Source: Scenedesmus sp. ARA3
Taxonomy: Eukaryota > Chlorophyta > Chlorophyceae > Sphaeropleales > Scenedesmaceae
Length of the DNA: 64,000 bases
Direction of reading: 5' to 3'
Assembly (NCBI GenBank): GCA_004335835.1
Contig: RWJK01001785.1
Coordinates: 1 to 64,000 of the forward strand
Shown here: in pieces, positions 1 to 64,000 of the stretch
Layout of the letters: each line of letters begins with the position of its first letter
Numbering within the stretch: the stretch's first letter is position 1
The notes under the pieces: model-generated
The model's input: the letters and a program-made list of their open reading frames with translations, nothing else
Database searches by the model: none
Told to the model about the DNA's origin: nothing
Position numbers and translations under genes: made by a program

Positions 1-58
<58 letters not shown>

Positions 59-150
59 TGAGAAGTGCCGAGTGCTGCCAGCTGGCTGGCTAGTACGGCG
101 CCTGGCAGCGGGGCGCTCCAGCCAAGGCCAGCTAGCATCACGGGCGACCT

Positions 151-196
<46 letters not shown>

Positions 197-288
197 TGAG
201 TAGTGCCCAGTGCTGCCAGCTGGCTTGCCAGCACAGCGCCTGGCAGGGGGGAGCTCCAGCCAAGGCCAGCCAGTATCACCGGGGACCT

Positions 289-323
<35 letters not shown>

Positions 324-503
324 CAGCAGCAGGCAGCAGCAGGGGTGAGTAGTGCCCAGTGCTGCCAGCTGGCTGGCCAGCACAGCGCCTGGCAGCGGGG
401 GAGCTCCAGCCGAGGCCAGCGAGCATCACCGGCGACCTGCGGCAGCAGCAGCAGCAGCAGTGATGCGGCAAGTGATTGCAGGCACACCACAGCAGCTGTT
501 TGA
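1..503 (-). repeat. Triplicated sacsin exon with (CTG)n acceptor tracts
   Basis: Three copies of a unit of roughly 150 bp lie at about 60-190, 195-345 and 345-470. On the minus strand each is a (CTG)n tract ending in CAG, then a partial exon reading LAGLGWS...GAVLASQLAALGT, which matches the sacsin segment after DLWLVSA. The copy nearest the 5' side (345-470) differs by one base in length in the G-run and is frameshifted; the other two are open. The array abuts position 1, so more copies may lie outside the window. Confidence 0.8.
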
Positions 504-751
504 CGTGTGACAGTCGTCTAGAGTGAAACGGGCCACCCGCAATGCACACAACATCTACAGCAGCGTGCGCACGTGACAGGCGAACTACAAGCAATACGTT
601 GTCGATGACAGCTGCCAGCTGCCAGCTGCTGCGCAACGCTCCTGCACTGTGCCACTTATGCCCGCACCTGCAGTCCCCATCCACCACAGCCATCACAGCA
701 GACACCAGCCACAGGTCGCCCCTGGGCCTGGCTGCACACGGCGCAGCAAGC

Positions 752-810
<59 letters not shown>

Positions 811-3800
811 GCTGCTGTCCACGCCAGCTGCACCTTCGCTACCTGCTGCTTCAATGCCTGCAGTAGGCTGGTGCTGCTTGTCCTTCCAAGGCAGAGCAGG
901 GTCAGGTGCCACTGCAATAATGGGGCACCAGCAGGTGCGAGACAGCTCAGCCCACTGAGCAGCAATCAGCTGCTGCTCAGCCTGCTGCTGAGACTGCCCA
1001 GCGCCACCCGTAGCTGCTGCTGCACCCCCGCCATCTACTGCTGAAGACGAACCAAACTGGCCCCTGCTGCCCAGCTGCTGCTGCTGCTGCCCGCCTTTGC
1101 CGCCAATACCACCAAGCAAGTTCTGCATTGCTGAAAACAGCCCAGTGCCAGGCCGGCCTTTCTTGCCCTGCCTGCTGCTGCTGCTGCTGCTGCCGCCTGG
1201 GGTGCCTGGGTCGCTCTCACTGCTGCTGCCGTGCTGACTGTGCTGTGCTGTGGCGGCAGCGACGGCTGCTGCTGCTGCACTGGTGATGGCTGTGTGGCGC
1301 CCCACCAGGCGCTCCGCCTCTGTATCAAGGTAGGATAGCAGTGCCTGCAGGGTTGCAATAAAACCATCACATAAAGATGAGTAGATGTCTGTGATGCAGC
1401 ATGTTTCGAGCATCAATGGCAAGCGCGCCGTGTAAAGGTGCAAAGCAGGCTGCACACAGTCAACTTGGAGCACCTTGCTGCATTGCCGGGTGCTGCATGA
1501 ATGTTGCAGGCTGCAGTGATCACTACGCTCCTGTGCACGCTCAAACCCATACAAAACAACACGGCAGCAGCTTGTTCGCAAAGACCTGCATCCACAAGCA
1601 TTTGGCACGCAGAGAAACACAGCAGCTGCCTGCCATTCTGTGTGCTTCTCCACAGCAGCGCACCTTGCCGTGCGTCACAGGTTGATGGATAACATGGTGA
1701 TCAATAACATAATTAAGCTGAGACAGCACTTATTGTAACTTCAGCAGCGCACCTTGCCGCGCGCCACCGCCATGTCGCCGTCGCCCTCCCTGTCGGTCTT
1801 CTCCACGTATCGCGCCGCCAGCAGCATGTAAACAGCTGCCATCAAATCCACCAGAGACATAGGGTTGACACAAATCACAGTAGCTAGTTGTCCATACTGC
1901 GCTGCAGCGCACCTTGCCGCGCGCCACCGCCATGTCTCCATCGCCCTCCCTCGCAGTCTCAAAGTACACAATGTTCTCAACACAGCATTGCACTAATGCA
2001 GCTGGCTGGCTATGTTACTTCAGCGGCGCACCTTGCCGCGCGCCACCGCCATGTCCCCATCGCCCTCCCTTGCAGTTATCTATGATCAAATTCACCTAAT
2101 CACTGGGCAAGGCAAATTACAGCAGCTGGTTGTCCCAATTGCACTGCAGCACACCTTGCCGCGCGCCACCGCCATGTCGCCGTCGCCCTCCCTGTCGGTC
2201 TTCTCCACATCACTCCACACACCAAGCAGCACATAGACAGCTGCCATCAAAATCACCAGAGACATAGGGTAAGGCACATCACAGCAGCTAGGTGTCTATA
2301 CTGCACTGCAGCACACCGTGCCGCGCGCCACCGGTGGACGGACAAGACAAAGTGGTCATGATGATAAAACAGCAGTTGTGTGCTATGTAATTGCGCACCT
2401 TGCCACGCGCCACTGCCATGTCCCCATCGCCCTCCCTGGCCGTCTTCTCCACGTATCGCGCCGCCAGCAGCAGCGTGCCCAGGTCAGCACTGCCGCGCAG
2501 CCCCAGCTGCTGCAGCGCTGCTAGGCTGCTGAAGCCGTCATTCCCTTCATCCTCAACACCATAACCACCACCGTTGACACCAGCTGCAGCGGAATCTATT
2601 GAATCGCTTGCCGATGTTTCTGCTGTATTTGCTGTTTTTGCTGTGTTTGTAGCTGAGCAGAAGGCAGCAGCAGGGAAGCATGCCTCAGGGTCCAACAGCG
2701 CCACTAGCTCCGGTACCCGGGGGTCGTACAGCGTGCTTGGGGTGTGCAGCTGGCCCAAGCTGTTGGGCACAAACGGCGTCTGCAGTGGCAGTTTCAAGGG
2801 CAGGTGCAAGGCAAGCAGTGTTGTTTGATGGCAGAGCGACAAGTAGGTGATGCTTTTGAACTTTACATTAAACAAGTAGTACATGTTTTTGCATGCCTCA
2901 GGGTCCAGCAGTTCCACTAGCTCCGGCACCCCGGGGTCGTATAAGCGGCTGGGCGTGTGCAGCTGGCCCAAGCTGTTGGGCACAAACGGCGTCTGCAGTG
3001 GCAGACAAATGAAGGCAGGCGCAAGGTCAGCAGGTGCAGGGTGAGGTGCTGGTCAAAGAGGAAGGCGACCAGCAAACAAGGTCACACAGCTCCACCACTA
3101 GCTCTGGCACGCGCGGGTCGTATACGCGGCTGGGCGTGTGCAGCTGGCCCAGGCTGTTGGGCACAAGCGGCGTCTGCAGAGGCGGTAGAGTCACGGGCAG
3201 GGGCAAGAGGTGCAAGGACAGAATATGTGAAGCTGCAGCGGCACTGCCTGGTGATGCATCGTACATCTGCAGCAAGGCTTGACAGGGTGGAGCGCAGCAG
3301 ACAGCCTGCAACCGCCGTGCTGCTGATGTGGCACATGCACTTTTCATTGAGCTGTGTACACACATAGGGGCTTCTAGCCAACACTGGCGGCAGCCACTCC
3401 ACCTGCAGGTGGTATGCACATCTGACAAGGCTATGGGATGCATACGGGTTTCATGCTGATAAGAGTTCCATGCTGATAAGAATTCCATGCTGATACTGAC
3501 AGCAGCAGCATCACCAGCACTCAAAAACCCCACCTGCGCCAGCAGCTGCATGAAGCCCCTGTCCTGCTGCTGCAGCTCCGCCAGGCAGCGCAGCATGCGC
3601 AGCAAAGCAGCGTCCCTCACAGCCTTAGGCAGCAAGTGCAGCTGCGGCAACAGCACATCCCTGTACACAGCTGCAGCAGAAGGCGCTGCCACGCCTAGGT
3701 GGCGGGCCATGACTGTGGCCTCTTGCTCCGAAGATGCTTGCAGGAAACGGCTGTCTAGGGCTAAGGTATAGACACCTGCAAGCACAGCAGCACGGAGCAT

Positions 3801-6800
3801 CATCAGATGTGTGGTCAAGGAGCAAGCCAAGCAGTAGGATGCATCGCAGGAGAGCGTGCAGTGAATAGCATGTCATCACGCGGATGTGGTACAGCGCGAG
3901 CTTGCATTTGAGCAGCACGCCTGCTGCAGCACACATGAAGCAGCATATCCCCAGCTCTGCATTCAGCAGTTTCTATTCCTCCCAGCCTCACCTGCAGGAG
4001 CCAAGCAGCAGCCAGGCGACAAGGCAACTGTGCCTTGTTGTACTGCCTCCTGCTGTGCCTGCTGCCGCTCCTGCCCTTGCTCCAGGCCCCTCCGTGCACT
4101 AGCTGCTGGCACTGCCTGCTGCAGCGACTTGCTGTTGGCAAGCTCATACAGTGGCAGTTGCTGAACCACCAGCAGCAGCCCACGCATGCTGGCATCACCA
4201 CCAGCAGCAGCAGCACCAGCAGCACCGCTGAACCAGCGCTGCTGCAGCAGAAAGCCCCGTAAAATGCGTGCTTCATCCACAGTCAAGCTGCCTGCTACTT
4301 CTTCCCCTGACAGCTGCTGCTGCCTACTCAGCTGCTGCCCTGCTGCCACACTGGCACCCCATCCCGGTGCAGCACATACTGCAGCCGCAACACCTGCACC
4401 ACTCGGCCGATGCACGCAGTGCTGCAGCAGAGCCTCAAGCGGCAGTTCGAACCCCGCCGTATCCAGCACAAAACAGCCGAGCTTTTGCAGGACTGCCGCC
4501 AGTCCCTCTGGCCAGCTGTCACCACCAGCAGCAACCACAGCTGAGCTGGCATGTGGCTGCATGGGGACTAGTGTGCCGCCTTGCACAGGCAGCAGCGGCC
4601 AGCCGCATGAAAGCAGCAGCGGCAGGTCTGTGCGGCGCGCTGACAGCCACTGCCACAGGCCTTGCAGCCATTCCCTGTGCAGCGACAGCAGCAGCAGCAG
4701 CAGCATCAGCACTGGGGCAGCCAGCAGCGATTGGCACGACAGGCGCTAATACCTGCAGAAGCGTGGCTTGCAGGCGCATGAGCCCTGCAAGTTGCAGGTC
4801 TGAGTGCAACTGCAATCCAAGCCAAATGCGCTGCTCTTGCGTGTGTTACACGCTAGCTGAAGTTGAACACAAAAAGCGGAGCAAAACTCCTCTGTAGCTT
4901 TCAACAGGGCAGCAGACACCAACCTAACCCCCTCCACTGCTGCTACATGTATACGTTGGCCTCACCATGTGACAAGGGCACCGCCTGTGCCACTGCTCAG
5001 CGCTGCCTCCTGTGTGCTGCCATCTCCTGCAGCACCTTCTGCACCACCTGCTGCTGCTGCTGCCGCTGCTGCACTCTCCCATGCCACCGCCTTTGCATGC
5101 TGCCACGCATGCGGCAGCAGCTGCGGCAGCAGGCTTGAGGCCAGGTGCTGCACGCTGAGCAGCTGCAGGTTGAGGCAGCCGTAGCTGGCAGCCAGCGACA
5201 GCTTGGCAGTCAGGGCAGGGCCTAGCAACTCGTGATCCAGCAGCACGTGCTCTGCGTGGCAGTAGCAGCAGCAGCAGCAGTAGCAGCTCGTGATCCAGCA
5301 GCAGTAGCAGCCGCACTACAGCAGCAGTAGCAGCAGCCGGGGACACAGCAGCACGTGATCCAGAAGCAGGTGCCCTGCGCAGCAGCAAAGCACGTTGAGG
5401 GCAGCATTGCTTTCAGACGTAATCCAGATGTGATCGATTATAAGTGACGCCATGTGCAGTAGAGAGCACGTCCCGCACCGCCGCTTGCAGGTCAATAAAG
5501 ACTTACAACGATAGTACAATAATGATGCGGAGCACAGAGCAGTTCACTTTGATCAGCTGGCGGCTTACTTTGTGACCCCATCAGCAGCAACTCCAGCTCC
5601 TCTGTCACAACAAACAACAGCTGCTGCTGCTGCTGCTGCTGGTTCTGCGCCTTGCTTTTTCCACCGCTATATTCCGCTACTTCTGCCACTGAGCCATCTG
5701 CCAGTGGCAGCAGCCGCAGCCGCAGCAGCTGCTGGCATGCTGCAGCGCCAGCTGACAGGTCCACATCAGCAAGGCAGTATGCCAGTAATGGCACTAGCTG
5801 CGTGTCTCGCTGCAGGATGGTCATGCGGTCAGGGTGTGCTGCTGCTGCTGTGCGTGCTGCTGCTGGTGTGCATGACTGAGGCAGCTCCGGCTGCAGAAAG
5901 AAGACAGTTGCAAGAGAGAACAAAGCAGCATCAAGCAGACAACAGTCAATAAAAGTGGGCAATGAGCAAGATGACGCCTGCAGGACAATGACTGCAGTGA
6001 GACTGAGGCATTTCCGGCTGCAGAAAGGAGACAGTTGGTAAACAGCAGCAGGCCCCACAGAGTGATATCACACTGGCAGAATAAGGTGGCAGCAGCAACG
6101 GAAGCCGGCTGAAGGAAGAAGACAGTTACAAGAGAGAACCAGGAAACACTGTGAGGTGAGAACAACCTGCAGTGCACTGCCAGCTGTGCACTTGGCGGCC
6201 CACTAAGCCGCTGCTCGTGCCTGCACTTCTTGGTAAGCAGCACCGTCATCCACTGGCCCAAGGCGGTTTTCATTTACATATTGCACGCAGGCAGCTCATA
6301 CCAACACAACAGCAAAGCTATCAGCATGCAACAGCCGCACCAGCAGCAGTAGCAGTAGCAGCACAGCCCACACCACATCTCACCAGGTGCTTCTGCATCA
6401 TCAGCAGCACGCCAGCAGGCATGTCCAGCAGAGGCATGTCCAGCAGCAGCAGCGCCTGACCCAACGGCCCCAGCCCATCACTGCTGCTGCTGCTGCTGCT
6501 GCTGCTCTCACTGCTGGCATTCTGCTGAGGTGCATGCTGCAGCCAGCCCTGCTGCGCCTCGCCAGCCGTCAGCAAGTGGAACGGCTGCTGCTGCAGGCAC
6601 GCTGCATCAGGGAAAATGCACTGATCGATGGCTAGCCAACTGCCGCCATGTGCTGCTGTCCACAGCAGGCGTTTGTTGGGTAGGTGGCCGTACAGCTGGC
6701 GCACTATCCCTTGCCAGGGCTCAGGGGCATCTGTGCTGGGCCACAGCCTGCGCAGCAATCAGGGAACAACCATGTTAAGTGGTTTTGGTTTCAATCCTGT

Positions 6801-7281
6801 GGCTTTACAGCTGACGCACTGTGCCCTGCCAGGGCTCTGGGGCATCTGTGGCTGGCCACAGCCTGCACAGCACGCAGGGGACAGCAGGTGAGTGCTACAC
6901 GCTACACACAACAAGTGTACAAAGTATAGTATGTCGGCCAGTATGAGGGTTGCAGTTGGTGGTGTGTGGATGTGGTGTTTAATAAGTTTCACTGCTGTAA
7001 GCAAGTACAAAACAATACCATACAAACACTTAAAGGACCATCCCACACACAGGAGGACAGGTTCAGTTGCAAATACACTGAAGTTCAAGTCAAACTCACA
7101 CAGCTGCCATTTGTTAGTGGCCAGAAAGCCAGCATAGCCGCTGAAAAGGGAGATACAACAAACAGCGCACAGCCCACCTGGCATACTGCGTCCCGTGGCC
7201 CAGCAGCTGTGCAGCAGCAGCCAGCAGGTCCAAGTAGGCAGGGGCCACCACCAGCTGCAGCAGCGCCTCGTTCCACTGGCC

Positions 7282-7322
<41 letters not shown>

Positions 7323-10300
7323 TGCGGCAGACGACAGTGCGGTGGTTCAGTCGGCTGGGTGGCAGAACTGCTGGCACCAGCAAGGGATACAGCTAACTTC
7401 AATGCAGCTAGCAACACCCTAACAAGCTGAAAACCAACACACGAACACACATGTGGCAGTCACGCAAGCCATGGCGAGCACCCAGCAGGTGCCAAGCAGC
7501 AGATCCTTGCCGCACACACCTGCGCTCTCAGGCGCCCTGCTCCCGCCATGTCGCTGCCGTGCCACACGTCGCGCCTGTTGCTGCTCAGCTCAAAGTAGCC
7601 GTTGACGTGCAGCGGCAGCCCAGTGGACACAGGTAGCGGCAGGAAGCAGAACGCGCGGCCTGCCAGCTGGCCCTGCTGCTGCTGCTGCTCAGCGGCACTG
7701 CTGCTGCTGCTGCTTATTTCAGCAGCGACAGCGCCCCAAGCTACCAGCGGCACCTGGAACTGCTTGCTGAGTTCAGCTGCCATTGACAGCAGCTGCTGCT
7801 GGCCGCGGCGCTGACACACCAGGAAGCTGAGGGACTGTGCTGTGCTGGTGTTTGCATCCCTGCATGGCAGCATGGCAGAATTGCAGCAACCAACTAAATG
7901 CCGGACGCTGGCTTACGCCCTAGTGTGTTTCGTTGCCAGCTGCAACACCCGCTGACGCCGGCATTGCCACGCAGCCTGCACGACACTAGTACCAATCCAA
8001 AGGCAAATGCAAGCGCGCGCATACTCTTGCAGAGCACAAGGCACCGTCAGATTGCTGTCAGCCACAGGGTGGGGCGCAGCATTACAGCAATCAGGTGCCA
8101 TCCACACCAGCTCTCACATAACACAATGCAGCCCCTGCGCACTCACCGTATGGCCATATCCAGTCGGTAAGTGCCCGCCACCACCTCATCAGCAGGCGCT
8201 GAAGCAGCATGCAGGAACAGCGCCCGCTGCTGCAGCACTGCTTCAGTTGCATTTGCAACGCTGCAGCTGAACAGCAGCTGCGGCTGTGCCTGGCCCGGCA
8301 GGAGCTGCAGCACTTCAATGCTGCGGATGCTCTTCAGGAACAGCAGCACCAGCTGCACCTCCTGGCGCAGGTCATCAAAGAGTGCAGAGATGGACTCTGG
8401 CGTGTACACCTGGCAGCAGCAGCAGCAGCAGCAGCAGTACACCGAAACAGTTAGGATGGGTACCCTTCATGCCACTGCACAGACGCAAGCACCCTGCTTC
8501 CACTGCCAACTGTCCACGTCGAAAGCAGTTGTGGAGAACGAGCCCTCGCTAAGCTCGCACTGCTAGAAGGCCCTGCCCCCACAATGCCTTCCCACTGCCT
8601 GCTGACCAGAGGATCACAGCTGCTGGGCTGCCATGCGCGACTGGTGTGCATACCTGCTTGGATATGGTGCTTGCGTCTGCCTGTGCCTGCATGCGCAGCG
8701 GGAACCTGAACAGCGTCCCTGGGTAGTAGCTGGCTGTGTTGCAGCCGAAGAGCTGGTAGGGTGCCGCCTGGTGGGCTAGTGACGGCTGCAGCGCATGCTG
8801 CACAAAGTTGATCTTCTTGCCGGGGTTTGCTGCAGTCAAACGGAGTGAGAGTAAAGCAACAAACAAACAATCGATAAAGTGGGCTGGAAAAGAGAGGAGG
8901 TGGACTGGAGGTGGTGTGCACAGGTCCGCACGGCAGTGTGTGCAGTGTCAGAGGCAGCTGGTGCTGCTGATCTGCTGTATAGTTGTCATAGCCCAAAGGT
9001 TTTTCCAAAGCTGCTTCCTGCACTGCAAGATTTTCTAAAGCTGCTTCCTGCACTGCAAGATAGCTGCATTGCTGTGTTGTGCTATGCCTGCGCACCTGCT
9101 GAGATAGCTGGCAAGTGCTTGCAGTGGGGGTCAAAAATCACCTGCGCAGACAAACAATAAAGGCACTGTCAACACACTGGTCCTCTTGCGTAACATGTGC
9201 ATGCCGCCATGATGTGCACACGTGTAGCAATGCCAGGAGCGGCAAGCAACACGGGCATGCAGCACTGCTGGTGATGCTGGACACCACCAAAGCAAACAGT
9301 GGAGATGCGCTGCTATTGAGTGAGCTCCATTGCGCTCCATTTCGCACCAGGTGCTCGCCAGACACGAAGCTGGGCACATCAGTCAAGTGGTAGATGGCGT
9401 TAAAGCCCACGCTGCACATACACAACAGCACATACACACAGGAATGTTGGTTGACGGCATCGACGCAAGGTTAAAAGGGCTGATAGGGGAGGTCTGGCGG
9501 GCAAAATCGAGGCAGCCGCAACAAAGATTCTCACATAAGGCTGCCGCCAACGCTGCGCGTTGCGCAGCTCAAACAAACACCACAGCTGCTGCACAACGCT
9601 GCCACTATGAACTGACTGCTGCTATGCCAGCCGCCACCTCAGCCACACCCTGCACCAGCTGTGTCACCAGCCGCTGTGTCACCACACCGCCACTCACCCA
9701 AACCTGCCACCTAATGCTGCCGGCTGCCTGGCACAAGCACAACGCTGCCGCTGTCTGAAGACTGCTGCTGTGCTATTTGTCAACTCCAAACGCACCCCGC
9801 ACCAGCTGTGTGCCCCCTGCAGCCACTCACCCAAACCTGCCGGTCTTGCCCAGCTGCTCTCGCTTCTTGCTGTCTCCGATCCTGCTGATGGACTCAAAGT
9901 CCTTCTCGCTGAACACGCCATCGTTGAAGGCCAGCAGTGCAGGGCCCTGGAAAGCGCGCATTGCAGGAGACAGCACCGCATCTGCAGCAGTGCAGCAGCA
10001 GGGCAGCAGCCACACAGCAGCAAGCCAGCAGCAATGAGCGCTCAGCATGCTCTCGTTGAAGCTGAGAAGTGCAGGGCCCTGGAATGCGCGCATGGTGGGA
10101 GACAGCACCGCCTCAGCAAGCAGCGCAGCAGCAGAACAGCAGCCACACTGCAGCAAGACAGCAGCAATCAGTGCGAAGCATGCTGTCGCAGCGCCACAGA
10201 GCAACCCATCGCCAGCAGCATACTGTGCTGCCAGTGCTGCTGCCTTATGGTGTGTTGCTCGCATCTGCCTGCGCTGCATTCTACCCTAGCAGGCATGCAT

Positions 10301-11159
10301 GCACTGCTGCTTTGTGCTACGGTGTTCTGTTACATGCCAGGAGCTGCACTTGCAGGACACACCTGCTGGGTACGTGTTGTAGTCCAGACAAAACTTGACA
10401 ATTGTGGCCTTCGCATCGTCCGCATTCTGCAGGGCGCAGCAGTACAACACAGGCGGCAGTGCTCAGCTTCTGGCTTTTTGGCCCACTGCTGCTGGCGATG
10501 CTTTGCACCGCCCCCAGCTGTCTTGACCGGTGTGTGCCTGGCCTGCAGCCACTGCTACAGCAAGCTTTCCAGATTTTGCTGTTATGTGCAAGTGAAGGCG
10601 AGTTCGACATGGCCCCAGTACCGCTGTGGTGGCATTGCGCTCTACATGTCTACATTGCTGCCAAGAGGCAAACGAAGAGCTGATCCTCAGGCTGCTGCAA
10701 CAGTTAGCCTGCTGCTGTGCCATTATTGCCAGCAGCCGCCATGACCGTGGCTGCACCTGCTGCTGGCTGTAGCGTGAAAGCTGCTGATTTACAGTAGCAT
10801 TGCTAATGCACCTGCACAATTTCCTTGAGGATGCTTGTTCCCTCTGGGTAGTTGATCAGAATCTCCCTGAGGCGGGCAGTGAGGTCCACCTTGCAGGACA
10901 GCAAGACAGCAAAACAATGCGGGTTTGGCAGACGCATCGCTTCACAGGTGGATGCGGCACACCAGCGCCACAGTGCATGCATGTGCCTGAATGTACACTG
11001 AAGCTGTTGCTGCAGTTGTGATAAGACCAAGCTGATCCCAGAGCACTTCGTCATGCATGCAATCATTCATAACTGCTGCAGATGGCAATAGGTTGCGGAT
11101 GTACATCGTATTCTCTTGCATATTACCTTCTGCCCGAAATCCTGCCATGCGTGCTCCAT
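1..11159 (-). CDS. SACS-like: Sacsin-like HSP90-type ATPase/chaperone protein, multi-exon, 3'-partial at left edge
   Basis: Sacsins are giant cytosolic co-chaperones with an HSP90-like ATPase module (SRR). The N-terminal exons join in frame: 11159-11127 (start MEHAWQDFGQK), 10889-10812 (RLREILINYPEGTSILKE), 10426-10363 (NADDAKATIVKF), 9981-9831 (GPALLAFNDGVF, KTGRFG), 9411-9348 (GFNAIYHLTDVPSFVSG), 9141-9096 (IFDPHCKHLP), 8829-8654 (YYPGTLFRFPLR), 8409-8147, 7859-7520 (FCFLPLPVSTGLPLHVNGYF), 7275-7178 and 6747-6384. Later exons near 5894-5568, 5245-4950, 4740-3992, 3830-3530, 2800-2397 and 1370-669 carry sacsin C-terminal motifs (LLPLADG; FVPNSLGQLHTPS; WCPII; RGDLWLVSA). The gene continues past position 1. 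Introns hold many partial exon copies and CTG tracts. Family assignment is very strong; several middle exon edges are approximate. The start is the first in-frame ATG before the FGQ motif. Confidence 0.9.
753..807. repeat. (CTG)n / poly-Gln tract in sacsin coding exon
   Basis: About 18 CTG triplets on the plus strand read as Gln on the minus strand, between DSSK and RLAAP in the sacsin C-terminal exon. The conserved LAAP...RPRGDLWLVSA follows in the same frame, so the tract is coding. Confidence 0.85.
1745..2480 (-). repeat. Donor-side tandem array of sacsin exon end, 5-6 copies
   Basis: The exon end reading ARYVEKT.REGDGDMAVARGK, followed by its donor, is intact at about 2480-2397. It recurs at starts near 2314 (degenerate), 2153, 2030, 1911 and 1751, spaced about 80-160 bp. 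Copies share the core accttgccgcgcgccaccgc on the plus strand. All extra copies lie downstream of the intact exon in gene direction, inside the intron. Confidence 0.85.
2690..3195 (-). repeat. Acceptor-side tandem array of sacsin exon start, 3 copies
   Basis: The segment PNSLGQLHTPS..YDP.VPELV with its preceding intron end occurs at about 3190, 2990 and 2800. Only the copy nearest 2800 continues into the long exon (LLDPEACFPAA...), so the other two are upstream partial copies. The same exon carries the donor-side array at its other end. Confidence 0.8.
5880..6150 (-). repeat. Acceptor-side tandem copies of sacsin exon start (PELPQS), 3 copies
   Basis: On the minus strand, the intron end (...actgtcttctttctgcag) plus the exon start CCGGAGCTGCCTCAGTC is intact at about 5894 and recurs in diverged form near 6014 and 6105. 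The two upstream copies do not continue into coding sequence. Confidence 0.7.
6690..6865 (-). repeat. Acceptor-side duplicate of sacsin exon 11
   Basis: The exon start encoding RLWPSTDAPEPWQG at 6747 is duplicated at about 6800-6865 (similar gccagggctc.ggggcatctg core). The upstream copy lacks the rest of the exon. Confidence 0.75.
7281..7320. repeat. (CAG)n tract = (CTG)n acceptor tract of sacsin exon 10
   Basis: About 13 triplets sit directly upstream, in gene direction, of the acceptor at 7276. The tract occupies the position normally held by a polypyrimidine tract. Confidence 0.8.
8999..9061. repeat. Short tandem duplication in sacsin intron
   Basis: A unit of about 33 bp (aagctgcttcctgcactgca) occurs twice head to tail within the intron between exons 6 and 7. 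Confidence 0.75.
9890..10115 (-). repeat. Acceptor-side duplicate of sacsin exon 4
   Basis: AVLSPAMRAFQGPALLAFN at 9981 downward is duplicated as AVLSPTMRAFQGPALLSFN at about 10108-10040. The second copy loses the DGVFSEKDFE continuation, so it is an upstream partial copy. Confidence 0.85.
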
Positions 11160-11628
11160 TGCTGCTGTCGCCGCTGCTGCTGCCACCTGCTGGAGTGCTG
11201 CTCACAGCAGGCACAGCACTTGACGGGTAATCAGGTGCCCATTATGTACACTGATAGGTTTCCAGCCAAATACAGAAAGAAGACACTTCACGTAATGCGT
11301 GCAACAAAAAGTCTACAGTAGTAGTACTGTCAAGCCCTGTTTAACTTTTCAGTCACCGATCGAAACCCATGCAGGCATAGATCGCCAGCTTATAGTCAAA
11401 CTGGTTCAAGCATCTCCGGTGTGTAATCCGAGGCACCGTGGTGGCACGGACGACGCATAACACATGTGTAAGCCTCAAGTACCTGTACCGCAGTACTCTG
11501 TGTCATTTGACGCATGCAATAACGACATCGGGCACAGATCAAGCAGATAATTGCAGCTAATGGTTCTAATGGAGAGTTGGGATCGCTTCATTATCCACGA
11601 GACCGTTTGAAATACAACACAGTACAGC
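11160..11628. promoter_or_regulatory. Shared divergent intergenic region (sacsin / CXXCXGXG gene)
   Basis: These 469 bp separate the minus-strand sacsin start from the plus-strand CXXCXGXG start and presumably contain both promoters. I see no clear TATA box or other named element. The function is inferred only from gene orientation. Confidence 0.4.
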
Positions 11629-13179
11629 ATGCTCAGCACAGGCGAGCAGGAGGAACTGAACAGGCTGCGGGACAAGTATAAGGTAACAAATCGCTCAACT
11701 CAGGGCGTGACAGGGTCACCTGCGCAGTCGTCAGGCGAACACGGCACGTCATCCCGCCTCTTACTGTTTTGACCTGCTGTGCATCAACCAGGATGGTCAT
11801 AGCGTAGCAGACACCATCGGCCTGCAGGATGCAGGTAAGCCCTACTGCAAGCATTATAACATTCTGTAGCTATTGGGATTGGCTGTTGACCCCCTATCTG
11901 CCCGTAGGTGCTGCAAAGCAGGCTGTGTGCACAGGCGATGAGAGCCTGGCGCATGTGCACCTGTGCCACATCTGTCAGGGCAGCGGGGTGCACACAGAGG
12001 TGTATGAGTTTCGCCAGCTTGAGGTGAGTAGGACACCTTTGCAGTAGAGATGTCCAAGCAAGAGCAGCTGCTATGGGGTCGAGCAGGCGTCTTGCAGGAA
12101 CCCAGGCTGTGCTGTTGATTCCTCCTTCCCACTGTGTTTATGTTTTCTGCTTCTGCAGAGCACCTGCAAGCACTGCAGCGGAGAAGGTGTGATGGTGACA
12201 GGCAGCAAAACCAGCAACAGCAGTGCAGGCAGCCTACAAGGCAAGCAGCACAAGTCCAAACCAGCCAGCAGCAACCACAGCAACATTCCAAGCACAGCAG
12301 AGGCAGCAGGGGTGGCCAGTCAACCTTCAGACAACCCAAGTGCTAGCGCAGCATCTGCAGAGCATAAGAAGTGGTGAGATTTCTGCAAGGTGCAACAGTG
12401 TCAAGATGCCATGAAGGCTGGACAGCAGGGTGCTGGCAGCAGGTGTAGGTGATGCAGCTGGCTGCAGGCTTCAAGCCTGCAACTGCCCTTAACCAAGTTG
12501 GTTTTGCAGGATTTGCCAGAAGCCGTGTTGGTTGGTGCATGCCGACTTGCAGGAATAGACTGGCACCATTGAGGCAGCCAAACTGCATGTGTTTGGTGAA
12601 TTCAGCAAGCATTGCAACACTTCACAGCTTCTGGATCGCACTTTTTCTGTTTTGCAGGAAAGCCAAGCGTGAGCTGGAAGTTCTGGAGCAGAGGATAGCA
12701 TGCATCACACAGGTGTGGGCTATGCCGTATTGCGATGGTGATGCTGATGGTGGTGATTTAGTTGTCACACTGCCCGTATACCACATGCGCAGGTCCTGCA
12801 CGGCTTGCAGCAGCACATGTTCGGCGCAAAATCCCTGCACATGCATGATGCGCAGCTGTGGGGCACTTGCAGAGCCGTCATATCCTGTTGCACATGTTAC
12901 TAGCATTTAGTAATACTGCTGGATGCAGCAGCGGAGCAGCATCACAGTGGACTCAACAGCTCACACTTTGTGCATGTGCTGCTACTGCTGCTGCAGGAGA
13001 AGGCTGGCATCATCGCAGCGCTAGCAGCAGGGCTAAACAGCACAAGCAGTGGCGGTGGCAGCGGCGGCGGCAGCGTGCAGCAAGCGCTGCAAGAGAACCT
13101 GGTGGAGCAGCTGCAGCGGCATTTGGATGACCTGGTGGCTGCACGCGCAGCCAGGCAGGCAGCGATAGGGACTGCTTGA
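11629..13179 (+). CDS. Small CXXCXGXG zinc-finger / coiled-coil protein, 221 aa
   Basis: Six exons join in frame: 11629-11682, 11792-11834, 11908-12023, 12159-12373, 12658-12712 and 12997-13179. The product has an acidic N-terminal helix (MLSTGEQEELNRLRDKYK), two CXXCXGXG repeats (CHICQGSG and CKHCSGEG, around residues 50-80), a Ser/Gln-rich linker, then a coiled coil (KRELEVLEQRI) and a C-terminal helix rich in Ala, Arg and Leu. Two CXXCXGXG units can bind one zinc, like half of a DnaJ cysteine-rich domain, but no J domain is present. The alternative of stopping at the TGA right after KKW (12378) is less likely, because the donor two bases earlier keeps the frame into the coiled coil. I do not recognise the family; a role as a zinc-binding adaptor is only a guess. 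Confidence 0.75.
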
Positions 13180-13322
13180 CAGCGGTACTACTGGTAGGGG
13201 GCGCTTGGTGGGGGAGTCAAAGGGTCTTTCGACCACTCTGCTCCTTAGGCTTCGCAGCGGTACCTGGATGCCCTGGTGGCTGCATGCGCAGCCAGGCAGG
13301 CAGCGCTGGAGACTGCTTGACC
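13100..13322 (+). repeat. Duplicated 3' end of the CXXCXGXG gene's last exon
   Basis: Sequence ending the gene (RHLDDLVAARAARQAAIGTA, stop) is repeated at about 13256-13320 as RYLDALVAACAARQAALETA, stop, directly preceded by a CAG that could serve as an acceptor. It is either a terminal-exon pseudo-copy or an alternative last exon. Confidence 0.8.
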
Positions 13323-16243
13323 GCAGCAGGGGTGTGAGGTGGTGGAGACGAAGACTAAATCGGCCACTCTAAATTAGGTGGCACGGCAGTGCTGTTATGG
13401 TGTGCAGGTGTCCTTCAGCAGTGGTTTATGGGACTGTGGCCCCTGCTACTGGCTATCATATTGTTCACAGGCTGCCTGCTGTGGATGTGTTTACTCTCAT
13501 TCCATCAAAACGTCAATAATGTGGGTGAAGTGTAGCACGCAAGGGTGGTTGCATACATCGCAGCCTGCAGGATGCTGGCTCAATGCCCTGCATGGGCCAC
13601 GCCAGTGTCTGTAAACAAGAGACATTACAATTGAAAACCCACTATAATGTATGAGTACAGCTGGAGGAGCCGCACTATTTGCAATTTTGCTACTGTGCTG
13701 GAATCGAGCACTGTGCAGTGCATCATAAGCATGGGTCAATTCCACCAGAATGCCAGGCCTAGGCATGGTGGCTGCACCTGTCTGTTACCAGAAGACAGAT
13801 GCTCTGCTTTATCACAGCCTTGCATGGCGGCCAAGAAACTGACATGGCGCAGCTATACAATGTTTGACTACTCGCTGGATTGCAGCAGTAATGAATTAGG
13901 CTTGTAAGTGCAAGATGGATGTGCCGTCACAGCATGGCGTAGCCTGGAACTGAGTGTGCACCTGACAGCAAGAAGATGCGTACTGTTGTCTGGCTGAGGC
14001 CCCTCTTCGCAAATGATGGTATGCATACCAACATCCAGCCTGCCAGCTGTCAATTCAACAGCAGCATGTGTACTGTGACCGTGGCAGGCCCATCAGCTGG
14101 CACAGGAGGAGGCTGCCCGACCGCTTCATAGAATTTGAATCCTCATCAAATGGACAATGCCATGTTGCAGCGAAACAGCAGTGCCGTGTATGTTGTCGGC
14201 AAGTTGCTGCGAGACTAGCACCATCATGCGACATTGTCGCTGACAACCCAAATCGGTCGTGACAACACGCTTAAGCCTTGCGAAACAGTGCTTGATTTTG
14301 TTAATTTTTGTACAGCAAAAATTAGGGCTCACAAGTAGTGGGGAAGCCGCCGCGCTTGCGCGGAGCTTGCCGCCAAATTGAGCCCCAAGCAGTGCTGCTG
14401 TTGTGCTCAAGTTCCTTCCCCACTGCTGCCCTCCCCACTGGTTCCGGCATCAAAACAAACTGTAATAGGCTTAATGCGTTGCATATATTCATTCTCAGCT
14501 GCGCACACAGGTAGTATTGCTGCCACATATGCTGATGTGGCAACAGCAGCCTCGTCGTAGTTGGCCACAGGCCTGGCGATGGGGTATACCAGCACTTCCA
14601 GCAGAAGTCTGTGTCAGGTACAAGAAGCAGATAAAGTCTTCAACCAATAAATCTGCAACTGTACTCTGACAATGGGGCACTTCAGCGATCCGATCGATGG
14701 CATTGGATGCCTTCACCTGACAGTGGCGCACAGGTATGCTCCGCCTGCACCCGTTGGCGGTGGGGTGGCGCACAGGTACGCTCCGCCTGCACCCGTTGGC
14801 GGTGGGGTGGCGAACAGGTACGCTCCGCCTGCAATGCTCATGATCATCTTGAGTCAAGAGAAGGGGCACTCACTTCTGTCCGTGGGCGGTAGGGTGAGCC
14901 ATAGGCTTCCATCCGTGGGCGACGGAGCTCAGGTGAGCATAATTGGGGTTTGCTTTTGCTTTTGCTAAACCCTTGGCAGCATGCCGCATGCAAGCGACCG
15001 CTGATGACAGTGCCAGCATGTGGGTCTTCCATTATTGCACGGACCCCCCATCACTGATCACTACAAACACCAACAGCTGAGCTGAGTGCACTGGGCCAGG
15101 ACGCCATCCAGAGTAAGCTTGTAATGCCATTACAAGTTGGCTGCTGTTGGTGTTTGTGCTGCTGCTGGTGTTTATGTTGCTGTTCTTGCCGCTGTTGCTG
15201 CTGCTGCTGCTGCTGCTGAATTTGCAGATGTTGGTCTTACAGTACTATTACTGCTGTTGCTGGTACCACCTGTGATGTGCTGCTGGTGTCTGTCTCCATC
15301 CAAAGGATGCTTTGTGGCAAGTAGCAAGGCAAATCTGCAATCAACATTGGCCTCTATCATGTGCAGTCAGTTGCAGTTGGTTTTTTTTGTTGTTGTTACC
15401 AGGGGGGACGGAATCCTGCAGTTGGTAACTGGTAAATGGTATTTGGTGAGCATTTCAACGTGCATCACATTTGCCAATTGGTTTAGTGAAACACGCAACA
15501 CCCAGCGTCACCCAGCGTCAACAACGTTCAACTGATGCGCACATCAACATGCATGACATACCATCAGTTGATGTTCCATGCTTCATCTGTACTCGAGCCT
15601 GGAGAGACAGTCTAGACTTGCAGATCTGCTTGCACCAGGGTGAAGTACTTTTTTGTTACCAGGGGACCGAAACCCTACTGGCTGGCCATACACAGCAATT
15701 AAGCGAACCTGAGTGCCGGAGGCCTACCTCACTGCCGTCACCAGCAAGACACGCAAACACCCCTATACAGGAGGTGCCCAGCGCCCGGACCAAAACGAAG
15801 CAGGGGAATTGAACCCCCACACCCCGGGGGGCCCCTTGGTGTGCTACAACTCAATTGCATGCTGCACACACCTGACCAGGGTGAAGTAACAAGTCGTTGT
15901 ACCGTGTGCTGGTCTCTTTGCTGCTGCAGCGGCGGCCGCATGCAGGCAACGCGCTGAGGTACCTCACCAACTGTACTCAACTGGCCCCACATGTAACACA
16001 GGTAACCTGCTACATCTGATACTCCACCACGCCATGGCGTCATGGTACAACAGTTGTACGCAACCATGGTCAGCACCAGCAAAAAGCATTATGCCTGTCA
16101 TACCTAATATGTTGAGGTCAGGGGTCAAGTAAAGCATTGCAGCAAGGCATATGTAGATGCAAGACAAACAGCAAACACGCGAAATGCCTGAAGCTCTGCA
16201 GGCAACCCACCAGCACTGCTGGCTGCGCCTGCAGCTTGCCCCC
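13323..16243. other. Intergenic region without recognisable gene
   Basis: Short open frames exist (for example 13647-13907 +) but have no recognisable domain or supporting splice context. Visible content: a three-copy 42-bp minisatellite at 14727-14845, a CTG-rich stretch near 15190, and a tRNA-like B-box sequence near 15800. I see no protein gene. Confidence 0.5.
14727..14845. repeat. 42-bp minisatellite, about 3 copies
   Basis: Units starting caggtaygctccgcctgc lie at 14731, 14773 and 14815, an exact 42-bp spacing with few substitutions. A degenerate continuation (cgtgggcgg...) follows to about 14935. Confidence 0.85.
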
Positions 16244-16381
16244 TCACTCATCCAGGTCAATCTCATGCGCATCATACTGCCCCAACAGCTGCATCATGGC
16301 AGCACGGCCCTCCTCACCTCCCGGCACCACACCATCCCCTGCTGCTGCTGCTGCTGCTGCTGCTTGCTGACTGACCTGTAC

Positions 16382-16430
<49 letters not shown>

Positions 16431-16776
16431 TCATCGTCATCTTCTAGGCCTGCTAATAAGTCTGCTGCATCCTCATCTACACCATCCGCTGGGTCATAGT
16501 AGTAGTAAGTGGGCTGCTGTTGCTGCTGCTGGTCCTGGCTAGGCTGCTCCTGTTGCTGCTCCTCTGATGGTATGTCCACGGCCTGCTGTTGCTGCTCCTG
16601 CTGCTGCTGCTGCCGCTGCTGCTGCTGCTGCCGCTGCTGCTGCTGCTGTGGTTCCTCGTTCTGCACAGCCGCCTGCTGGCTGTTAGCAGCAATGTCAGCT
16701 GCTGCACTGCTGCCGCTGCATTGGCGCTTTGCTGGCGGCTCATCGCTGTCAGCAGGTGGCGCCTCCTGCTGCTGCA

Positions 16777-16811
<35 letters not shown>

Positions 16812-17764
16812 TCACCAGCTGTCTGCACAACACCAGCACTATCCTGCTCCTGCTGCCCAGCTGCAGCTGGCTTGCGTGGTGGGGGGGGTGGCGGTGGCGG
16901 CGGCCAGTGCTGCTGCTGCTGCTGCCGCCCCTGCCTGTATGCTGCCTGCTCTGCCTGCTGCTGCTCTGGGGTGATTATGCTGTAGGCAGCAACTTCAGAA
17001 GGCAGCAGCACCAGCAAGGTAGGGAACTCAATGACTGTCTTGCCTGCCAGCTGGCTCTTGAGGGACTGCTGTAGATCCAGCTGGTAGTACTGTACTGCAT
17101 TGGCCTGCGGCAGTAGAGCAGCAAGGGTCAGCACATGCAGATGAACACTCCTAAGACTGCTGCAATGGAGGTGCAGCTTTTTGTTGTGTGTCACTCAGGT
17201 AGACGTGGAGGTTGCACTGCTGCCATTGCTCCTCGCACATTGTGGAGGCCGGCATGCATATGGTCACCAGCCGCAGCAACTGGCCACATGCAGGCACGCA
17301 TCATGCCTGCCAGACACAAACGGCAGCCTCTAGCTTGGCAGGCAACCCCAAACACCAACTGCCAACCGCACAGCCCTGCCGTACAAGCACATGTGACATG
17401 CTGCAGTACCCTTGTGGTTGCAAACGGCATGTTCAGACTCGCAGCAGCAGCAGCAGCAGCGCTCACCGGGCAGCGCTCCTTGCGCATCAGCACTGTCAGG
17501 CTGCCCAGGCCTGCCTGCCGGTGCTGCCGCAGCAGCAGCGCCTGGCCCCCTGCCCCTGGCTGGTACTGCAGGTGACCGCCCAGCACATCACACAGCAGAG
17601 CATCCTCATCAACACGGCCGTCAACAATGCGCAAGCTGCTGCTGCTGCTGCTAGGTGGTGCGGCTGCTGCTGCTGCTGCTGCTGCTGGTTGTGCATCAGC
17701 GCTCGGCTGTGCAGCGTCTGCTGCTGCTTGCGCTGTGTTGCTGCCGTCAGCGGCCTGCGGCACC

Positions 17765-17799
<35 letters not shown>

Positions 17800-18763
17800 G
17801 AAGTGCCACTCCAGCCTCCAGGCCAGCTTCCTTGCCCTGAACTCGTAGCGCGTGCTGTTGCACTGCCGGCGCTGCATGCCTGGCGGCATGATCAGCAGCC
17901 GCACGCCACGCAGCCGGGCCTGGTGCACCAAGCTGGCCAGGTGCTGTGGCAGCTCGCGGCGAGGTGTAGGGGGCCGCAGCCGGCGCGCATTATCATCCGC
18001 ACGCGAGACCTCCTCCAGCCAGCGGTAGTCTGTCAGGGTAGGCAGGGCAGCAGGGTAGGGTGTAATATAGTTCAGGTGTGAGGTGTAGACGAGCAGTGTG
18101 CAAATACAGGTGTGGTTGCGAAGCAGGCAGGCTGGCCAGGTGCTGCGGCAGCTCGCGGCGCGGGGTGGGGCCCGCAGCCGGCGCGCGTTGTCATCTGCAT
18201 GCGAGACCTCTTCAAGCCAGCGGTAGTCTGTAAGAATAGGCAGGGCAGCAGGGTAGAGTAGGATGTAGTGCAGGTGCGAGGTGTAGACGAGCATTGCGTA
18301 GCTACAGGTGTGGTTGCGAAGCAGGCAGGCTGGCCAAGTGCTGCGGCAGATCACGGCGAGGGGTGGGGGGCCGCAGCCGGCGCGCGTTGTCATTTGCGCG
18401 CGAGACCTCTTCAAGCCAGCGGTAGTCTGTGGGGCGAGCAGTCCGGGCAGCGGTTGAGGGTGTCTGTAAGATGTGTGCGTATGTGTTTGGGGTGAGCAGT
18501 TTGGGCTGTGGGTGAGGGCGAGCAGCGGGTTTGGGTGTGTTTGTTGGCAAGTGGCAGTGCGCAGTTGCGAGTGAAATACTATGAATACAGTAGTGCTGCT
18601 GCTGCTTCTGCTGCTTCCACATACGCCACTGCAATGCCTGCACTTTGCTGGTGCAGATGCTCCTGCTGCTGCTGCTGCTGTGCCTGCCGCCACAGGTGCT
18701 GCCATCCTGCCGTGGCGGCTGCCCTGTGCTGCTGCTTCTACTGCTACCGCTGCTGCTGCCCAG

Positions 18764-18794
<31 letters not shown>

Positions 18795-19218
18795 TACTCC
18801 ACCTGCCATGGCTGCAGGGTGCTAGTGCTCACGCTGCTGCTGGCTAGCTGCCGCCATAGGTCCGGCCATCCTGCCATTGCCGCTGCTGCTGGCCAGTGTT
18901 GCTGCTACTGCCGCTAGTACTGCTGCTGCTGCTGCCCAGAGCTGCTGCCAGCTCTCACCTGACATGAGGTGCTTGTCATTAAACTGACTCATTGGCACAA
19001 ACGCCAGCTTGTCCCGCTTGCCGCTGCAGCCGCTCTGCTGCTTGTGCTGCTGGCTGCAGGCCAGGCTGCATGTCTGCAGCTGACACCCTGGGCAGCGGTA
19101 TTTGTGTGGCTGCTGCTGGCACACTTGGCAGGTAGATGGCTGCTGCTTGCTTTCAGGCTGATTGTGAGCACCGTTTTCTGTGTTGAGGGCAGACGAGGAA
19201 GTCAGGCAGAGCGGACAA

Positions 19219-19257
<39 letters not shown>

Positions 19258-19395
19258 CCCGTGAGATGCTGTCTGCCGGGTTCTAGCGGCGCTGCTACTG
19301 CAATTTTCAAAGCAGCTACTTAAACGTGTTGGTCTGTGGTGTTTTCACTCGCCTGCTTTGTCGCCTGGCTGCTTCTGCTTAGTTTCGGCGCCCAT
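16244..19395 (-). CDS. BCD1: Box C/D snoRNA protein 1 (BCD1 / ZNHIT6), 561 aa
   Basis: BCD1 is a nuclear assembly factor for box C/D snoRNPs. Exons join exactly: 19395-19353, 19177-18959, 18029-17467 and 17104-16244. The zf-HIT motif is visible around residues 31-65 (CQVCQQQPHKYRCPGC, then CSLACSQQH and C-SGKRDK). The BCD1-specific region follows: DYRWLEEVSRADDNA, RGVRLLIMPPGMQRR, YYQLDLQQSLKSQL and VIEFPTLLVLL. The C-terminal third is low complexity (Gln, Pro, Ser) and ends in an acidic DAHEIDLDE. Exon 1 would use a GC donor (GCAG/gcgagt); this start keeps the frame into the zinc finger. An alternative ATG at 19310 would add a long Leu run and looks wrong. Poly-Gln/Pro expansion is unusual for the family. 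Confidence 0.92.
16381..16428. repeat. (CTG)n / poly-Gln in BCD1 C-terminus
   Basis: An uninterrupted run of about 16 CTG triplets encodes Gln on the minus strand, between DDDEE and VQVSQQ. Shorter Gln runs lie at 16540-16660 and 16765-16810. Confidence 0.85.
17940..18440 (-). repeat. Acceptor-side triplication of BCD1 exon 3
   Basis: Intron end plus exon start (acag, then DYRWLEEVSRADDNARRLR) occurs at about 18029, 18230 and 18430, a regular period of about 200 bp. Only the copy at 18029 continues into the conserved HQARLRGVRLL region. The other two run instead into the same intronic sequence (plus-strand core gtggttgcgaagcaggcagg), proving that the unit spans the intron/exon junction. Confidence 0.92.
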
Positions 19396-22300
19396 GATCG
19401 CCTGTACAGTCGTGGGTGGCTAATCTTGCAGCAGCTCTGATTTCTTGCTTTTAACAAGACAAACAAGGCGTGACTGTAGCGAAACAGATGCAAACAACTA
19501 CACAGTCGGATGTTCCGGCATCATGCTGCCTGAAGTGCTGGCTTGCTGTTGGCGCATTCAGATGGTTGCCGCAGCAAAATACCCATACATTAAACGTTAA
19601 AGGACCGTCAGCAAGTGGTGATTGAGTGAGTGCCAAAAACACTGCTCTAGGTCAGAACTAGTAGGTCTCAACTAGGGCTCTCGTGTGAAGTTCATCTCGC
19701 TCACACAACAGCTGGCTGTATGCAGAACCCTGGCTCTCCTATCTACCTGAGCCGGCTATATGCAAGCGGACGCGTTGAGCTGAATGTAGGGATCTACCAG
19801 AAGCATTAGGCAGTGATGCTCCTGTTGAAACTGACAGCTCTCACACAGCTAGGGAAGGGCGGCGTCGGAAATTTTAGTACTCCCGACACAGGGGGTTTCC
19901 CGCCTTACGTCAAACCCCCCTTATTCGGTTTAAAGATCAGGACCCCCATTACGAAAAACCTTGTTGACGTCATGCGTCTTACGGTATGCTGTGCTTACGG
20001 CAGGTCCATGAATCGGGGGCTGCGTCAACCGGGCTGACGGAACGGTGTTTACTGACCTTCCGTCAGCACCCTTTCTGTAAGTTGCCTTACAGCGAAAACG
20101 TAAGCATGTTGCTGTAAGTGCTGTTGATGAGTTGAATTCAGGCCTGCTGCTGTAAGCCTGCTGCTGTAGGGTGGCTTACATTACTGACGTCAGGTGTGCA
20201 GCACACAGCAACTGCTTTCAAGGGGCTGTGCTGTGCCAACACCCAGCCCGGTACATCTGAGACCACTCCTGTGTCACTGCATCAACTGCAACTGAAATCA
20301 AAAGAATTGCGTTACCATACCATATGAAATGCCATTCAGGCAGTGCCTGGAGCCTTCTCCATCATACTGTGACCGTCACAGTAGAGTGACTCCCACAAGC
20401 CGCTGTAGCAACACCGACTTGGCAAAACATGCAGCTGGCAACTGGTCGTGTGACGCGACAACCATGCTGCACTACAACCGTCAACAGTCATGTGTGGGCC
20501 TTTTAAGGAAAACCATCAGAAAAGAAAGATCACACAAAGAAAGCTCCAGAAGCAGCAGCCAAAGCCAGCTGCAGCCATGCACCCCACACATCATCCACAA
20601 GTGCCAGCAGAGCAGATAGTTCAATCGATAGCATTTCACCAACCTTTGAACGCCTTCAAGGCAATAGTGGTGATCAAACAAAGTGCTGCATCATGCTGCC
20701 GTTGCTGCAAGAACTCATGGCAAATGGTTGACACGTGCTTTCAACAATGATTCCTGCAAGCGCGGGATCGCAGAATGTGTGCACTCATTTCAGCATCAAA
20801 CGTGCATACCGGCATGGCTATGATAGCCATCACATGCATAGTCAACTCACAGCCAAGCTGCTGGTGATCCTTTGCAGTAGCAGGCAAACGCGTGCATCTG
20901 TCAATGCAACCATGCTCGTGCAGTCTTGGATCAAGCACGCTAAGCACAAATGCTGCATTGCTTGCAGTTAGGACAGCCCTACTTATGCGCCCCTTCTCTG
21001 CAACCACACCTGAACACTCGATGGTGTTGCAGGGTAGGGATTCCAGCAATTAAAGCAGCTCGACAGCATCTCCTGAATGCTTTGGCCTTTGGCCTGCGCA
21101 TGCAGAGACACAGGAACAGGAGACACAACTGCTGAGATGATCATGGGCAACATGTGGGGGTCAGGCTGAAATTCCTGCTAGGTAGGACAAGGTATGCGTT
21201 AACAGCAAGCAGCGATGTGATCATGCTGATGAGGGCAGTGATTGGTACCATTGCTGCAGCAACAGCGATCATCGCTTCGTGTCAGTGTATTGAATGGTTG
21301 TGCCAATGGCTGGCTCACCGTGGACTCCTATGCGGCAGCTCCCCATTTGTGCGCTGGATTTCAGCTGCTTTTGCTGCCAGGCTGCCCACTTCTTAGGTAT
21401 GCTGAGCTTGGCAGGATTGCCAGGGAATGAGGCGCATTGCTGTCGAGGACAGTTCTCTGCGGAAAACCTGCCTCCTCACAGGTGCGCACACGAACTCTGC
21501 AGAACGAATCTTGCGACCGGTACCAATGGTTAGATGTCAGATCAAGTCAAAGCTGTATCAGCAAGCTCAAGAACAGTAAACAGCTGCTGAGATGGTAAGC
21601 AGCACTCTGATCTGCAGCAGAGCAGCACAAGCATGCATGCTGCTGCTGGCCATCATGCAGGACAGACCACTCTCGAGGATTTACCCAGACTACTGCACGA
21701 CAGCTGGCTTCAGCTGCCGGTGTCGCTGCTGCCGAGAGATTGGCGTGAGAAGCCCAACGGTCTGGTTGGTAAGCCCGATCTGTGTGCCCGATCGCGGCGT
21801 CTTCGCTGATCCAGATTTATGCGTTTCAGGAGTCGGCGCGTTGACAGCAGAAACCAGTGCTGCCGCTTTACGGGCCAGCTCACAATGTGTGGTTGTCACT
21901 TTGGCGTGGGTTCATGAGGTTCAGCAGCTCGTTCAGGCAAGTGACTATACTCATATCCACATAGGTCTCAACCATTTTCTTAAAGCATTGAGGCTGCCAG
22001 CTGTGCGCTTTTCGCGGGCGTAGACAAGGCAGCAGCAGTACGCCTGAGTCAAGTGCATGCACAGCCAACAAAGCACGCCTGAAGGAGACACTAGTGGATC
22101 AAGACGTTTCCGGAAGACGGAATTTACAGAATGGGTCTGCATCAGTGCCGTCGGCGCAGTTGACGTAAACGTCGTGATGAAGCTCCCCTTGACTCAGGCG
22201 AGCAGCACCGCTTACGTTTACACGNNNNNNNNNNNNNNNNNNNNNNNNNNNNNNNNNNNNNNNNNNNNNNNNNNNNNNNNNNNNNNNNNNNNNNNNNNNN

Positions 22301-24221
22301 NNNNNNNNNNNNNNNNNNNNNNNNNNNNNNNNNNNNNNNNNNNNNNNNNNNNNNNNNNNNNNNNNNNNNNNNNNNNNNNNNNNNNNNNNNNNNNNNNNNN
22401 NNNNGGGGGGGGTCGCACAGTGCACTGCTGTGATGCCTTTGCTGTGAGTGAAAGGAGGCGGCAAACTTGAGCAACTTATGATTGATCGCCCTATTACCAA
22501 TTTAGCCTTGCCACAACTTGCACACAACCATTTGCTGTGTTCAGCCAATCACCTGCTCCAGGGCAAGCGTTGCTGCAGAAACCCGCTACCACCTGACATG
22601 TTTTGTGACATGTGGGCACCTTGCCACCATGCTTCAACGCATCACACAAACGAGCCTGCAAGAAGCAGCAGCGCGCCATACACTTTCTGCACCTGACCCC
22701 AGGCACTCGGCCGCTCCTCACAACTCACACATTGTGCACCATATAGTGTGCAATGCTGTCACCAGACCCCTCCTCCCAGCCCCACTGTATGTACCCGTCC
22801 CAACTGCCTGTCAACACAAATGTAGTAATAGCCCCAGAGACACAACAGAGTAACAGCACATATTCAAGCACCGCACTCCAGCTGCCATACGCCAGCCCGG
22901 CTGCATTTCCTGAGCATGCATATTTTGGCACAGACCTGCTGCTTCAGCAAAGCAGTGTGCACTAGTGCTCGCTGCTCCTCTGCAAGCAGGCTATACCAGC
23001 AATGCCCAGGAGATGCTGCCACAGCAGCAGCACGCGCCAGCAACCTGTAAACAGTGTTCATTTGTGATGTTTCATTGTTGATGAACTACAGGTTGCAGAT
23101 TGGCACGTGCTGCTGCTGGCTAGTTCGGCACAAGCCTTCACAAGTCCAGCTTGTGCCGGCAGCCAGAAGCGCTATAGATGCTCACATAACATGTGCATTA
23201 TGCCTGCTGCCGGGCAGGAGCCCGCAGCACAGCGCAACAAAAGGGCAATGATAACAGTAGCAAAAGCGTGCAGCAGTGGATGGTGGCATGTACCTACTCA
23301 CTCAAGCCGTGGCGCTTTCTTACTGAGGACAGTAGCAGTGCCTGAGAAAGAGCAGATCAGTACAGAAGCAGCGCAATAGACTAGCAGCGAGCACCACTGG
23401 GCCCTCAAAGGCGCAAGATCTAGCACACTGTAACGCCAGCAAACAAGACAACCTGCTCCAGCAGGCAACCTAGGTGTGCTGTGTCAGGGAACAAGCTACA
23501 AGCAGCAATTCAAACCTCAAATAGCACCCCGTGACAACAAGCCAGGGCTGCACAGCAACATACCAAAGCACCCCTGGCCAACAAGCAACCAAAAGTAGTG
23601 TGCAGGAGCACACAGTTGAGCGCACACTGCTGCCTATGCGGAAGATCAGCTGCAGCTCATCCACAACTGCTGCCTTCACTCCGCAATGTAACTCCGCATT
23701 TCACATCATGCTGTACAGCGCATTGCTGAAAGTCAGCATGCAATGCCGTGCGAGGCAGCACATGCACACCTCTGCTGCATGCATATCGACCTGTCTGTGG
23801 AACGCACACACCCGCACTGAAATAATATGCACACAGGCTCACATATGTATTTGCTGCACACCCCGTTATGTATCTGCACTTGCTGACGTAAGTGATGTGT
23901 GGGTGATATGTGTGACAGGGACTATAAAAGCAGTGCCAGAGGCATTTTCTAGCTCTTCTCTGTGCAAAGCACTTGTGTATGCTGCAGCAGTAGTGCACTA
24001 CACTGCCTCCTCACAACGACAGGCAACACAACTCTGGAATAAGCCCTTGTGCCGACACCCAGTCTACACACTCACATGCGCGCTAATCAGGTGGAGCAGC
24101 AGCAGCAAGCCTCTCCCCTGACTGCTTCCCAGCATGCCAGCCAGCCAGCCACAAGCTTCGCCTACCTACTACACAACATAAACCAGGGCTGCCGCTAGGT
24201 TTCAAGGCGCCCCATCAGCGC
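19396..24221. other. 4.8-kb region with no recognisable gene, interrupted by a gap
   Basis: No open frame shows a known domain on either strand. Composition is less CAG-rich than in the flanking genes. A patch at 19850-20190 is rich in GTAAG/CTTAC inverted words and TGACGT motifs, and may be a decayed mobile element; I cannot classify it. Confidence 0.45.
22225..22404. other. Assembly gap (180 N)
   Basis: A run of N from 22225 to 22404, followed immediately by an eight-base G run. Confidence 1.
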
Positions 24222-27200
24222 TCAACCCAGCACAGTGGCGTTGCTGCTCAGGTCCAGTGCGCTCTGGAAAGTCTTCTGCAGTGCGCCGCCATCGATCCAG
24301 GTTTTGCCATTGAGGTTGCCCAGACCCAGCAGGCTTGCATTCACTGCATTGATCTGCTCCGTCAGGCTTGCATTAGGTGCAGCAGCAGCCGCATTCAGCG
24401 CCGACAGCCGGCCCAGGGTGGCATTGGTGTTTGCCATTGCAAAGTTGCGGGCAGAGATCAGCTCCATTGTCTGAGGCTGGGAAGGAGTGTACACACCCAG
24501 CGCAAACAGCAGCGCAGACACGCAGCCGGCAGCAGCAAGTGTGCCGATCCAGCCCAGCATCATCTTGCCATACAGAGCCCAGTTGAGGGCCTTCCAGCGG
24601 CCCTCAGCAATGCCGCCACCGGCAGTGGCGCCAGTGATGGTGTGGGTGGTGGACAGGGGCAGGGCTGCAGGCAGCACACGGCAGCAGCAGAGGCACAGAG
24701 AGTCAAAATCCTTTGTCCTAGGCTGGGTTGAGTGGCTGCAGAAGACTTTCACAGATCCGATGCAAGCGCAAGGTCTGCATTGCTGCAGCAGTACAAGGAG
24801 CTGCACAACAGCAAGGCTCTGAGACGTGCCGCCGTCACTGCATCTAGCAAACACAACCATGTAAAGCACACATCTCTCCAGCCAGCCAGCTGGCTAGCTT
24901 GCAGCCGTGCTACTCACCAACAGCAGAGCCGATGGACACAACCAGGGCAGTGGCAGTCTCCATGCAGAATCCGCGAGAAGGAGTAATGTGCGCGCACTTC
25001 ACGCCCAGCACGCGCATGATGTTGTAGCCGTATGTTGCCAGGCCGATCACGATGCCTGCACCGCCCAGGGCCAGTACCCAGGGGTACACATCGCTGTTGC
25101 TGCCGGGCACCATCAGGTTGTTGTACACGTAGAGGCTGGCGCAGAAGGAGCCGATGGCATTGGCCACATCGTTGGCGCCTGCAGAGGATGACAGCACAGC
25201 AGCAGCAGCAGCAGAGCGTGCGGCAGCAGCAGCAGCAGCAAAGGGTGAGTCAGCAAGCGGTCCAGGATTCAGATATGTGTGTCATTGTTTGTGCGAGCGT
25301 GAGGGCCTTGTTGCCATGCTACAGGCTGCTGGTGACGACTCGCAACAGGGAGGCAGTATGTAGCGCAAGGCCGGCATCAGTGTGTAACAACACAGCAGCA
25401 GCAGCAGCGGCCAGGCTCGGCATCTCACCGTGTGCGAAGGACATGGCGCAGGCGGAGATGACCTGCAGGACCTTGAACACGTGCTCGGTGCGCGGGTCAA
25501 ACTTCTCGGCTGCGTCGTGCATGTCCATGATGGCCTCATCGTCCTTCACGTCAGCGTGAATGTCATGTGTGACGCCGGACAGTGCGGCATTCCGGAAGCG
25601 CTTGAACATCGCGCCGATCGACTTATCATCCTCGTCCACATGCACCGGCTTGAGCTTGTCAGACACAGCCTTCTGGAATCGGTCCTCCTCCTGGAACACA
25701 CTGCTGCTGCCAGCCGCATCCTTGCCGGCCTCAATGCTGTTGGTGTTCTGGGTGTCAAAGGTGAGCAGGGAGCGCTTCATAATGGGCCAGATAATGGCAG
25801 TGCCAATTAGGGTTGCGCCTGCAGCACCGGCTGCTGCCAGCCATGCACCCTTCTCAGGAGAGATGGTCACAATGCCCTTTACGCCCTTAGTCTGCAGGGT
25901 TGAATGAAAAGAGACAAGGGGCAGGGATGTGGCGGGGCACAGAACAGCAGGGCGTCAGCCTCGGCATGCTAGCAACAGGACACCACTGCGCGCTTTGAGA
26001 CAAGGGACATTTGACCTGGCAAGGTTGCGAGACGTTGCCCACATGCCATACAAGCACAGGAAGACAGGGCAACACCCTTCCAAGCGAAACAGCACTGGAG
26101 AGTGCCGGCTGCCTCGCACGGGTGTGGCATGCTCAGCAGCACACCAGCAGTGCTCAGCAGCGCCACCCACACAAACAGAACCAACCTCTTGGCACCGGGA
26201 CCCACCAGGACGAAGAAGAGGTTGATGAGAAGGGAACAGGATGACCTGTTGCTTAGATGCATACATCTGTGATAATGTATTTATATATGTCGATACAAAT
26301 ATCTATTGATGAATTGTCCGCTCACCAGGATGAAGAAGAGGTTGATGAAGAAGGTGAACAGGATGAGCAGCGGCAGCACGTAGAAGGCAATCTTGGTGGA
26401 GTTCACGCGGCGCAGCACCAGCGTGCGCACCAGCAGGAACAGCACGAGGGTGATGGCAGCAGCCAGCAGCGGGGACAGGAACCAGGAGATGACGATAGGC
26501 ACGATGCCGCCGACTGCAGCAGCAGCAGTGCAGGGAGCAGCAGCAGAGGGAAAGGCGCCACAGGAGGCAACACGTCACCAGCAGCACAACACGAGGTAGC
26601 ATGGTGCATCGGTGTCTTTGTGTTTGGGAGGCGGTGTCAAGCTGCACAGCATGTTGGTTGAAATGATCAGGCAGGGATGCTGCTTGCGGCCCTAGCCGGG
26701 TGCTACTCACAACAGGCTGCTGCTGCCCATGCTGTTGGTAAAAAAAGGGAAAAAGAGTCGAAACAATTCACTTTTCGAAGCGCTGTGGCGTGCCATGTCA
26801 CTCACCATAAGGGAAGTCTGCCTTGGGCTCATACCAGACCACAGCGTTGCCACCACCAAACACCACTGCAGCAGCAGCAGCAGCAGCAGCAGAGGGCAAA
26901 CATTAGCATATGTTGCTGCAGGTTGCACACCGTTATGCAAAATGCTACGCAGCATACAATGCTGCAGAAGACATGCTGTGCAGGGCTCCAGCAGCATAGG
27001 GGTCACAAAACATTTCTGGCCATTGTGCACATAACAGATGTCAGGCAGCTGGAAAAAAAGCTTTTACATAAGCCACGTCACTCACGGGCAAAGCCGATGA
27101 TACCGCCGATAATGGAGTGTGTGGTTGACACAGGCAGCTCCAGGTATGTTGCCAGCAGGATCCAAATCATGGCTCCGGTCTCTGCTGTCAACATGCCATA

Positions 27201-28284
27201 CATGAAGAGCTGAGGGGCCTTTGCGAATGTGGATGTCTTTGCAATGCCGCCTGCAATGGTCTTGGTGACCTGGCCACCCAGCAGCAGTGCTCCGAGGAAC
27301 TCGAAGACAGCAGCAATGCAGACAGCGCTCCACATGCTCTGTGGTAGCGGGGAGGTGGTGAGGAGTTGCAGCAGTGGCAGGAAGCGCAGTGCGGAACCGT
27401 GAGCGATGGATTCGAATAACCAGAAGGCGGCAAGACCGCACAGCAGTGGTCGTCTGTGACCAGGTGCTGCTGCTGTTGTTAGGAATACCAGCAGCTGGTG
27501 TCTTCTGCTGCTGCAGAGCTTTGAAACAGAGTGCAACATAAGAAGCAATAAGGAGGATGGCAGCTGCGGCTGTTTGACTGCATGGGGCTGTTGCTGATGC
27601 CAGCAGGACCCTGGCAGCCATGCAGACTGCAACTAACTTTGCAGCAGCCAACTGCTTCCAGCTCTCACCAGTGTCTTACTGCCCACGGAGGTGCCGAATG
27701 CGTTAGCCACATCGTTGGCTCCGATACCATAGGCATCCAGGAAAGCCACGATGCCATGCACCACTGCGCAGCAGCAGCAGAGGTTGCACAAAGAAACAAT
27801 AAGTTAGCCTAACTCGCCATGAACAATAAGAAAGCACGACTAGCATGTGGCTGGTGATGCAGCAGGGCATCCTGGCGGCTGGGGGCGCCTGATGCTGGTT
27901 GGCGCTGCAGTGATGTTGCTGTGGCTGTAGCAGTGGGCTACTGCTGGGCCAAGCTGCTGCCCTGCATGGCATGCCAGACTGCACAGCTGGCAACTGCTAT
28001 CAGTTGAATGACAGGTAGCATCAAATCATAGCCGCTGCGATGGGAGCTGAAGCTGCTGCAGCTGCTGTTCAATCAGGGGGTGATTCCTTGCCCTTCCATC
28101 AGCAGCCAGTCCACTCACCAATCATCCATGTGTATTGCTGCAGCAGCCATCATCAAAGACAGAAACAGAGTTGTCAGCATGATGTTGTAATAAGATGGTG
28201 TGCTGGCAGCCCCAATGTGCAAAACGTGTAAAATCAAAGAACCGCGAGCTATACACCGCGCGATTCACTCACCGGCCACGCCAT
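24222..28284 (-). CDS. PTB-like: Pho4/PiT-family sodium:phosphate symporter, 597 aa
   Basis: This is a plasma-membrane inorganic phosphate transporter of the PiT family (yeast Pho89, algal PTB). Nine exons join in frame: 28284-28273, 28136-28118 (approximate edges), 27763-27669, 27338-27086, 26865-26806, 26513-26326, 25891-25429, 25178-24918 and 24664-24222. Both inverted-repeat signatures are present: [18 protein letters not shown] near the N-terminus and [12 protein letters not shown] near the C-terminus, together with [12 protein letters not shown] and [12 protein letters not shown]. Hydrophobic segments alternate as expected for 10-12 helices, with a hydrophilic central loop (VHVDEDDKS). 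Start choice: the short first exon MAWP splices exactly into [14 protein letters not shown]. Length and motifs argue for an intact transporter. Intron 6 carries a partial copy of exon 6. Confidence 0.94.
26180..26365 (-). repeat. Donor-side duplicate of Pho4 exon 6 end
   Basis: The exon end [13 protein letters not shown] plus donor at 26360-26321 is repeated in the following intron at about 26240-26195 as [13 protein letters not shown], with its own GT (ctg/gtgggt). The conserved protein continues from exon 6 straight to [12 protein letters not shown], so the copy is not needed. Confidence 0.8.
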
Positions 28285-29112
28285 GTTGCTCGATTGCTGC
28301 ACCACCTTCTGCTGCTGGAGTGTAAGAAGAAGGCCGTCGCTACAGGCAAGCTGGAATCGCTGAAGTGCTTGACAGAGCAAAAGGTGACCACAGCAACAGC
28401 ACTCAGCTAGTGTGGAGGCTGATTGCGTGCCAATGTATGTTCCCTGTGGCTCGATGATCAACCCTATCGGGTCATATGGAAGGGTGGCTGCCGCATATAC
28501 TCGGCATCATCTGTTATATTCCTGGGCATCCCTCCCACGACTAACATAATCGCTTCGACACACCTGCTTTATTCGATGAAGGTGTTCAAATTAGTCGCTT
28601 TGATGTTATTAAAAGTTTGTTTTGAGCCCGCGACATCCTCAAGGCTCCACCAGCAGTGGTCACGACACCATCGGATTATCCTCGCCCTGACCACCGTCAG
28701 GGCTGTTTACAAGCAACCTCTGACCAGCAGTTCACTGTACGAGCTGGCGTAATCACCATCAAGACCTAAATAGCGCTGCGACTGTTCACAACAAGCGAAC
28801 AACCCTTGTTGCCTGGGGGCTGCCCCAGGGGGCATGTAGCTGAATCAATTTACTCACGGCTGACCAGCGCACAATGTTGGTTTAATCGTTGATGTGAACA
28901 TCCGTAACGAGTCTGACTGTTTCTTAATCCTGAGTTCTTGATCTCCATCCTGACCTCACCCCACCCCCTCTAGCTCAGAAGAGCTCTTCCTTCGGAAGGC
29001 GAGCAGCCTTATGCAGGGACTTCTGCACATTACAGTGCAAATGATGCTGCAAACTGGCAATGTCCGTAGCTACCGTGCAGCAGCAAGCATCACCGTTTTG
29101 CGACTGCTGTCC
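28285..29112. other. Intergenic region (upstream of Pho4, downstream of RTCA)
   Basis: This stretch presumably holds the phosphate transporter promoter. No gene is visible. It is locally AT-richer than the genes (28550-28640) and contains hairpin-forming sequences near 28811 (cctgggggctgccccagg) and 28975-29005. Confidence 0.4.
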
Positions 29113-30303
29113 TTAGAGCTTCCACCCAGCGCCCTGGCAGCGTATGATGTACAGCTGCTTGCCACACGTACCAGCAGCCTGTTTGCTGATGCTGAACTGC
29201 ACCTGCGGCAGCAGCTGCTGCACAACAGCTATTGCGGTGCGAGTGTGCAGCGTGGGCTCGCTGCACAGCATGCTGCTGCTGCCGCCTGCCAGGGCCATGA
29301 ACAGGATCAGTTGGTCCTGCACCCTGCAGGCATGCAAGCAGCAGCAGCGCATCAGCCAGGGGTGCAGAGTGCAGCTGTTGCTAGGTTGACGCTGGCATTG
29401 TGACTTGTCTGCAGCTGCATTACATGCCACGGTAAATGCCGTGCCAGCATCAGCAGTGTGGTACCATGCAGGGCTGGTGACGCCACAACTGCCAGGTGAG
29501 TAGATATGCTTGCTCACCAACCGTCCATCAAAGATGGTATCTTCACAAAGACCAGCATGTGAGCCAGGACAGATTTGGTTATAATTTCACGACAGCAGAG
29601 CAGCATCATCCCGCAACAGCTTGCATGTTGGATTCTGGGCAACTGCTAACCAAAGCAAGAACGCTTGCTCACCAATCGTCAACAGCAGCTCCACTCTGCA
29701 GCGCCTCAAGCAGCTCGCCAGCAGCAGCAGCACCAACAGCCTCAGGTGCCATGCCCCGCTCGGCCAACGCGCTGGCACCTGCACGCAGCGGCAGCAACAA
29801 CAGTGGCAGCAGCAGCAGCAGCAGCAGCCTTGGCTTGGAACACTGGAAGTAGCTGCAGTCGAGCAGGCAGCAAAGGCGCCAAGCATCACAGCTGCTAGGG
29901 TTTTTGATACTATCAGCCCTGGTGTTGTATGCTGCGCACAGCAGTTGCTGGGCAAAACTAGCATCTGCCAGGGACAGTGTGCCAGCAGGCATGCCATATG
30001 ACTCTTCGTAAGAGCAGCACTCTTGCATTGCACAATGGCAGGTTTGCCCAGCAGCGCGTTCAAGCCGCACAAAGCACAGCACTTTGCCGCTGGACGCCAT
30101 CAGCTGCATGTGCCTGTGAGCCAGCACCCGTCACGGCAGGGTTTTCAGACACGCAGTGCCCGCACCTAGCAGGCAGCCGGTGCTTGTTGCGGCCACCAGC
30201 ACAATGCCGCCGCCATCGCCACATGCTGTCTCTGGAGTCTCACGGACCACCTGGATGCCGACAGCTGGCTGCGGCACAGCTTCAACCTGCGGGGGCCCTG
30301 ACT

Positions 30304-30344
<41 letters not shown>

Positions 30345-32921
30345 GCCGCTGGTGCTGCTGGTGCTTCTGTTTGTGATGCTGCTGCGGCGGCTGCTGCGCC
30401 CCACACTGTCTGCTGCTGCTGCTCCTGGAGGGCCTGCCGTATGCAGTCAGCTGCTGCTTTGGCGATGCGGCTGCCAGTCTCTGGCTTGAGCCTGCCTGCT
30501 GTGAATGCAACGCCATCAATGCCCAGAAGGTGCCCTCGCTTGCTGAGGTCCCAGGCTGGCAGGGTCTGGCCTGGAGGCAAGCTAGGCACCTGCACCGCAA
30601 GGAGCAGTTGGAGTGTTGTGGGTAACATTTGCACAGGGACAGGGACCAGCACCGTGCGGCACTATGCCAGCAGCAAAGGCTCTTAGATGAAAACACAAGC
30701 ACTGGGCTAATAGAGTAATAGTCTTCTTGTAAGCCATACCTTCGACGTACCTTGTCATCGGCATCGGCAACCATGCCCCGTACGGAGCGGAATGTACGAC
30801 TACTGTTGCCTCTCTACAAGCACAGGGCTGAGGTGCCATGCTGGTGGCTTGATGCAAGCCGACTGAGCAGTTGCTCCGCTGCACAGGACGCCCACAACTC
30901 GTGTGACAACAGATTGCAGGGAGTGCAACTCCAGTGCGCGCTTGCAGCTATCAGGACTGCTCGATGCACAATGTACAGTTTAAAGGGGAAACCCATACGC
31001 AGGGCCCAAGCAGCAGACAGATTATGACGTGCATTTGTTCAGCATTGCCGCGCAAGACACGCCACCCAGGCAGGCCTTGCCCACCTGCAGCTCTGCTTTG
31101 CCGCCACCGTTTGCGATGTAGCAATAGGCATCTATGGCTTTATTGTGGTTTATTGTGTTTGTGGTTTAATATGACGAACTCAGCCCAGCCCATGCTCACC
31201 TGCAGCACTGCCTCGCCGCCACCTTTTGGATAGAACCCCCGCCGCACCAGCCGCAGGCTCAAGCCGGCAGCAGCGGGGCCCATCAGGCGCTGCAGGGTGG
31301 GCAGCAGCACAAGCTGCAGGTAGCCGATGGGTGGGGCGAAGGAGGCGTCCGTGCCGCCACGCAGTGTCAGGGTCGACACAGTGCTGCAGTGACAGCAAGG
31401 GGGTGCGGAAGTGTGGCAAAGCAGGCATGGCAGCCAATGCACATGCGTCCTTCGGGATGCTGGATTTGTATAAGTTTGTCCTATTACATGATGCAGAAAC
31501 CAACATATTACATGATGCAGCAGCTGAGTTGCAGCACCAGCAGCCGCAGCATTGCCTGCTACTGCCTCATCAGATGTGCAACACACCACATCAAAACCAT
31601 GCGCTTGTCACCTTGGGTTTGGCATGCGTGACAGCACGCGGCTCACCTTTCACGCGGCTGCTGTGCAAACAGCAGGCAAGGCAGGGCCTGCTGTACCATC
31701 AGTGTGCAGCTGCCTGCAGTGTGTGTGTCTGCCGTGTAGGTGCCAGCTGCAGTGCGCCCCGGCGTAAAGTTGATGGCAGTTGAGCGCACAGCGCCTCCCT
31801 CCAAATGCCCACTGCAGATAGCCTCGACAAGGCGCAGCCCTGACAAAGCAGCACGCACAGGAGCAGCAGGACACATGCTCAGAGTTTTAGTGTAGGCTCG
31901 TGTGCAGGGGTCAGTCCTGTCACTAGCAATAAAACGTATGTGCCATGCACTTGGTTTGGCTAAGCGGGCCTGCAGTATCATGCTGCACTAGTGATCAGTG
32001 CACAGCTGTGCGGTTGCCTCCTTGCGATCTGCTGTTTGCCACAGGCTGAATTGGCTGTGGCCTTGCTGTCCAAACAGAAGGCACTCAGTGCTGCTGCAAG
32101 GCGTGCCTGCCCTGTCACCAGCCGCTGCTGCAAGGCGTGCCTGCCCTGTTACTGATTGCTGCTGCAAGGCATGCCTGCCCTGTTACGAGTCCCTGCTGCA
32201 TGGCCATGCCGGCAGTACTGCTGCTGCTGCTGCTGCTGCATTACCTGTGAGGTGTTGTGGGCTGAGCCCAGGCTTCTGCCGGCCTGCACAGCCAAACCCC
32301 AATGTGCATTCGGTCAGAAAACTGCACAGCGCACTGGTAGTGGCTGCTGCATGTTGATTTTCAGTTGATCCAGTGGCAGATATGTAGCCTGTCTGTGCTG
32401 ACAGCAGCTGCAGCAGCGGAGCATTCACAGAGCAGCAGGCAGTACACACACTGTGTACGGCATGGCATGCCGTAGCAGCTGCTGCAGTCTCAGCTGTAGC
32501 ACAAACTGTGTGCTGGATGTGAAAGCCGTACAAGTTTGTCCTTCTCCATACTGTGTGCTGAGTATATCATACATGCATGGTAGTGGCACGCAGCACAACA
32601 ACGGTCAGTCTGCATGTTCCCCCAGGTGCTGCATCAGCAAGCTGCCGTGAGCGCGCCAGCAGTACCGTTAAAACATCGTGGGCTCCTGGTCCAGCATTGC
32701 TTGCAGGTGCGCAGTTGTGCATTTACCGTGCCTAAAATTGTCATTTTACATCATCACTGACCAGGCCTGGCCAGCACCTGTCCCTGCAGGATAGGCTAAC
32801 AGTTGGTCCCACCTGCTCGTATCTTGTCAACGTGTATGCTGCGGCCAGTCAGTGCAGACAGTGCTACTGCGTTGCGCAGAATTTGGCCGCCGCCTTCAAG
32901 CTGTGAACCTATCAAAGGCAT
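29113..32921 (-). CDS. RTCA: RNA 3'-terminal phosphate cyclase, 421 aa
   Basis: RTCA converts RNA 3'-phosphates to 2',3'-cyclic phosphates using ATP, in the nucleus. Seven exons join exactly: 32921-32813, 32283-32245, 31839-31647, 31383-31200, 30589-30166, 29778-29673 and 29323-29113. Motifs in order: EGGGQILRNAVALSALTG, KPGLSPQHLTG, TADTHTAGSCTLMVQ, RRGFYPKGGGEAV, GASALAERG, DDWVQDQLILFMALAGG and LHTRTAIAV, where the His of class I cyclases is present. That His and the full QDQL block favour the catalytic cyclase over the ribosome-biogenesis paralogue RCL1. An Ala/Gln-rich insertion sits in exon 5. The Met start is the in-frame ATG just before GSQLEGGGQ; normal length supports it. Confidence 0.94.
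30309..30342. repeat. Triplet tract encoding poly-Ala in RTCA
   Basis: A CTG/CAG tract is read in the GCA/GCC frame on the minus strand, giving an Ala run in a loop-like insertion between two conserved RTC blocks. Confidence 0.7.
32090..32195. repeat. 35-bp minisatellite in RTCA intron 2
   Basis: Units containing gctgcaaggcgtgcctgccc occur three times at about 34-bp spacing (near 32093, 32128 and 32161), with small changes. Confidence 0.8.
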
Positions 32922-34102
32922 GATGCCACACGACAGCCACTCCCACGTCAGAGTAGAGCATGAACTCGCAGCACTGCTGCAGGCTGCGGTCCAACTATAC
33001 GGTATCTTGGGCCAACATGCTATCCTGCTGAGACATTCTTGAACATTGTGCGCTCAAGGGCAGACAATGCTGGAAATGCAGGATCCTCGTGAGAATTGCA
33101 GCAGGCACGCTGCTGTGCCTGACAGCACTGCTGCTGTAGGCACTCGGAATAATGTGAACCGCTGGCATCAGACGCTGCACATGCAGTGAACAGTTCCACT
33201 GTTGTAAGCAGAGCAACTTACCATCGATGCAGAATGCATCTGTTGGGCGAACACACTGCTGTTGCTGCTGCTGTTCACTGCTGGTGCCCTTTGCTGCACT
33301 GCGTTTCGTTGGGTGACTATGCTGTCGATCTGGATAATGCATTGCAAAACAATTGGGACAAGTTAATGCCATTAACTGCTAGTAGCAAGCACCCGGCGAT
33401 GTCTCTCTAAGTCGGATCGACATTTGGTGAGGTCTAATGCTGGTAGCGATATTGTGGAATCATCGTGCTCAAAACGATTTCTGCATTATGCGTGACGCTG
33501 GAAGTTGGCACGGGCCAGTGCGGTATGCAAAACCTGTGCAAGCAACTGTCATGACATGTGTCAAGTTGCACTGTGAACTTCATCCTTGCTGCTTCTCTGC
33601 CTTGCCATGTGTTTCTGAATCACTGCCCTCAACCAGACGCATCAGACAGCACCAAGATATACGCTTTGAGTGTTACATATTCACTGGCTGAAGCCAGACC
33701 TGACCAGTTGGGCTGCGAGTGTCATAGGTCTCCAACAACTCGCTGCGCCAAATTAGTAATCCCCATGCGGGCCAACACACCATTCGCATTCAACCATGCA
33801 ACTGCCAGCATGTGCTGGCCGCTGACAACATTTCCAACCTGTTGTTTACACACAGGTGGTACATTTCAATCACACCATGTACAGCTATACACACAACGCC
33901 TGCTGCAGTACAAAGCGACCCGCGCTGACTAACCAGGCTACGCTTCTACCCAACTCGATGCACACAGTGCTTGGTAGCTCTGGGTGGTGAGACTTCAGTT
34001 TCCTGTTGGGCTGGTGCAGGCACTGTGCACTGTACTGTCACAGTGTCAACTCAAGTATGTTCCGGATGCTGTCTGATAGCCTAACAGCGAGCCAGAAGCA
34101 GC
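32922..34102. other. Intergenic region between RTCA and the secreted-protein gene
   Basis: Contains the RTCA promoter side and the 3' flank of the secreted-protein gene. No coding sequence is recognised on either strand. Confidence 0.4.
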
Positions 34103-35956
34103 TTAGCAGGCGGTGGCCTTCTTGTACTTGGAGCATGGGCCGCCTGCAGGGTATGCACAGAACAGCAGCAGCAGCAATAGATGGTGAGTGACAGCTGGGC
34201 CAGCAGGATAGTAGCTGTGCAGGTGATAGGGGCTGATTTAAACATGCACAGCTGTGCTGGCCACCCACAAAAGAGCTGCAGGGACCCTTGTTAGGCAAGA
34301 ATGTCATGGCTGCATACACCATAGGCAACACTTAACTTCCCTGCACTGGACTGCGCGATACAAACATAATTTTTCTACCAAGCCGCTCGGGGTGTGCACC
34401 CATGACGTGTGCCAATACACCAGCAAGTTACAGCAGCGCCACAGTTCTGCCGCAAACATATACTCACTCATGGTGCTCAGGGGCTCGTAGAGGGCCTTGT
34501 TGTCCACGCCAGTCTTGCTCTTCTCGCATGCGCTGTATGCCTCCCAGGCAGCCTGCAGACAGCACAACAAGGTTTGTTGTGAGCAAAATTTATTGTGAGC
34601 ATGTGACAGGGCATAGTGATATAGTGTGTCCGCTGTGATGCAAAACACCCCGCCAGCCCATCTGGGCACATGTGGCCAGCAGATGCCTTGTCTGCACAGA
34701 AGAGTCTAAATAGGGCTGCTTATGCACACTGCACGCGACTGTTGAAACCAAGCTTGTCAGGAAGCTGTCAGCTGTTGGGTACAGGGTGCGCGGCAAGGCC
34801 TGACTTGCAGTTGCCAGCCTTCACAATTGCCAGCCCAGCGCATCGCCAGGTGGCCAGCAAGCAGCATTCATCGATGCATTGAATCTTTGAGGCGAACATG
34901 CAGCAGGCTGTCCTCATGATTGCGTCACATGGCAGTGAAGCAGACTGGCGAGCGAGGGGAACTTACGGATGATGGCACCTTCTGGATCATGGTGATGCAG
35001 CCATCGGGCATGATCTTGCTGTCAACGATCTTGGGCTCTGCAGCAGCAAGCAGGCACAGCAGCGAGTCAAACCTTGCAGGGAGGAGCAGGGTTGGTGTGA
35101 CGTGTGGTGTACCGGATGGTGCAGTTGCAATGCAGGATGGTGCAGCTTGTGTGGATGCAATGGGCTGGAAGCTGTGATGGCTTGAAGGGTAGCTGCCATG
35201 GTGCTGGCGGCAGGAGATTGCAACTCAGGTTGCAGTACGTGCAATATAACACGACGTGTATGGTGCATCAGCATCAGAGGCAACTAACACCCCCTTGGCA
35301 AGGCCTGACCATGCGTGCCTCAGGCTGACTCCAAGCAGGGTGCTGCAGTCATCAGGCAGGTTGCTGAAGTTGTCTGAGAGCATGATGCTGTATTTCACCA
35401 GCTGCCTGCATCACTGTCTACTCACTGACGGCAATCTTCTTGGCGGCGAAGCAGGCATCGTACATGGCCTGCTTGTTCTTGGTGGCATCGCTGAGCTTCA
35501 CCTTGTAGGTGGAGGTGTGGCAGTAGGCAGCTGCACAGCAGAGGTGGAAGGGCGTGCAGACAGCAGACGCAAGACGGATTTGAGATGTGTGATACATCCA
35601 AATGTAGTTGAGCTGGCAATGAAGCTGCGATCCGACTGGGAATCATCGTCGATTATTCAGCAGCTGCATGTCGAAGTGGCTGGGCTGCCCCTTTGTGCTG
35701 CTTGAGGCCGAGTAGCCAACACAAAGGGCTTTAGATCGCAATTGCTGCTGTTGTGCTGCTGATTTCCTGCTTCAACAAGAGCTCCTGGGTGTCACCGGGG
35801 AAGATTCCCGGGTGACACCGCGTCTACACCAACAGCAGCTGCTGGCTAATCGTTGAAAGACGCAGCCATCCATTGTAAGACTTTAGTCAAACACTTACCC
35901 TCGGATGCCACAAAGGCGGCGGCCACAAGGGCGAGGAGCAGGATTGCCTTCTGCAT
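34103..35956 (-). CDS. Small secreted six-cysteine protein, 119 aa, family unknown
   Basis: Five exons join exactly: 35956-35899, 35530-35426, 35037-34967, 34552-34468 and 34143-34103. Exon 1 encodes a classic signal peptide (MQKAILLLALVAAAFVAS) with likely cleavage near ASEA. The mature part of about 100 residues has six Cys, in AAYC, YDAC, DGC, SAC, GPC and TAC (the final residue), which could form three disulfides. It is Lys-rich and has no transmembrane segment or ER-retention signal. All introns end in CTGCAG-type acceptors and begin with GTAAG/GTGAG, and phases close without a stop, which strongly supports a real gene. I recognise no family. It could be a cell-wall or extracellular protein; that is inference from the signal peptide only. 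There is no visible exon duplication, unlike most neighbours. Confidence 0.8.
35783..35820. other. Strong inverted repeat (hairpin) in intron 1 of the secreted-protein gene
   Basis: Arms ggtgtcaccggggaa and ttcccgggtgacacc pair over 15 bp with one mismatch around a three-base loop (gat). Its function is unknown; it could be a structured intronic element or a remnant of an inverted-repeat element. Confidence 0.75.
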
Positions 35957-36570
35957 GGTTGCTGTTGACGGTGAGTCGTAAAGAGGAGAGGTGAAGGGCG
36001 AGGTGAAGATGCCTGGCTAGTTTTGATGATCTGTATTCGTTGTGATGCATTTAAGCGTGCTGGGCCTGATCGGTCGTGGTCGTGGGCGCACGCCCTAGAG
36101 CATTATCCTGTTACATGACAGCACCGAGAGCATGATGCCCCTGCTGGTGATTTAACTACAACGGTGGACTGCTTCAAAACGCTCGTAAACGATACTCACA
36201 AAAAGAAGACGACAGCACCGAGAGCATGATGCTGGTGTTCGGCAAGGGCAGCGCCCACGACGTACGCGCAGCATTCCGCAGTACTCGCAGTCAGCACAGC
36301 CCGTACACGTGAAGCCAGGCAGTCGTGCGTGGCCGTTGAAGGCTTACAGTATCAGCCAAGTTTATTTTCAAAGAGCACGTGCACCAACAACAATTACTGG
36401 TTGGCGCCTTCAGCCACCATACACATGTATGCTGCTGCGGAGAGAACGCGGTCAAGTTGCTTGGTCGATACACGGGTGACACCACACACAGAGTTGCAGG
36501 AAGCACACTTGGCAAAAGCAGAAGCACATAGCCTGCTACTCAACCGAGGCACAACACACAACAGCAGCTG
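35957..36570. other. Intergenic region upstream of the secreted-protein gene
   Basis: This stretch carries its presumed promoter and the 3' flank of the aspartic protease gene. A direct repeat (gacagcaccgagagcatgat) occurs at about 36118 and 36210. No coding sequence is seen. Confidence 0.45.
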
Positions 36571-38437
36571 TCAACAGCAGCTGTCTGACTGCGTCGCAAT
36601 GCTGCTGCACATCCCTGCTGCCAACGGAGTCAGCTCTGTTGATGCAGCAGCTGCCTGCCCTTCCAGCTCTGGCACGTGTGCATACCCTTTGCTACTCTTG
36701 CTCACTACCAGCCGCACAGCATGCACCACCTGTATCGCCACTGCCATCAGAACCCCACCAGCTACAAACCCTAGCCACCAGTACCGTGCTGCAGGGGCAG
36801 CAGCGACGCTCTGTCTGCTCACTTCAGCAGTTGCCTGCTGCTGCTGCCGCTGCTGTTGGCTGCTACCTTGCTCTTCTACCAGCTGCTGGATTGTGACAGC
36901 CCCTGGCTGCTGCTGCTGCCGCTCTGCTGCAGCTGTCATGACACTGGCGGCACCGTCAGCAGCAGCTGATGCTGGTGCACTCTCAGCTGTAACATTCGGC
37001 CTGCCTGCCTGGGGTGTTGCTGCAGGCGCCTGCGCAGCACAGCCAGCAGCAGCAGCAGTGCTGTCTGTCAAACAGCTGTCAGCAGTACTGCCACAGTGCT
37101 AAACAAAAGCACAGTCTGGAAGAAGCTAGCAGGCCCTGCTGTGCACCGGGTACGCAGCCGGTGTTCAAAATGATGCACGGGGCATGGCTGCAGGAATGCT
37201 AGCACAACAATGTTAACACAGCCAGGTACCACCATGCGTGAAGGAGGGCAACCTTGCCAGTGGGAGCTGCTGCAGCGGCAGGCAGCGCGGCAGGCATCTG
37301 CACACGTGCTCACCGAGGCTGCAGGCGCTCTGCGAATGCTGTTGCAGTCCGCCTCTGCAAAGCCCACTCGCTGATGCCGCTTGTCATACTGCAGCAGCAG
37401 CAGCAGCAGCAGCACCGGTAGGGGCAGCGGCGCAGCAGCGGCAATAACCCCATTCAGTGGTTGGCCAGCCACTGATCGATGTACTTGCGCATGCAGGTCA
37501 GCCACAGCAACACCAACCAGTTGGCTCAAGTGCTACCTGCAGCACCATCTCCACACTACCAGGGTAGCATTCACTCATGGCCATGCGCCGCATACTGCAT
37601 CAGCACCTTTCCAAAACCCCATACACTGCAGAGCATCTCCATCCCTGCATACAATCGCGGGCTCAGTGACTTTGGTTTGACAGAATTGTGCACAAACAGT
37701 ACTGGCCGTGCTATCGCCAATCTGCTGTGCAGCGCGCCGCACCTGCACCAGCACGTTGCGCATGCTGATACCGCCCAGCAGCAATACCAATCAGGTGGCT
37801 CCTGCAGACCCTTCTCCGGGCTCAACAGCTAGCATGCGCCCATGCACAGGCCACATACTGCACTGTACTATCCATGCTAATCACTGGGACAATAGCGCAC
37901 CTGCACCAGCACGCTGCGCATGATGATGCCGCCAAGCAGCGTGCCCTGCCAGCCATTGTCAAACATGCCCAGGCAGTACTCGCCGCGCCCCACCATGAAC
38001 AGGTAGCGCTGCGGCGTCAGCGCCACAGACGCGCCGCCTGGCAGCAGCAGCAGCAGCAGCAGCCGCAGCAGCAGCAGCAGCAGGGCACGCAGAGCAATGC
38101 ACGCCGCAGTGTCAGCAGCCTGGACACGTTTGACACGCGGTGACTGCTTCTTACGCGCAACTCTCAACCCCATGCTTATAACACAACTGCGTGCAGTAGT
38201 GTTTGCAAGGAAGCCGTGACTCACAGGCCCTTGCCGCAATACCACCTGCAACATACTGCAGACATCGCTGCTTGTCACTTGCACAGCCTGCCACTTCTTA
38301 CAGGCAGACGCAGGCTGCAGCTGCATGGCGTGCTCAGCGCACCTGCAAAGGTTATGCTGCCTGTTGGGAACACTTTGTCCAGAGCCTTGAAGTCATGTGG
38401 CGCTCCACGCCAGCAGACATCATTGAACTGCAGCAGA

Positions 38438-38471
<34 letters not shown>

Positions 38472-39039
38472 ACAGCAGCAGCAGCAGCACAGGAGTGCAT
38501 GCAGCACCCAGTTCCTCACATGCCGTCCACACCAAACCTTGCCAGCGCCATGCATGGCGCTACTACTGTCAGTCACCAGCAAGTGGCTGCGCTTGCCGCA
38601 TTCTTCAAAGCATTCATCGTGCGCACATGCATGCTCACTGCTGCTGCAGCAGCTGCACTACCCGCGTAGATGTTATACATGGTGGTGCCATACACCGCCA
38701 TGGCTGCGCTGCACTGCTCCCTAGCAGCAGCTACACCAGCTGCATACATACTCCTTGCTGCAAGCATGCATCCTCAAGACCCCATCGAGTCGCAGTCCCC
38801 CAGTGACACAAAGCCGGCAACAATTATGATATTATACCAACAACAGCCTAACATTCCCCGTACGACACACCTGTGGGTCTGAGCCGCTGCTGCGGTGCAG
38901 CCCCTTGCCCTGCAGCGCATCATTCAGCAGGCCCAGGAAGGCGTTGAATGCTGCTGTGGGCAGGTAGGTGAAGGTGGTGCCGCTGTCCAGCACAGCACCG
39001 TAGCCCTGGGCGTACTCGCCCTGCGGCAGCCAGGCAAAC

Positions 39040-39075
<36 letters not shown>

Positions 39076-39157
39076 CTAGTCAGAACACAACAAGAGGGGA
39101 AGGAGGCACAGCACTGTAGCCCTTGGCGAACTCGCCCTGCGGCAGCCAGGCGAATAT

Positions 39158-39206
<49 letters not shown>

Positions 39207-41869
39207 CTAGTCAGCACACAAAAGAGGGGAAGGGAGTACGGCGCCATAGCCTGCGACGTTCACCCTACAGCGGCCAGGCGCATGCGGCATCCTCAGCAGC
39301 AGCAAGCGCGCGGCGGCGGCCGGTCGGCACACAACAAATGATGGAAGTATGCACAGCGCAGGCGGTGGTGCACGGGGATGCGAGAATGGGGGCAACCAGT
39401 GCTAAAAGCAATCAATGTAGCAGGAATCCACCGCATGCAAGCATGCAAACAGATGTGCAGTACATGTCAGCACAGCATATGTCTAACTTTATGTTGAGGG
39501 TGTGTCAGCGTGTGGCGCCGCGCACCATGGCCAACGTCAAGGATGATGCATGACACCAGCACAGACAAGCAAAGCATACAAGTTGGCCATGGGTACGAGC
39601 CATCGCATGTTCAGGGTGTGTGTATGTGTGCGGCTGGCAATCCGCACCATGGCCACCCCCAGTAACTTCTGGCCCAGGCTGATGCCCTGCAGGCCCACGT
39701 TGTAGTAGTGCAGCCGCCGCTCCACCAGCGGCGTGTAGCGCAGCTGCAGCGGCGGCTGCACTGGCACGTCGCCTGCGCAGCACAACACCAACAATAATGG
39801 CAGAGCCGTGGCCACGTGTGGCTACAGGCAATGTGCTGATATGCAAGTGCAGTTGTACTGCACATGGTATGGCTGATGCTGCCTCTATGGTGTGACCAAA
39901 ACCAAACAGCAGCTGCGTGGGGCTGGTCAAGCTGTCACCGGCAGCCGCACACAGTGCACATTGCTGCATCAACTGGTGCCAGCCTTGCTGGCGAGTGCTG
40001 CTGGGCCGTGCTACGTCATGCTGCTGACTCACCGAGCAGCATGGTACCGCCAGCAGGGAAGCCATAACACAGCGAGAACACGTCATCAACAAGCCCCGTG
40101 CGGGCCAACTGCATACACAACACAAGCTCGTGTGTCACAACACCGGTCACTTCATTCGCCTGTTTACATGCAACATGCAATCTCACTGTCAACAACAGAT
40201 GGTTACACTGCTGGAAACACAGTGAGCAAGGGCTGATATGCTTGCACACGCACTGCAGCAGCTATGCATGTTGGCTGTCATGAGCACTGTCTGCAGGTGT
40301 GCTGATGCTGCTGGTGTGACAGTTTCTTCCGATGTTGTACCTGCAGCTGTTGCACTCTCCCAGCGCTCCGCCGTTGGTCTGTGCGGCGTTTCCCACTGCT
40401 GCTGCTAGAACACTGCCAAGTGCAGTGCCGGGTGCAGGCGGACAGCCTGCACACTTACCTGCCGAGGAAATGAGTTTTCGTTGTTGCCCATGCCTAGTAC
40501 GCCGTCCACTTGCTGCTTGAAGATGGCGCCAGTTTCCTTGTTCTCACAGCCAAACACAAAATCGAGGCTGCTGCCATTGTCAGGAAAGCGCAGTTTGTCC
40601 TGCACCAGCCAGCCCTCGCTGCTGCTCATTTCAGCTGCAGGGCAAGGACATAAAACAGAGTGAGCACAGGGTAACAACAGCATGCCAAGTTGCTGTTTTA
40701 CGTGCGAGGAAAAGAGCAGGCAGTTGACCTACTGTGCTGAGAGCTGTGCGAGAGCCCCACACCGTGTTGAGCATGGGGCGCTGTGCAGTGCGCAGTCAGA
40801 CAGTGGATCAAGACCCCCACGTATGCGGCTGCAGGCTTGTGCACCTATCCATCTCCGTTGCTTGCTGTAGCTCACCGTATCGCCGCGAGTAGTAGCATTT
40901 ATTCTGAAGGCAGGTGCAAGCTGGCGAGCCGCAGTTGCAGAGGCTGCTTTGGCAGCCAAGCACTTGTGCAGTGCTCGACAGCGCTGGGTCGAAACCAGGA
41001 GACTGCATCCATCACCACGCACCACACAGGCAGCCATTTGGCAGAGTTTGGTTAGCGAAGCGATGAGAAAGCTGACAGGTGCAAGGAAACACAAGTGACC
41101 CTGGTGCAGACGTGCACCTTGCTGATGCACCCTGATCGTTGCATAGCAGCTGCTGAGGGACTGCATGCAACCATAACTTTGCGACATTTGTTTTGCCATG
41201 CACAGTATGTGTTGTTGCAGTACTCTGCAGGCTCACCATGTGGGCGCCGCAGTGCGCACAGTTCGCGCAAGGCACATACGTGATGGTGCTGCCTGTGTCA
41301 ATGATGGTTGAGAAGTTCCGGGGTGGCGTGCCTAGGCCCAGCTGCGCATAGAAGTACCTGCAGAACCCGAGAAAACAACGCAATCAACGATAAAAGGGGC
41401 CAGCTCGAACTCCTGCATCAACAGGCTTGCTGCTACTGCTGCTACACTGGCAGTGCTGATGCTGCTATGGCAGACACCAATGAGCTTGCCACGAAGTCAG
41501 AGAAATCTACTGCGCTGTCCAGATGTGGTTACAACAATGAAGTAAGAAGAGTTGTTTCTCGTATGGCCAGACCCGCTTGAGCACCGGACACACTGCTACA
41601 TGCACACCTCATGACCGCTGCCATGCAGTCCAGCCTGCTCACCCCTCCCTGATTGCTCCCAGCACAGGCATGGCACCGCTGCGCAGCAGGCTCCTGCCTC
41701 GCACTCTATGAACGCCATGTCTGACACTCAGCGGCACCACCAGCCCGTATCTGCCGTTTGACTGCAACTGCAGGGCCAGCTGGGGCTGGTTGCAGGTGGT
41801 TTGGTTCAGGAGCAGCAGCAGCGCTAGCCACGTCCCCAGCCATGCTGCAACCGATCTCGAGGCAGCCAT
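36571..41869 (-). CDS. Plant-type (A1) aspartic protease with signal peptide and C-terminal membrane anchor, 585 aa
   Basis: This is a pepsin-like endopeptidase of the plant atypical A1 group, predicted to be secretory and membrane-anchored. Exons join exactly: 41869-41643, 41357-41237, 41002-40876, 40634-40459, 40108-40033, 39772-39648, 39020-38871, 38427-38343, 38037-37901, 37388-37314 and 37029-36571. Order: signal peptide (WLGTWLALLLLLNQTT), YFYAQLGLGTPPRNF, first active site IIDTGST, Cys-rich flap region (CNCGSPACTC, YSRRYGE), FVFGCENKETG, VDGVLGMG, second active site VLDSGTTFTYLP, GEYCLGMF, RVGFAEADC, a Gln/Ala-rich linker and a transmembrane helix (WWLGFVAGGVLMAVAI). Both catalytic Asp are present. 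C-terminal anchoring resembles some plant family members. Three exon boundaries carry tandem partial copies in the introns. Confidence 0.93.
37735..37990 (-). repeat. Donor-side duplicate of aspartic protease exon 9 end
   Basis: LLGGIIMRSVLVQ plus donor at about 37940-37896 is repeated downstream at about 37790-37735 as LLGGISMRNVLVQ, with a similar GTGCGG donor. Confidence 0.85.
38990..39300 (-). repeat. Acceptor-side triplication of aspartic protease exon 7 with CTG tracts
   Basis: The block (CTG)n, tttgcctggctgccgcag, then exon start GEYAQGYGAV occurs at about 39020 (intact exon), 39140 and in degenerate form at 39265. Two long CAG tracts (39040-39071 and 39159-39203) belong to the units. 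Confidence 0.85.
39505..39665 (-). repeat. Donor-side duplicate of aspartic protease exon 6 end
   Basis: GVAMVRI plus donor (gccatg/gtgcgg) at 39660-39630 recurs at about 39540-39520 as ttggccatg/gtgcgc, in the intron following the exon. Confidence 0.6.
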
Positions 41870-42321
41870 GCAATTACAAATAGGTGTTGCTAGCTCATGA
41901 TGCTGCAGCTGTACTCAGGATGAGCGGGACGTTCCCTGCTGGAAACGATGTCCCGTGCTAGCACGCAGCCGGTTCCGAAACATTGCCGAGCACTCTGCCT
42001 ATGCAAATGAGCAGGAGCTCAGCAAAGGTATGACCTGCAACGACCGAGGTCACTCATGACAAAGTCACACACCTTTTGAACCGTAAAAACAGTTCCTTGT
42101 CGCCTATGCAAGTCCTTGGCAGCATCGACGTACAAGATCACACTCATAGCATTCATTAGGGGACATATATGGTCGTCTCAGCCACCTGGTGATACAGCCA
42201 TCTGCAGCCTGCCACCAGTGTGCCAGCTCACCACACACACATGCCCAGCAGCAGTGCAGCATACAGCCTGAGCAACAGAAGAATGTGACCAGAACAAAAG
42301 TCATTCTCAAATCCTGCTGCC
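41870..42321. promoter_or_regulatory. Divergent intergenic region (aspartic protease / helicase)
   Basis: These 452 bp lie between the minus-strand protease start and the plus-strand helicase start, and are presumed to be a bidirectional promoter. No named element could be identified. Confidence 0.4.
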
Positions 42322-43164
42322 ATGGCACAGACAATAGCGGCTCGGGTGCTGTACACAAAGCAGCTGCAGAAAAAGAAGAAGACTTGGCAAGATGGCTTTG
42401 TGCTTATCAGGGTTGGTGGATCGGCACTTTTGTATGATGAAGAAGGAAAGGAGCTGGCAAGCTGTGTTAAGCTGCCTGCTCGAGTGAAGAACATAGCGGA
42501 GGAGGAAGAACTGCGCTGCTGGTATGCAGGCCCGTAGCGTGCAAGCATGCTTAGCACAGAGCACTGCAACAGTGTGAACATTGAGCAGCAGCAAGTACGG
42601 CACAGCTGCAGTCATGTCAGCAAGTACATAGCAAAGTTCTTGAAGCTGTTGGCATGCATGCTGGCTACTGGCCCTGTACATGCCACAGTAGCTGCTGTCG
42701 TCATGGCTCTCCAGAATTGCTTGCAGGAAACTTGTGCACGCTGTAAGCTGCATGCTATTGTGTTGCACACTGCAGGGATGGTTTTCTTGTGCAGGGTGAC
42801 TCACTGTGCGATGTGAGCGAGGTACCTCGCAACAGCGCAGAAGGCAGTAGTGCAGCTCAACAAAGCCGCACACACAGCAACCCTGCTCCTGCGCACAGGC
42901 AGCAATCATCTGCTGCTGGCCAACATCATAGGCAGCCAGCAATCGTGCCACATTGTGTGCGCAGGCGCCACAGTAACACAGCGGCTAGCAGTGTGCCCGC
43001 TGGCAATGGCGCAACAGCAGCAGCAAGGCCAAGTCATGCCGGCTCAGGCCCTGCTGCTGCTCTGGCTGCACACCTCCAGCCCCAGCGGCAGCAGCAGCCC
43101 CAGCCAACCCAGCAACAGCAGCAGCAGCAGCAGGTAAACCAGGCGTGGCATTGGCAGCAGCAGA

Positions 43165-43195
<31 letters not shown>

Positions 43196-44246
43196 CTATC
43201 ATCATCAGCAGCAGCAGGACCTTTTCCTGCAAGCCCTTGGAGGTGCCCAGCAGCAAGAGCAGCAGCACAGGCCGCAGCCTGCATGGCACGAATGCCCTGC
43301 AACAGACAGCGACTTGGATGAACTGGCTCTGGAAGATGAGCAAGTGCTTCAGCAACAGCAGGAGCAGCATCCTCCCTGCAGCACAGTCGCTGCAAAGTCT
43401 GGTGAGTGAGGGCAGCGCCCTGTGCTGCAGGTGTGGCTGCAAGCACGCAGTCGCCTACTTGCAACAACTCTCTTACATTCCTCGCATGATAACATGTCAC
43501 TAGTTGCTCAGAAGCATCCAGCTGCTCTGCCTCGGCAGTTAATCTGGAGCCGCAGCAGACGCGTCTTGCGCTGTTGCTGCAGATTCTGACATCCTGCAGT
43601 TGCTGGACAGCCTTGCGCCTGGAGCATCTAGCGAGCCCGCTGCGGCTGCCACTGGTGGCAATAGCTGCTCCTGGAGCAACAAGCAGCATCTACCAGCGTT
43701 GTACCAGCAGGTGGGTCGCTGGCAATGGCTTGCTATTGCTGAGGTTGCGGCACCCTTGCAGAAGCACACCTCCAGCAATCCTGCACATGCCAGGCCCATG
43801 TCCTATTAGTGGCTTGCCAGTGTCGTGCACAATTGCACAATTACATCTAAAATTTTCAGATGCAAGCCTGCTTTGTCCCTGCACAGTACACTCCTCTCCT
43901 GTTTGATCCCTGCTGACCTTCCTGCCTCTGTCCTGCAAACTAGCAGTCCTGCAAGCAGTACAGCTGCTGTCCTGCAAGCGCCTCCCTGCCTCTGCCCTGC
44001 AAACTGACAGTCTTGCCAGCAGTACAACCTTGCCCGTCCAGCAAGACAGGAGCAGAACAGTCTGCGTACACACAGCAATTCCTGCGTGCGTCTCTGCCAA
44101 CACGGCCTCTGAAAGAGAAGGCGCTGTCCTTCAAAGCACCCGTCATGGTGACTCCCTCAACTGCTGCTGCAGGTGCAGCGCCCCGTTGGGGCTGTCCCTC
44201 AGCTGTTTAGGACCAAGCGCATGCCTGGCCAGCAACTAGGCCCTCC

Positions 44247-44284
<38 letters not shown>

Positions 44285-45081
44285 TACCAACAGCGTCATG
44301 GCATGGCAATGGACTGGCAGCAGCACCACCATCAACAGCAAGCAACAGCTCATGGCAGCAGCCACACCAGCAAGGTGCACCACAGCACGCGCAGCAGCAC
44401 CAACAGCCACGGCAACAGAGCTGTTGGGCAGGCATGCAAGGGCAGGCAGTATCCACAGTAGGCATGCAGGGTGCGCAGCAAGGCTGTGGCTTCCGCAGCA
44501 CCAGCGCTGCAGCATGGCCAGATGATGAGGTTGCTTTGGCTGATGCAAGCGGCGGCCATGATGGTGTGCCAGGCTGGCAGCCCCACCAGCAGCAACAAGG
44601 CGTTGGTGCACACCTACAGCAGCAGCCACGGCCGCAGCCTCTACAGCCACCTGCGCAACACCGCCTGCAGCATGAGCAAAGTAATGAGCAGCAGCAGCAG
44701 CAGCAGCAGCATGCTGGGAACTTGGATAGCAATGTTCCAAATTGGAGTTCTCATTCCACCAATGCGGCAGGTGCTGCTGCACCTGCACCGGGTGGTGGTG
44801 TGACTGGCAATAGCGGCAGCGCCAAATCAAAGTGGCAGGCACCTCTAGGCAGCAGCGCGCACAGCAGGTGGTCAGCTAACAGGCAGCCGCTGCAGGTGCT
44901 GCCTAACAACACAGTGCCGCGCCAGCAGCAGCAAACAGCTGCAGCAGCAACAGGCCAGGCTGCAGCAGCTGCAGGCGTTGCAGCTCCTGCAGGAGCACCT
45001 GACGGCAAGCCAGCAGCAGGGGCAAAGCGACCTGGCGGGTTTGTGGTGCCACGCCCTGCAGCTACCGCCTCCAGTGACAGC

Positions 45082-45122
<41 letters not shown>

Positions 45123-47488
45123 CGGCCCGCTAGCGTCTGCAGGAGGAAGTGTGCCATGGCAGCGCCAATGCACAGTGCAGCAGCAGCAGCAGCTGGGCTT
45201 TGTGTTCCCGCCTGCTGGCAGCAGTTTGCCGCTACGGCGCATTGGCATTCCAACAAGCTTCAAGACCGCCACTGCCTACAAGGAAGCACTGCTAGCTGCA
45301 ATGACTGAGGAGGTGAGAGAGACGTTTGCTTGGAGCACAGCATCATGCGAACACTGCTGTGCGCCCCTGCAAGCAAGCCTTGCAGCACCTAACTAATGTT
45401 GTACCAGCTCTGAGTAGACCTGCAATAGCAGCTCCGCCCACCTGGGGTGCCTGCAAGCAGCTGTCATGACACAGTATGCCCAGCATTGCAGCATCTGCTG
45501 CTGTCGCAGGTCAACCTGAAGCTAGCGGAGCATGCCAAGATGTTCCACAGCCTTACACAGCAGGCACTGGGCCAGCAGCAGCAGCAGCAGCACGGCGGCC
45601 CCAGGCAGCAGCAGCAGCAGCAGCAGGGATGGGGCGGGGGAGCAGGCATTGCAAGGCAGCAGCATGGGCAACAGCAAGGCAGCTCAGGTCAGCTGCAAGC
45701 GCTTTGCAGCCGCAATGGCATGCAGTACGTGCCTGGCGCTACCTTGACTGTGTATCAGCGCAGCAGCAACAGCATGTTTGGTGGGAGGGGTAGGGGCCGA
45801 GGGCGCGGCAGGCGTGGCAGCAGAGGTAGGGACGCTGACAGTGATGCAGAGGAGCATGAGGATCAGCAGCAGCAGCAGCAGAAGCAAGAGAGCATGTTTC
45901 TGACGCTGCCCCCAGGCAAGCTGGACAGGCGCAAGTTCAGGTGCGGTTAAGGCCATGCCTTCTTTATGCTGCTGCATGCGCTGCTGGTTAACCGACACGA
46001 CCAGCATGACACATGCATATTCTATCACCCGTACTTGCACAATTTCTACCTGTTTTGTGGCTGACGCCTGCCCTCCTCGCTGATGAGCAGCACCACATCT
46101 GCGCGTGTGCAAACCAGTTTTCCAGTGCAGCAGTGCCTTGCGCTGCTGCATCCTGCGCACCTGCACTGCAGCAGCTCCTGCTGCCATGTTGTCAGCCAGG
46201 CCTGCAGCCAGGCCTCAGGTGCCGCCACATCCAGTCTTGCAGTAGCCATAGTTGATCAATTTCGGCTGTGTTGTGTTGGCGTTTGCTGCTCGCAGGAAGC
46301 ACGACCTGTGGGTGCTGAGCAATGATCCAGCCATCAGTGTCGCTCCAGCCGCCGTTGGTGCTGACCGCAGCCGGCAGACCTGGACGCTGTTTGCCAGGTT
46401 TGTAGCCGTGCTAGCGGCAGCATCAGCTGCTGCAAAGCCCCAGCGGCCTGGACTGCTGTGGTGGCTGTGTGATGTGCTGGCTACATGCTTTGCTAAGACC
46501 TTGGCTTTCACTCTTTGCTCTGCATATAATATGCAGCCCCTCAGAAGTCGTGGCCCATGCTGTGCATGCTCTGTACTGCTGCTGTGCACGCTACCATTCT
46601 CACACCTGCAGGAGCCTGTGGCATGCACCAGACAGGGATGGCAAGATGGAGGTGCAGCTGCTGCCAGGTCAGCTGCCGCCTGGCCACAAGTGGCCACGCC
46701 AGCAGAGCATCGCAGCACTGCAGGCGCCTGACGTCACCACAGAGCTGCAGATGGCCGACTTCATCAGCAGTGCTGAGCTAAGGGGCTGGCCGCTGCTGAG
46801 CTGCTTGCTGCAGCAGCAGCAGCAGGGGGAAACAGCAGCCAGCAGTGAAGCTATCAAAGAGGCAGGGATGAGAGAAGAGGCAGCAGAGGCAGCAGCTGCA
46901 GCAGCAGCAGCAGCAGCAGCGCAGCAGCGGGCAGATGGAGGCAGCAGCAGCAGTGACAGCGATGCGCCTGCTGCAGTAAGGCGCAACGCCAAGCAACATG
47001 GCAAGAAGCGCAGCTTGATCACCTTCAGCAGTGATGAGGAAGACGGCTGGGGCAGTGACAGCGACGATGCTGGAAAGCAAGCTGCTGCTGCTGCTGCTGC
47101 TGCAAGTAGTGATGATGATGACTTTGCAGCGGCTGGAGTAGCAAGCAGGCGAGGTCAGCAGCAGCAGCAGCATGCCAAGAAGAAGGCGCGGGTGCTCACA
47201 GCAACCAGTGCCGATGCTGCCTCGGCAGCCCTTGACGATGATGAGCTGGCAGATCTAGAGCCAGGTTTTGAAGCTGACAAGGCACCTGCCAGCCATGGGG
47301 GTTCTGTGGGCAAGCCCAGCAAAACCCCACCTGTGGCAGCAGACGCAGCGGCAGCAGCAGACCTGCATTCTCGAGCTCAAGCGCTGCTAGCAGAGGTGGT
47401 GCAGCGCTTCAGGCTCAATGGTGCCCAGGCAGCAGTCGCAGCGCATGTAGCCGACTGGCTGCCGCAGCTGATGCTACAGCCGCAGGGT

Positions 47489-47534
<46 letters not shown>

Positions 47535-50150
47535 TGGGCTTGGCTCGGCAAGGGCTGCGGCCGCCAGGCAGCAGCAGCAGCAGCGATGGGGCTGTGGGTG
47601 TCAGGCTGCAGGCAGCAGGCCAGGGCCGCCCGCCTGTGTGCTTGATCCATGGGCCGTTTGGCAGCGGCAAGTCGACGCTGCTGGTGGCGCTGGTGCACCT
47701 CATGACCGGGCTGGTGCCTGGGGTGGGTTCATGCTGATGATGGCTGTGCTACAGCTGCACGGCAATGCTGCATGCATGCTTTGGTGTCTGCTTTGCAGAG
47801 CTAGCATGGCTGCGCTTGTGCCTGGGGTGGGTGCAAGAGAGGGAGTGCTGTTGATGGCTTCACAGGGCTGCTGCCTGCCTGCTTGTCCGATGTGTGCTGC
47901 GGAGAGCTAGCTTGGGAAGCCCAATTTAGAGGCAGCAGCAGCTGGCTGCATGTGCGTGGTGCTATCTGCACGCTTTGCAAGTAGACATGGCAGCATCTGG
48001 CGAATATGCAGTGAAGACTGCCGCAATAAACAACATGATGCATTAGCCTATTGCCTGAGGCTGTCATACTGCTGTGTGCTGTGCGACTATTTTGTACTTC
48101 CGTGCAGTCTGCAGAGCCGGCTGCTGCTGCTGCCACTGGTGCCCGCAAGCGCAAGGCGGCTGGTGCTGCCCCCAGATGCCCAAGAGTGCTGGTGGCTGCA
48201 CACACAAACGTGAGGCTGATGTGCTGCACGCCAGTCACTCGCCAACATGGCGCCATGAGTACAGGCAACCCCGCCATGCCAAATTCTGCATGTGTCAGCA
48301 CATGTTCGCCTCCCAACTCCTGCAGCATTCAATAATGTGCTTTCAGCCGTGTCATTGCACACCCTCCTGCAGCATCAACGAGCATTGCTTGCACCTTGGC
48401 CTTCGCTTCTTGTTTTGCCTGTAATCCAGCAATCAAGGCCTTGCTCGCTGCTGGGTCTGCACCCGGTGTCTTTGGACCGCACGCTGCTGGCGCTGCTTGA
48501 CACCTCTGACACCTCCACACATCCTTGCACCTGTCATCAGTACTCAAGCAGCTGTACTTCCTGCACCTCCACACACACCCAAGCGTTCCGGGAACCTTCT
48601 ATTGACTACCATCCTAGTCTGATAAATCATGCGAGGCCCGCTTCGCTCGCATGCTTACATGTCAGACTGCAAACTCTCCTTTTACACCTGCAGGTGGCTG
48701 TTGACCGCGTGCTGCTGGCGCTGCTGGACAGCGGCTTCAGCAACCTGCTGCGCGTGGGCTCGCTGCAGCGCATTGCGAAGCGGCTGCTGGCGCACTCGCT
48801 GCATTCGGGCGATGACAGCAGGGACGCGCTGGGGCAGCTGACGGGCATGCTGGGGGATGCTGCTGGCGCTGAAGCGGAGATGATTAGGTAGGGCAGATGT
48901 GATTTTGTGGTTGCTGCTGCTAGTAATGACAGCAGGACGGGCTGGGGCAGCTGACGGGCATGCTGGGCGAAGCTGCTGGCGCTGAGGCAGAGACGATTAG
49001 GTAGGGCAATGCCAGCAAGTGTGATGTTGTGGTGGCTGCTGCTGGTACAAAGCAGAATTGATGGGGTGGGGTAGCTGCAGGGAATGTTGGGGGACGCTGC
49101 AGGCGCTGAGGCGGAGATGATCGGGTTGGGCGAGTGTGTTTTTGTGGTCGCTGCTGTCGGTACCGAAGCAGAGATGATGGGCTGGGGCAGCTGACGGGCA
49201 TGCTGGGGGACGCTACAGGCGCTGAGGCGGAGATGATCAGGTGCGGCATTGTGGCCGCATGGTTGCTGCTGCTGGTGCAAAGCAGAGGTGATGGGCTGGG
49301 CAGCTGCAGGGCGTGCTGGGGGGCGCTAAAGGCGCTGAGGCGGAGATGATCAGGTGCGGCATTGTGGCCGCATGGTTGCTGCTGCTGCTGGCGATGACAG
49401 CAGGGATGTGCTGGGGCAGCTTACGGGCATGCTGGGGGACGCTGCTGGCGCTGAGGCGGAGATGATAAGGTAGGGCAGATGTGGCATTGTGGTGGCTGCT
49501 GCTGCTGGTGCGAAGCAGAGGTGATGGGCTGGGCAGCTGCAGGGCATGCTGGGGGATATTGCAGGCGCTGAGGCATAGATTATTGGCTGGGGCGACGGTG
49601 GCTGCATGCATGCTGCTGTTGTGTACAGCCGATGCGCAATATAGTGATGTGCAGCACGCAACTCTTGCAAGCTACGGTATCCCTGCAGCGGTGTGAAGTT
49701 CTGCTCGCTTTGGGTGGTGCCAGCACGCTGCAGCATGTGGCAGCAGCTGTCACTGATGGTCATGCAGTCATCGGAGAGTCACCAAGCATTGAAATGCGCG
49801 CTAAGAACATGCTGCAGCCAGAGTATGACCCTGCTGCTGCCGATGCTGCTGCCTCACCCTGTGGTGTGCAGGTCTGAGATAGTGCAGCTGCAGGCAGGTG
49901 CTGAGCGGCAGCGGTGCAAGCGCCTCAGCACGGCAGCAGTAGTGGGCGTGACCTGCTGTGCGGCGCTGCAGGTGGGGCCAATTTACAAGGCTGTGCAGCT
50001 GTGCAATGCTGCAAGCAACCAATCCCGGCAGCTGCCAGTGCTGCTTTAGTGCATGCTGCTGTTGTGCTTTGCCTTGTGCTGTGTATTTACCCACAGCTGG
50101 CAGCAGCAGCCACACGCATCATTGCCCAACGTGTCGCTCGCCACATCTAA

Positions 50151-50182
<32 letters not shown>

Positions 50183-53100
50183 CGGCTCAGTCCACGCTGG
50201 AGGGCCTGTCCTTTGACGTGTTGCTGCTGGATGAGAGCAGCCAGATGACGGAGCCCACCAGCCTGGTGCCGCTGCTGCGGGCCAAGCCCAGGTGAGCCTG
50301 CTGCTGCCGCTGCTGCTGCTGCTGCTGCGGGTGATCCTGCATGTCAACAGCCAGGGTAGGGGCAGGTCCTGGCACTCTGGGCTGCGCACTTGTCAGGTCA
50401 AGGCCAAGGAGGCCCAGACACTGGCTCGCAATGCGGCAGTGTTGGACTCGACACATGGTGCAGCGAGTGCAGCTGTGTGGTGCCCCATATAGTGTGTGCG
50501 GATTCATAGTGACGCTCTGGGTAGCCACCGGTCCTTTCCACCATAGGCCTACATGACGGAAACGTAAGCGCATCTTCAAGTATATGAAAATACTCCCTGA
50601 GACACCTGCTGCGCTGCTTTGCCTCTTGTATTGCCAGCTTCTTGATTGCTGCTGGGGACCCCTGCCAGCTGCCACCCGTGCTGGCAAGCCCCACTGGCGT
50701 CACCCCAGCAGCAGCTGGCAGCAGCAGCAGCGGCAGGTCCCAGGAGCAGCAGCAGCAGGGCATGGTGTATGGCCTGCTGCGGCCGCTGTTTGTGCGGCTG
50801 ACCCACTTGGGGCACAAAGAGCACCTGCTAACTCACCAGTACAGGTGCGGCTGTTGATCAACACAGCTCTTATATAGAGCAATATGTGCTGCAGTTGCTG
50901 TCGACTTTTTCAGATTTACAAAAGCTGCCTTATGTACAGCGCATGTGCATTTGCAATGCTCCATGCTTTCCACTTGTGCTACTCCCACCAGGCCCCCGTG
51001 ACAACCTGTGCCACTACGCTGGCTGCAACATCCGCCGCCTGCTGCACCAGGTGCCACCCTACACTGTCCATGCTCAGCAACCGCCACTTCTACAACAGCA
51101 TGCTCGTCAACGGCGTCAGCGAGCAGCAGCGCAGCGCTGCTGTGCCGGGCCTGCCACCGCTGGTGTTCTGCGACTGCCTGGGCGGGCGCAGCCAGGCTGC
51201 TGAGGGTGGCGGCCGCAGCAGCGTAAACAGAAGCGAGGCGCAGCTGGTGGTGCAGCTGGTGCTGGCGCTGCTGAACTGCCGGCAGCAGCAGCAGCAGCAG
51301 CAGCAGCGCAGGTTGAAGTGTGGCACAGCAAAAACTGGCTGGGAGGAGGATGAGGAGGAAGAGGAGCCGGCGGGTCATGATTGTGATGAGTCGCAAGATG
51401 ATGATGGGGAGGTGGAATGTGCGCCCGCTGTGCCGGCTGCGCAGCTGGGCGTGATCTGCTTCTTCAGGGGCCAGGCCAACCTCATACGGCAGCTGCTGGC
51501 AGCAGGTGAGATGGCTGGCAGTTGCAGGGCAACAATGCAGCAGCTGATAAGGGTGCAGAGAAGCATTGTTGTCTGTTTGCAAGCTGCCTCGGTGCCTTGG
51601 CAGTGATCGGTTGCTTACTTCAGCAACATCAGGCAGCTGCTGGCAGCAGGTGAGGACGTCCGTGAACCAGCCAGTTGCTGCAGAGCAGCAGGTCAGCAGC
51701 AGACTACAGCGCAGTGAAGCCTTGAGGTGCGGTTTCAGGCAGCTCCAGCCGTCTAGCCGTATGCATCATGCAGATGACAGCTAGTGTGTGGCTTGGTGAC
51801 GCCTGCTGCCACGTAGTGCAGGCTGACAAGGCAGCTGGTGCCTGTGCAGCCTCATGCTGTGTTCGTGACGATACATGTCGTCGGTGAAATAAGCAGGTGC
51901 CGCTGGTGGCATCCATCGGCAACCGACTCGCTGCATGCCTGTGTGTGGCCCTGCCTGCAGAGTCAAGTTGTGCTGGCGCAGCAGACGTGCAGGTGGCCAC
52001 TGTGGACTCCTTCCAGGTGGGTGCAGCCAGCTGGCAACAGTGACCTTGTGTTGCGCAGCCATTGTGTGCAGCACCTAGTAGCGCTGAACAGCACAGCAGC
52101 CAGCAAAGGTGCAGCGCATGACAGAAGCAGTGGTGCAGGTGGCCACTGTGGATTCCTTCCAGGTGGGTGCAGCCAGCTGGCAACATGTTGTACAGTGACC
52201 TTTTGTTGCGCAGCCCATGTGTGCAGCACCTAGTAGCGATGACAGCTCAGCAGCCAGCGATGGTGCAGCGCATGACAGAAGCAGTGGTGCAGGTGGCTAC
52301 TGTGGACTCCCTCCAGGTGGGTGCAGCGAGACAGACAGCCAATGCCAGACGCCTTGTGATTTGCAGGTGCTGCCCGGCAGAGCTGTGCAGGTGCTGGTCA
52401 TGCATGCCATGCTTGCGCTGTAGACGCTGTTTTGTGTTGTTGTTGTTGAGAGCGCTGCAGGCATGATACATGTGATTCGTCTAGCCGCGATGCCCTGCGC
52501 TGTTCTATCGGCAAGCAAGGTTCGTGCTCTCGTGTGTGTCTCATACTGCTGCTGCCGCCGCTGCTGCTGCTGCTGCTGTTGCTGCCAGGGTGCTGAGAAG
52601 GAGGTGGTGCTGCTGGCCACCACCACCACAAACAGCAGCAGCGAGTTCTGTAGCGACGGCGCGCGACTCAACGTGGCGCTGACACGCGCAAAGCGGTGCG
52701 TGCCGGCTCCGACACAGTTGCACAATTGCTCCCTGCCCTCAACCTCCCTAGCCCACGCAGCTGCGCAATCCCCAATTACTGTCACCTTTTGTAAATGCTA
52801 GCGCTAGCAACATCATTGTGCAATGCAGGCGGCAGCAGCAGTTCGCATCTCATTGCAAAAGGGTCCCGTGAGCTGCCTGTGCCCTGTGTCAACAGAGTCA
52901 CTGCCCTAGCGTGCATGCAAGCAGGCGAGCGTCCACCTCTGGTGGGCATGCTCCACTGAGATATCGGCAAACATGTGTGCGCGTGTCTGCGTGTTTGCTG
53001 CCGTAGGCACCTGATCGTGGTGGGTGCTGGCGAGGTGCTGTCCCAGGCACGCAGCCCTGTACTGCGTGACCTGGTGAAGGCCTGCAAGGCTGGCGCAGGC

Positions 53101-53220
53101 GGCAGCAGCTACGCACCTGGCAGCAGCATCCTGGCGCTGCCGGCGCTGGCAGCGGCGCGCATGCAGGCGCAGCAGGCACGGGAAGCCACAGCAGATGGGG
53201 CAGCTCACGCTGATGCATGA
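42322..53220 (+). CDS. ZGRF1-like: ZGRF1-like SF1 DNA helicase with N-terminal DUF2439, about 1786 aa
   Basis: ZGRF1 is a nuclear 5'-3' SF1 helicase in homologous recombination; DUF2439 is shared with yeast Mte1 and Dbl2. Exons: 42322-42521, 42776-43401, 43583-43710, 44061-44147 (uncertain), 44173-45312, 45510-45940, 46296-46397, 46612-47722, 48108-48209, 48694-48887, 49872-49971, 50191-50291, 50638-50844, 51051-51505, 51961-52016, 52589-52695 and 53007-53220. DUF2439: VLYTKQLQKKKKTWQDGF. The middle is a Gln-rich linker with an RG-rich box (GGRGRGRGRGRRGSRGR) and KHDLWVLSND. Helicase motifs: I GPFGSGKST, Ia VLVAAHTNVAVDR, II LLLDESSQ, III AAGDPCQLPP, YRCHPTLSMLSNRHFY, V VATVDSFQGAEKE, VI RLNVALTRAKR. 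No GRF zinc finger was found, unlike animal ZGRF1. Duplications sit at four exon ends. Confidence 0.92.
43915..44060 (+). repeat. Tandem duplication at acceptor side of helicase exon 4
   Basis: A block of about 67 bp (cctgcctctgtcctgcaaac...agcagtac) occurs twice directly before the short exon. Its duplicated CAG sites make the true acceptor ambiguous. Confidence 0.65.
44249..44285. repeat. (CAG)n poly-Gln in helicase linker
   Basis: An in-frame Gln run follows GQQLGPP. Further Gln runs of the same protein lie at 43118-43132, 43163-43194, 44688-44710, 45086-45120, 45577-45630 and 47490-47532. Confidence 0.8.
48830..49585 (+). repeat. Donor-side array of helicase exon 10 end, 7 copies
   Basis: The exon end GQLTGMLGDAAGAEAEMIR plus its donor (gattag/gtaggg) at 48832-48890 is followed by six further copies, near 48945, 49065, 49180, 49290, 49410 and 49530. 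Each couples the exon end to the same first 50-60 intron bases (gcattgtggtggctgctgctg). The mean period is about 115 bp, and copies differ by 10-20%. Several keep a GT after ATGAT(A/C)AG. Confidence 0.93.
50152..50181. repeat. (CTG)n acceptor tract before helicase motif II exon
   Basis: Ten CTG triplets precede gtcggctcag and the exon that encodes DESSQ. Confidence 0.75.
51480..51660 (+). repeat. Donor-side duplicate of helicase exon 14 end
   Basis: Exon end LIRQLLAAG/gtgag at 51481-51510 recurs at 51625-51655 (acatcaggcagctgctggca), again followed by gtgagg. Confidence 0.8.
51960..52330 (+). repeat. Donor-side triplication of motif V exon of the helicase
   Basis: The segment gtgcaggtggccactgtgga...ttccag/gtgggtgcagcc occurs at about 51988, 52133 and 52289. 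Each encodes VQVATVDS(F/L)Q with an intact donor. The first copy is the one that joins in frame with both neighbours. The second and third are preceded by gcgcatgacagaagcagtg and could act as cassette copies. Confidence 0.9.
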
Positions 53221-54345
53221 CACAGACGGCATTTCAGTTGATTGAAGGCAGGTGAAAGCAGTTGATTTCCTGCAGAGCTGCAGCATGCTGTACATGGGCA
53301 GCACTTACATCAAAGCAGTAAACTCCCGTTGGAACAGAAATGGGCGCGGGGCTGCTGGCGATGTTGCTGTGGCTGTTTGGTGATTCAACTATGTTGGGAG
53401 ATGTGTGCGGCCCGCACTGAGTGTGGAAGCCTCTCTGGCTTGCGTCTTGTTACACCAAGTGCTGGCTAGCCGTGATCTGAGCGTGCAACCAGCAGCAACA
53501 CCAACGGTACCCAGGCAACCGTTATCGACACGCACGCACACCATGTGGCCTTAGTGGCCAGCACATCAGCCTCAAGCCCGCCACCAAGCACACCGATTGG
53601 GTTTGATGGTTGTAAATTAACATCAGCCAGCATAGAGCCAGCATAGAGCCAGGTGCTGCAGCACGTGCAGCAATTGCAAACTGCACGGCCGTTTGCAAAC
53701 TGCACGGCCGTGCTGCGGCAGCACCATTTTTGTGCCCTGATCAAACCACCAAGGGCCGCAGCAGCTTGCAGGCTGAAAGCGTGCCTGAAGCCGACTCGTA
53801 TGTGCCGCACATCGTGTGCGGCACATCACACACTGACTAGGCACACTGTGCCGTAGTACGGCTGGCTCACTGGCAGCAGCAGCAACAGCCGCGTAGTCAC
53901 AAACACCAGCTCTGTGCATCAACCACATGTGTTCACACCAAGAATTCCATGCTCACTGCTTATAGACAAGCGTTGCTGTCCAACGTTAACTGTGCAGCAT
54001 GATGCCACCAATGACGCAAACAGTTCATGCAGATGCAGAGTGCACAGCGACCATTACACAACTAAGCAGACAGCAATGTAAAAACAAAGCGCACACACGT
54101 ATGTCACCTGCGACTGTGTCACGTAAATCACCATTGCTGCATTGTAACACGCACATGCCCACCGCCCCGTGGCACAAAGCCACAGCAGCGACTTACGACT
54201 CTCACAGGTCAGGCCAGGAACTTCCCACCAGCAGTGCCCTGCGAACTTCCTACCAGCAGGGCAGGAACTCGAGCTCCATGAGCGCCTTGCCGGACTTCAC
54301 ACTAGCAGGTCACGGACTTCCTACCACCAGCGCGCTCTGAACTTC
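53221..54345. other. Convergent intergenic region (helicase 3' / synaptotagmin-like 3')
   Basis: No gene is seen. The right end (54210-54345) contains two or three partial copies of the last coding bases of the synaptotagmin-like gene (gaacttcctaccag.agggc), lying 3' of its stop. A 20-bp direct repeat (ttgcaaactgcacggccgt) lies near 53685-53710. Confidence 0.6.
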
Positions 54346-54861
54346 CTACCAGTAGGGCAGGAACTCCAGCTCCAGCTCAATGCGCGCCTTGCCGGACTTC
54401 CCGCCGATGTTGAAGTCATCGTACACGTACCCCACGTCCTCCTCCTTGCTCCAGCGGCTGACCTGCACGTTCTGGATGATGTCGCGCACCGCCATGGTGA
54501 AGCGCCCCAGCTCATCATCAATGGTCATGGCAGGCTCCATGACGCTCACCACCAACGTGTCCTGTAAAGGAAGAGATGAGGCAGCAGCAGCAGCAGGTGT
54601 TGGTGGTGATGGTGTTCAATGGTACCGCAGGCTTGATGGCTACAGCCAGCGCGTCCTGCAACACAGGAGCGCGTGTTCAATGCTGAAGCTGCCCAGCTCA
54701 TCATCGATGGTCATGGCTGGCTCCATAACTGATTCCACAAGCGTGTCCTGTAAAGGAATAAATGAGGCAGCAGCACCAGCAGCAGCAGCAGGTGTTGGTG
54801 GTGATACTGTTCAATGGTACCGCAGGCTTGATGGCCACAGCCAGCGCATCCTGCAAGATTG

Positions 54862-54906
<45 letters not shown>

Positions 54907-55948
54907 GTAGCAGTGGGGTTTGATGCTGAAGCGGCTCCGCTTTCTTGCATAGTTATGGTGGGCACCATCATGGCCACCAGCGTAAATGAAAAGGAGGCAG
55001 CAGCAGCAGGAGCAAGTGCTAACAGTGTTTATAGTAGTGCAGAACCTGGCAAACTCCGCACCTTGGCGCTGACGTCGTACAGCGTGAACTTGTTCTGGTT
55101 GGACCAGCGCGGCGAGGCGTTGCGCGCGATGGTGGGCGTCTTGCAGACCTGCTTGTAGCTGGCCTTCTTTGCCTCTGCCTTGTCTGCCTTGTCAGTCGGC
55201 TCCAGCTTCACCTGCAAGCCAGGGCAGCAGCAGGGTTTGGGATTGTGCAGGTGCGGTGCGGGGTTTAAAGCCGCTAAAGGTGTAGCTGGCGTTCTTTGCC
55301 TCTGCTTTGTCTGCCTTGTCAGTCGGCTCCAGCTTCACCTGCAAGCCAGGGCAGCAGCAGGGTTTGGGATTGTGCAGGTGCGGTGCGGGGTTTAAAGCCG
55401 CTAAAGGTGTAGCTGGCGTTCTTTGCCTCTGCTTTGTCTGCCTTGTCGGTGGGCTCCAGCTTCACCTGCAGGCAGTGGCAGTAGCGTGTTTTAGCAGCGT
55501 GCATACATGACGGGGTTAAAAGCAGCCACTGAAGCGTAGCTGGCCTTCTTTGCCTCTGCCTTGTCTGCCTTGTCAGTGGGCTCCAGCCTCACCTGCAGGC
55601 AGCGGCAGCAGCAGGCAGCAGGGTTTAACACGGTGAGTGTGGGTTAGGTTTCAACAGGCACTCAATTGCAGGCTGAGTGCTTCTGCCTTGTCTGCCTTGT
55701 CAGTGGNNNNNNNNNNNNNNNNNNNNNNNNNNNNNNNNNNNNNNNNNNNNNNNNNNNNNNNNNNNNNNNNNNNNNNNNNNNNNNNNNNNNNNNNNNNNNN
55801 NNNNNNNNNNNNNNNNNNNNNNNNNNNNNNNNNNNNNNNNNNNNNNNNNNNNNNNNNNNNNNNNNNNNNNNNNNNNNNNNNNNNNNNNNNNNNNNNNNNN
55901 NNNNNNNNNNNNNNNNNNNNNNNNNNNNNNNNNNNNNNNNNNNNNNNN

Positions 55949-56008
<60 letters not shown>

Positions 56009-59000
56009 CAAGGCACAGCCCAGAAGCTCAGCGACTTCCAACACGTGCTGGCACACACTTGCAACTTGTCCTGTGGGTTGCAAGGCAAGGATCTGTCAAG
56101 CAAGTGAACGTGAACACATCATGCAAAGCTTGAGGTTCTACTGGCAGCAGCGTATGTTCACCTGCGATATTGTCCAGTGCCCTGTACTGCAGGCCCAGCT
56201 TGATCCAGCCCTCACCCAGACCCTGCATGCAGCAGCAGCAGCAGCAGTGGCAGCAATGTTGGCAGAAGCAGAGATACACAGTGCCAAAAGTTCCCAACTG
56301 CAGGTGAATGTCACGGAGCACCTTTGAACACCTCCCACTGATCCTTGTAGCAAGTGCCAGCAGCTGTTGCGCTCACCGGAACCTCCAGGTTGGTCCATTC
56401 GACCTTGCAGTGGCGCCCATGTTACACCACATGCAAATCGCAGCAGGCACACGCCCACTTGCAACAGTAGGAGATTTAGCAACCAAATTGCCACCCACCG
56501 GCCTCTTCAGGTTGGTCCAATCGCCCTTGCCCAGCAGCAGCCACAGCTCATCCACTTGCAACACGTCTGTCAGCCCCACACCACGCCTGTGCTTGCCGTT
56601 CTCTCATCATGCACAGAAGAGCACATGCTCAAAGCGGCACGCATGCTTGTGATGCGGAGACACTTGCACATTTTCACCACATACAGGTTACTGCAGGCAA
56701 CCACTCAAACTTGACATGCTAGGGATGAACGATTGCCACCCACCGGCCCCTCCAGGTTGGTCCACTCGCCCTTGCCCAGCGGCAGCCACAGCTCATCCTC
56801 CAGGCCCTCCTCACTGATGAACTGAGCCAGCGGGATGCCTGCACGGCCCATGAACTCACGCCCACCCTGCAGCGCAAAGTCCAACACAGCAGTGCAAGGT
56901 GTAAGAGCAACCAAGACATGCTGACGGATGCGATGAGCGCCAGAGGTGTGGTGCGCTACTCTAAAACGGCGAGTTGCCAGCAAGGCCCATGACTCACGCC
57001 CACCCTGCAGCGTGAAGTTCAGTGTGCAGAGTCCTATGGTGTGAGGAGTTCAGCGAGCGGTGCCAGGGTGTGAAGTTCAGCGACATCCGCGTGTCAGGGT
57101 GTGGGGTTCAGCGGGCAATGATCCTTCAACAAAAAAACATTGTCGCAATCCATTGCAGCACCTTGCAACGCAGCTGCATATAGCTGCACGCCGCGCGGCA
57201 GCAGCAGCAGCAGCAGCAGCAGCGCCAGCAGCAGCAAGAGCAGGATTCAGCCCATATCCTCACCTCCAGTGACGCTGCGCTCTTCAGGCCTGCAAAGCTT
57301 GTCACGTTGACTGCATCGTAGTCAAACATCTCCAGCCGCAGCACCGTGTCCTTCTCCAGCACTGGCAGGTACTTCACCTGCAGTATGGTCAAACATTGGT
57401 CAAACATTGGCCACATGGTCAAACATTGGTCGACATCGAGGAACAGCGGGAACGTGCAGCTAAAGCTGCTTGACTGCTATGCAGAAGCACCAGCGGTGTG
57501 ACGCTGTGCCTGATGCTGCGCTCCCAAGATGCTCAGCAGGCTGCACGATGGTGACCAAGTACAAGTGCAGGGCGCAACGCCCTCTGATTCATCGGCAAAG
57601 AACTGCAGCACGGTGCCCCACCTCGTTCCGCTCTGGTGTGAGGCTGTTGCTGATAACGCGCGTGGCGCGCATGCATGGTATGTCGCCAGCCTGCTTGCGT
57701 GCATGCAATTGTGCTAACTATGTCAACATGCACGCACCTCGTTCCACTCGGGCGCTAGGTTGTTGTTGATCACGCGTGTGGTGCGCATGTCGTCCTTGGT
57801 GGTGAACAGCTCCACGAATGGATCCGACTTGCCTGCGGGCGCACAAAAAACCGGAGCTTTATTGGAATGTTTCCACACACAGATCAGTGCATCTTGATCC
57901 AATCTTTACTTTGTCCTTGGTGGTGAACAGCTCCACAAAGGGGTCGCTCTTGCCTGCAGGGACACCACATGCCACACATTTAAAGCACAGTCCTGTCAAT
58001 AACAGCACATGGTACAAGCGGCTGTCGGGCGCTGCCATGTTGCCGTACAATGGCGTACAATGGCGTACAATAGCGTACAATGGCCACTGTGCAGTGTTGT
58101 GCACCCAGCGTGCCGGCGATGACCTCTTTGGCCTGGACAGGTGGACCAGATCTTCACAAATACACATTATCACCTTCTATCCAAGGGGTTTATCCAAGTG
58201 TGGTGTAGCCTTTGAGCTTCTTGGCTTTGATGATGTGCATCATGTTGTACCTGACACTTACAAATGACACATTACTCACCTAGCGTGTCGTAGGCCTTGA
58301 GCTCCTTGGCCTGGATCACGTGCACTTTGATCACGCCCTTGGGCCGCCCGTTGAGCCGCTCCACCTCCAGGTCCACCTCGGGGTCGTTGGCTGGCATCAC
58401 ACCGTCCCACGACAGCAGCGGCACCTGCGGCAATACGCAATCATTGTGATTAAAAGTGCGGCATGCTTGATGGTGTGTTACTGGGTCGTTGGCAGGCATG
58501 CCGCCACCCCAGGACAGCAGCAGCACCTGCGGCAGGGTGACAAAGATTGCGGTCAAATGCCAGAAAAACAGCGCATTGGTGAGTTGCCCCCGCTCCACCT
58601 CCAGGTCCACCTCAGGGTCATTCGCAGGCATCAGACCGCCCCAGGACAGCAGTGGCACCAGCAGCGGAAAGCAACAAGTTCGAAGCAACATGCTTGTGGA
58701 TGAGTTGCCGCATGACATAGACTTACAACACAGATACAGCCAGTCCCGCCTCGCCAGCCAGGCTTACCGCGAGCTTGCTGGGCAACAGCAAACGTATGTG
58801 GCATGCTGATGCGAGTACGCCGAGCACACAACCCCTTGATCTACACCCAGGAAACCCAGCCAGCACGCATGTGGTCATTATCATTATTGTACAGCCCCGC
58901 CCCGTCAGCCGCATGCACTCACCGTGAGGCGGCTGGGCCACAGATACCAGCCCACAATCATGTTGATGATCATGTCCACAAAGGCCCGGATGGGCGCGGT

Positions 59001-59286
59001 CATCACCTGCAGCAAACACGCATGCATGTGTACACAGAGAGCAAGCATGCACCAGTGAAAGCAGCAGTGATATGAGCAACACGATGTGACATGCTGGCGC
59101 GACATGTGGCTGTATGCTAAGCATGGCAGGAGGTGCATACTCCATGTCCACAACACTTCAATGGCATTGCGGCAGTGCACAACTGCTGCTGGTGACGTGC
59201 AGGTGACGCGGTTGTCACTGCTGTTATAGCATTCACCAAAGCTGCCAGCTACCAGCTGTCTGAACTGCCAAGTCCTGCCGCTAGGC

Positions 59287-59322
<36 letters not shown>

Positions 59323-60221
59323 ATCACGCACCGAGGTGACTGTGGATGGAACTGCTCCAAAGTCCAGCCTGTACTTGATGATGGGGGGGCCCTTGAAGGC
59401 CACAGCCACGGCAGCTGCAGGCACAGCCAGCAGAATCAACAATGCGGCAAGGTTTAGATACGTTCAGGGAGAACCAGCAGTGGGGCCGCTGCTGCTGGCA
59501 ATGTAGGGCAGAACACCGAGAAGGGAGCGCACACAGCCAAACCCAGCACAGCTCAATGACAGCAGTTGACGTCGCCTCTAGTTGGCGCAGGTTCCTACCT
59601 CTAGCAAAGCCAGGTGGAAGTCAACATGTTATTTGTTAGGGATTTTGGTTATCAAAACTCACCGAAGCCGGGGATCTTGTCCACCAGCGGCCTGAACATG
59701 ACCTTGAATGTGGCCACAAACACGATGTCCTTCACCTTGGGGGTGAGCCGCGTGAACTCCCTGCATCAACAGTGTGAAGTTCACAGTTGGAACAGTGTGA
59801 AGTTCACAGCCAGGACAGTGTGAACTTCACAGCTGAAGGGAGCAAAGCTCACAGCTGAGCACAAACGCTGTTCCGGCGAAGCATAAATAATTTGGTTGCT
59901 AAGACAATGTGGTGTCACATGGCAAGCCAGATAGAGGCCTACCTAACAGGGGCTAGCATGACCGTCACTCCTGCAATGCAGGCTGCTGCTAACATGGCTG
60001 GTGGCAGTAACTCCTGCTGCTGCTGCCGCTGTTGCTACTGCTGGTGCTCCCACAGGTGGCGCTAGCCTGTCGCCTCTGCTACTGGCTGTACCACTGCTGT
60101 TGCTGCTGCTGCTCACCCTCCCATAGGCAGGTCGATGGCGATGGAGATGTTGGCGTCACCGCACCAGCGCACATCCACCTCCATGTCGATCTCACCAGGC
60201 AGATCACGCACAGCAATACCT

Positions 60222-60261
<40 letters not shown>

Positions 60262-60603
60262 AAGCAGCAGCAGCCGGTTGTGCTGGTGCTCATGCCTGCA
60301 GAAGCACCACCGGAGAACCCTTCCGCGGCAGCCTGCTTTAAGAGTTGGTTGTGTCAGTCCATTGCTTGCGACTTCTGCCGTGCGTACTTTGCAGTGCGTG
60401 TGCCTCTCGGCACCCTGCTGGCTGTTTATTGGCTGCACTGCCCCTCACAACCTCAACTTAAGTATGCGTGGATGATGCCTCAGCCCACAGCCGTTTTCAT
60501 GAACAGCAGTGTGCTGTGGCAGCTCACCCTCCACCCTGAAGGGTGCCTCCCCAAAGGTCAGCTCCTCAAACCAGATCTTCTTGAAGGTGGGCGGCCTGCA
60601 CGA

Positions 60604-60639
<36 letters not shown>

Positions 60640-61954
60640 TCTCAGGGTCAAGGCAGGTGATGAACAAGCATACGCTTGTCAGCAACAGCAGCCGTAGCAG
60701 GAGGTAGGTGGGAAGCCGTGTTCCATGAAACCCGCCGAGCTACCAGCAGCCGGTGTGCAGCACGTGGGGGTAGGTACCCGCTCATGCACTCAGCTTCGCT
60801 GCCACTTGCAGAAATGTGCTTCAGCAACATTCGAACTGGCAAATTCAGCCCTCCATGTGCCAGAAAGTTGGCGCCAGAGATACCACTGCGGCCAGGAAGG
60901 TAGCGCAAAAGATACCACTGCAGCCAGAAAATTGGCGCCAAAAAAATACCACTGTGACCACAGCGTTGACGCCAAAGATACCACTGCAGCTTGGTAGGAG
61001 GTGTGAAGGCGCATGAGGTATCCTCATCGTAACACAGACCCCCTCCCTTAACTTACGCGGGAGGCAAGTTTGAACACACCACGCGTAGCTCATTCATTAC
61101 TTCTTCCACTGCAGCTGCGCGCACCTTGAGCCCTTGATGGTGGTCAGCAGGTGTTCAACATGGGTGGACAAATGCCAGGAGCATCAATGGTAGCTGCAAC
61201 TGCCCGAACTTGTCAGTATTACTTCTGAACCCAGGTGATGGGTGCTGGCGTAGCATGGCCGCTGTTACTGCTGGCCAAGCCAAGCAGCCAGCACCCCTCA
61301 ACCCCTCAAGGTGGCTGACGCAGACCAGTGCAGGCGCAGCACATGAAGCTCCGTAGGTAGCATTGAGTCACCCTCCCTGCCAAGTAGAGACCACTGCCGC
61401 CAGCCTGCTGCAGCTCCCGCATTGCTTGAAAGTGCGCAGTTGTGCATTTACCATGCCTAAAACTGTCACATTGCAGCTGCCCGTACCTGAAGCTCTCTGT
61501 GACCGGCTCCAGCTGCAGCAACAGGCGCTGCGTCGATTCATATGGATATAGAAAACCTCCAGAGACAAAGGCAGCCCCCAGAATCTAGGGATTAATTGAA
61601 AATTAAATCAATTAATAAGTTAATCAAAGAATAGTAATCTGCCGCACCTGAAGCTCTCTATGATGGGCTCCACAGTGGACTTGATGGTGGCGCAGATGCC
61701 CCTGTCGTAGTAGGGCCACATCTCCTCCAGCATGCGGTTGAACCACTGCAGCAGCAGCAGCAGCAGCAGCAACAAGCTTGTCCATGCCGTTGACTTTGCT
61801 GGGTGACAGCAGCAACACGAGCTCGCCCGTGCCACTGAGCTGGCATGACCCTGTGCCAGCCAGAGGTGCTGTTTCATTGCTGTTGCCAGCATTATGCTGT
61901 AATGCTGCCCTGTGTCTAGCTTTTGCTGATGATGCTTCTGCTTCTGCGTCTGCA

Positions 61955-61989
<35 letters not shown>

Positions 61990-62114
61990 GTGTTGCACGC
62001 TGGCGCGCAGCACGCGCCGCACCTCCATCTTCTCCCGCTCCGTGTACGTGATCCATGAGGGCAGCGTGCCCAGCAGGTACTGGCAGCCCTTCAGGCCCGG
62101 GTCCATGGACAGCT

Positions 62115-62162
<48 letters not shown>

Positions 62163-62813
62163 CAGCAGCAGCAGCAGCAGCAAGTGAGCAGCAGATGATG
62201 CAGAGGAACGCGATGTTAGGGCAAGGAATGCCGCTCAAGCAGCAGTGGGAAGGTTTGGGATGCAACCAAGAGCACGGATGTTGCGTCAGTGCTGTTGCCT
62301 AAGGTTAGTGGCTTGATGTGACATGGAAGGAAAACGAGACATACGGCAACACACAAGGGATGCTGTGCGGCAATGCTGGCGGACGCTGGCGCAGGTCTGG
62401 CGTTGCTGCTGTCCTGCAAGCACTGTGTGTCGGCGCCAGCTGCTGCTCACCACTTGCTGGTACTGCTGCTTGGACTTGACGTTCTTGTAGTACAGGAAGG
62501 TGTAGAGCACCCCCACCATCATGCCTAGCCCAGTAGCTCCTCCTGTCATGCCCAGGTGTGGCTTCCACCAGGCCAGGAACAGCAGCAGCATTGTGGCCCA
62601 GGCCCCAGCCACACCGGCCAGCAGCTGTCCCACGCTGAGCATGCGGTGCGTTGGCAGGCCCACTGTAACACGGCGCTGCTTCTTGCGCCATGCTTGGCAC
62701 GGATCAGTTGGCTCGGGCTGTTCCTTGCCATCTACCTTGTCAGGCCAGGCCTTGACGCCAGTTGGCGGGAGCAGGACCTTCTGCTCGTCCCGCAGCGTTT
62801 TTTGGCGGTACAT
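54346..62813 (-). CDS. Extended-synaptotagmin-like protein (TM hairpin, SMP, C2 domains)
   Basis: This class tethers ER to plasma membrane and transfers lipids. Approximate exons: 62813-62451, 62113-62023, 61748-61648, 60599-60527, 60221-60122, 59760-59665, 59411-59340, 59008-58922, 58427-58285, 57830-57740, 57378-57268, 56872-56752, 56225-56160, 55212-55062 and 54561-54346. Order: basic N-terminus, two hydrophobic segments (AWATMLLLFLAWW; GLGMMVGVLYTFLYY), SMP domain (WFNRMLEEMWPYYDRG, IKSTVEPIIESF, ISIAIDLP, RPLVDKIPGF), C2A (IKVHVIQAKELKAYD, SDPFVELFTTKDD, VINNNLAPEWNE, LRLEMFDYD), then a divergent second C2-like region (NASPRWSNQNKFTLYD) and the C-terminus ELELEFLPYW. Ca-binding Asp of C2A appear partly kept (SDPF, DYD). 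The start is the ATG after a possible acceptor, so an extra 5' exon is possible. Nearly every intron contains partial exon copies. Confidence 0.9.
54505..54860 (-). repeat. Acceptor-side duplicates of the last synaptotagmin-like exon
   Basis: ctttacag then DTLVVSVMEPAMTIDDELG at 54561 is duplicated as DTLVESVMEPAMTIDDELG at about 54750-54690. Surrounding sequence (ggtaccgcaggcttgatggc) is also duplicated at about 54620 and 54820. The upstream copy loses the RFTMAVRDI continuation. Confidence 0.88.
55140..55706 (-). repeat. Acceptor-side array (at least 4 copies) running into an assembly gap
   Basis: Intron end plus exon start VKLEPTDKADKAEAKKASYK occurs with acceptors at about 55212, 55339, 55468 and 55592, period about 126 bp. 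A fifth copy starts at the gap edge (tctgccttgtcagtgg). Only the first (55212) continues to QVCKTPTIARN. Copies drift at the intron side more than at the exon side. Confidence 0.93.
55707..55948. other. Assembly gap (242 N) inside the tandem array
   Basis: The N run is bounded on the left by another copy of the 126-bp unit and on the right by a long pure CAG tract. This suggests the assembler failed on this repeat. Confidence 1.
55949..56006. repeat. Pure (CAG)n tract at gap edge, at least 19 triplets
   Basis: An uninterrupted triplet tract abuts the N gap, so its true length is unknown. In gene direction it is (CTG)n within the intron between the last C2-region exons. Confidence 0.95.
56370..56800 (-). 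repeat. Donor-side triplication of an SYT-like exon end
   Basis: ELWLPLGKGEWTNLEGP plus donor (gtgggtgg) at 56800-56740 recurs at about 56555-56500 (LWLLLGKGDWTNLKRP, gtgggtgg) and in short form at 56400-56375. All copies lie in the downstream intron. Confidence 0.88.
57380..57435. repeat. Short tandem repeat ggtcaaacatt
   Basis: An 11-bp word occurs four times within about 50 bp of an SYT-like intron. Confidence 0.8.
57620..57965 (-). repeat. Both ends of the C2A calcium-loop exon duplicated
   Basis: The exon at about 57830-57740 reads SDPFVELFTTKDD...RVINNNLAPEWNEV. Its start is copied upstream at about 57958-57915 (SDPFVELFTTKDK), and its end is copied downstream at about 57690-57620 (RVISNSLTPERNEV). 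Confidence 0.9.
58040..58085. repeat. 11-bp tandem repeat (gtacaatggc)
   Basis: Four near-identical units lie head to tail in an SYT-like intron. Confidence 0.85.
58380..58670 (-). repeat. Acceptor-side triplication of the C2A first exon
   Basis: VPLLSWDGVMPANDPEVDLEVER at 58427 is preceded in gene direction by partial copies at about 58533 (VLLLSWGGGMPANDP) and 58665 (LLSWGGLMPANDPEVDLEV). Only 58427 continues into LNGRPKGVIKVHV. Confidence 0.93.
59764..59835. repeat. Tandem near-palindromic repeat (gtgtgaagttcacag)
   Basis: Three units of about 25 bp lie directly upstream, in gene direction, of an SYT-like exon acceptor. Each contains the near-palindrome TGTGAA(G/C)TTCACA. Confidence 0.8.
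60870..61000. repeat. 33-bp minisatellite in SYT-like intron, 4 copies
   Basis: taccactg occurs at 60881, 60913, 60947 and 60979 within a unit resembling ttggcgccaaagataccact. Confidence 0.88.
61475..61670 (-). repeat. Donor-side duplicate of SMP exon end
   Basis: EPIIESFR/gtgcgg at about 61670-61640 recurs as EPVTESFR/gtacgg at about 61510-61475 in the following intron. Between them lies an unusual AT-rich stretch. Confidence 0.75.
61585..61636. other. AT-rich island in GC-rich intron
   Basis: About 50 bp made almost only of A and T words (attaattg, aaattaaatcaattaat), unlike anything nearby. It has no coding potential; the origin is unknown. Confidence 0.7.
61749..61772. repeat. (CTG)n acceptor tract of SMP exon
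   Basis: Eight triplets end in CAG exactly at the acceptor of the WFNRMLEEMW exon. Confidence 0.8.
62114..62160. repeat. (CTG)n acceptor tract of SYT-like exon 2
   Basis: About 15 triplets, in gene direction (CTG)n, end directly at the acceptor of the exon reading LSMDPGLKGCQYLLGTLP. Confidence 0.8.
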
Positions 62814-64000
62814 CGCAGCGTCCTACAGCCTCCAATGGCCAGATACAGCAGCTGCTGCTTGTGCCGAGTGGCACCTAGTGAAGAATGGGGTTCGTTGAGA
62901 GGAGAGGCTGCAGCAGCGATCAGGGCTTCAAATAGTTTTACGTCTTGCGTAAAAGACAATGAGACATGTTTACGGCTGCCTCTCCTGCTACACAGAGATC
63001 GAGTGTCACCCAAGCCAAACGCAGCTCACGCCAGAGGCCCTGCACCATGCAAGCATAACCGGATGTGTGGCAGAGATGACTGGGACAGTACAGTCGATTG
63101 GTTCGTGTGCTTGTTTTGACGGAGTGTGTCAATACCATGCGGAGGGTGAGTCAGCTAACACACAAGGCATTGACTGCACTACCAATCTGAGCTGCTGTGT
63201 ACTGGGTTGTGCAAGCTGCGCTCTGACAAGTTGAACTATCAAGTGAAGGTGTCTGAGAGTGTTAGCCTGTTTCGTTTCCGTGATTGAAGCCATTGTACAT
63301 TGCACCTTCACCTCTGGAGCTGCTGGGGCCCGGAGTGGTGCCTCTACTGCAACCACACCAACAAACCTGTGCTATTTGGAGCCTTCCAAAACAGCAGTAT
63401 CGATTTTAGCAGTTGATCGACAGACACCGTGTTTGACGAATACCCACCATGCTGGTGACCCTGCCCACATACACTGCTGCAGCAGTGGCAGTGGTTGGAA
63501 ACCTGCCAAAACCCCTGGTTGCCACCAAAGCCGATCAGCAAAGCAAGCGCTAGTCAGATTAACGCTTATGCTTACGCAGCAACACCCCATCGCTAGAGCT
63601 GAATGTGCGGTTGTAGCTGTGCTTCGTTTTTCCAACGTCACTCTGCAGCTTGCGTGAAGCTGACATTGTGCAACAAAACTCCTGTTCTTGATTTGGATAA
63701 AAATAATATATCGCAGGAGTAGCATCTGCGACGCATACTTCCACTCAGGGCAGACTGAACTTCAGGCCACACAGTACCTGTTCTTTCTTGCTGGTCCATT
63801 GCAGCAGGCAGCTTGCACAAGCAAGCCGCGCGCGAGCTTGACATTCAAAACGCTAGTTAGTTCAACAGCAGCTAGGCGGCAGCAGCTGCAATGGGCGGGT
63901 GGCTCAGCAGAGACAGCAGCAGCACGCTCAGCACAGCAGACGCACATCATCTGGGGCGCAAGTGCAAGACCCTTGCCACAGCATACAGTAAATGCCATAA
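62814..64000. other. Region upstream of the synaptotagmin-like gene, no gene recognised
   Basis: Presumed promoter side of the SYT-like gene, possibly with an extra 5' exon near 62825-62880. The remaining open frames are short and lack recognisable domains. Confidence 0.4.

What the first reader, a model, noticed from the sequence alone, without database searches (positions are those of the whole stretch)
1..64000. Pervasive tandem duplications that straddle exon-intron junctions
I count at least 20 independent arrays in at least seven genes of this 64-kb window (sacsin, CXXCXGXG, BCD1, Pho4, aspartic protease, helicase, SYT-like). Units are about 80-200 bp, with 2-7 copies. Arrays at an acceptor leave partial copies only upstream of the intact exon; arrays at a donor leave them only downstream. 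That polarity is what one expects if duplications arise everywhere and only those spanning a splice junction are tolerated, since one copy stays intact and the rest become intron. It would be a route for intron growth and for making pseudo-exons or new cassette exons. I know of no named description of such density.
Basis: partly seen in the sequence, partly recalled or inferred. Interest (0 to 1): 0.88.

Follow-up and report, generated by a model that had tools for sequence, protein, structure and literature searches.

The report
Exon-end echoes fill alga introns
In a green alga close to Tetradesmus obliquus, long introns are long largely because short DNA blocks spanning an exon-intron border were repeated in tandem, leaving several near-perfect extra copies of the exon end and its splice site inside the intron.

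Summary
The window holds 26 local tandem-repeat clusters. I placed 16 on a coding border in six genes: 15 on a splice junction, one on a stop codon. One more is ambiguous, nine unassigned. In introns defined by homology (59 kinesin/CCT introns plus 13 of the window's SYT-like gene, which is array-rich), 24 of 72 carry partial copies of the flanking exon end: 0 of 42 introns up to 338 bp, 18 of 20 above 400 bp. In the 59, arrays account for about two thirds of the excess length of the 18 introns that have them. T. obliquus proteins follow the outermost junctions, with one exception. Neutral decay alone does not predict this. I favour array turnover by unequal exchange hinged in the exon part, with direct use of copies in splicing as rival. 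No RNA evidence from this strain. Ten paper searches found single cases, not such density.

The parts
1734..2472 (-). Donor array, sacsin-like gene: working donor at about 2398 plus 4 downstream copies (alignments start 190-572 bp on)
   Evidence: gene label by reading
2678..3207 (-). Acceptor array, sacsin-like gene: working exon start at about 2779, 2 upstream copies
   Evidence: gene label by reading, piece 3030-3872 had no Pfam hit
6684..6883 (-). Acceptor array, sacsin-like gene: exon start at about 6747, 1 copy
   Evidence: gene label by reading
9907..10188 (-). Acceptor array in a sacsin-domain exon, start at about 9981, 1 copy
   Evidence: Pfam SACS
17929..18463 (-). Acceptor array, BCD1 gene: exon start at about 18029, 2 copies
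   Evidence: Pfam BCD1
26203..26366 (-). Donor array, PHO4 transporter: donor at about 26325, 1 copy
   Evidence: Pfam PHO4 in a nearby open frame
38990..39304 (-). Acceptor array, aspartyl protease: exon start at about 39020; 1 copy aligned, a second weaker one by eye
   Evidence: Pfam TAXi_C weak, Asp/TAXi_N upstream
48798..49621 (+). Donor array, helicase: donor at about 48887, 6 copies
   Evidence: Pfam AAA_12 downstream
51980..52330 (+). Three copies of a helicase exon end plus donor; working copy not settled
54210..54400 (-). Array across the stop codon/3'UTR border of the SYT-like gene (not a splice site), 1 copy
54494..54856 (-). Acceptor array of SYT-like intron 14 (500 bp), 1 copy
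55154..55706 (-). Acceptor array of SYT-like gene: 3 copies plus a fragment at the edge of an assembly gap
56487..56798 (-). Donor array of SYT-like intron 12 (521 bp), 2 copies
56830..57021 (-). Acceptor array of SYT-like intron 11 (397 bp), 1 copy
57619..57789 (-). Donor array of SYT-like intron 10 (360 bp), 1 copy
57792..57960 (-). Acceptor array of SYT-like intron 9 (447 bp), 1 copy
58356..58665 (-). Acceptor array of SYT-like intron 8 (498 bp), 2 copies

Best explanation
Shown: local tandem duplications of roughly 100-250 bp that straddle the border between coding and non-coding DNA have accumulated, gene by gene, and account for most of the extra length of long introns in the sample. Protein evidence indicates that mature mRNA normally joins the outermost junctions (first donor, last acceptor), so inner copies are intron. 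Inferred (about 45%): the arrays keep expanding and contracting by unequal exchange or slippage hinged in the exon-derived part. Spacers behind each copy drift and are shuffled as modules, while exon part and splice consensus stay usable because any contraction makes a former copy part of the working junction and exposes its defects.
For: Length: 0 of 42 introns of 338 bp or less have copies, 18 of 20 above 400 bp do (13 of the 72 are from the array-rich SYT-like gene). Median 758 bp with copies and 244 bp without in the 59-intron set; taking arrays out removes 6,668 of 9,968 bp of excess over 244 bp. Local origin: two array-rich stretches (4.7 and 8 kb) show no second copy of themselves in the assembly, only CAG-rich and other short matches. 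Working junctions: T. obliquus P0121 follows the outer junctions of the window's SYT-like gene where exons could be placed; P0001 equals my CCT5 model at 517 of 519 residues plus one 15-residue insertion. Preservation: at 42 donor copies identity to the working site is .98 at +1, +2 and +5 but .64 at +4.60 at +6 and .36-.52 at +7 to +12; of 16 donor arrays 10 changed at +4 and 10 at +6, but 1 each at +1, +2 and +5 and 3 at +3 (Fisher P 6e-8 for +4/+6 against +1/+2/+5). Donor copies have a median of 10.5 bits against 10.1 for working sites; 0.2% of other intronic GTs reach that. Turnover: near-identical exon parts sit on unlike spacers, and in one array the working site's spacer matches the third copy's, not the adjacent one's. 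Changes private to single copies are nearly even over codon positions (19/12/24), working-exon and shared ones strongly third-position (8/5/56); P 2e-5.
Against: No RNA reads and no second strain's DNA. Copies within an array are related, so P values are optimistic. Two introns above 400 bp lack copies at the score used (618 bp; 1,052 bp). Seven of 18 array introns stay long after arrays are taken out, and the 18 as a set still exceed array-free introns (P 0.014). Of 15 size changes counted in copies 14 are not multiples of three, though some +1/-1 pairs cancel, and one old copy near 58240 has lost its donor, so constraint is incomplete. Acceptor copies are slightly weaker than working acceptors (8.9 against 9.4 bits, P 0.16). 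No contraction rate was measured; the exposure argument is theory. Fast-evolving spacers could explain part of the contrast between exon and intron parts.
Confidence: 0.65

Rival explanations
1. The copies are used directly in splicing: decoy donors and acceptors, alternative or cassette exon pieces, or regulated unproductive splicing, and selection keeps them for that.
For: Donor copies carry splice sites as strong as the working ones. One copy is present as an in-frame 15-residue insertion in a T. obliquus CCT5 record, and four of six copies of that array in this genome have an AG that would define a 45-nt exon. Two relatives' CCT5 records, one named like a transcript, appear to run into the same intron and stop.
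Against: No clear excess of in-frame partner sites at the outer borders of copies (15 of 43 against 30% chance, 9 of 34 against 20%). 14 of 15 size changes in copies are not multiples of three, some cancelling. Private changes in copies other than the farthest are not clearly biased to third positions (24 of 55, P 0.07). A decoy role would not require preserved codons.
Confidence: 0.25
2. Neutral relics: each copy is a snapshot of the working junction at the time it was duplicated and has decayed freely since; the working exon's own synonymous drift causes the third-position bias.
For: Frame-shifting size changes, one decayed copy, near-even codon positions of private changes. Changes private to the working exon fall 2/1/25 over codon positions 1/2/3 (sum).
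Against: With equal clocks, free positions should differ about twice as much as positions held only in the working copy; observed 36-40% at +4 and +6 against 2% at +1, +2, +5. Where the spacer is alignable, codon positions 1 and 2 differ at .046 and .036 (copy against working, 24 pairs) with the spacer at .144, below the one-half bound. Some copies with 4-7% exon divergence have unlike spacers.
Confidence: 0.2
3. The duplications are generated at junctions by a transcription- or splicing-linked lesion, rather than being random events filtered by tolerance.
For: 24 of 24 arrays touch a junction against 12.6 expected; clustering by gene.
Against: Preservation bias inflates the excess; of introns with spacer-detectable copies 7 of 8 are junction arrays. 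One array straddles a stop codon, where no splicing happens. The HSP90 match table suggests a copy in one gene (C1029) and none in the gene with the best matches (C194) (no letters read).
Confidence: 0.2
4. Assembly artefact: variants of one junction strung together by the assembler.
For: Copies look like functional alleles; assembly gaps lie next to one array (55707-55948) and within region C1492.
Against: Spacer-to-mid-exon joins exist in no single-copy template; periods are fairly regular; a T. obliquus protein record holds a segment matching an array copy but for one residue; no second, allelic stretch was found for the two stretches searched.
Confidence: 0.04

Closest known systems
Junction-crossing tandem duplication in potato RdRp (PMC4974935; abstract and introduction read)
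   Same: A tandem duplication crosses an intron-exon boundary and the copy keeps the inherited splice signals.
   Different: One case, and it creates a new intron with a new donor. Here arrays of 2-7 copies sit inside existing introns at many junctions, with no new intron position seen.
[quoted passage not shown]
   Same: Tandem genomic duplication inside a gene without change to the protein.
   Different: Duplicated units contain pre-existing intron as well as exon; intron number does not rise.
Tandem exon duplication with mutually exclusive splicing (PMC9741552, PMC9013439; search listing only)
   Same: Exon-derived copies lie in tandem within the gene.
   Different: Here only the exon end next to one splice site is copied, usually without the second splice site.
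Introner elements (recalled)
   Same: They lengthen or add introns in algae.
   Different: Introners are dispersed families; the two stretches searched here have no such family.

Membership tests
Intron gain by AGGT tandem duplication | Unit is exonic and a new intron lies between the copies | tested here: not met
   Units include intron spacer, and the arrays lie within introns bounded by the outer junctions
Intron gain by AGGT tandem duplication | Intron absent at that position in relatives | not tested
   I had no relatives' DNA
Junction-crossing tandem duplication (potato type) | Duplicated segment crosses an intron-exon boundary | tested here: met
   24 of 24 arrays in 59 introns touch a junction; one intron-only repeat was seen by another test (intron 47)
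Junction-crossing tandem duplication (potato type) | Duplication creates a new intron | tested here: not met
   SYT-like: T. obliquus protein is continuous over the outer junctions. CCT5: the same, save one 15-residue insertion. Only these two genes were checked this way
Mutually exclusive tandem exons | Copies carry both an acceptor and a donor, in frame | tested here: not met
   No clear excess of in-frame partner sites as a class; some copies could qualify
Introner or transposon | Dispersed copies elsewhere in the genome | tested here: not met
   Two stretches find themselves, CAG-rich matches and a few short ones at 75-79%; other arrays were not searched
Minisatellite arrays | Head-to-tail copies of one unit, uniform decay | tested here: inconclusive
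   Head-to-tail with fairly regular spacing is met; decay is not uniform across the unit

The most novel reading that the evidence does not exclude
Intron growth here comes with built-in redundancy: each array is a self-renewing stock of interchangeable, functional splice junctions. Array contraction regularly promotes a former copy to be the working junction, so selection indirectly polices codons and splice signals inside introns that are never translated, and the spliceosome must choose the outermost of several equally strong sites.
Probability: 0.35. Interest if true: 0.86.

Novelty: new variant of a known kind. Interest (0 to 1): 0.72.

Why it matters
How a spliceosome tells a working site from equally good decoys, and how introns lengthen, are both old questions. 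This genome supplies natural arrays in which one intron has up to seven donor sites with the same exon context and similar strength, and only the outermost gives the expected protein. That makes position and timing rules of splice-site choice directly testable. The same loci show a traceable route by which introns lengthen, and they may also mislead gene annotation in this group of algae.

Tried and rejected
CAG/CTG repeats as cause: several arrays hold such runs, but the printed units of CCT5 intron 10, C1184 intron 36 and C1492 array 42 do not, so they are not required. Dispersed elements: no support for the two stretches searched. Recursive splicing through copies whose exon starts with GT: 4 of 22 acceptor arrays; not pursued. 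Nested removal of inner donor-acceptor pairs: cannot work for donor-only arrays (reasoning). Coding use of copies: an early third-position signal weakened once private changes were separated. High expression as driver: CCT 15 of 25 introns against kinesin 3 of 34, but CCT region C837 has none and no expression data were at hand; left open.

Rows dropped: one search called 65 of 66 contiguous exon pairs (90 adjacent pairs in all) and set aside 5 redundant matches; one search kept 59 by score and fit. Two doubtful copies of array 42 are but left out. The stop-codon array's copy is counted and left out. A frame error for array 42 was mended. The orientation error was mended. The cross-gene control gave 12 hits among 59 pairs, so later calls used stricter scores; the exon-side control gave 0 hits at all three scores, the intron-side control 1 hit at the two lower scores. 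Changes private to the farthest copy of each array (14/15/32 over codon positions) were kept out of the contrast. In the 59-intron set the junctions come from queries that included 6 intron bases; the exon-only queries found similar numbers (28 and 21).
Full report
What the genome is. The window is contig C1378 of an 87.27-Mb assembly in 1,567 contigs, 48-61% G+C in 2-kb steps. A CCT5 model built from another contig matches the T. obliquus protein P0001 at 517 of 519 residues (the first two differ) apart from one 15-residue insertion. The window's SYT-like gene matches T. obliquus P0121 exon by exon, most working exons at 88-100%; rows at 58, 79 and 84% run past exon ends. I take it to be T. 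obliquus or a very close relative; the strain is unknown.

The arrays. Masked self-comparison gives 26 clusters in the window. At 16 borders I aligned the copies to the working copy. Fifteen are splice junctions and one is the stop codon/3'UTR border of the SYT-like gene. These borders were picked because they had copies, so they say nothing about frequency.

A sample chosen without regard to arrays. Kinesin and CCT genes were chosen by Pfam family. From exon matches continuous in the profile I called 65 introns, kept 59, and obtained the splice consensus CAG|GTGAG and CTGCAG|G. Exon-end queries of 60 bp found 28 donor-side copies in 11 introns and 21 acceptor-side copies in 13 introns, with 0 hits in other genes' introns. 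Intron-side queries of equal length found 20, with 1 control hit. With longer queries 18 of 59 introns carry copies, in 24 arrays with 49 copies, two of them doubtful. Adding 13 placed introns of the SYT-like gene, which is array-rich and so not a neutral addition, makes 24 of 72.

Intron length. None of 42 introns up to 338 bp has copies; 18 of 20 above 400 bp do. In the 59-intron set arrays make up 6,668 of 9,968 bp (67%) by which the 18 array introns exceed 244 bp, the median of array-free introns. Taking them out brings 11 of 18 to between 164 and 312 bp; seven stay longer, and the set still exceeds array-free introns (P 0.014). In the CCT5 gene I read exon copies beside most exons, and the clusters inside the gene at junctions.

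Where duplications fall. All 24 arrays in the 59 introns touch a junction; random placement of units of that size predicts 12.6. Since spacers decay faster than exon parts, intron-only duplications vanish from view sooner. Of 8 introns with copies visible from the intron side, 7 are junction arrays and one (intron 47) is intron-only. Array introns cluster by gene (P 0.0008): 16, 12, 11 and 8 clusters in four CCT regions, none in CCT region C837 and in 18 of 23 kinesin regions, and 3, 0, 0, 0, 3 in five 6-kb stretches that I picked arbitrarily.

Polarity. In a tandem duplication across an acceptor the last copy is continuous with the rest of the exon; across a donor the first is. Partial copies on one side only follow from this, whatever the cause.

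Decay is uneven. Copies match the working exon at about 90% over 45 bp, while the adjoining intron is near 53% by a rough alignment, against about 32-36% for unrelated pairs. Position by position at 42 donor copies identity is .98 at +1.98 at +2.86 at +3.64 at +4.98 at +5.60 at +6 and .36-.52 at +7 to +12. At 34 acceptor copies it is .97.88.97 and .88 at -1 to -4 and .41-.62 at -8 to -16. Counted by array, 10 of 16 donor arrays changed at +4 and 10 at +6, but one each at +1, +2 and +5 and three at +3 (P 6e-8 for +4/+6 against +1/+2/+5). Donor copies are as strong as working donors (median 10.5 against 10.1 bits), and 28 of 42 equal or exceed their own working site. Acceptor copies are slightly weaker (8.9 against 9.4 bits, P 0.16), 13 of 34 equal or exceed their own.

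Codon pattern. Copy against working exon, 46/40/164 differences fall at codon positions 1/2/3 of about 975 sites each in the sample, and 40/35/130 of about 595 each in the window. Where the spacer is alignable, third positions (.152) evolve like the spacer (.144) and positions 1 and 2 at .046 and .036 (24 pairs); copy-to-copy rates are .079/.041/.138 with spacer .168 (27 pairs). For pairs with unalignable spacers (52 and 48) the rates are .049/.043/.198 and .077/.057/.194. A free copy of a constrained exon should show at least half the spacer rate at positions 1 and 2. Yet changes private to one copy, the farthest copy excluded, are 19/12/24 (third-position excess P 0.07), against 8/5/56 for working-exon and shared changes (P 2e-5 for the contrast); those of the farthest copies are 14/15/32. 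One in-frame stop in 950 codons in the sample and 3 in 571 in the window. Size changes are few, 15, and 14 of them are not multiples of three, though some +1/-1 pairs cancel. So copies look recently released from constraint, or weakly constrained, rather than long neutral or translated.

Turnover. In array 35 (C1184) near-identical exon parts sit on several unlike spacers; the working site's spacer matches the third copy's while copies 1 and 2 share another. Exchange hinged in the exon part gives this; simple one-by-one duplication from the working site does not.

Are copies exons? Outer borders of copies show no clear excess of an in-frame AG or GT. In T. obliquus P0001, however, CCT5 has a 15-residue insertion (VEQYAMRAFADNMVR) at the exon-10 donor array; the segment DNMVRVEQYAMRAFA so formed matches array copy 3 of this genome but for one residue. 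This may be a real extra exon or an annotation error. Records of two relatives, one named like a transcript, appear to read into the same intron and stop.

Dispersal. The SYT-like stretch and the C1184 stretch have no second copy in the assembly. Their other matches are short: CAG-rich runs, a piece of SYT-like intron 12 (about window 56567-56666) that matches three other contigs at 75-79%, and a few more. The tool scores only its best candidates and skips simple repeats.

Literature. Ten searches listed no description of such density; the library holds open-licence papers only. The nearest is one potato gene (PMC4974935, abstract and introduction read); PMC2891723 (abstract) treats intron sliding and exonic duplications in Drosophila. 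PMC12571836 has no occurrence of 'intron' or 'tandem duplicat' in its main text, and PMC7955037 none of 'intron' or 'splic' (term searches only). PMC5966456 gives a mean intron length of 462 bp for T. obliquus and 230-302 bp for four other algae (passage).

Limits. Pairs within arrays are not independent. The mechanism of origin is not shown.

Noticed in passing
window 58180-58255 (-): A piece resembling the end of SYT-like exon 9 (MHIIKAKKLKGYTTLG against VHVIQAKELKAYDTLG) lies just after the working donor with no donor of its own: an old decayed copy or a diverged exon.
   Followed up: partly
window 61465-61540 (-): In the 1,052-bp SYT-like intron 3 a copy of the exon end (LEPVTESFR) is flanked by CTGCAG and GTACGG, so it has both splice sites, but its 26 nt would shift the frame. 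It fell below the score used for counting.
   Followed up: partly
window 56567-56666 (-): About 100 bp of SYT-like intron 12 match three other contigs (C1127, C1010, C1201) at 75-79%; a possible dispersed repeat.
   Followed up: no
G000:C1029:8117-8670: HSP90 match table shows a second partial match (positions 387-415) just downstream of an exon match (370-417), as expected for a donor array (no letters read).
   Followed up: no
G000:C837:14588-21500: A CCT gene with no clusters in 6.9 kb, in contrast to other CCT genes; reason unknown.
   Followed up: no
window 1-460, 15141-16812, 18588-18948: (CAG)n/(CTG)n-rich stretches, some reading as runs of Q, A, S or C in open frames.
   Followed up: no
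window 55707-55948: A run of N (assembly gap) lies directly beside the acceptor array at 55154-55706; part of the SYT-like protein (about residues 514-541) was not placed between 56148 and 55211.
   Followed up: no
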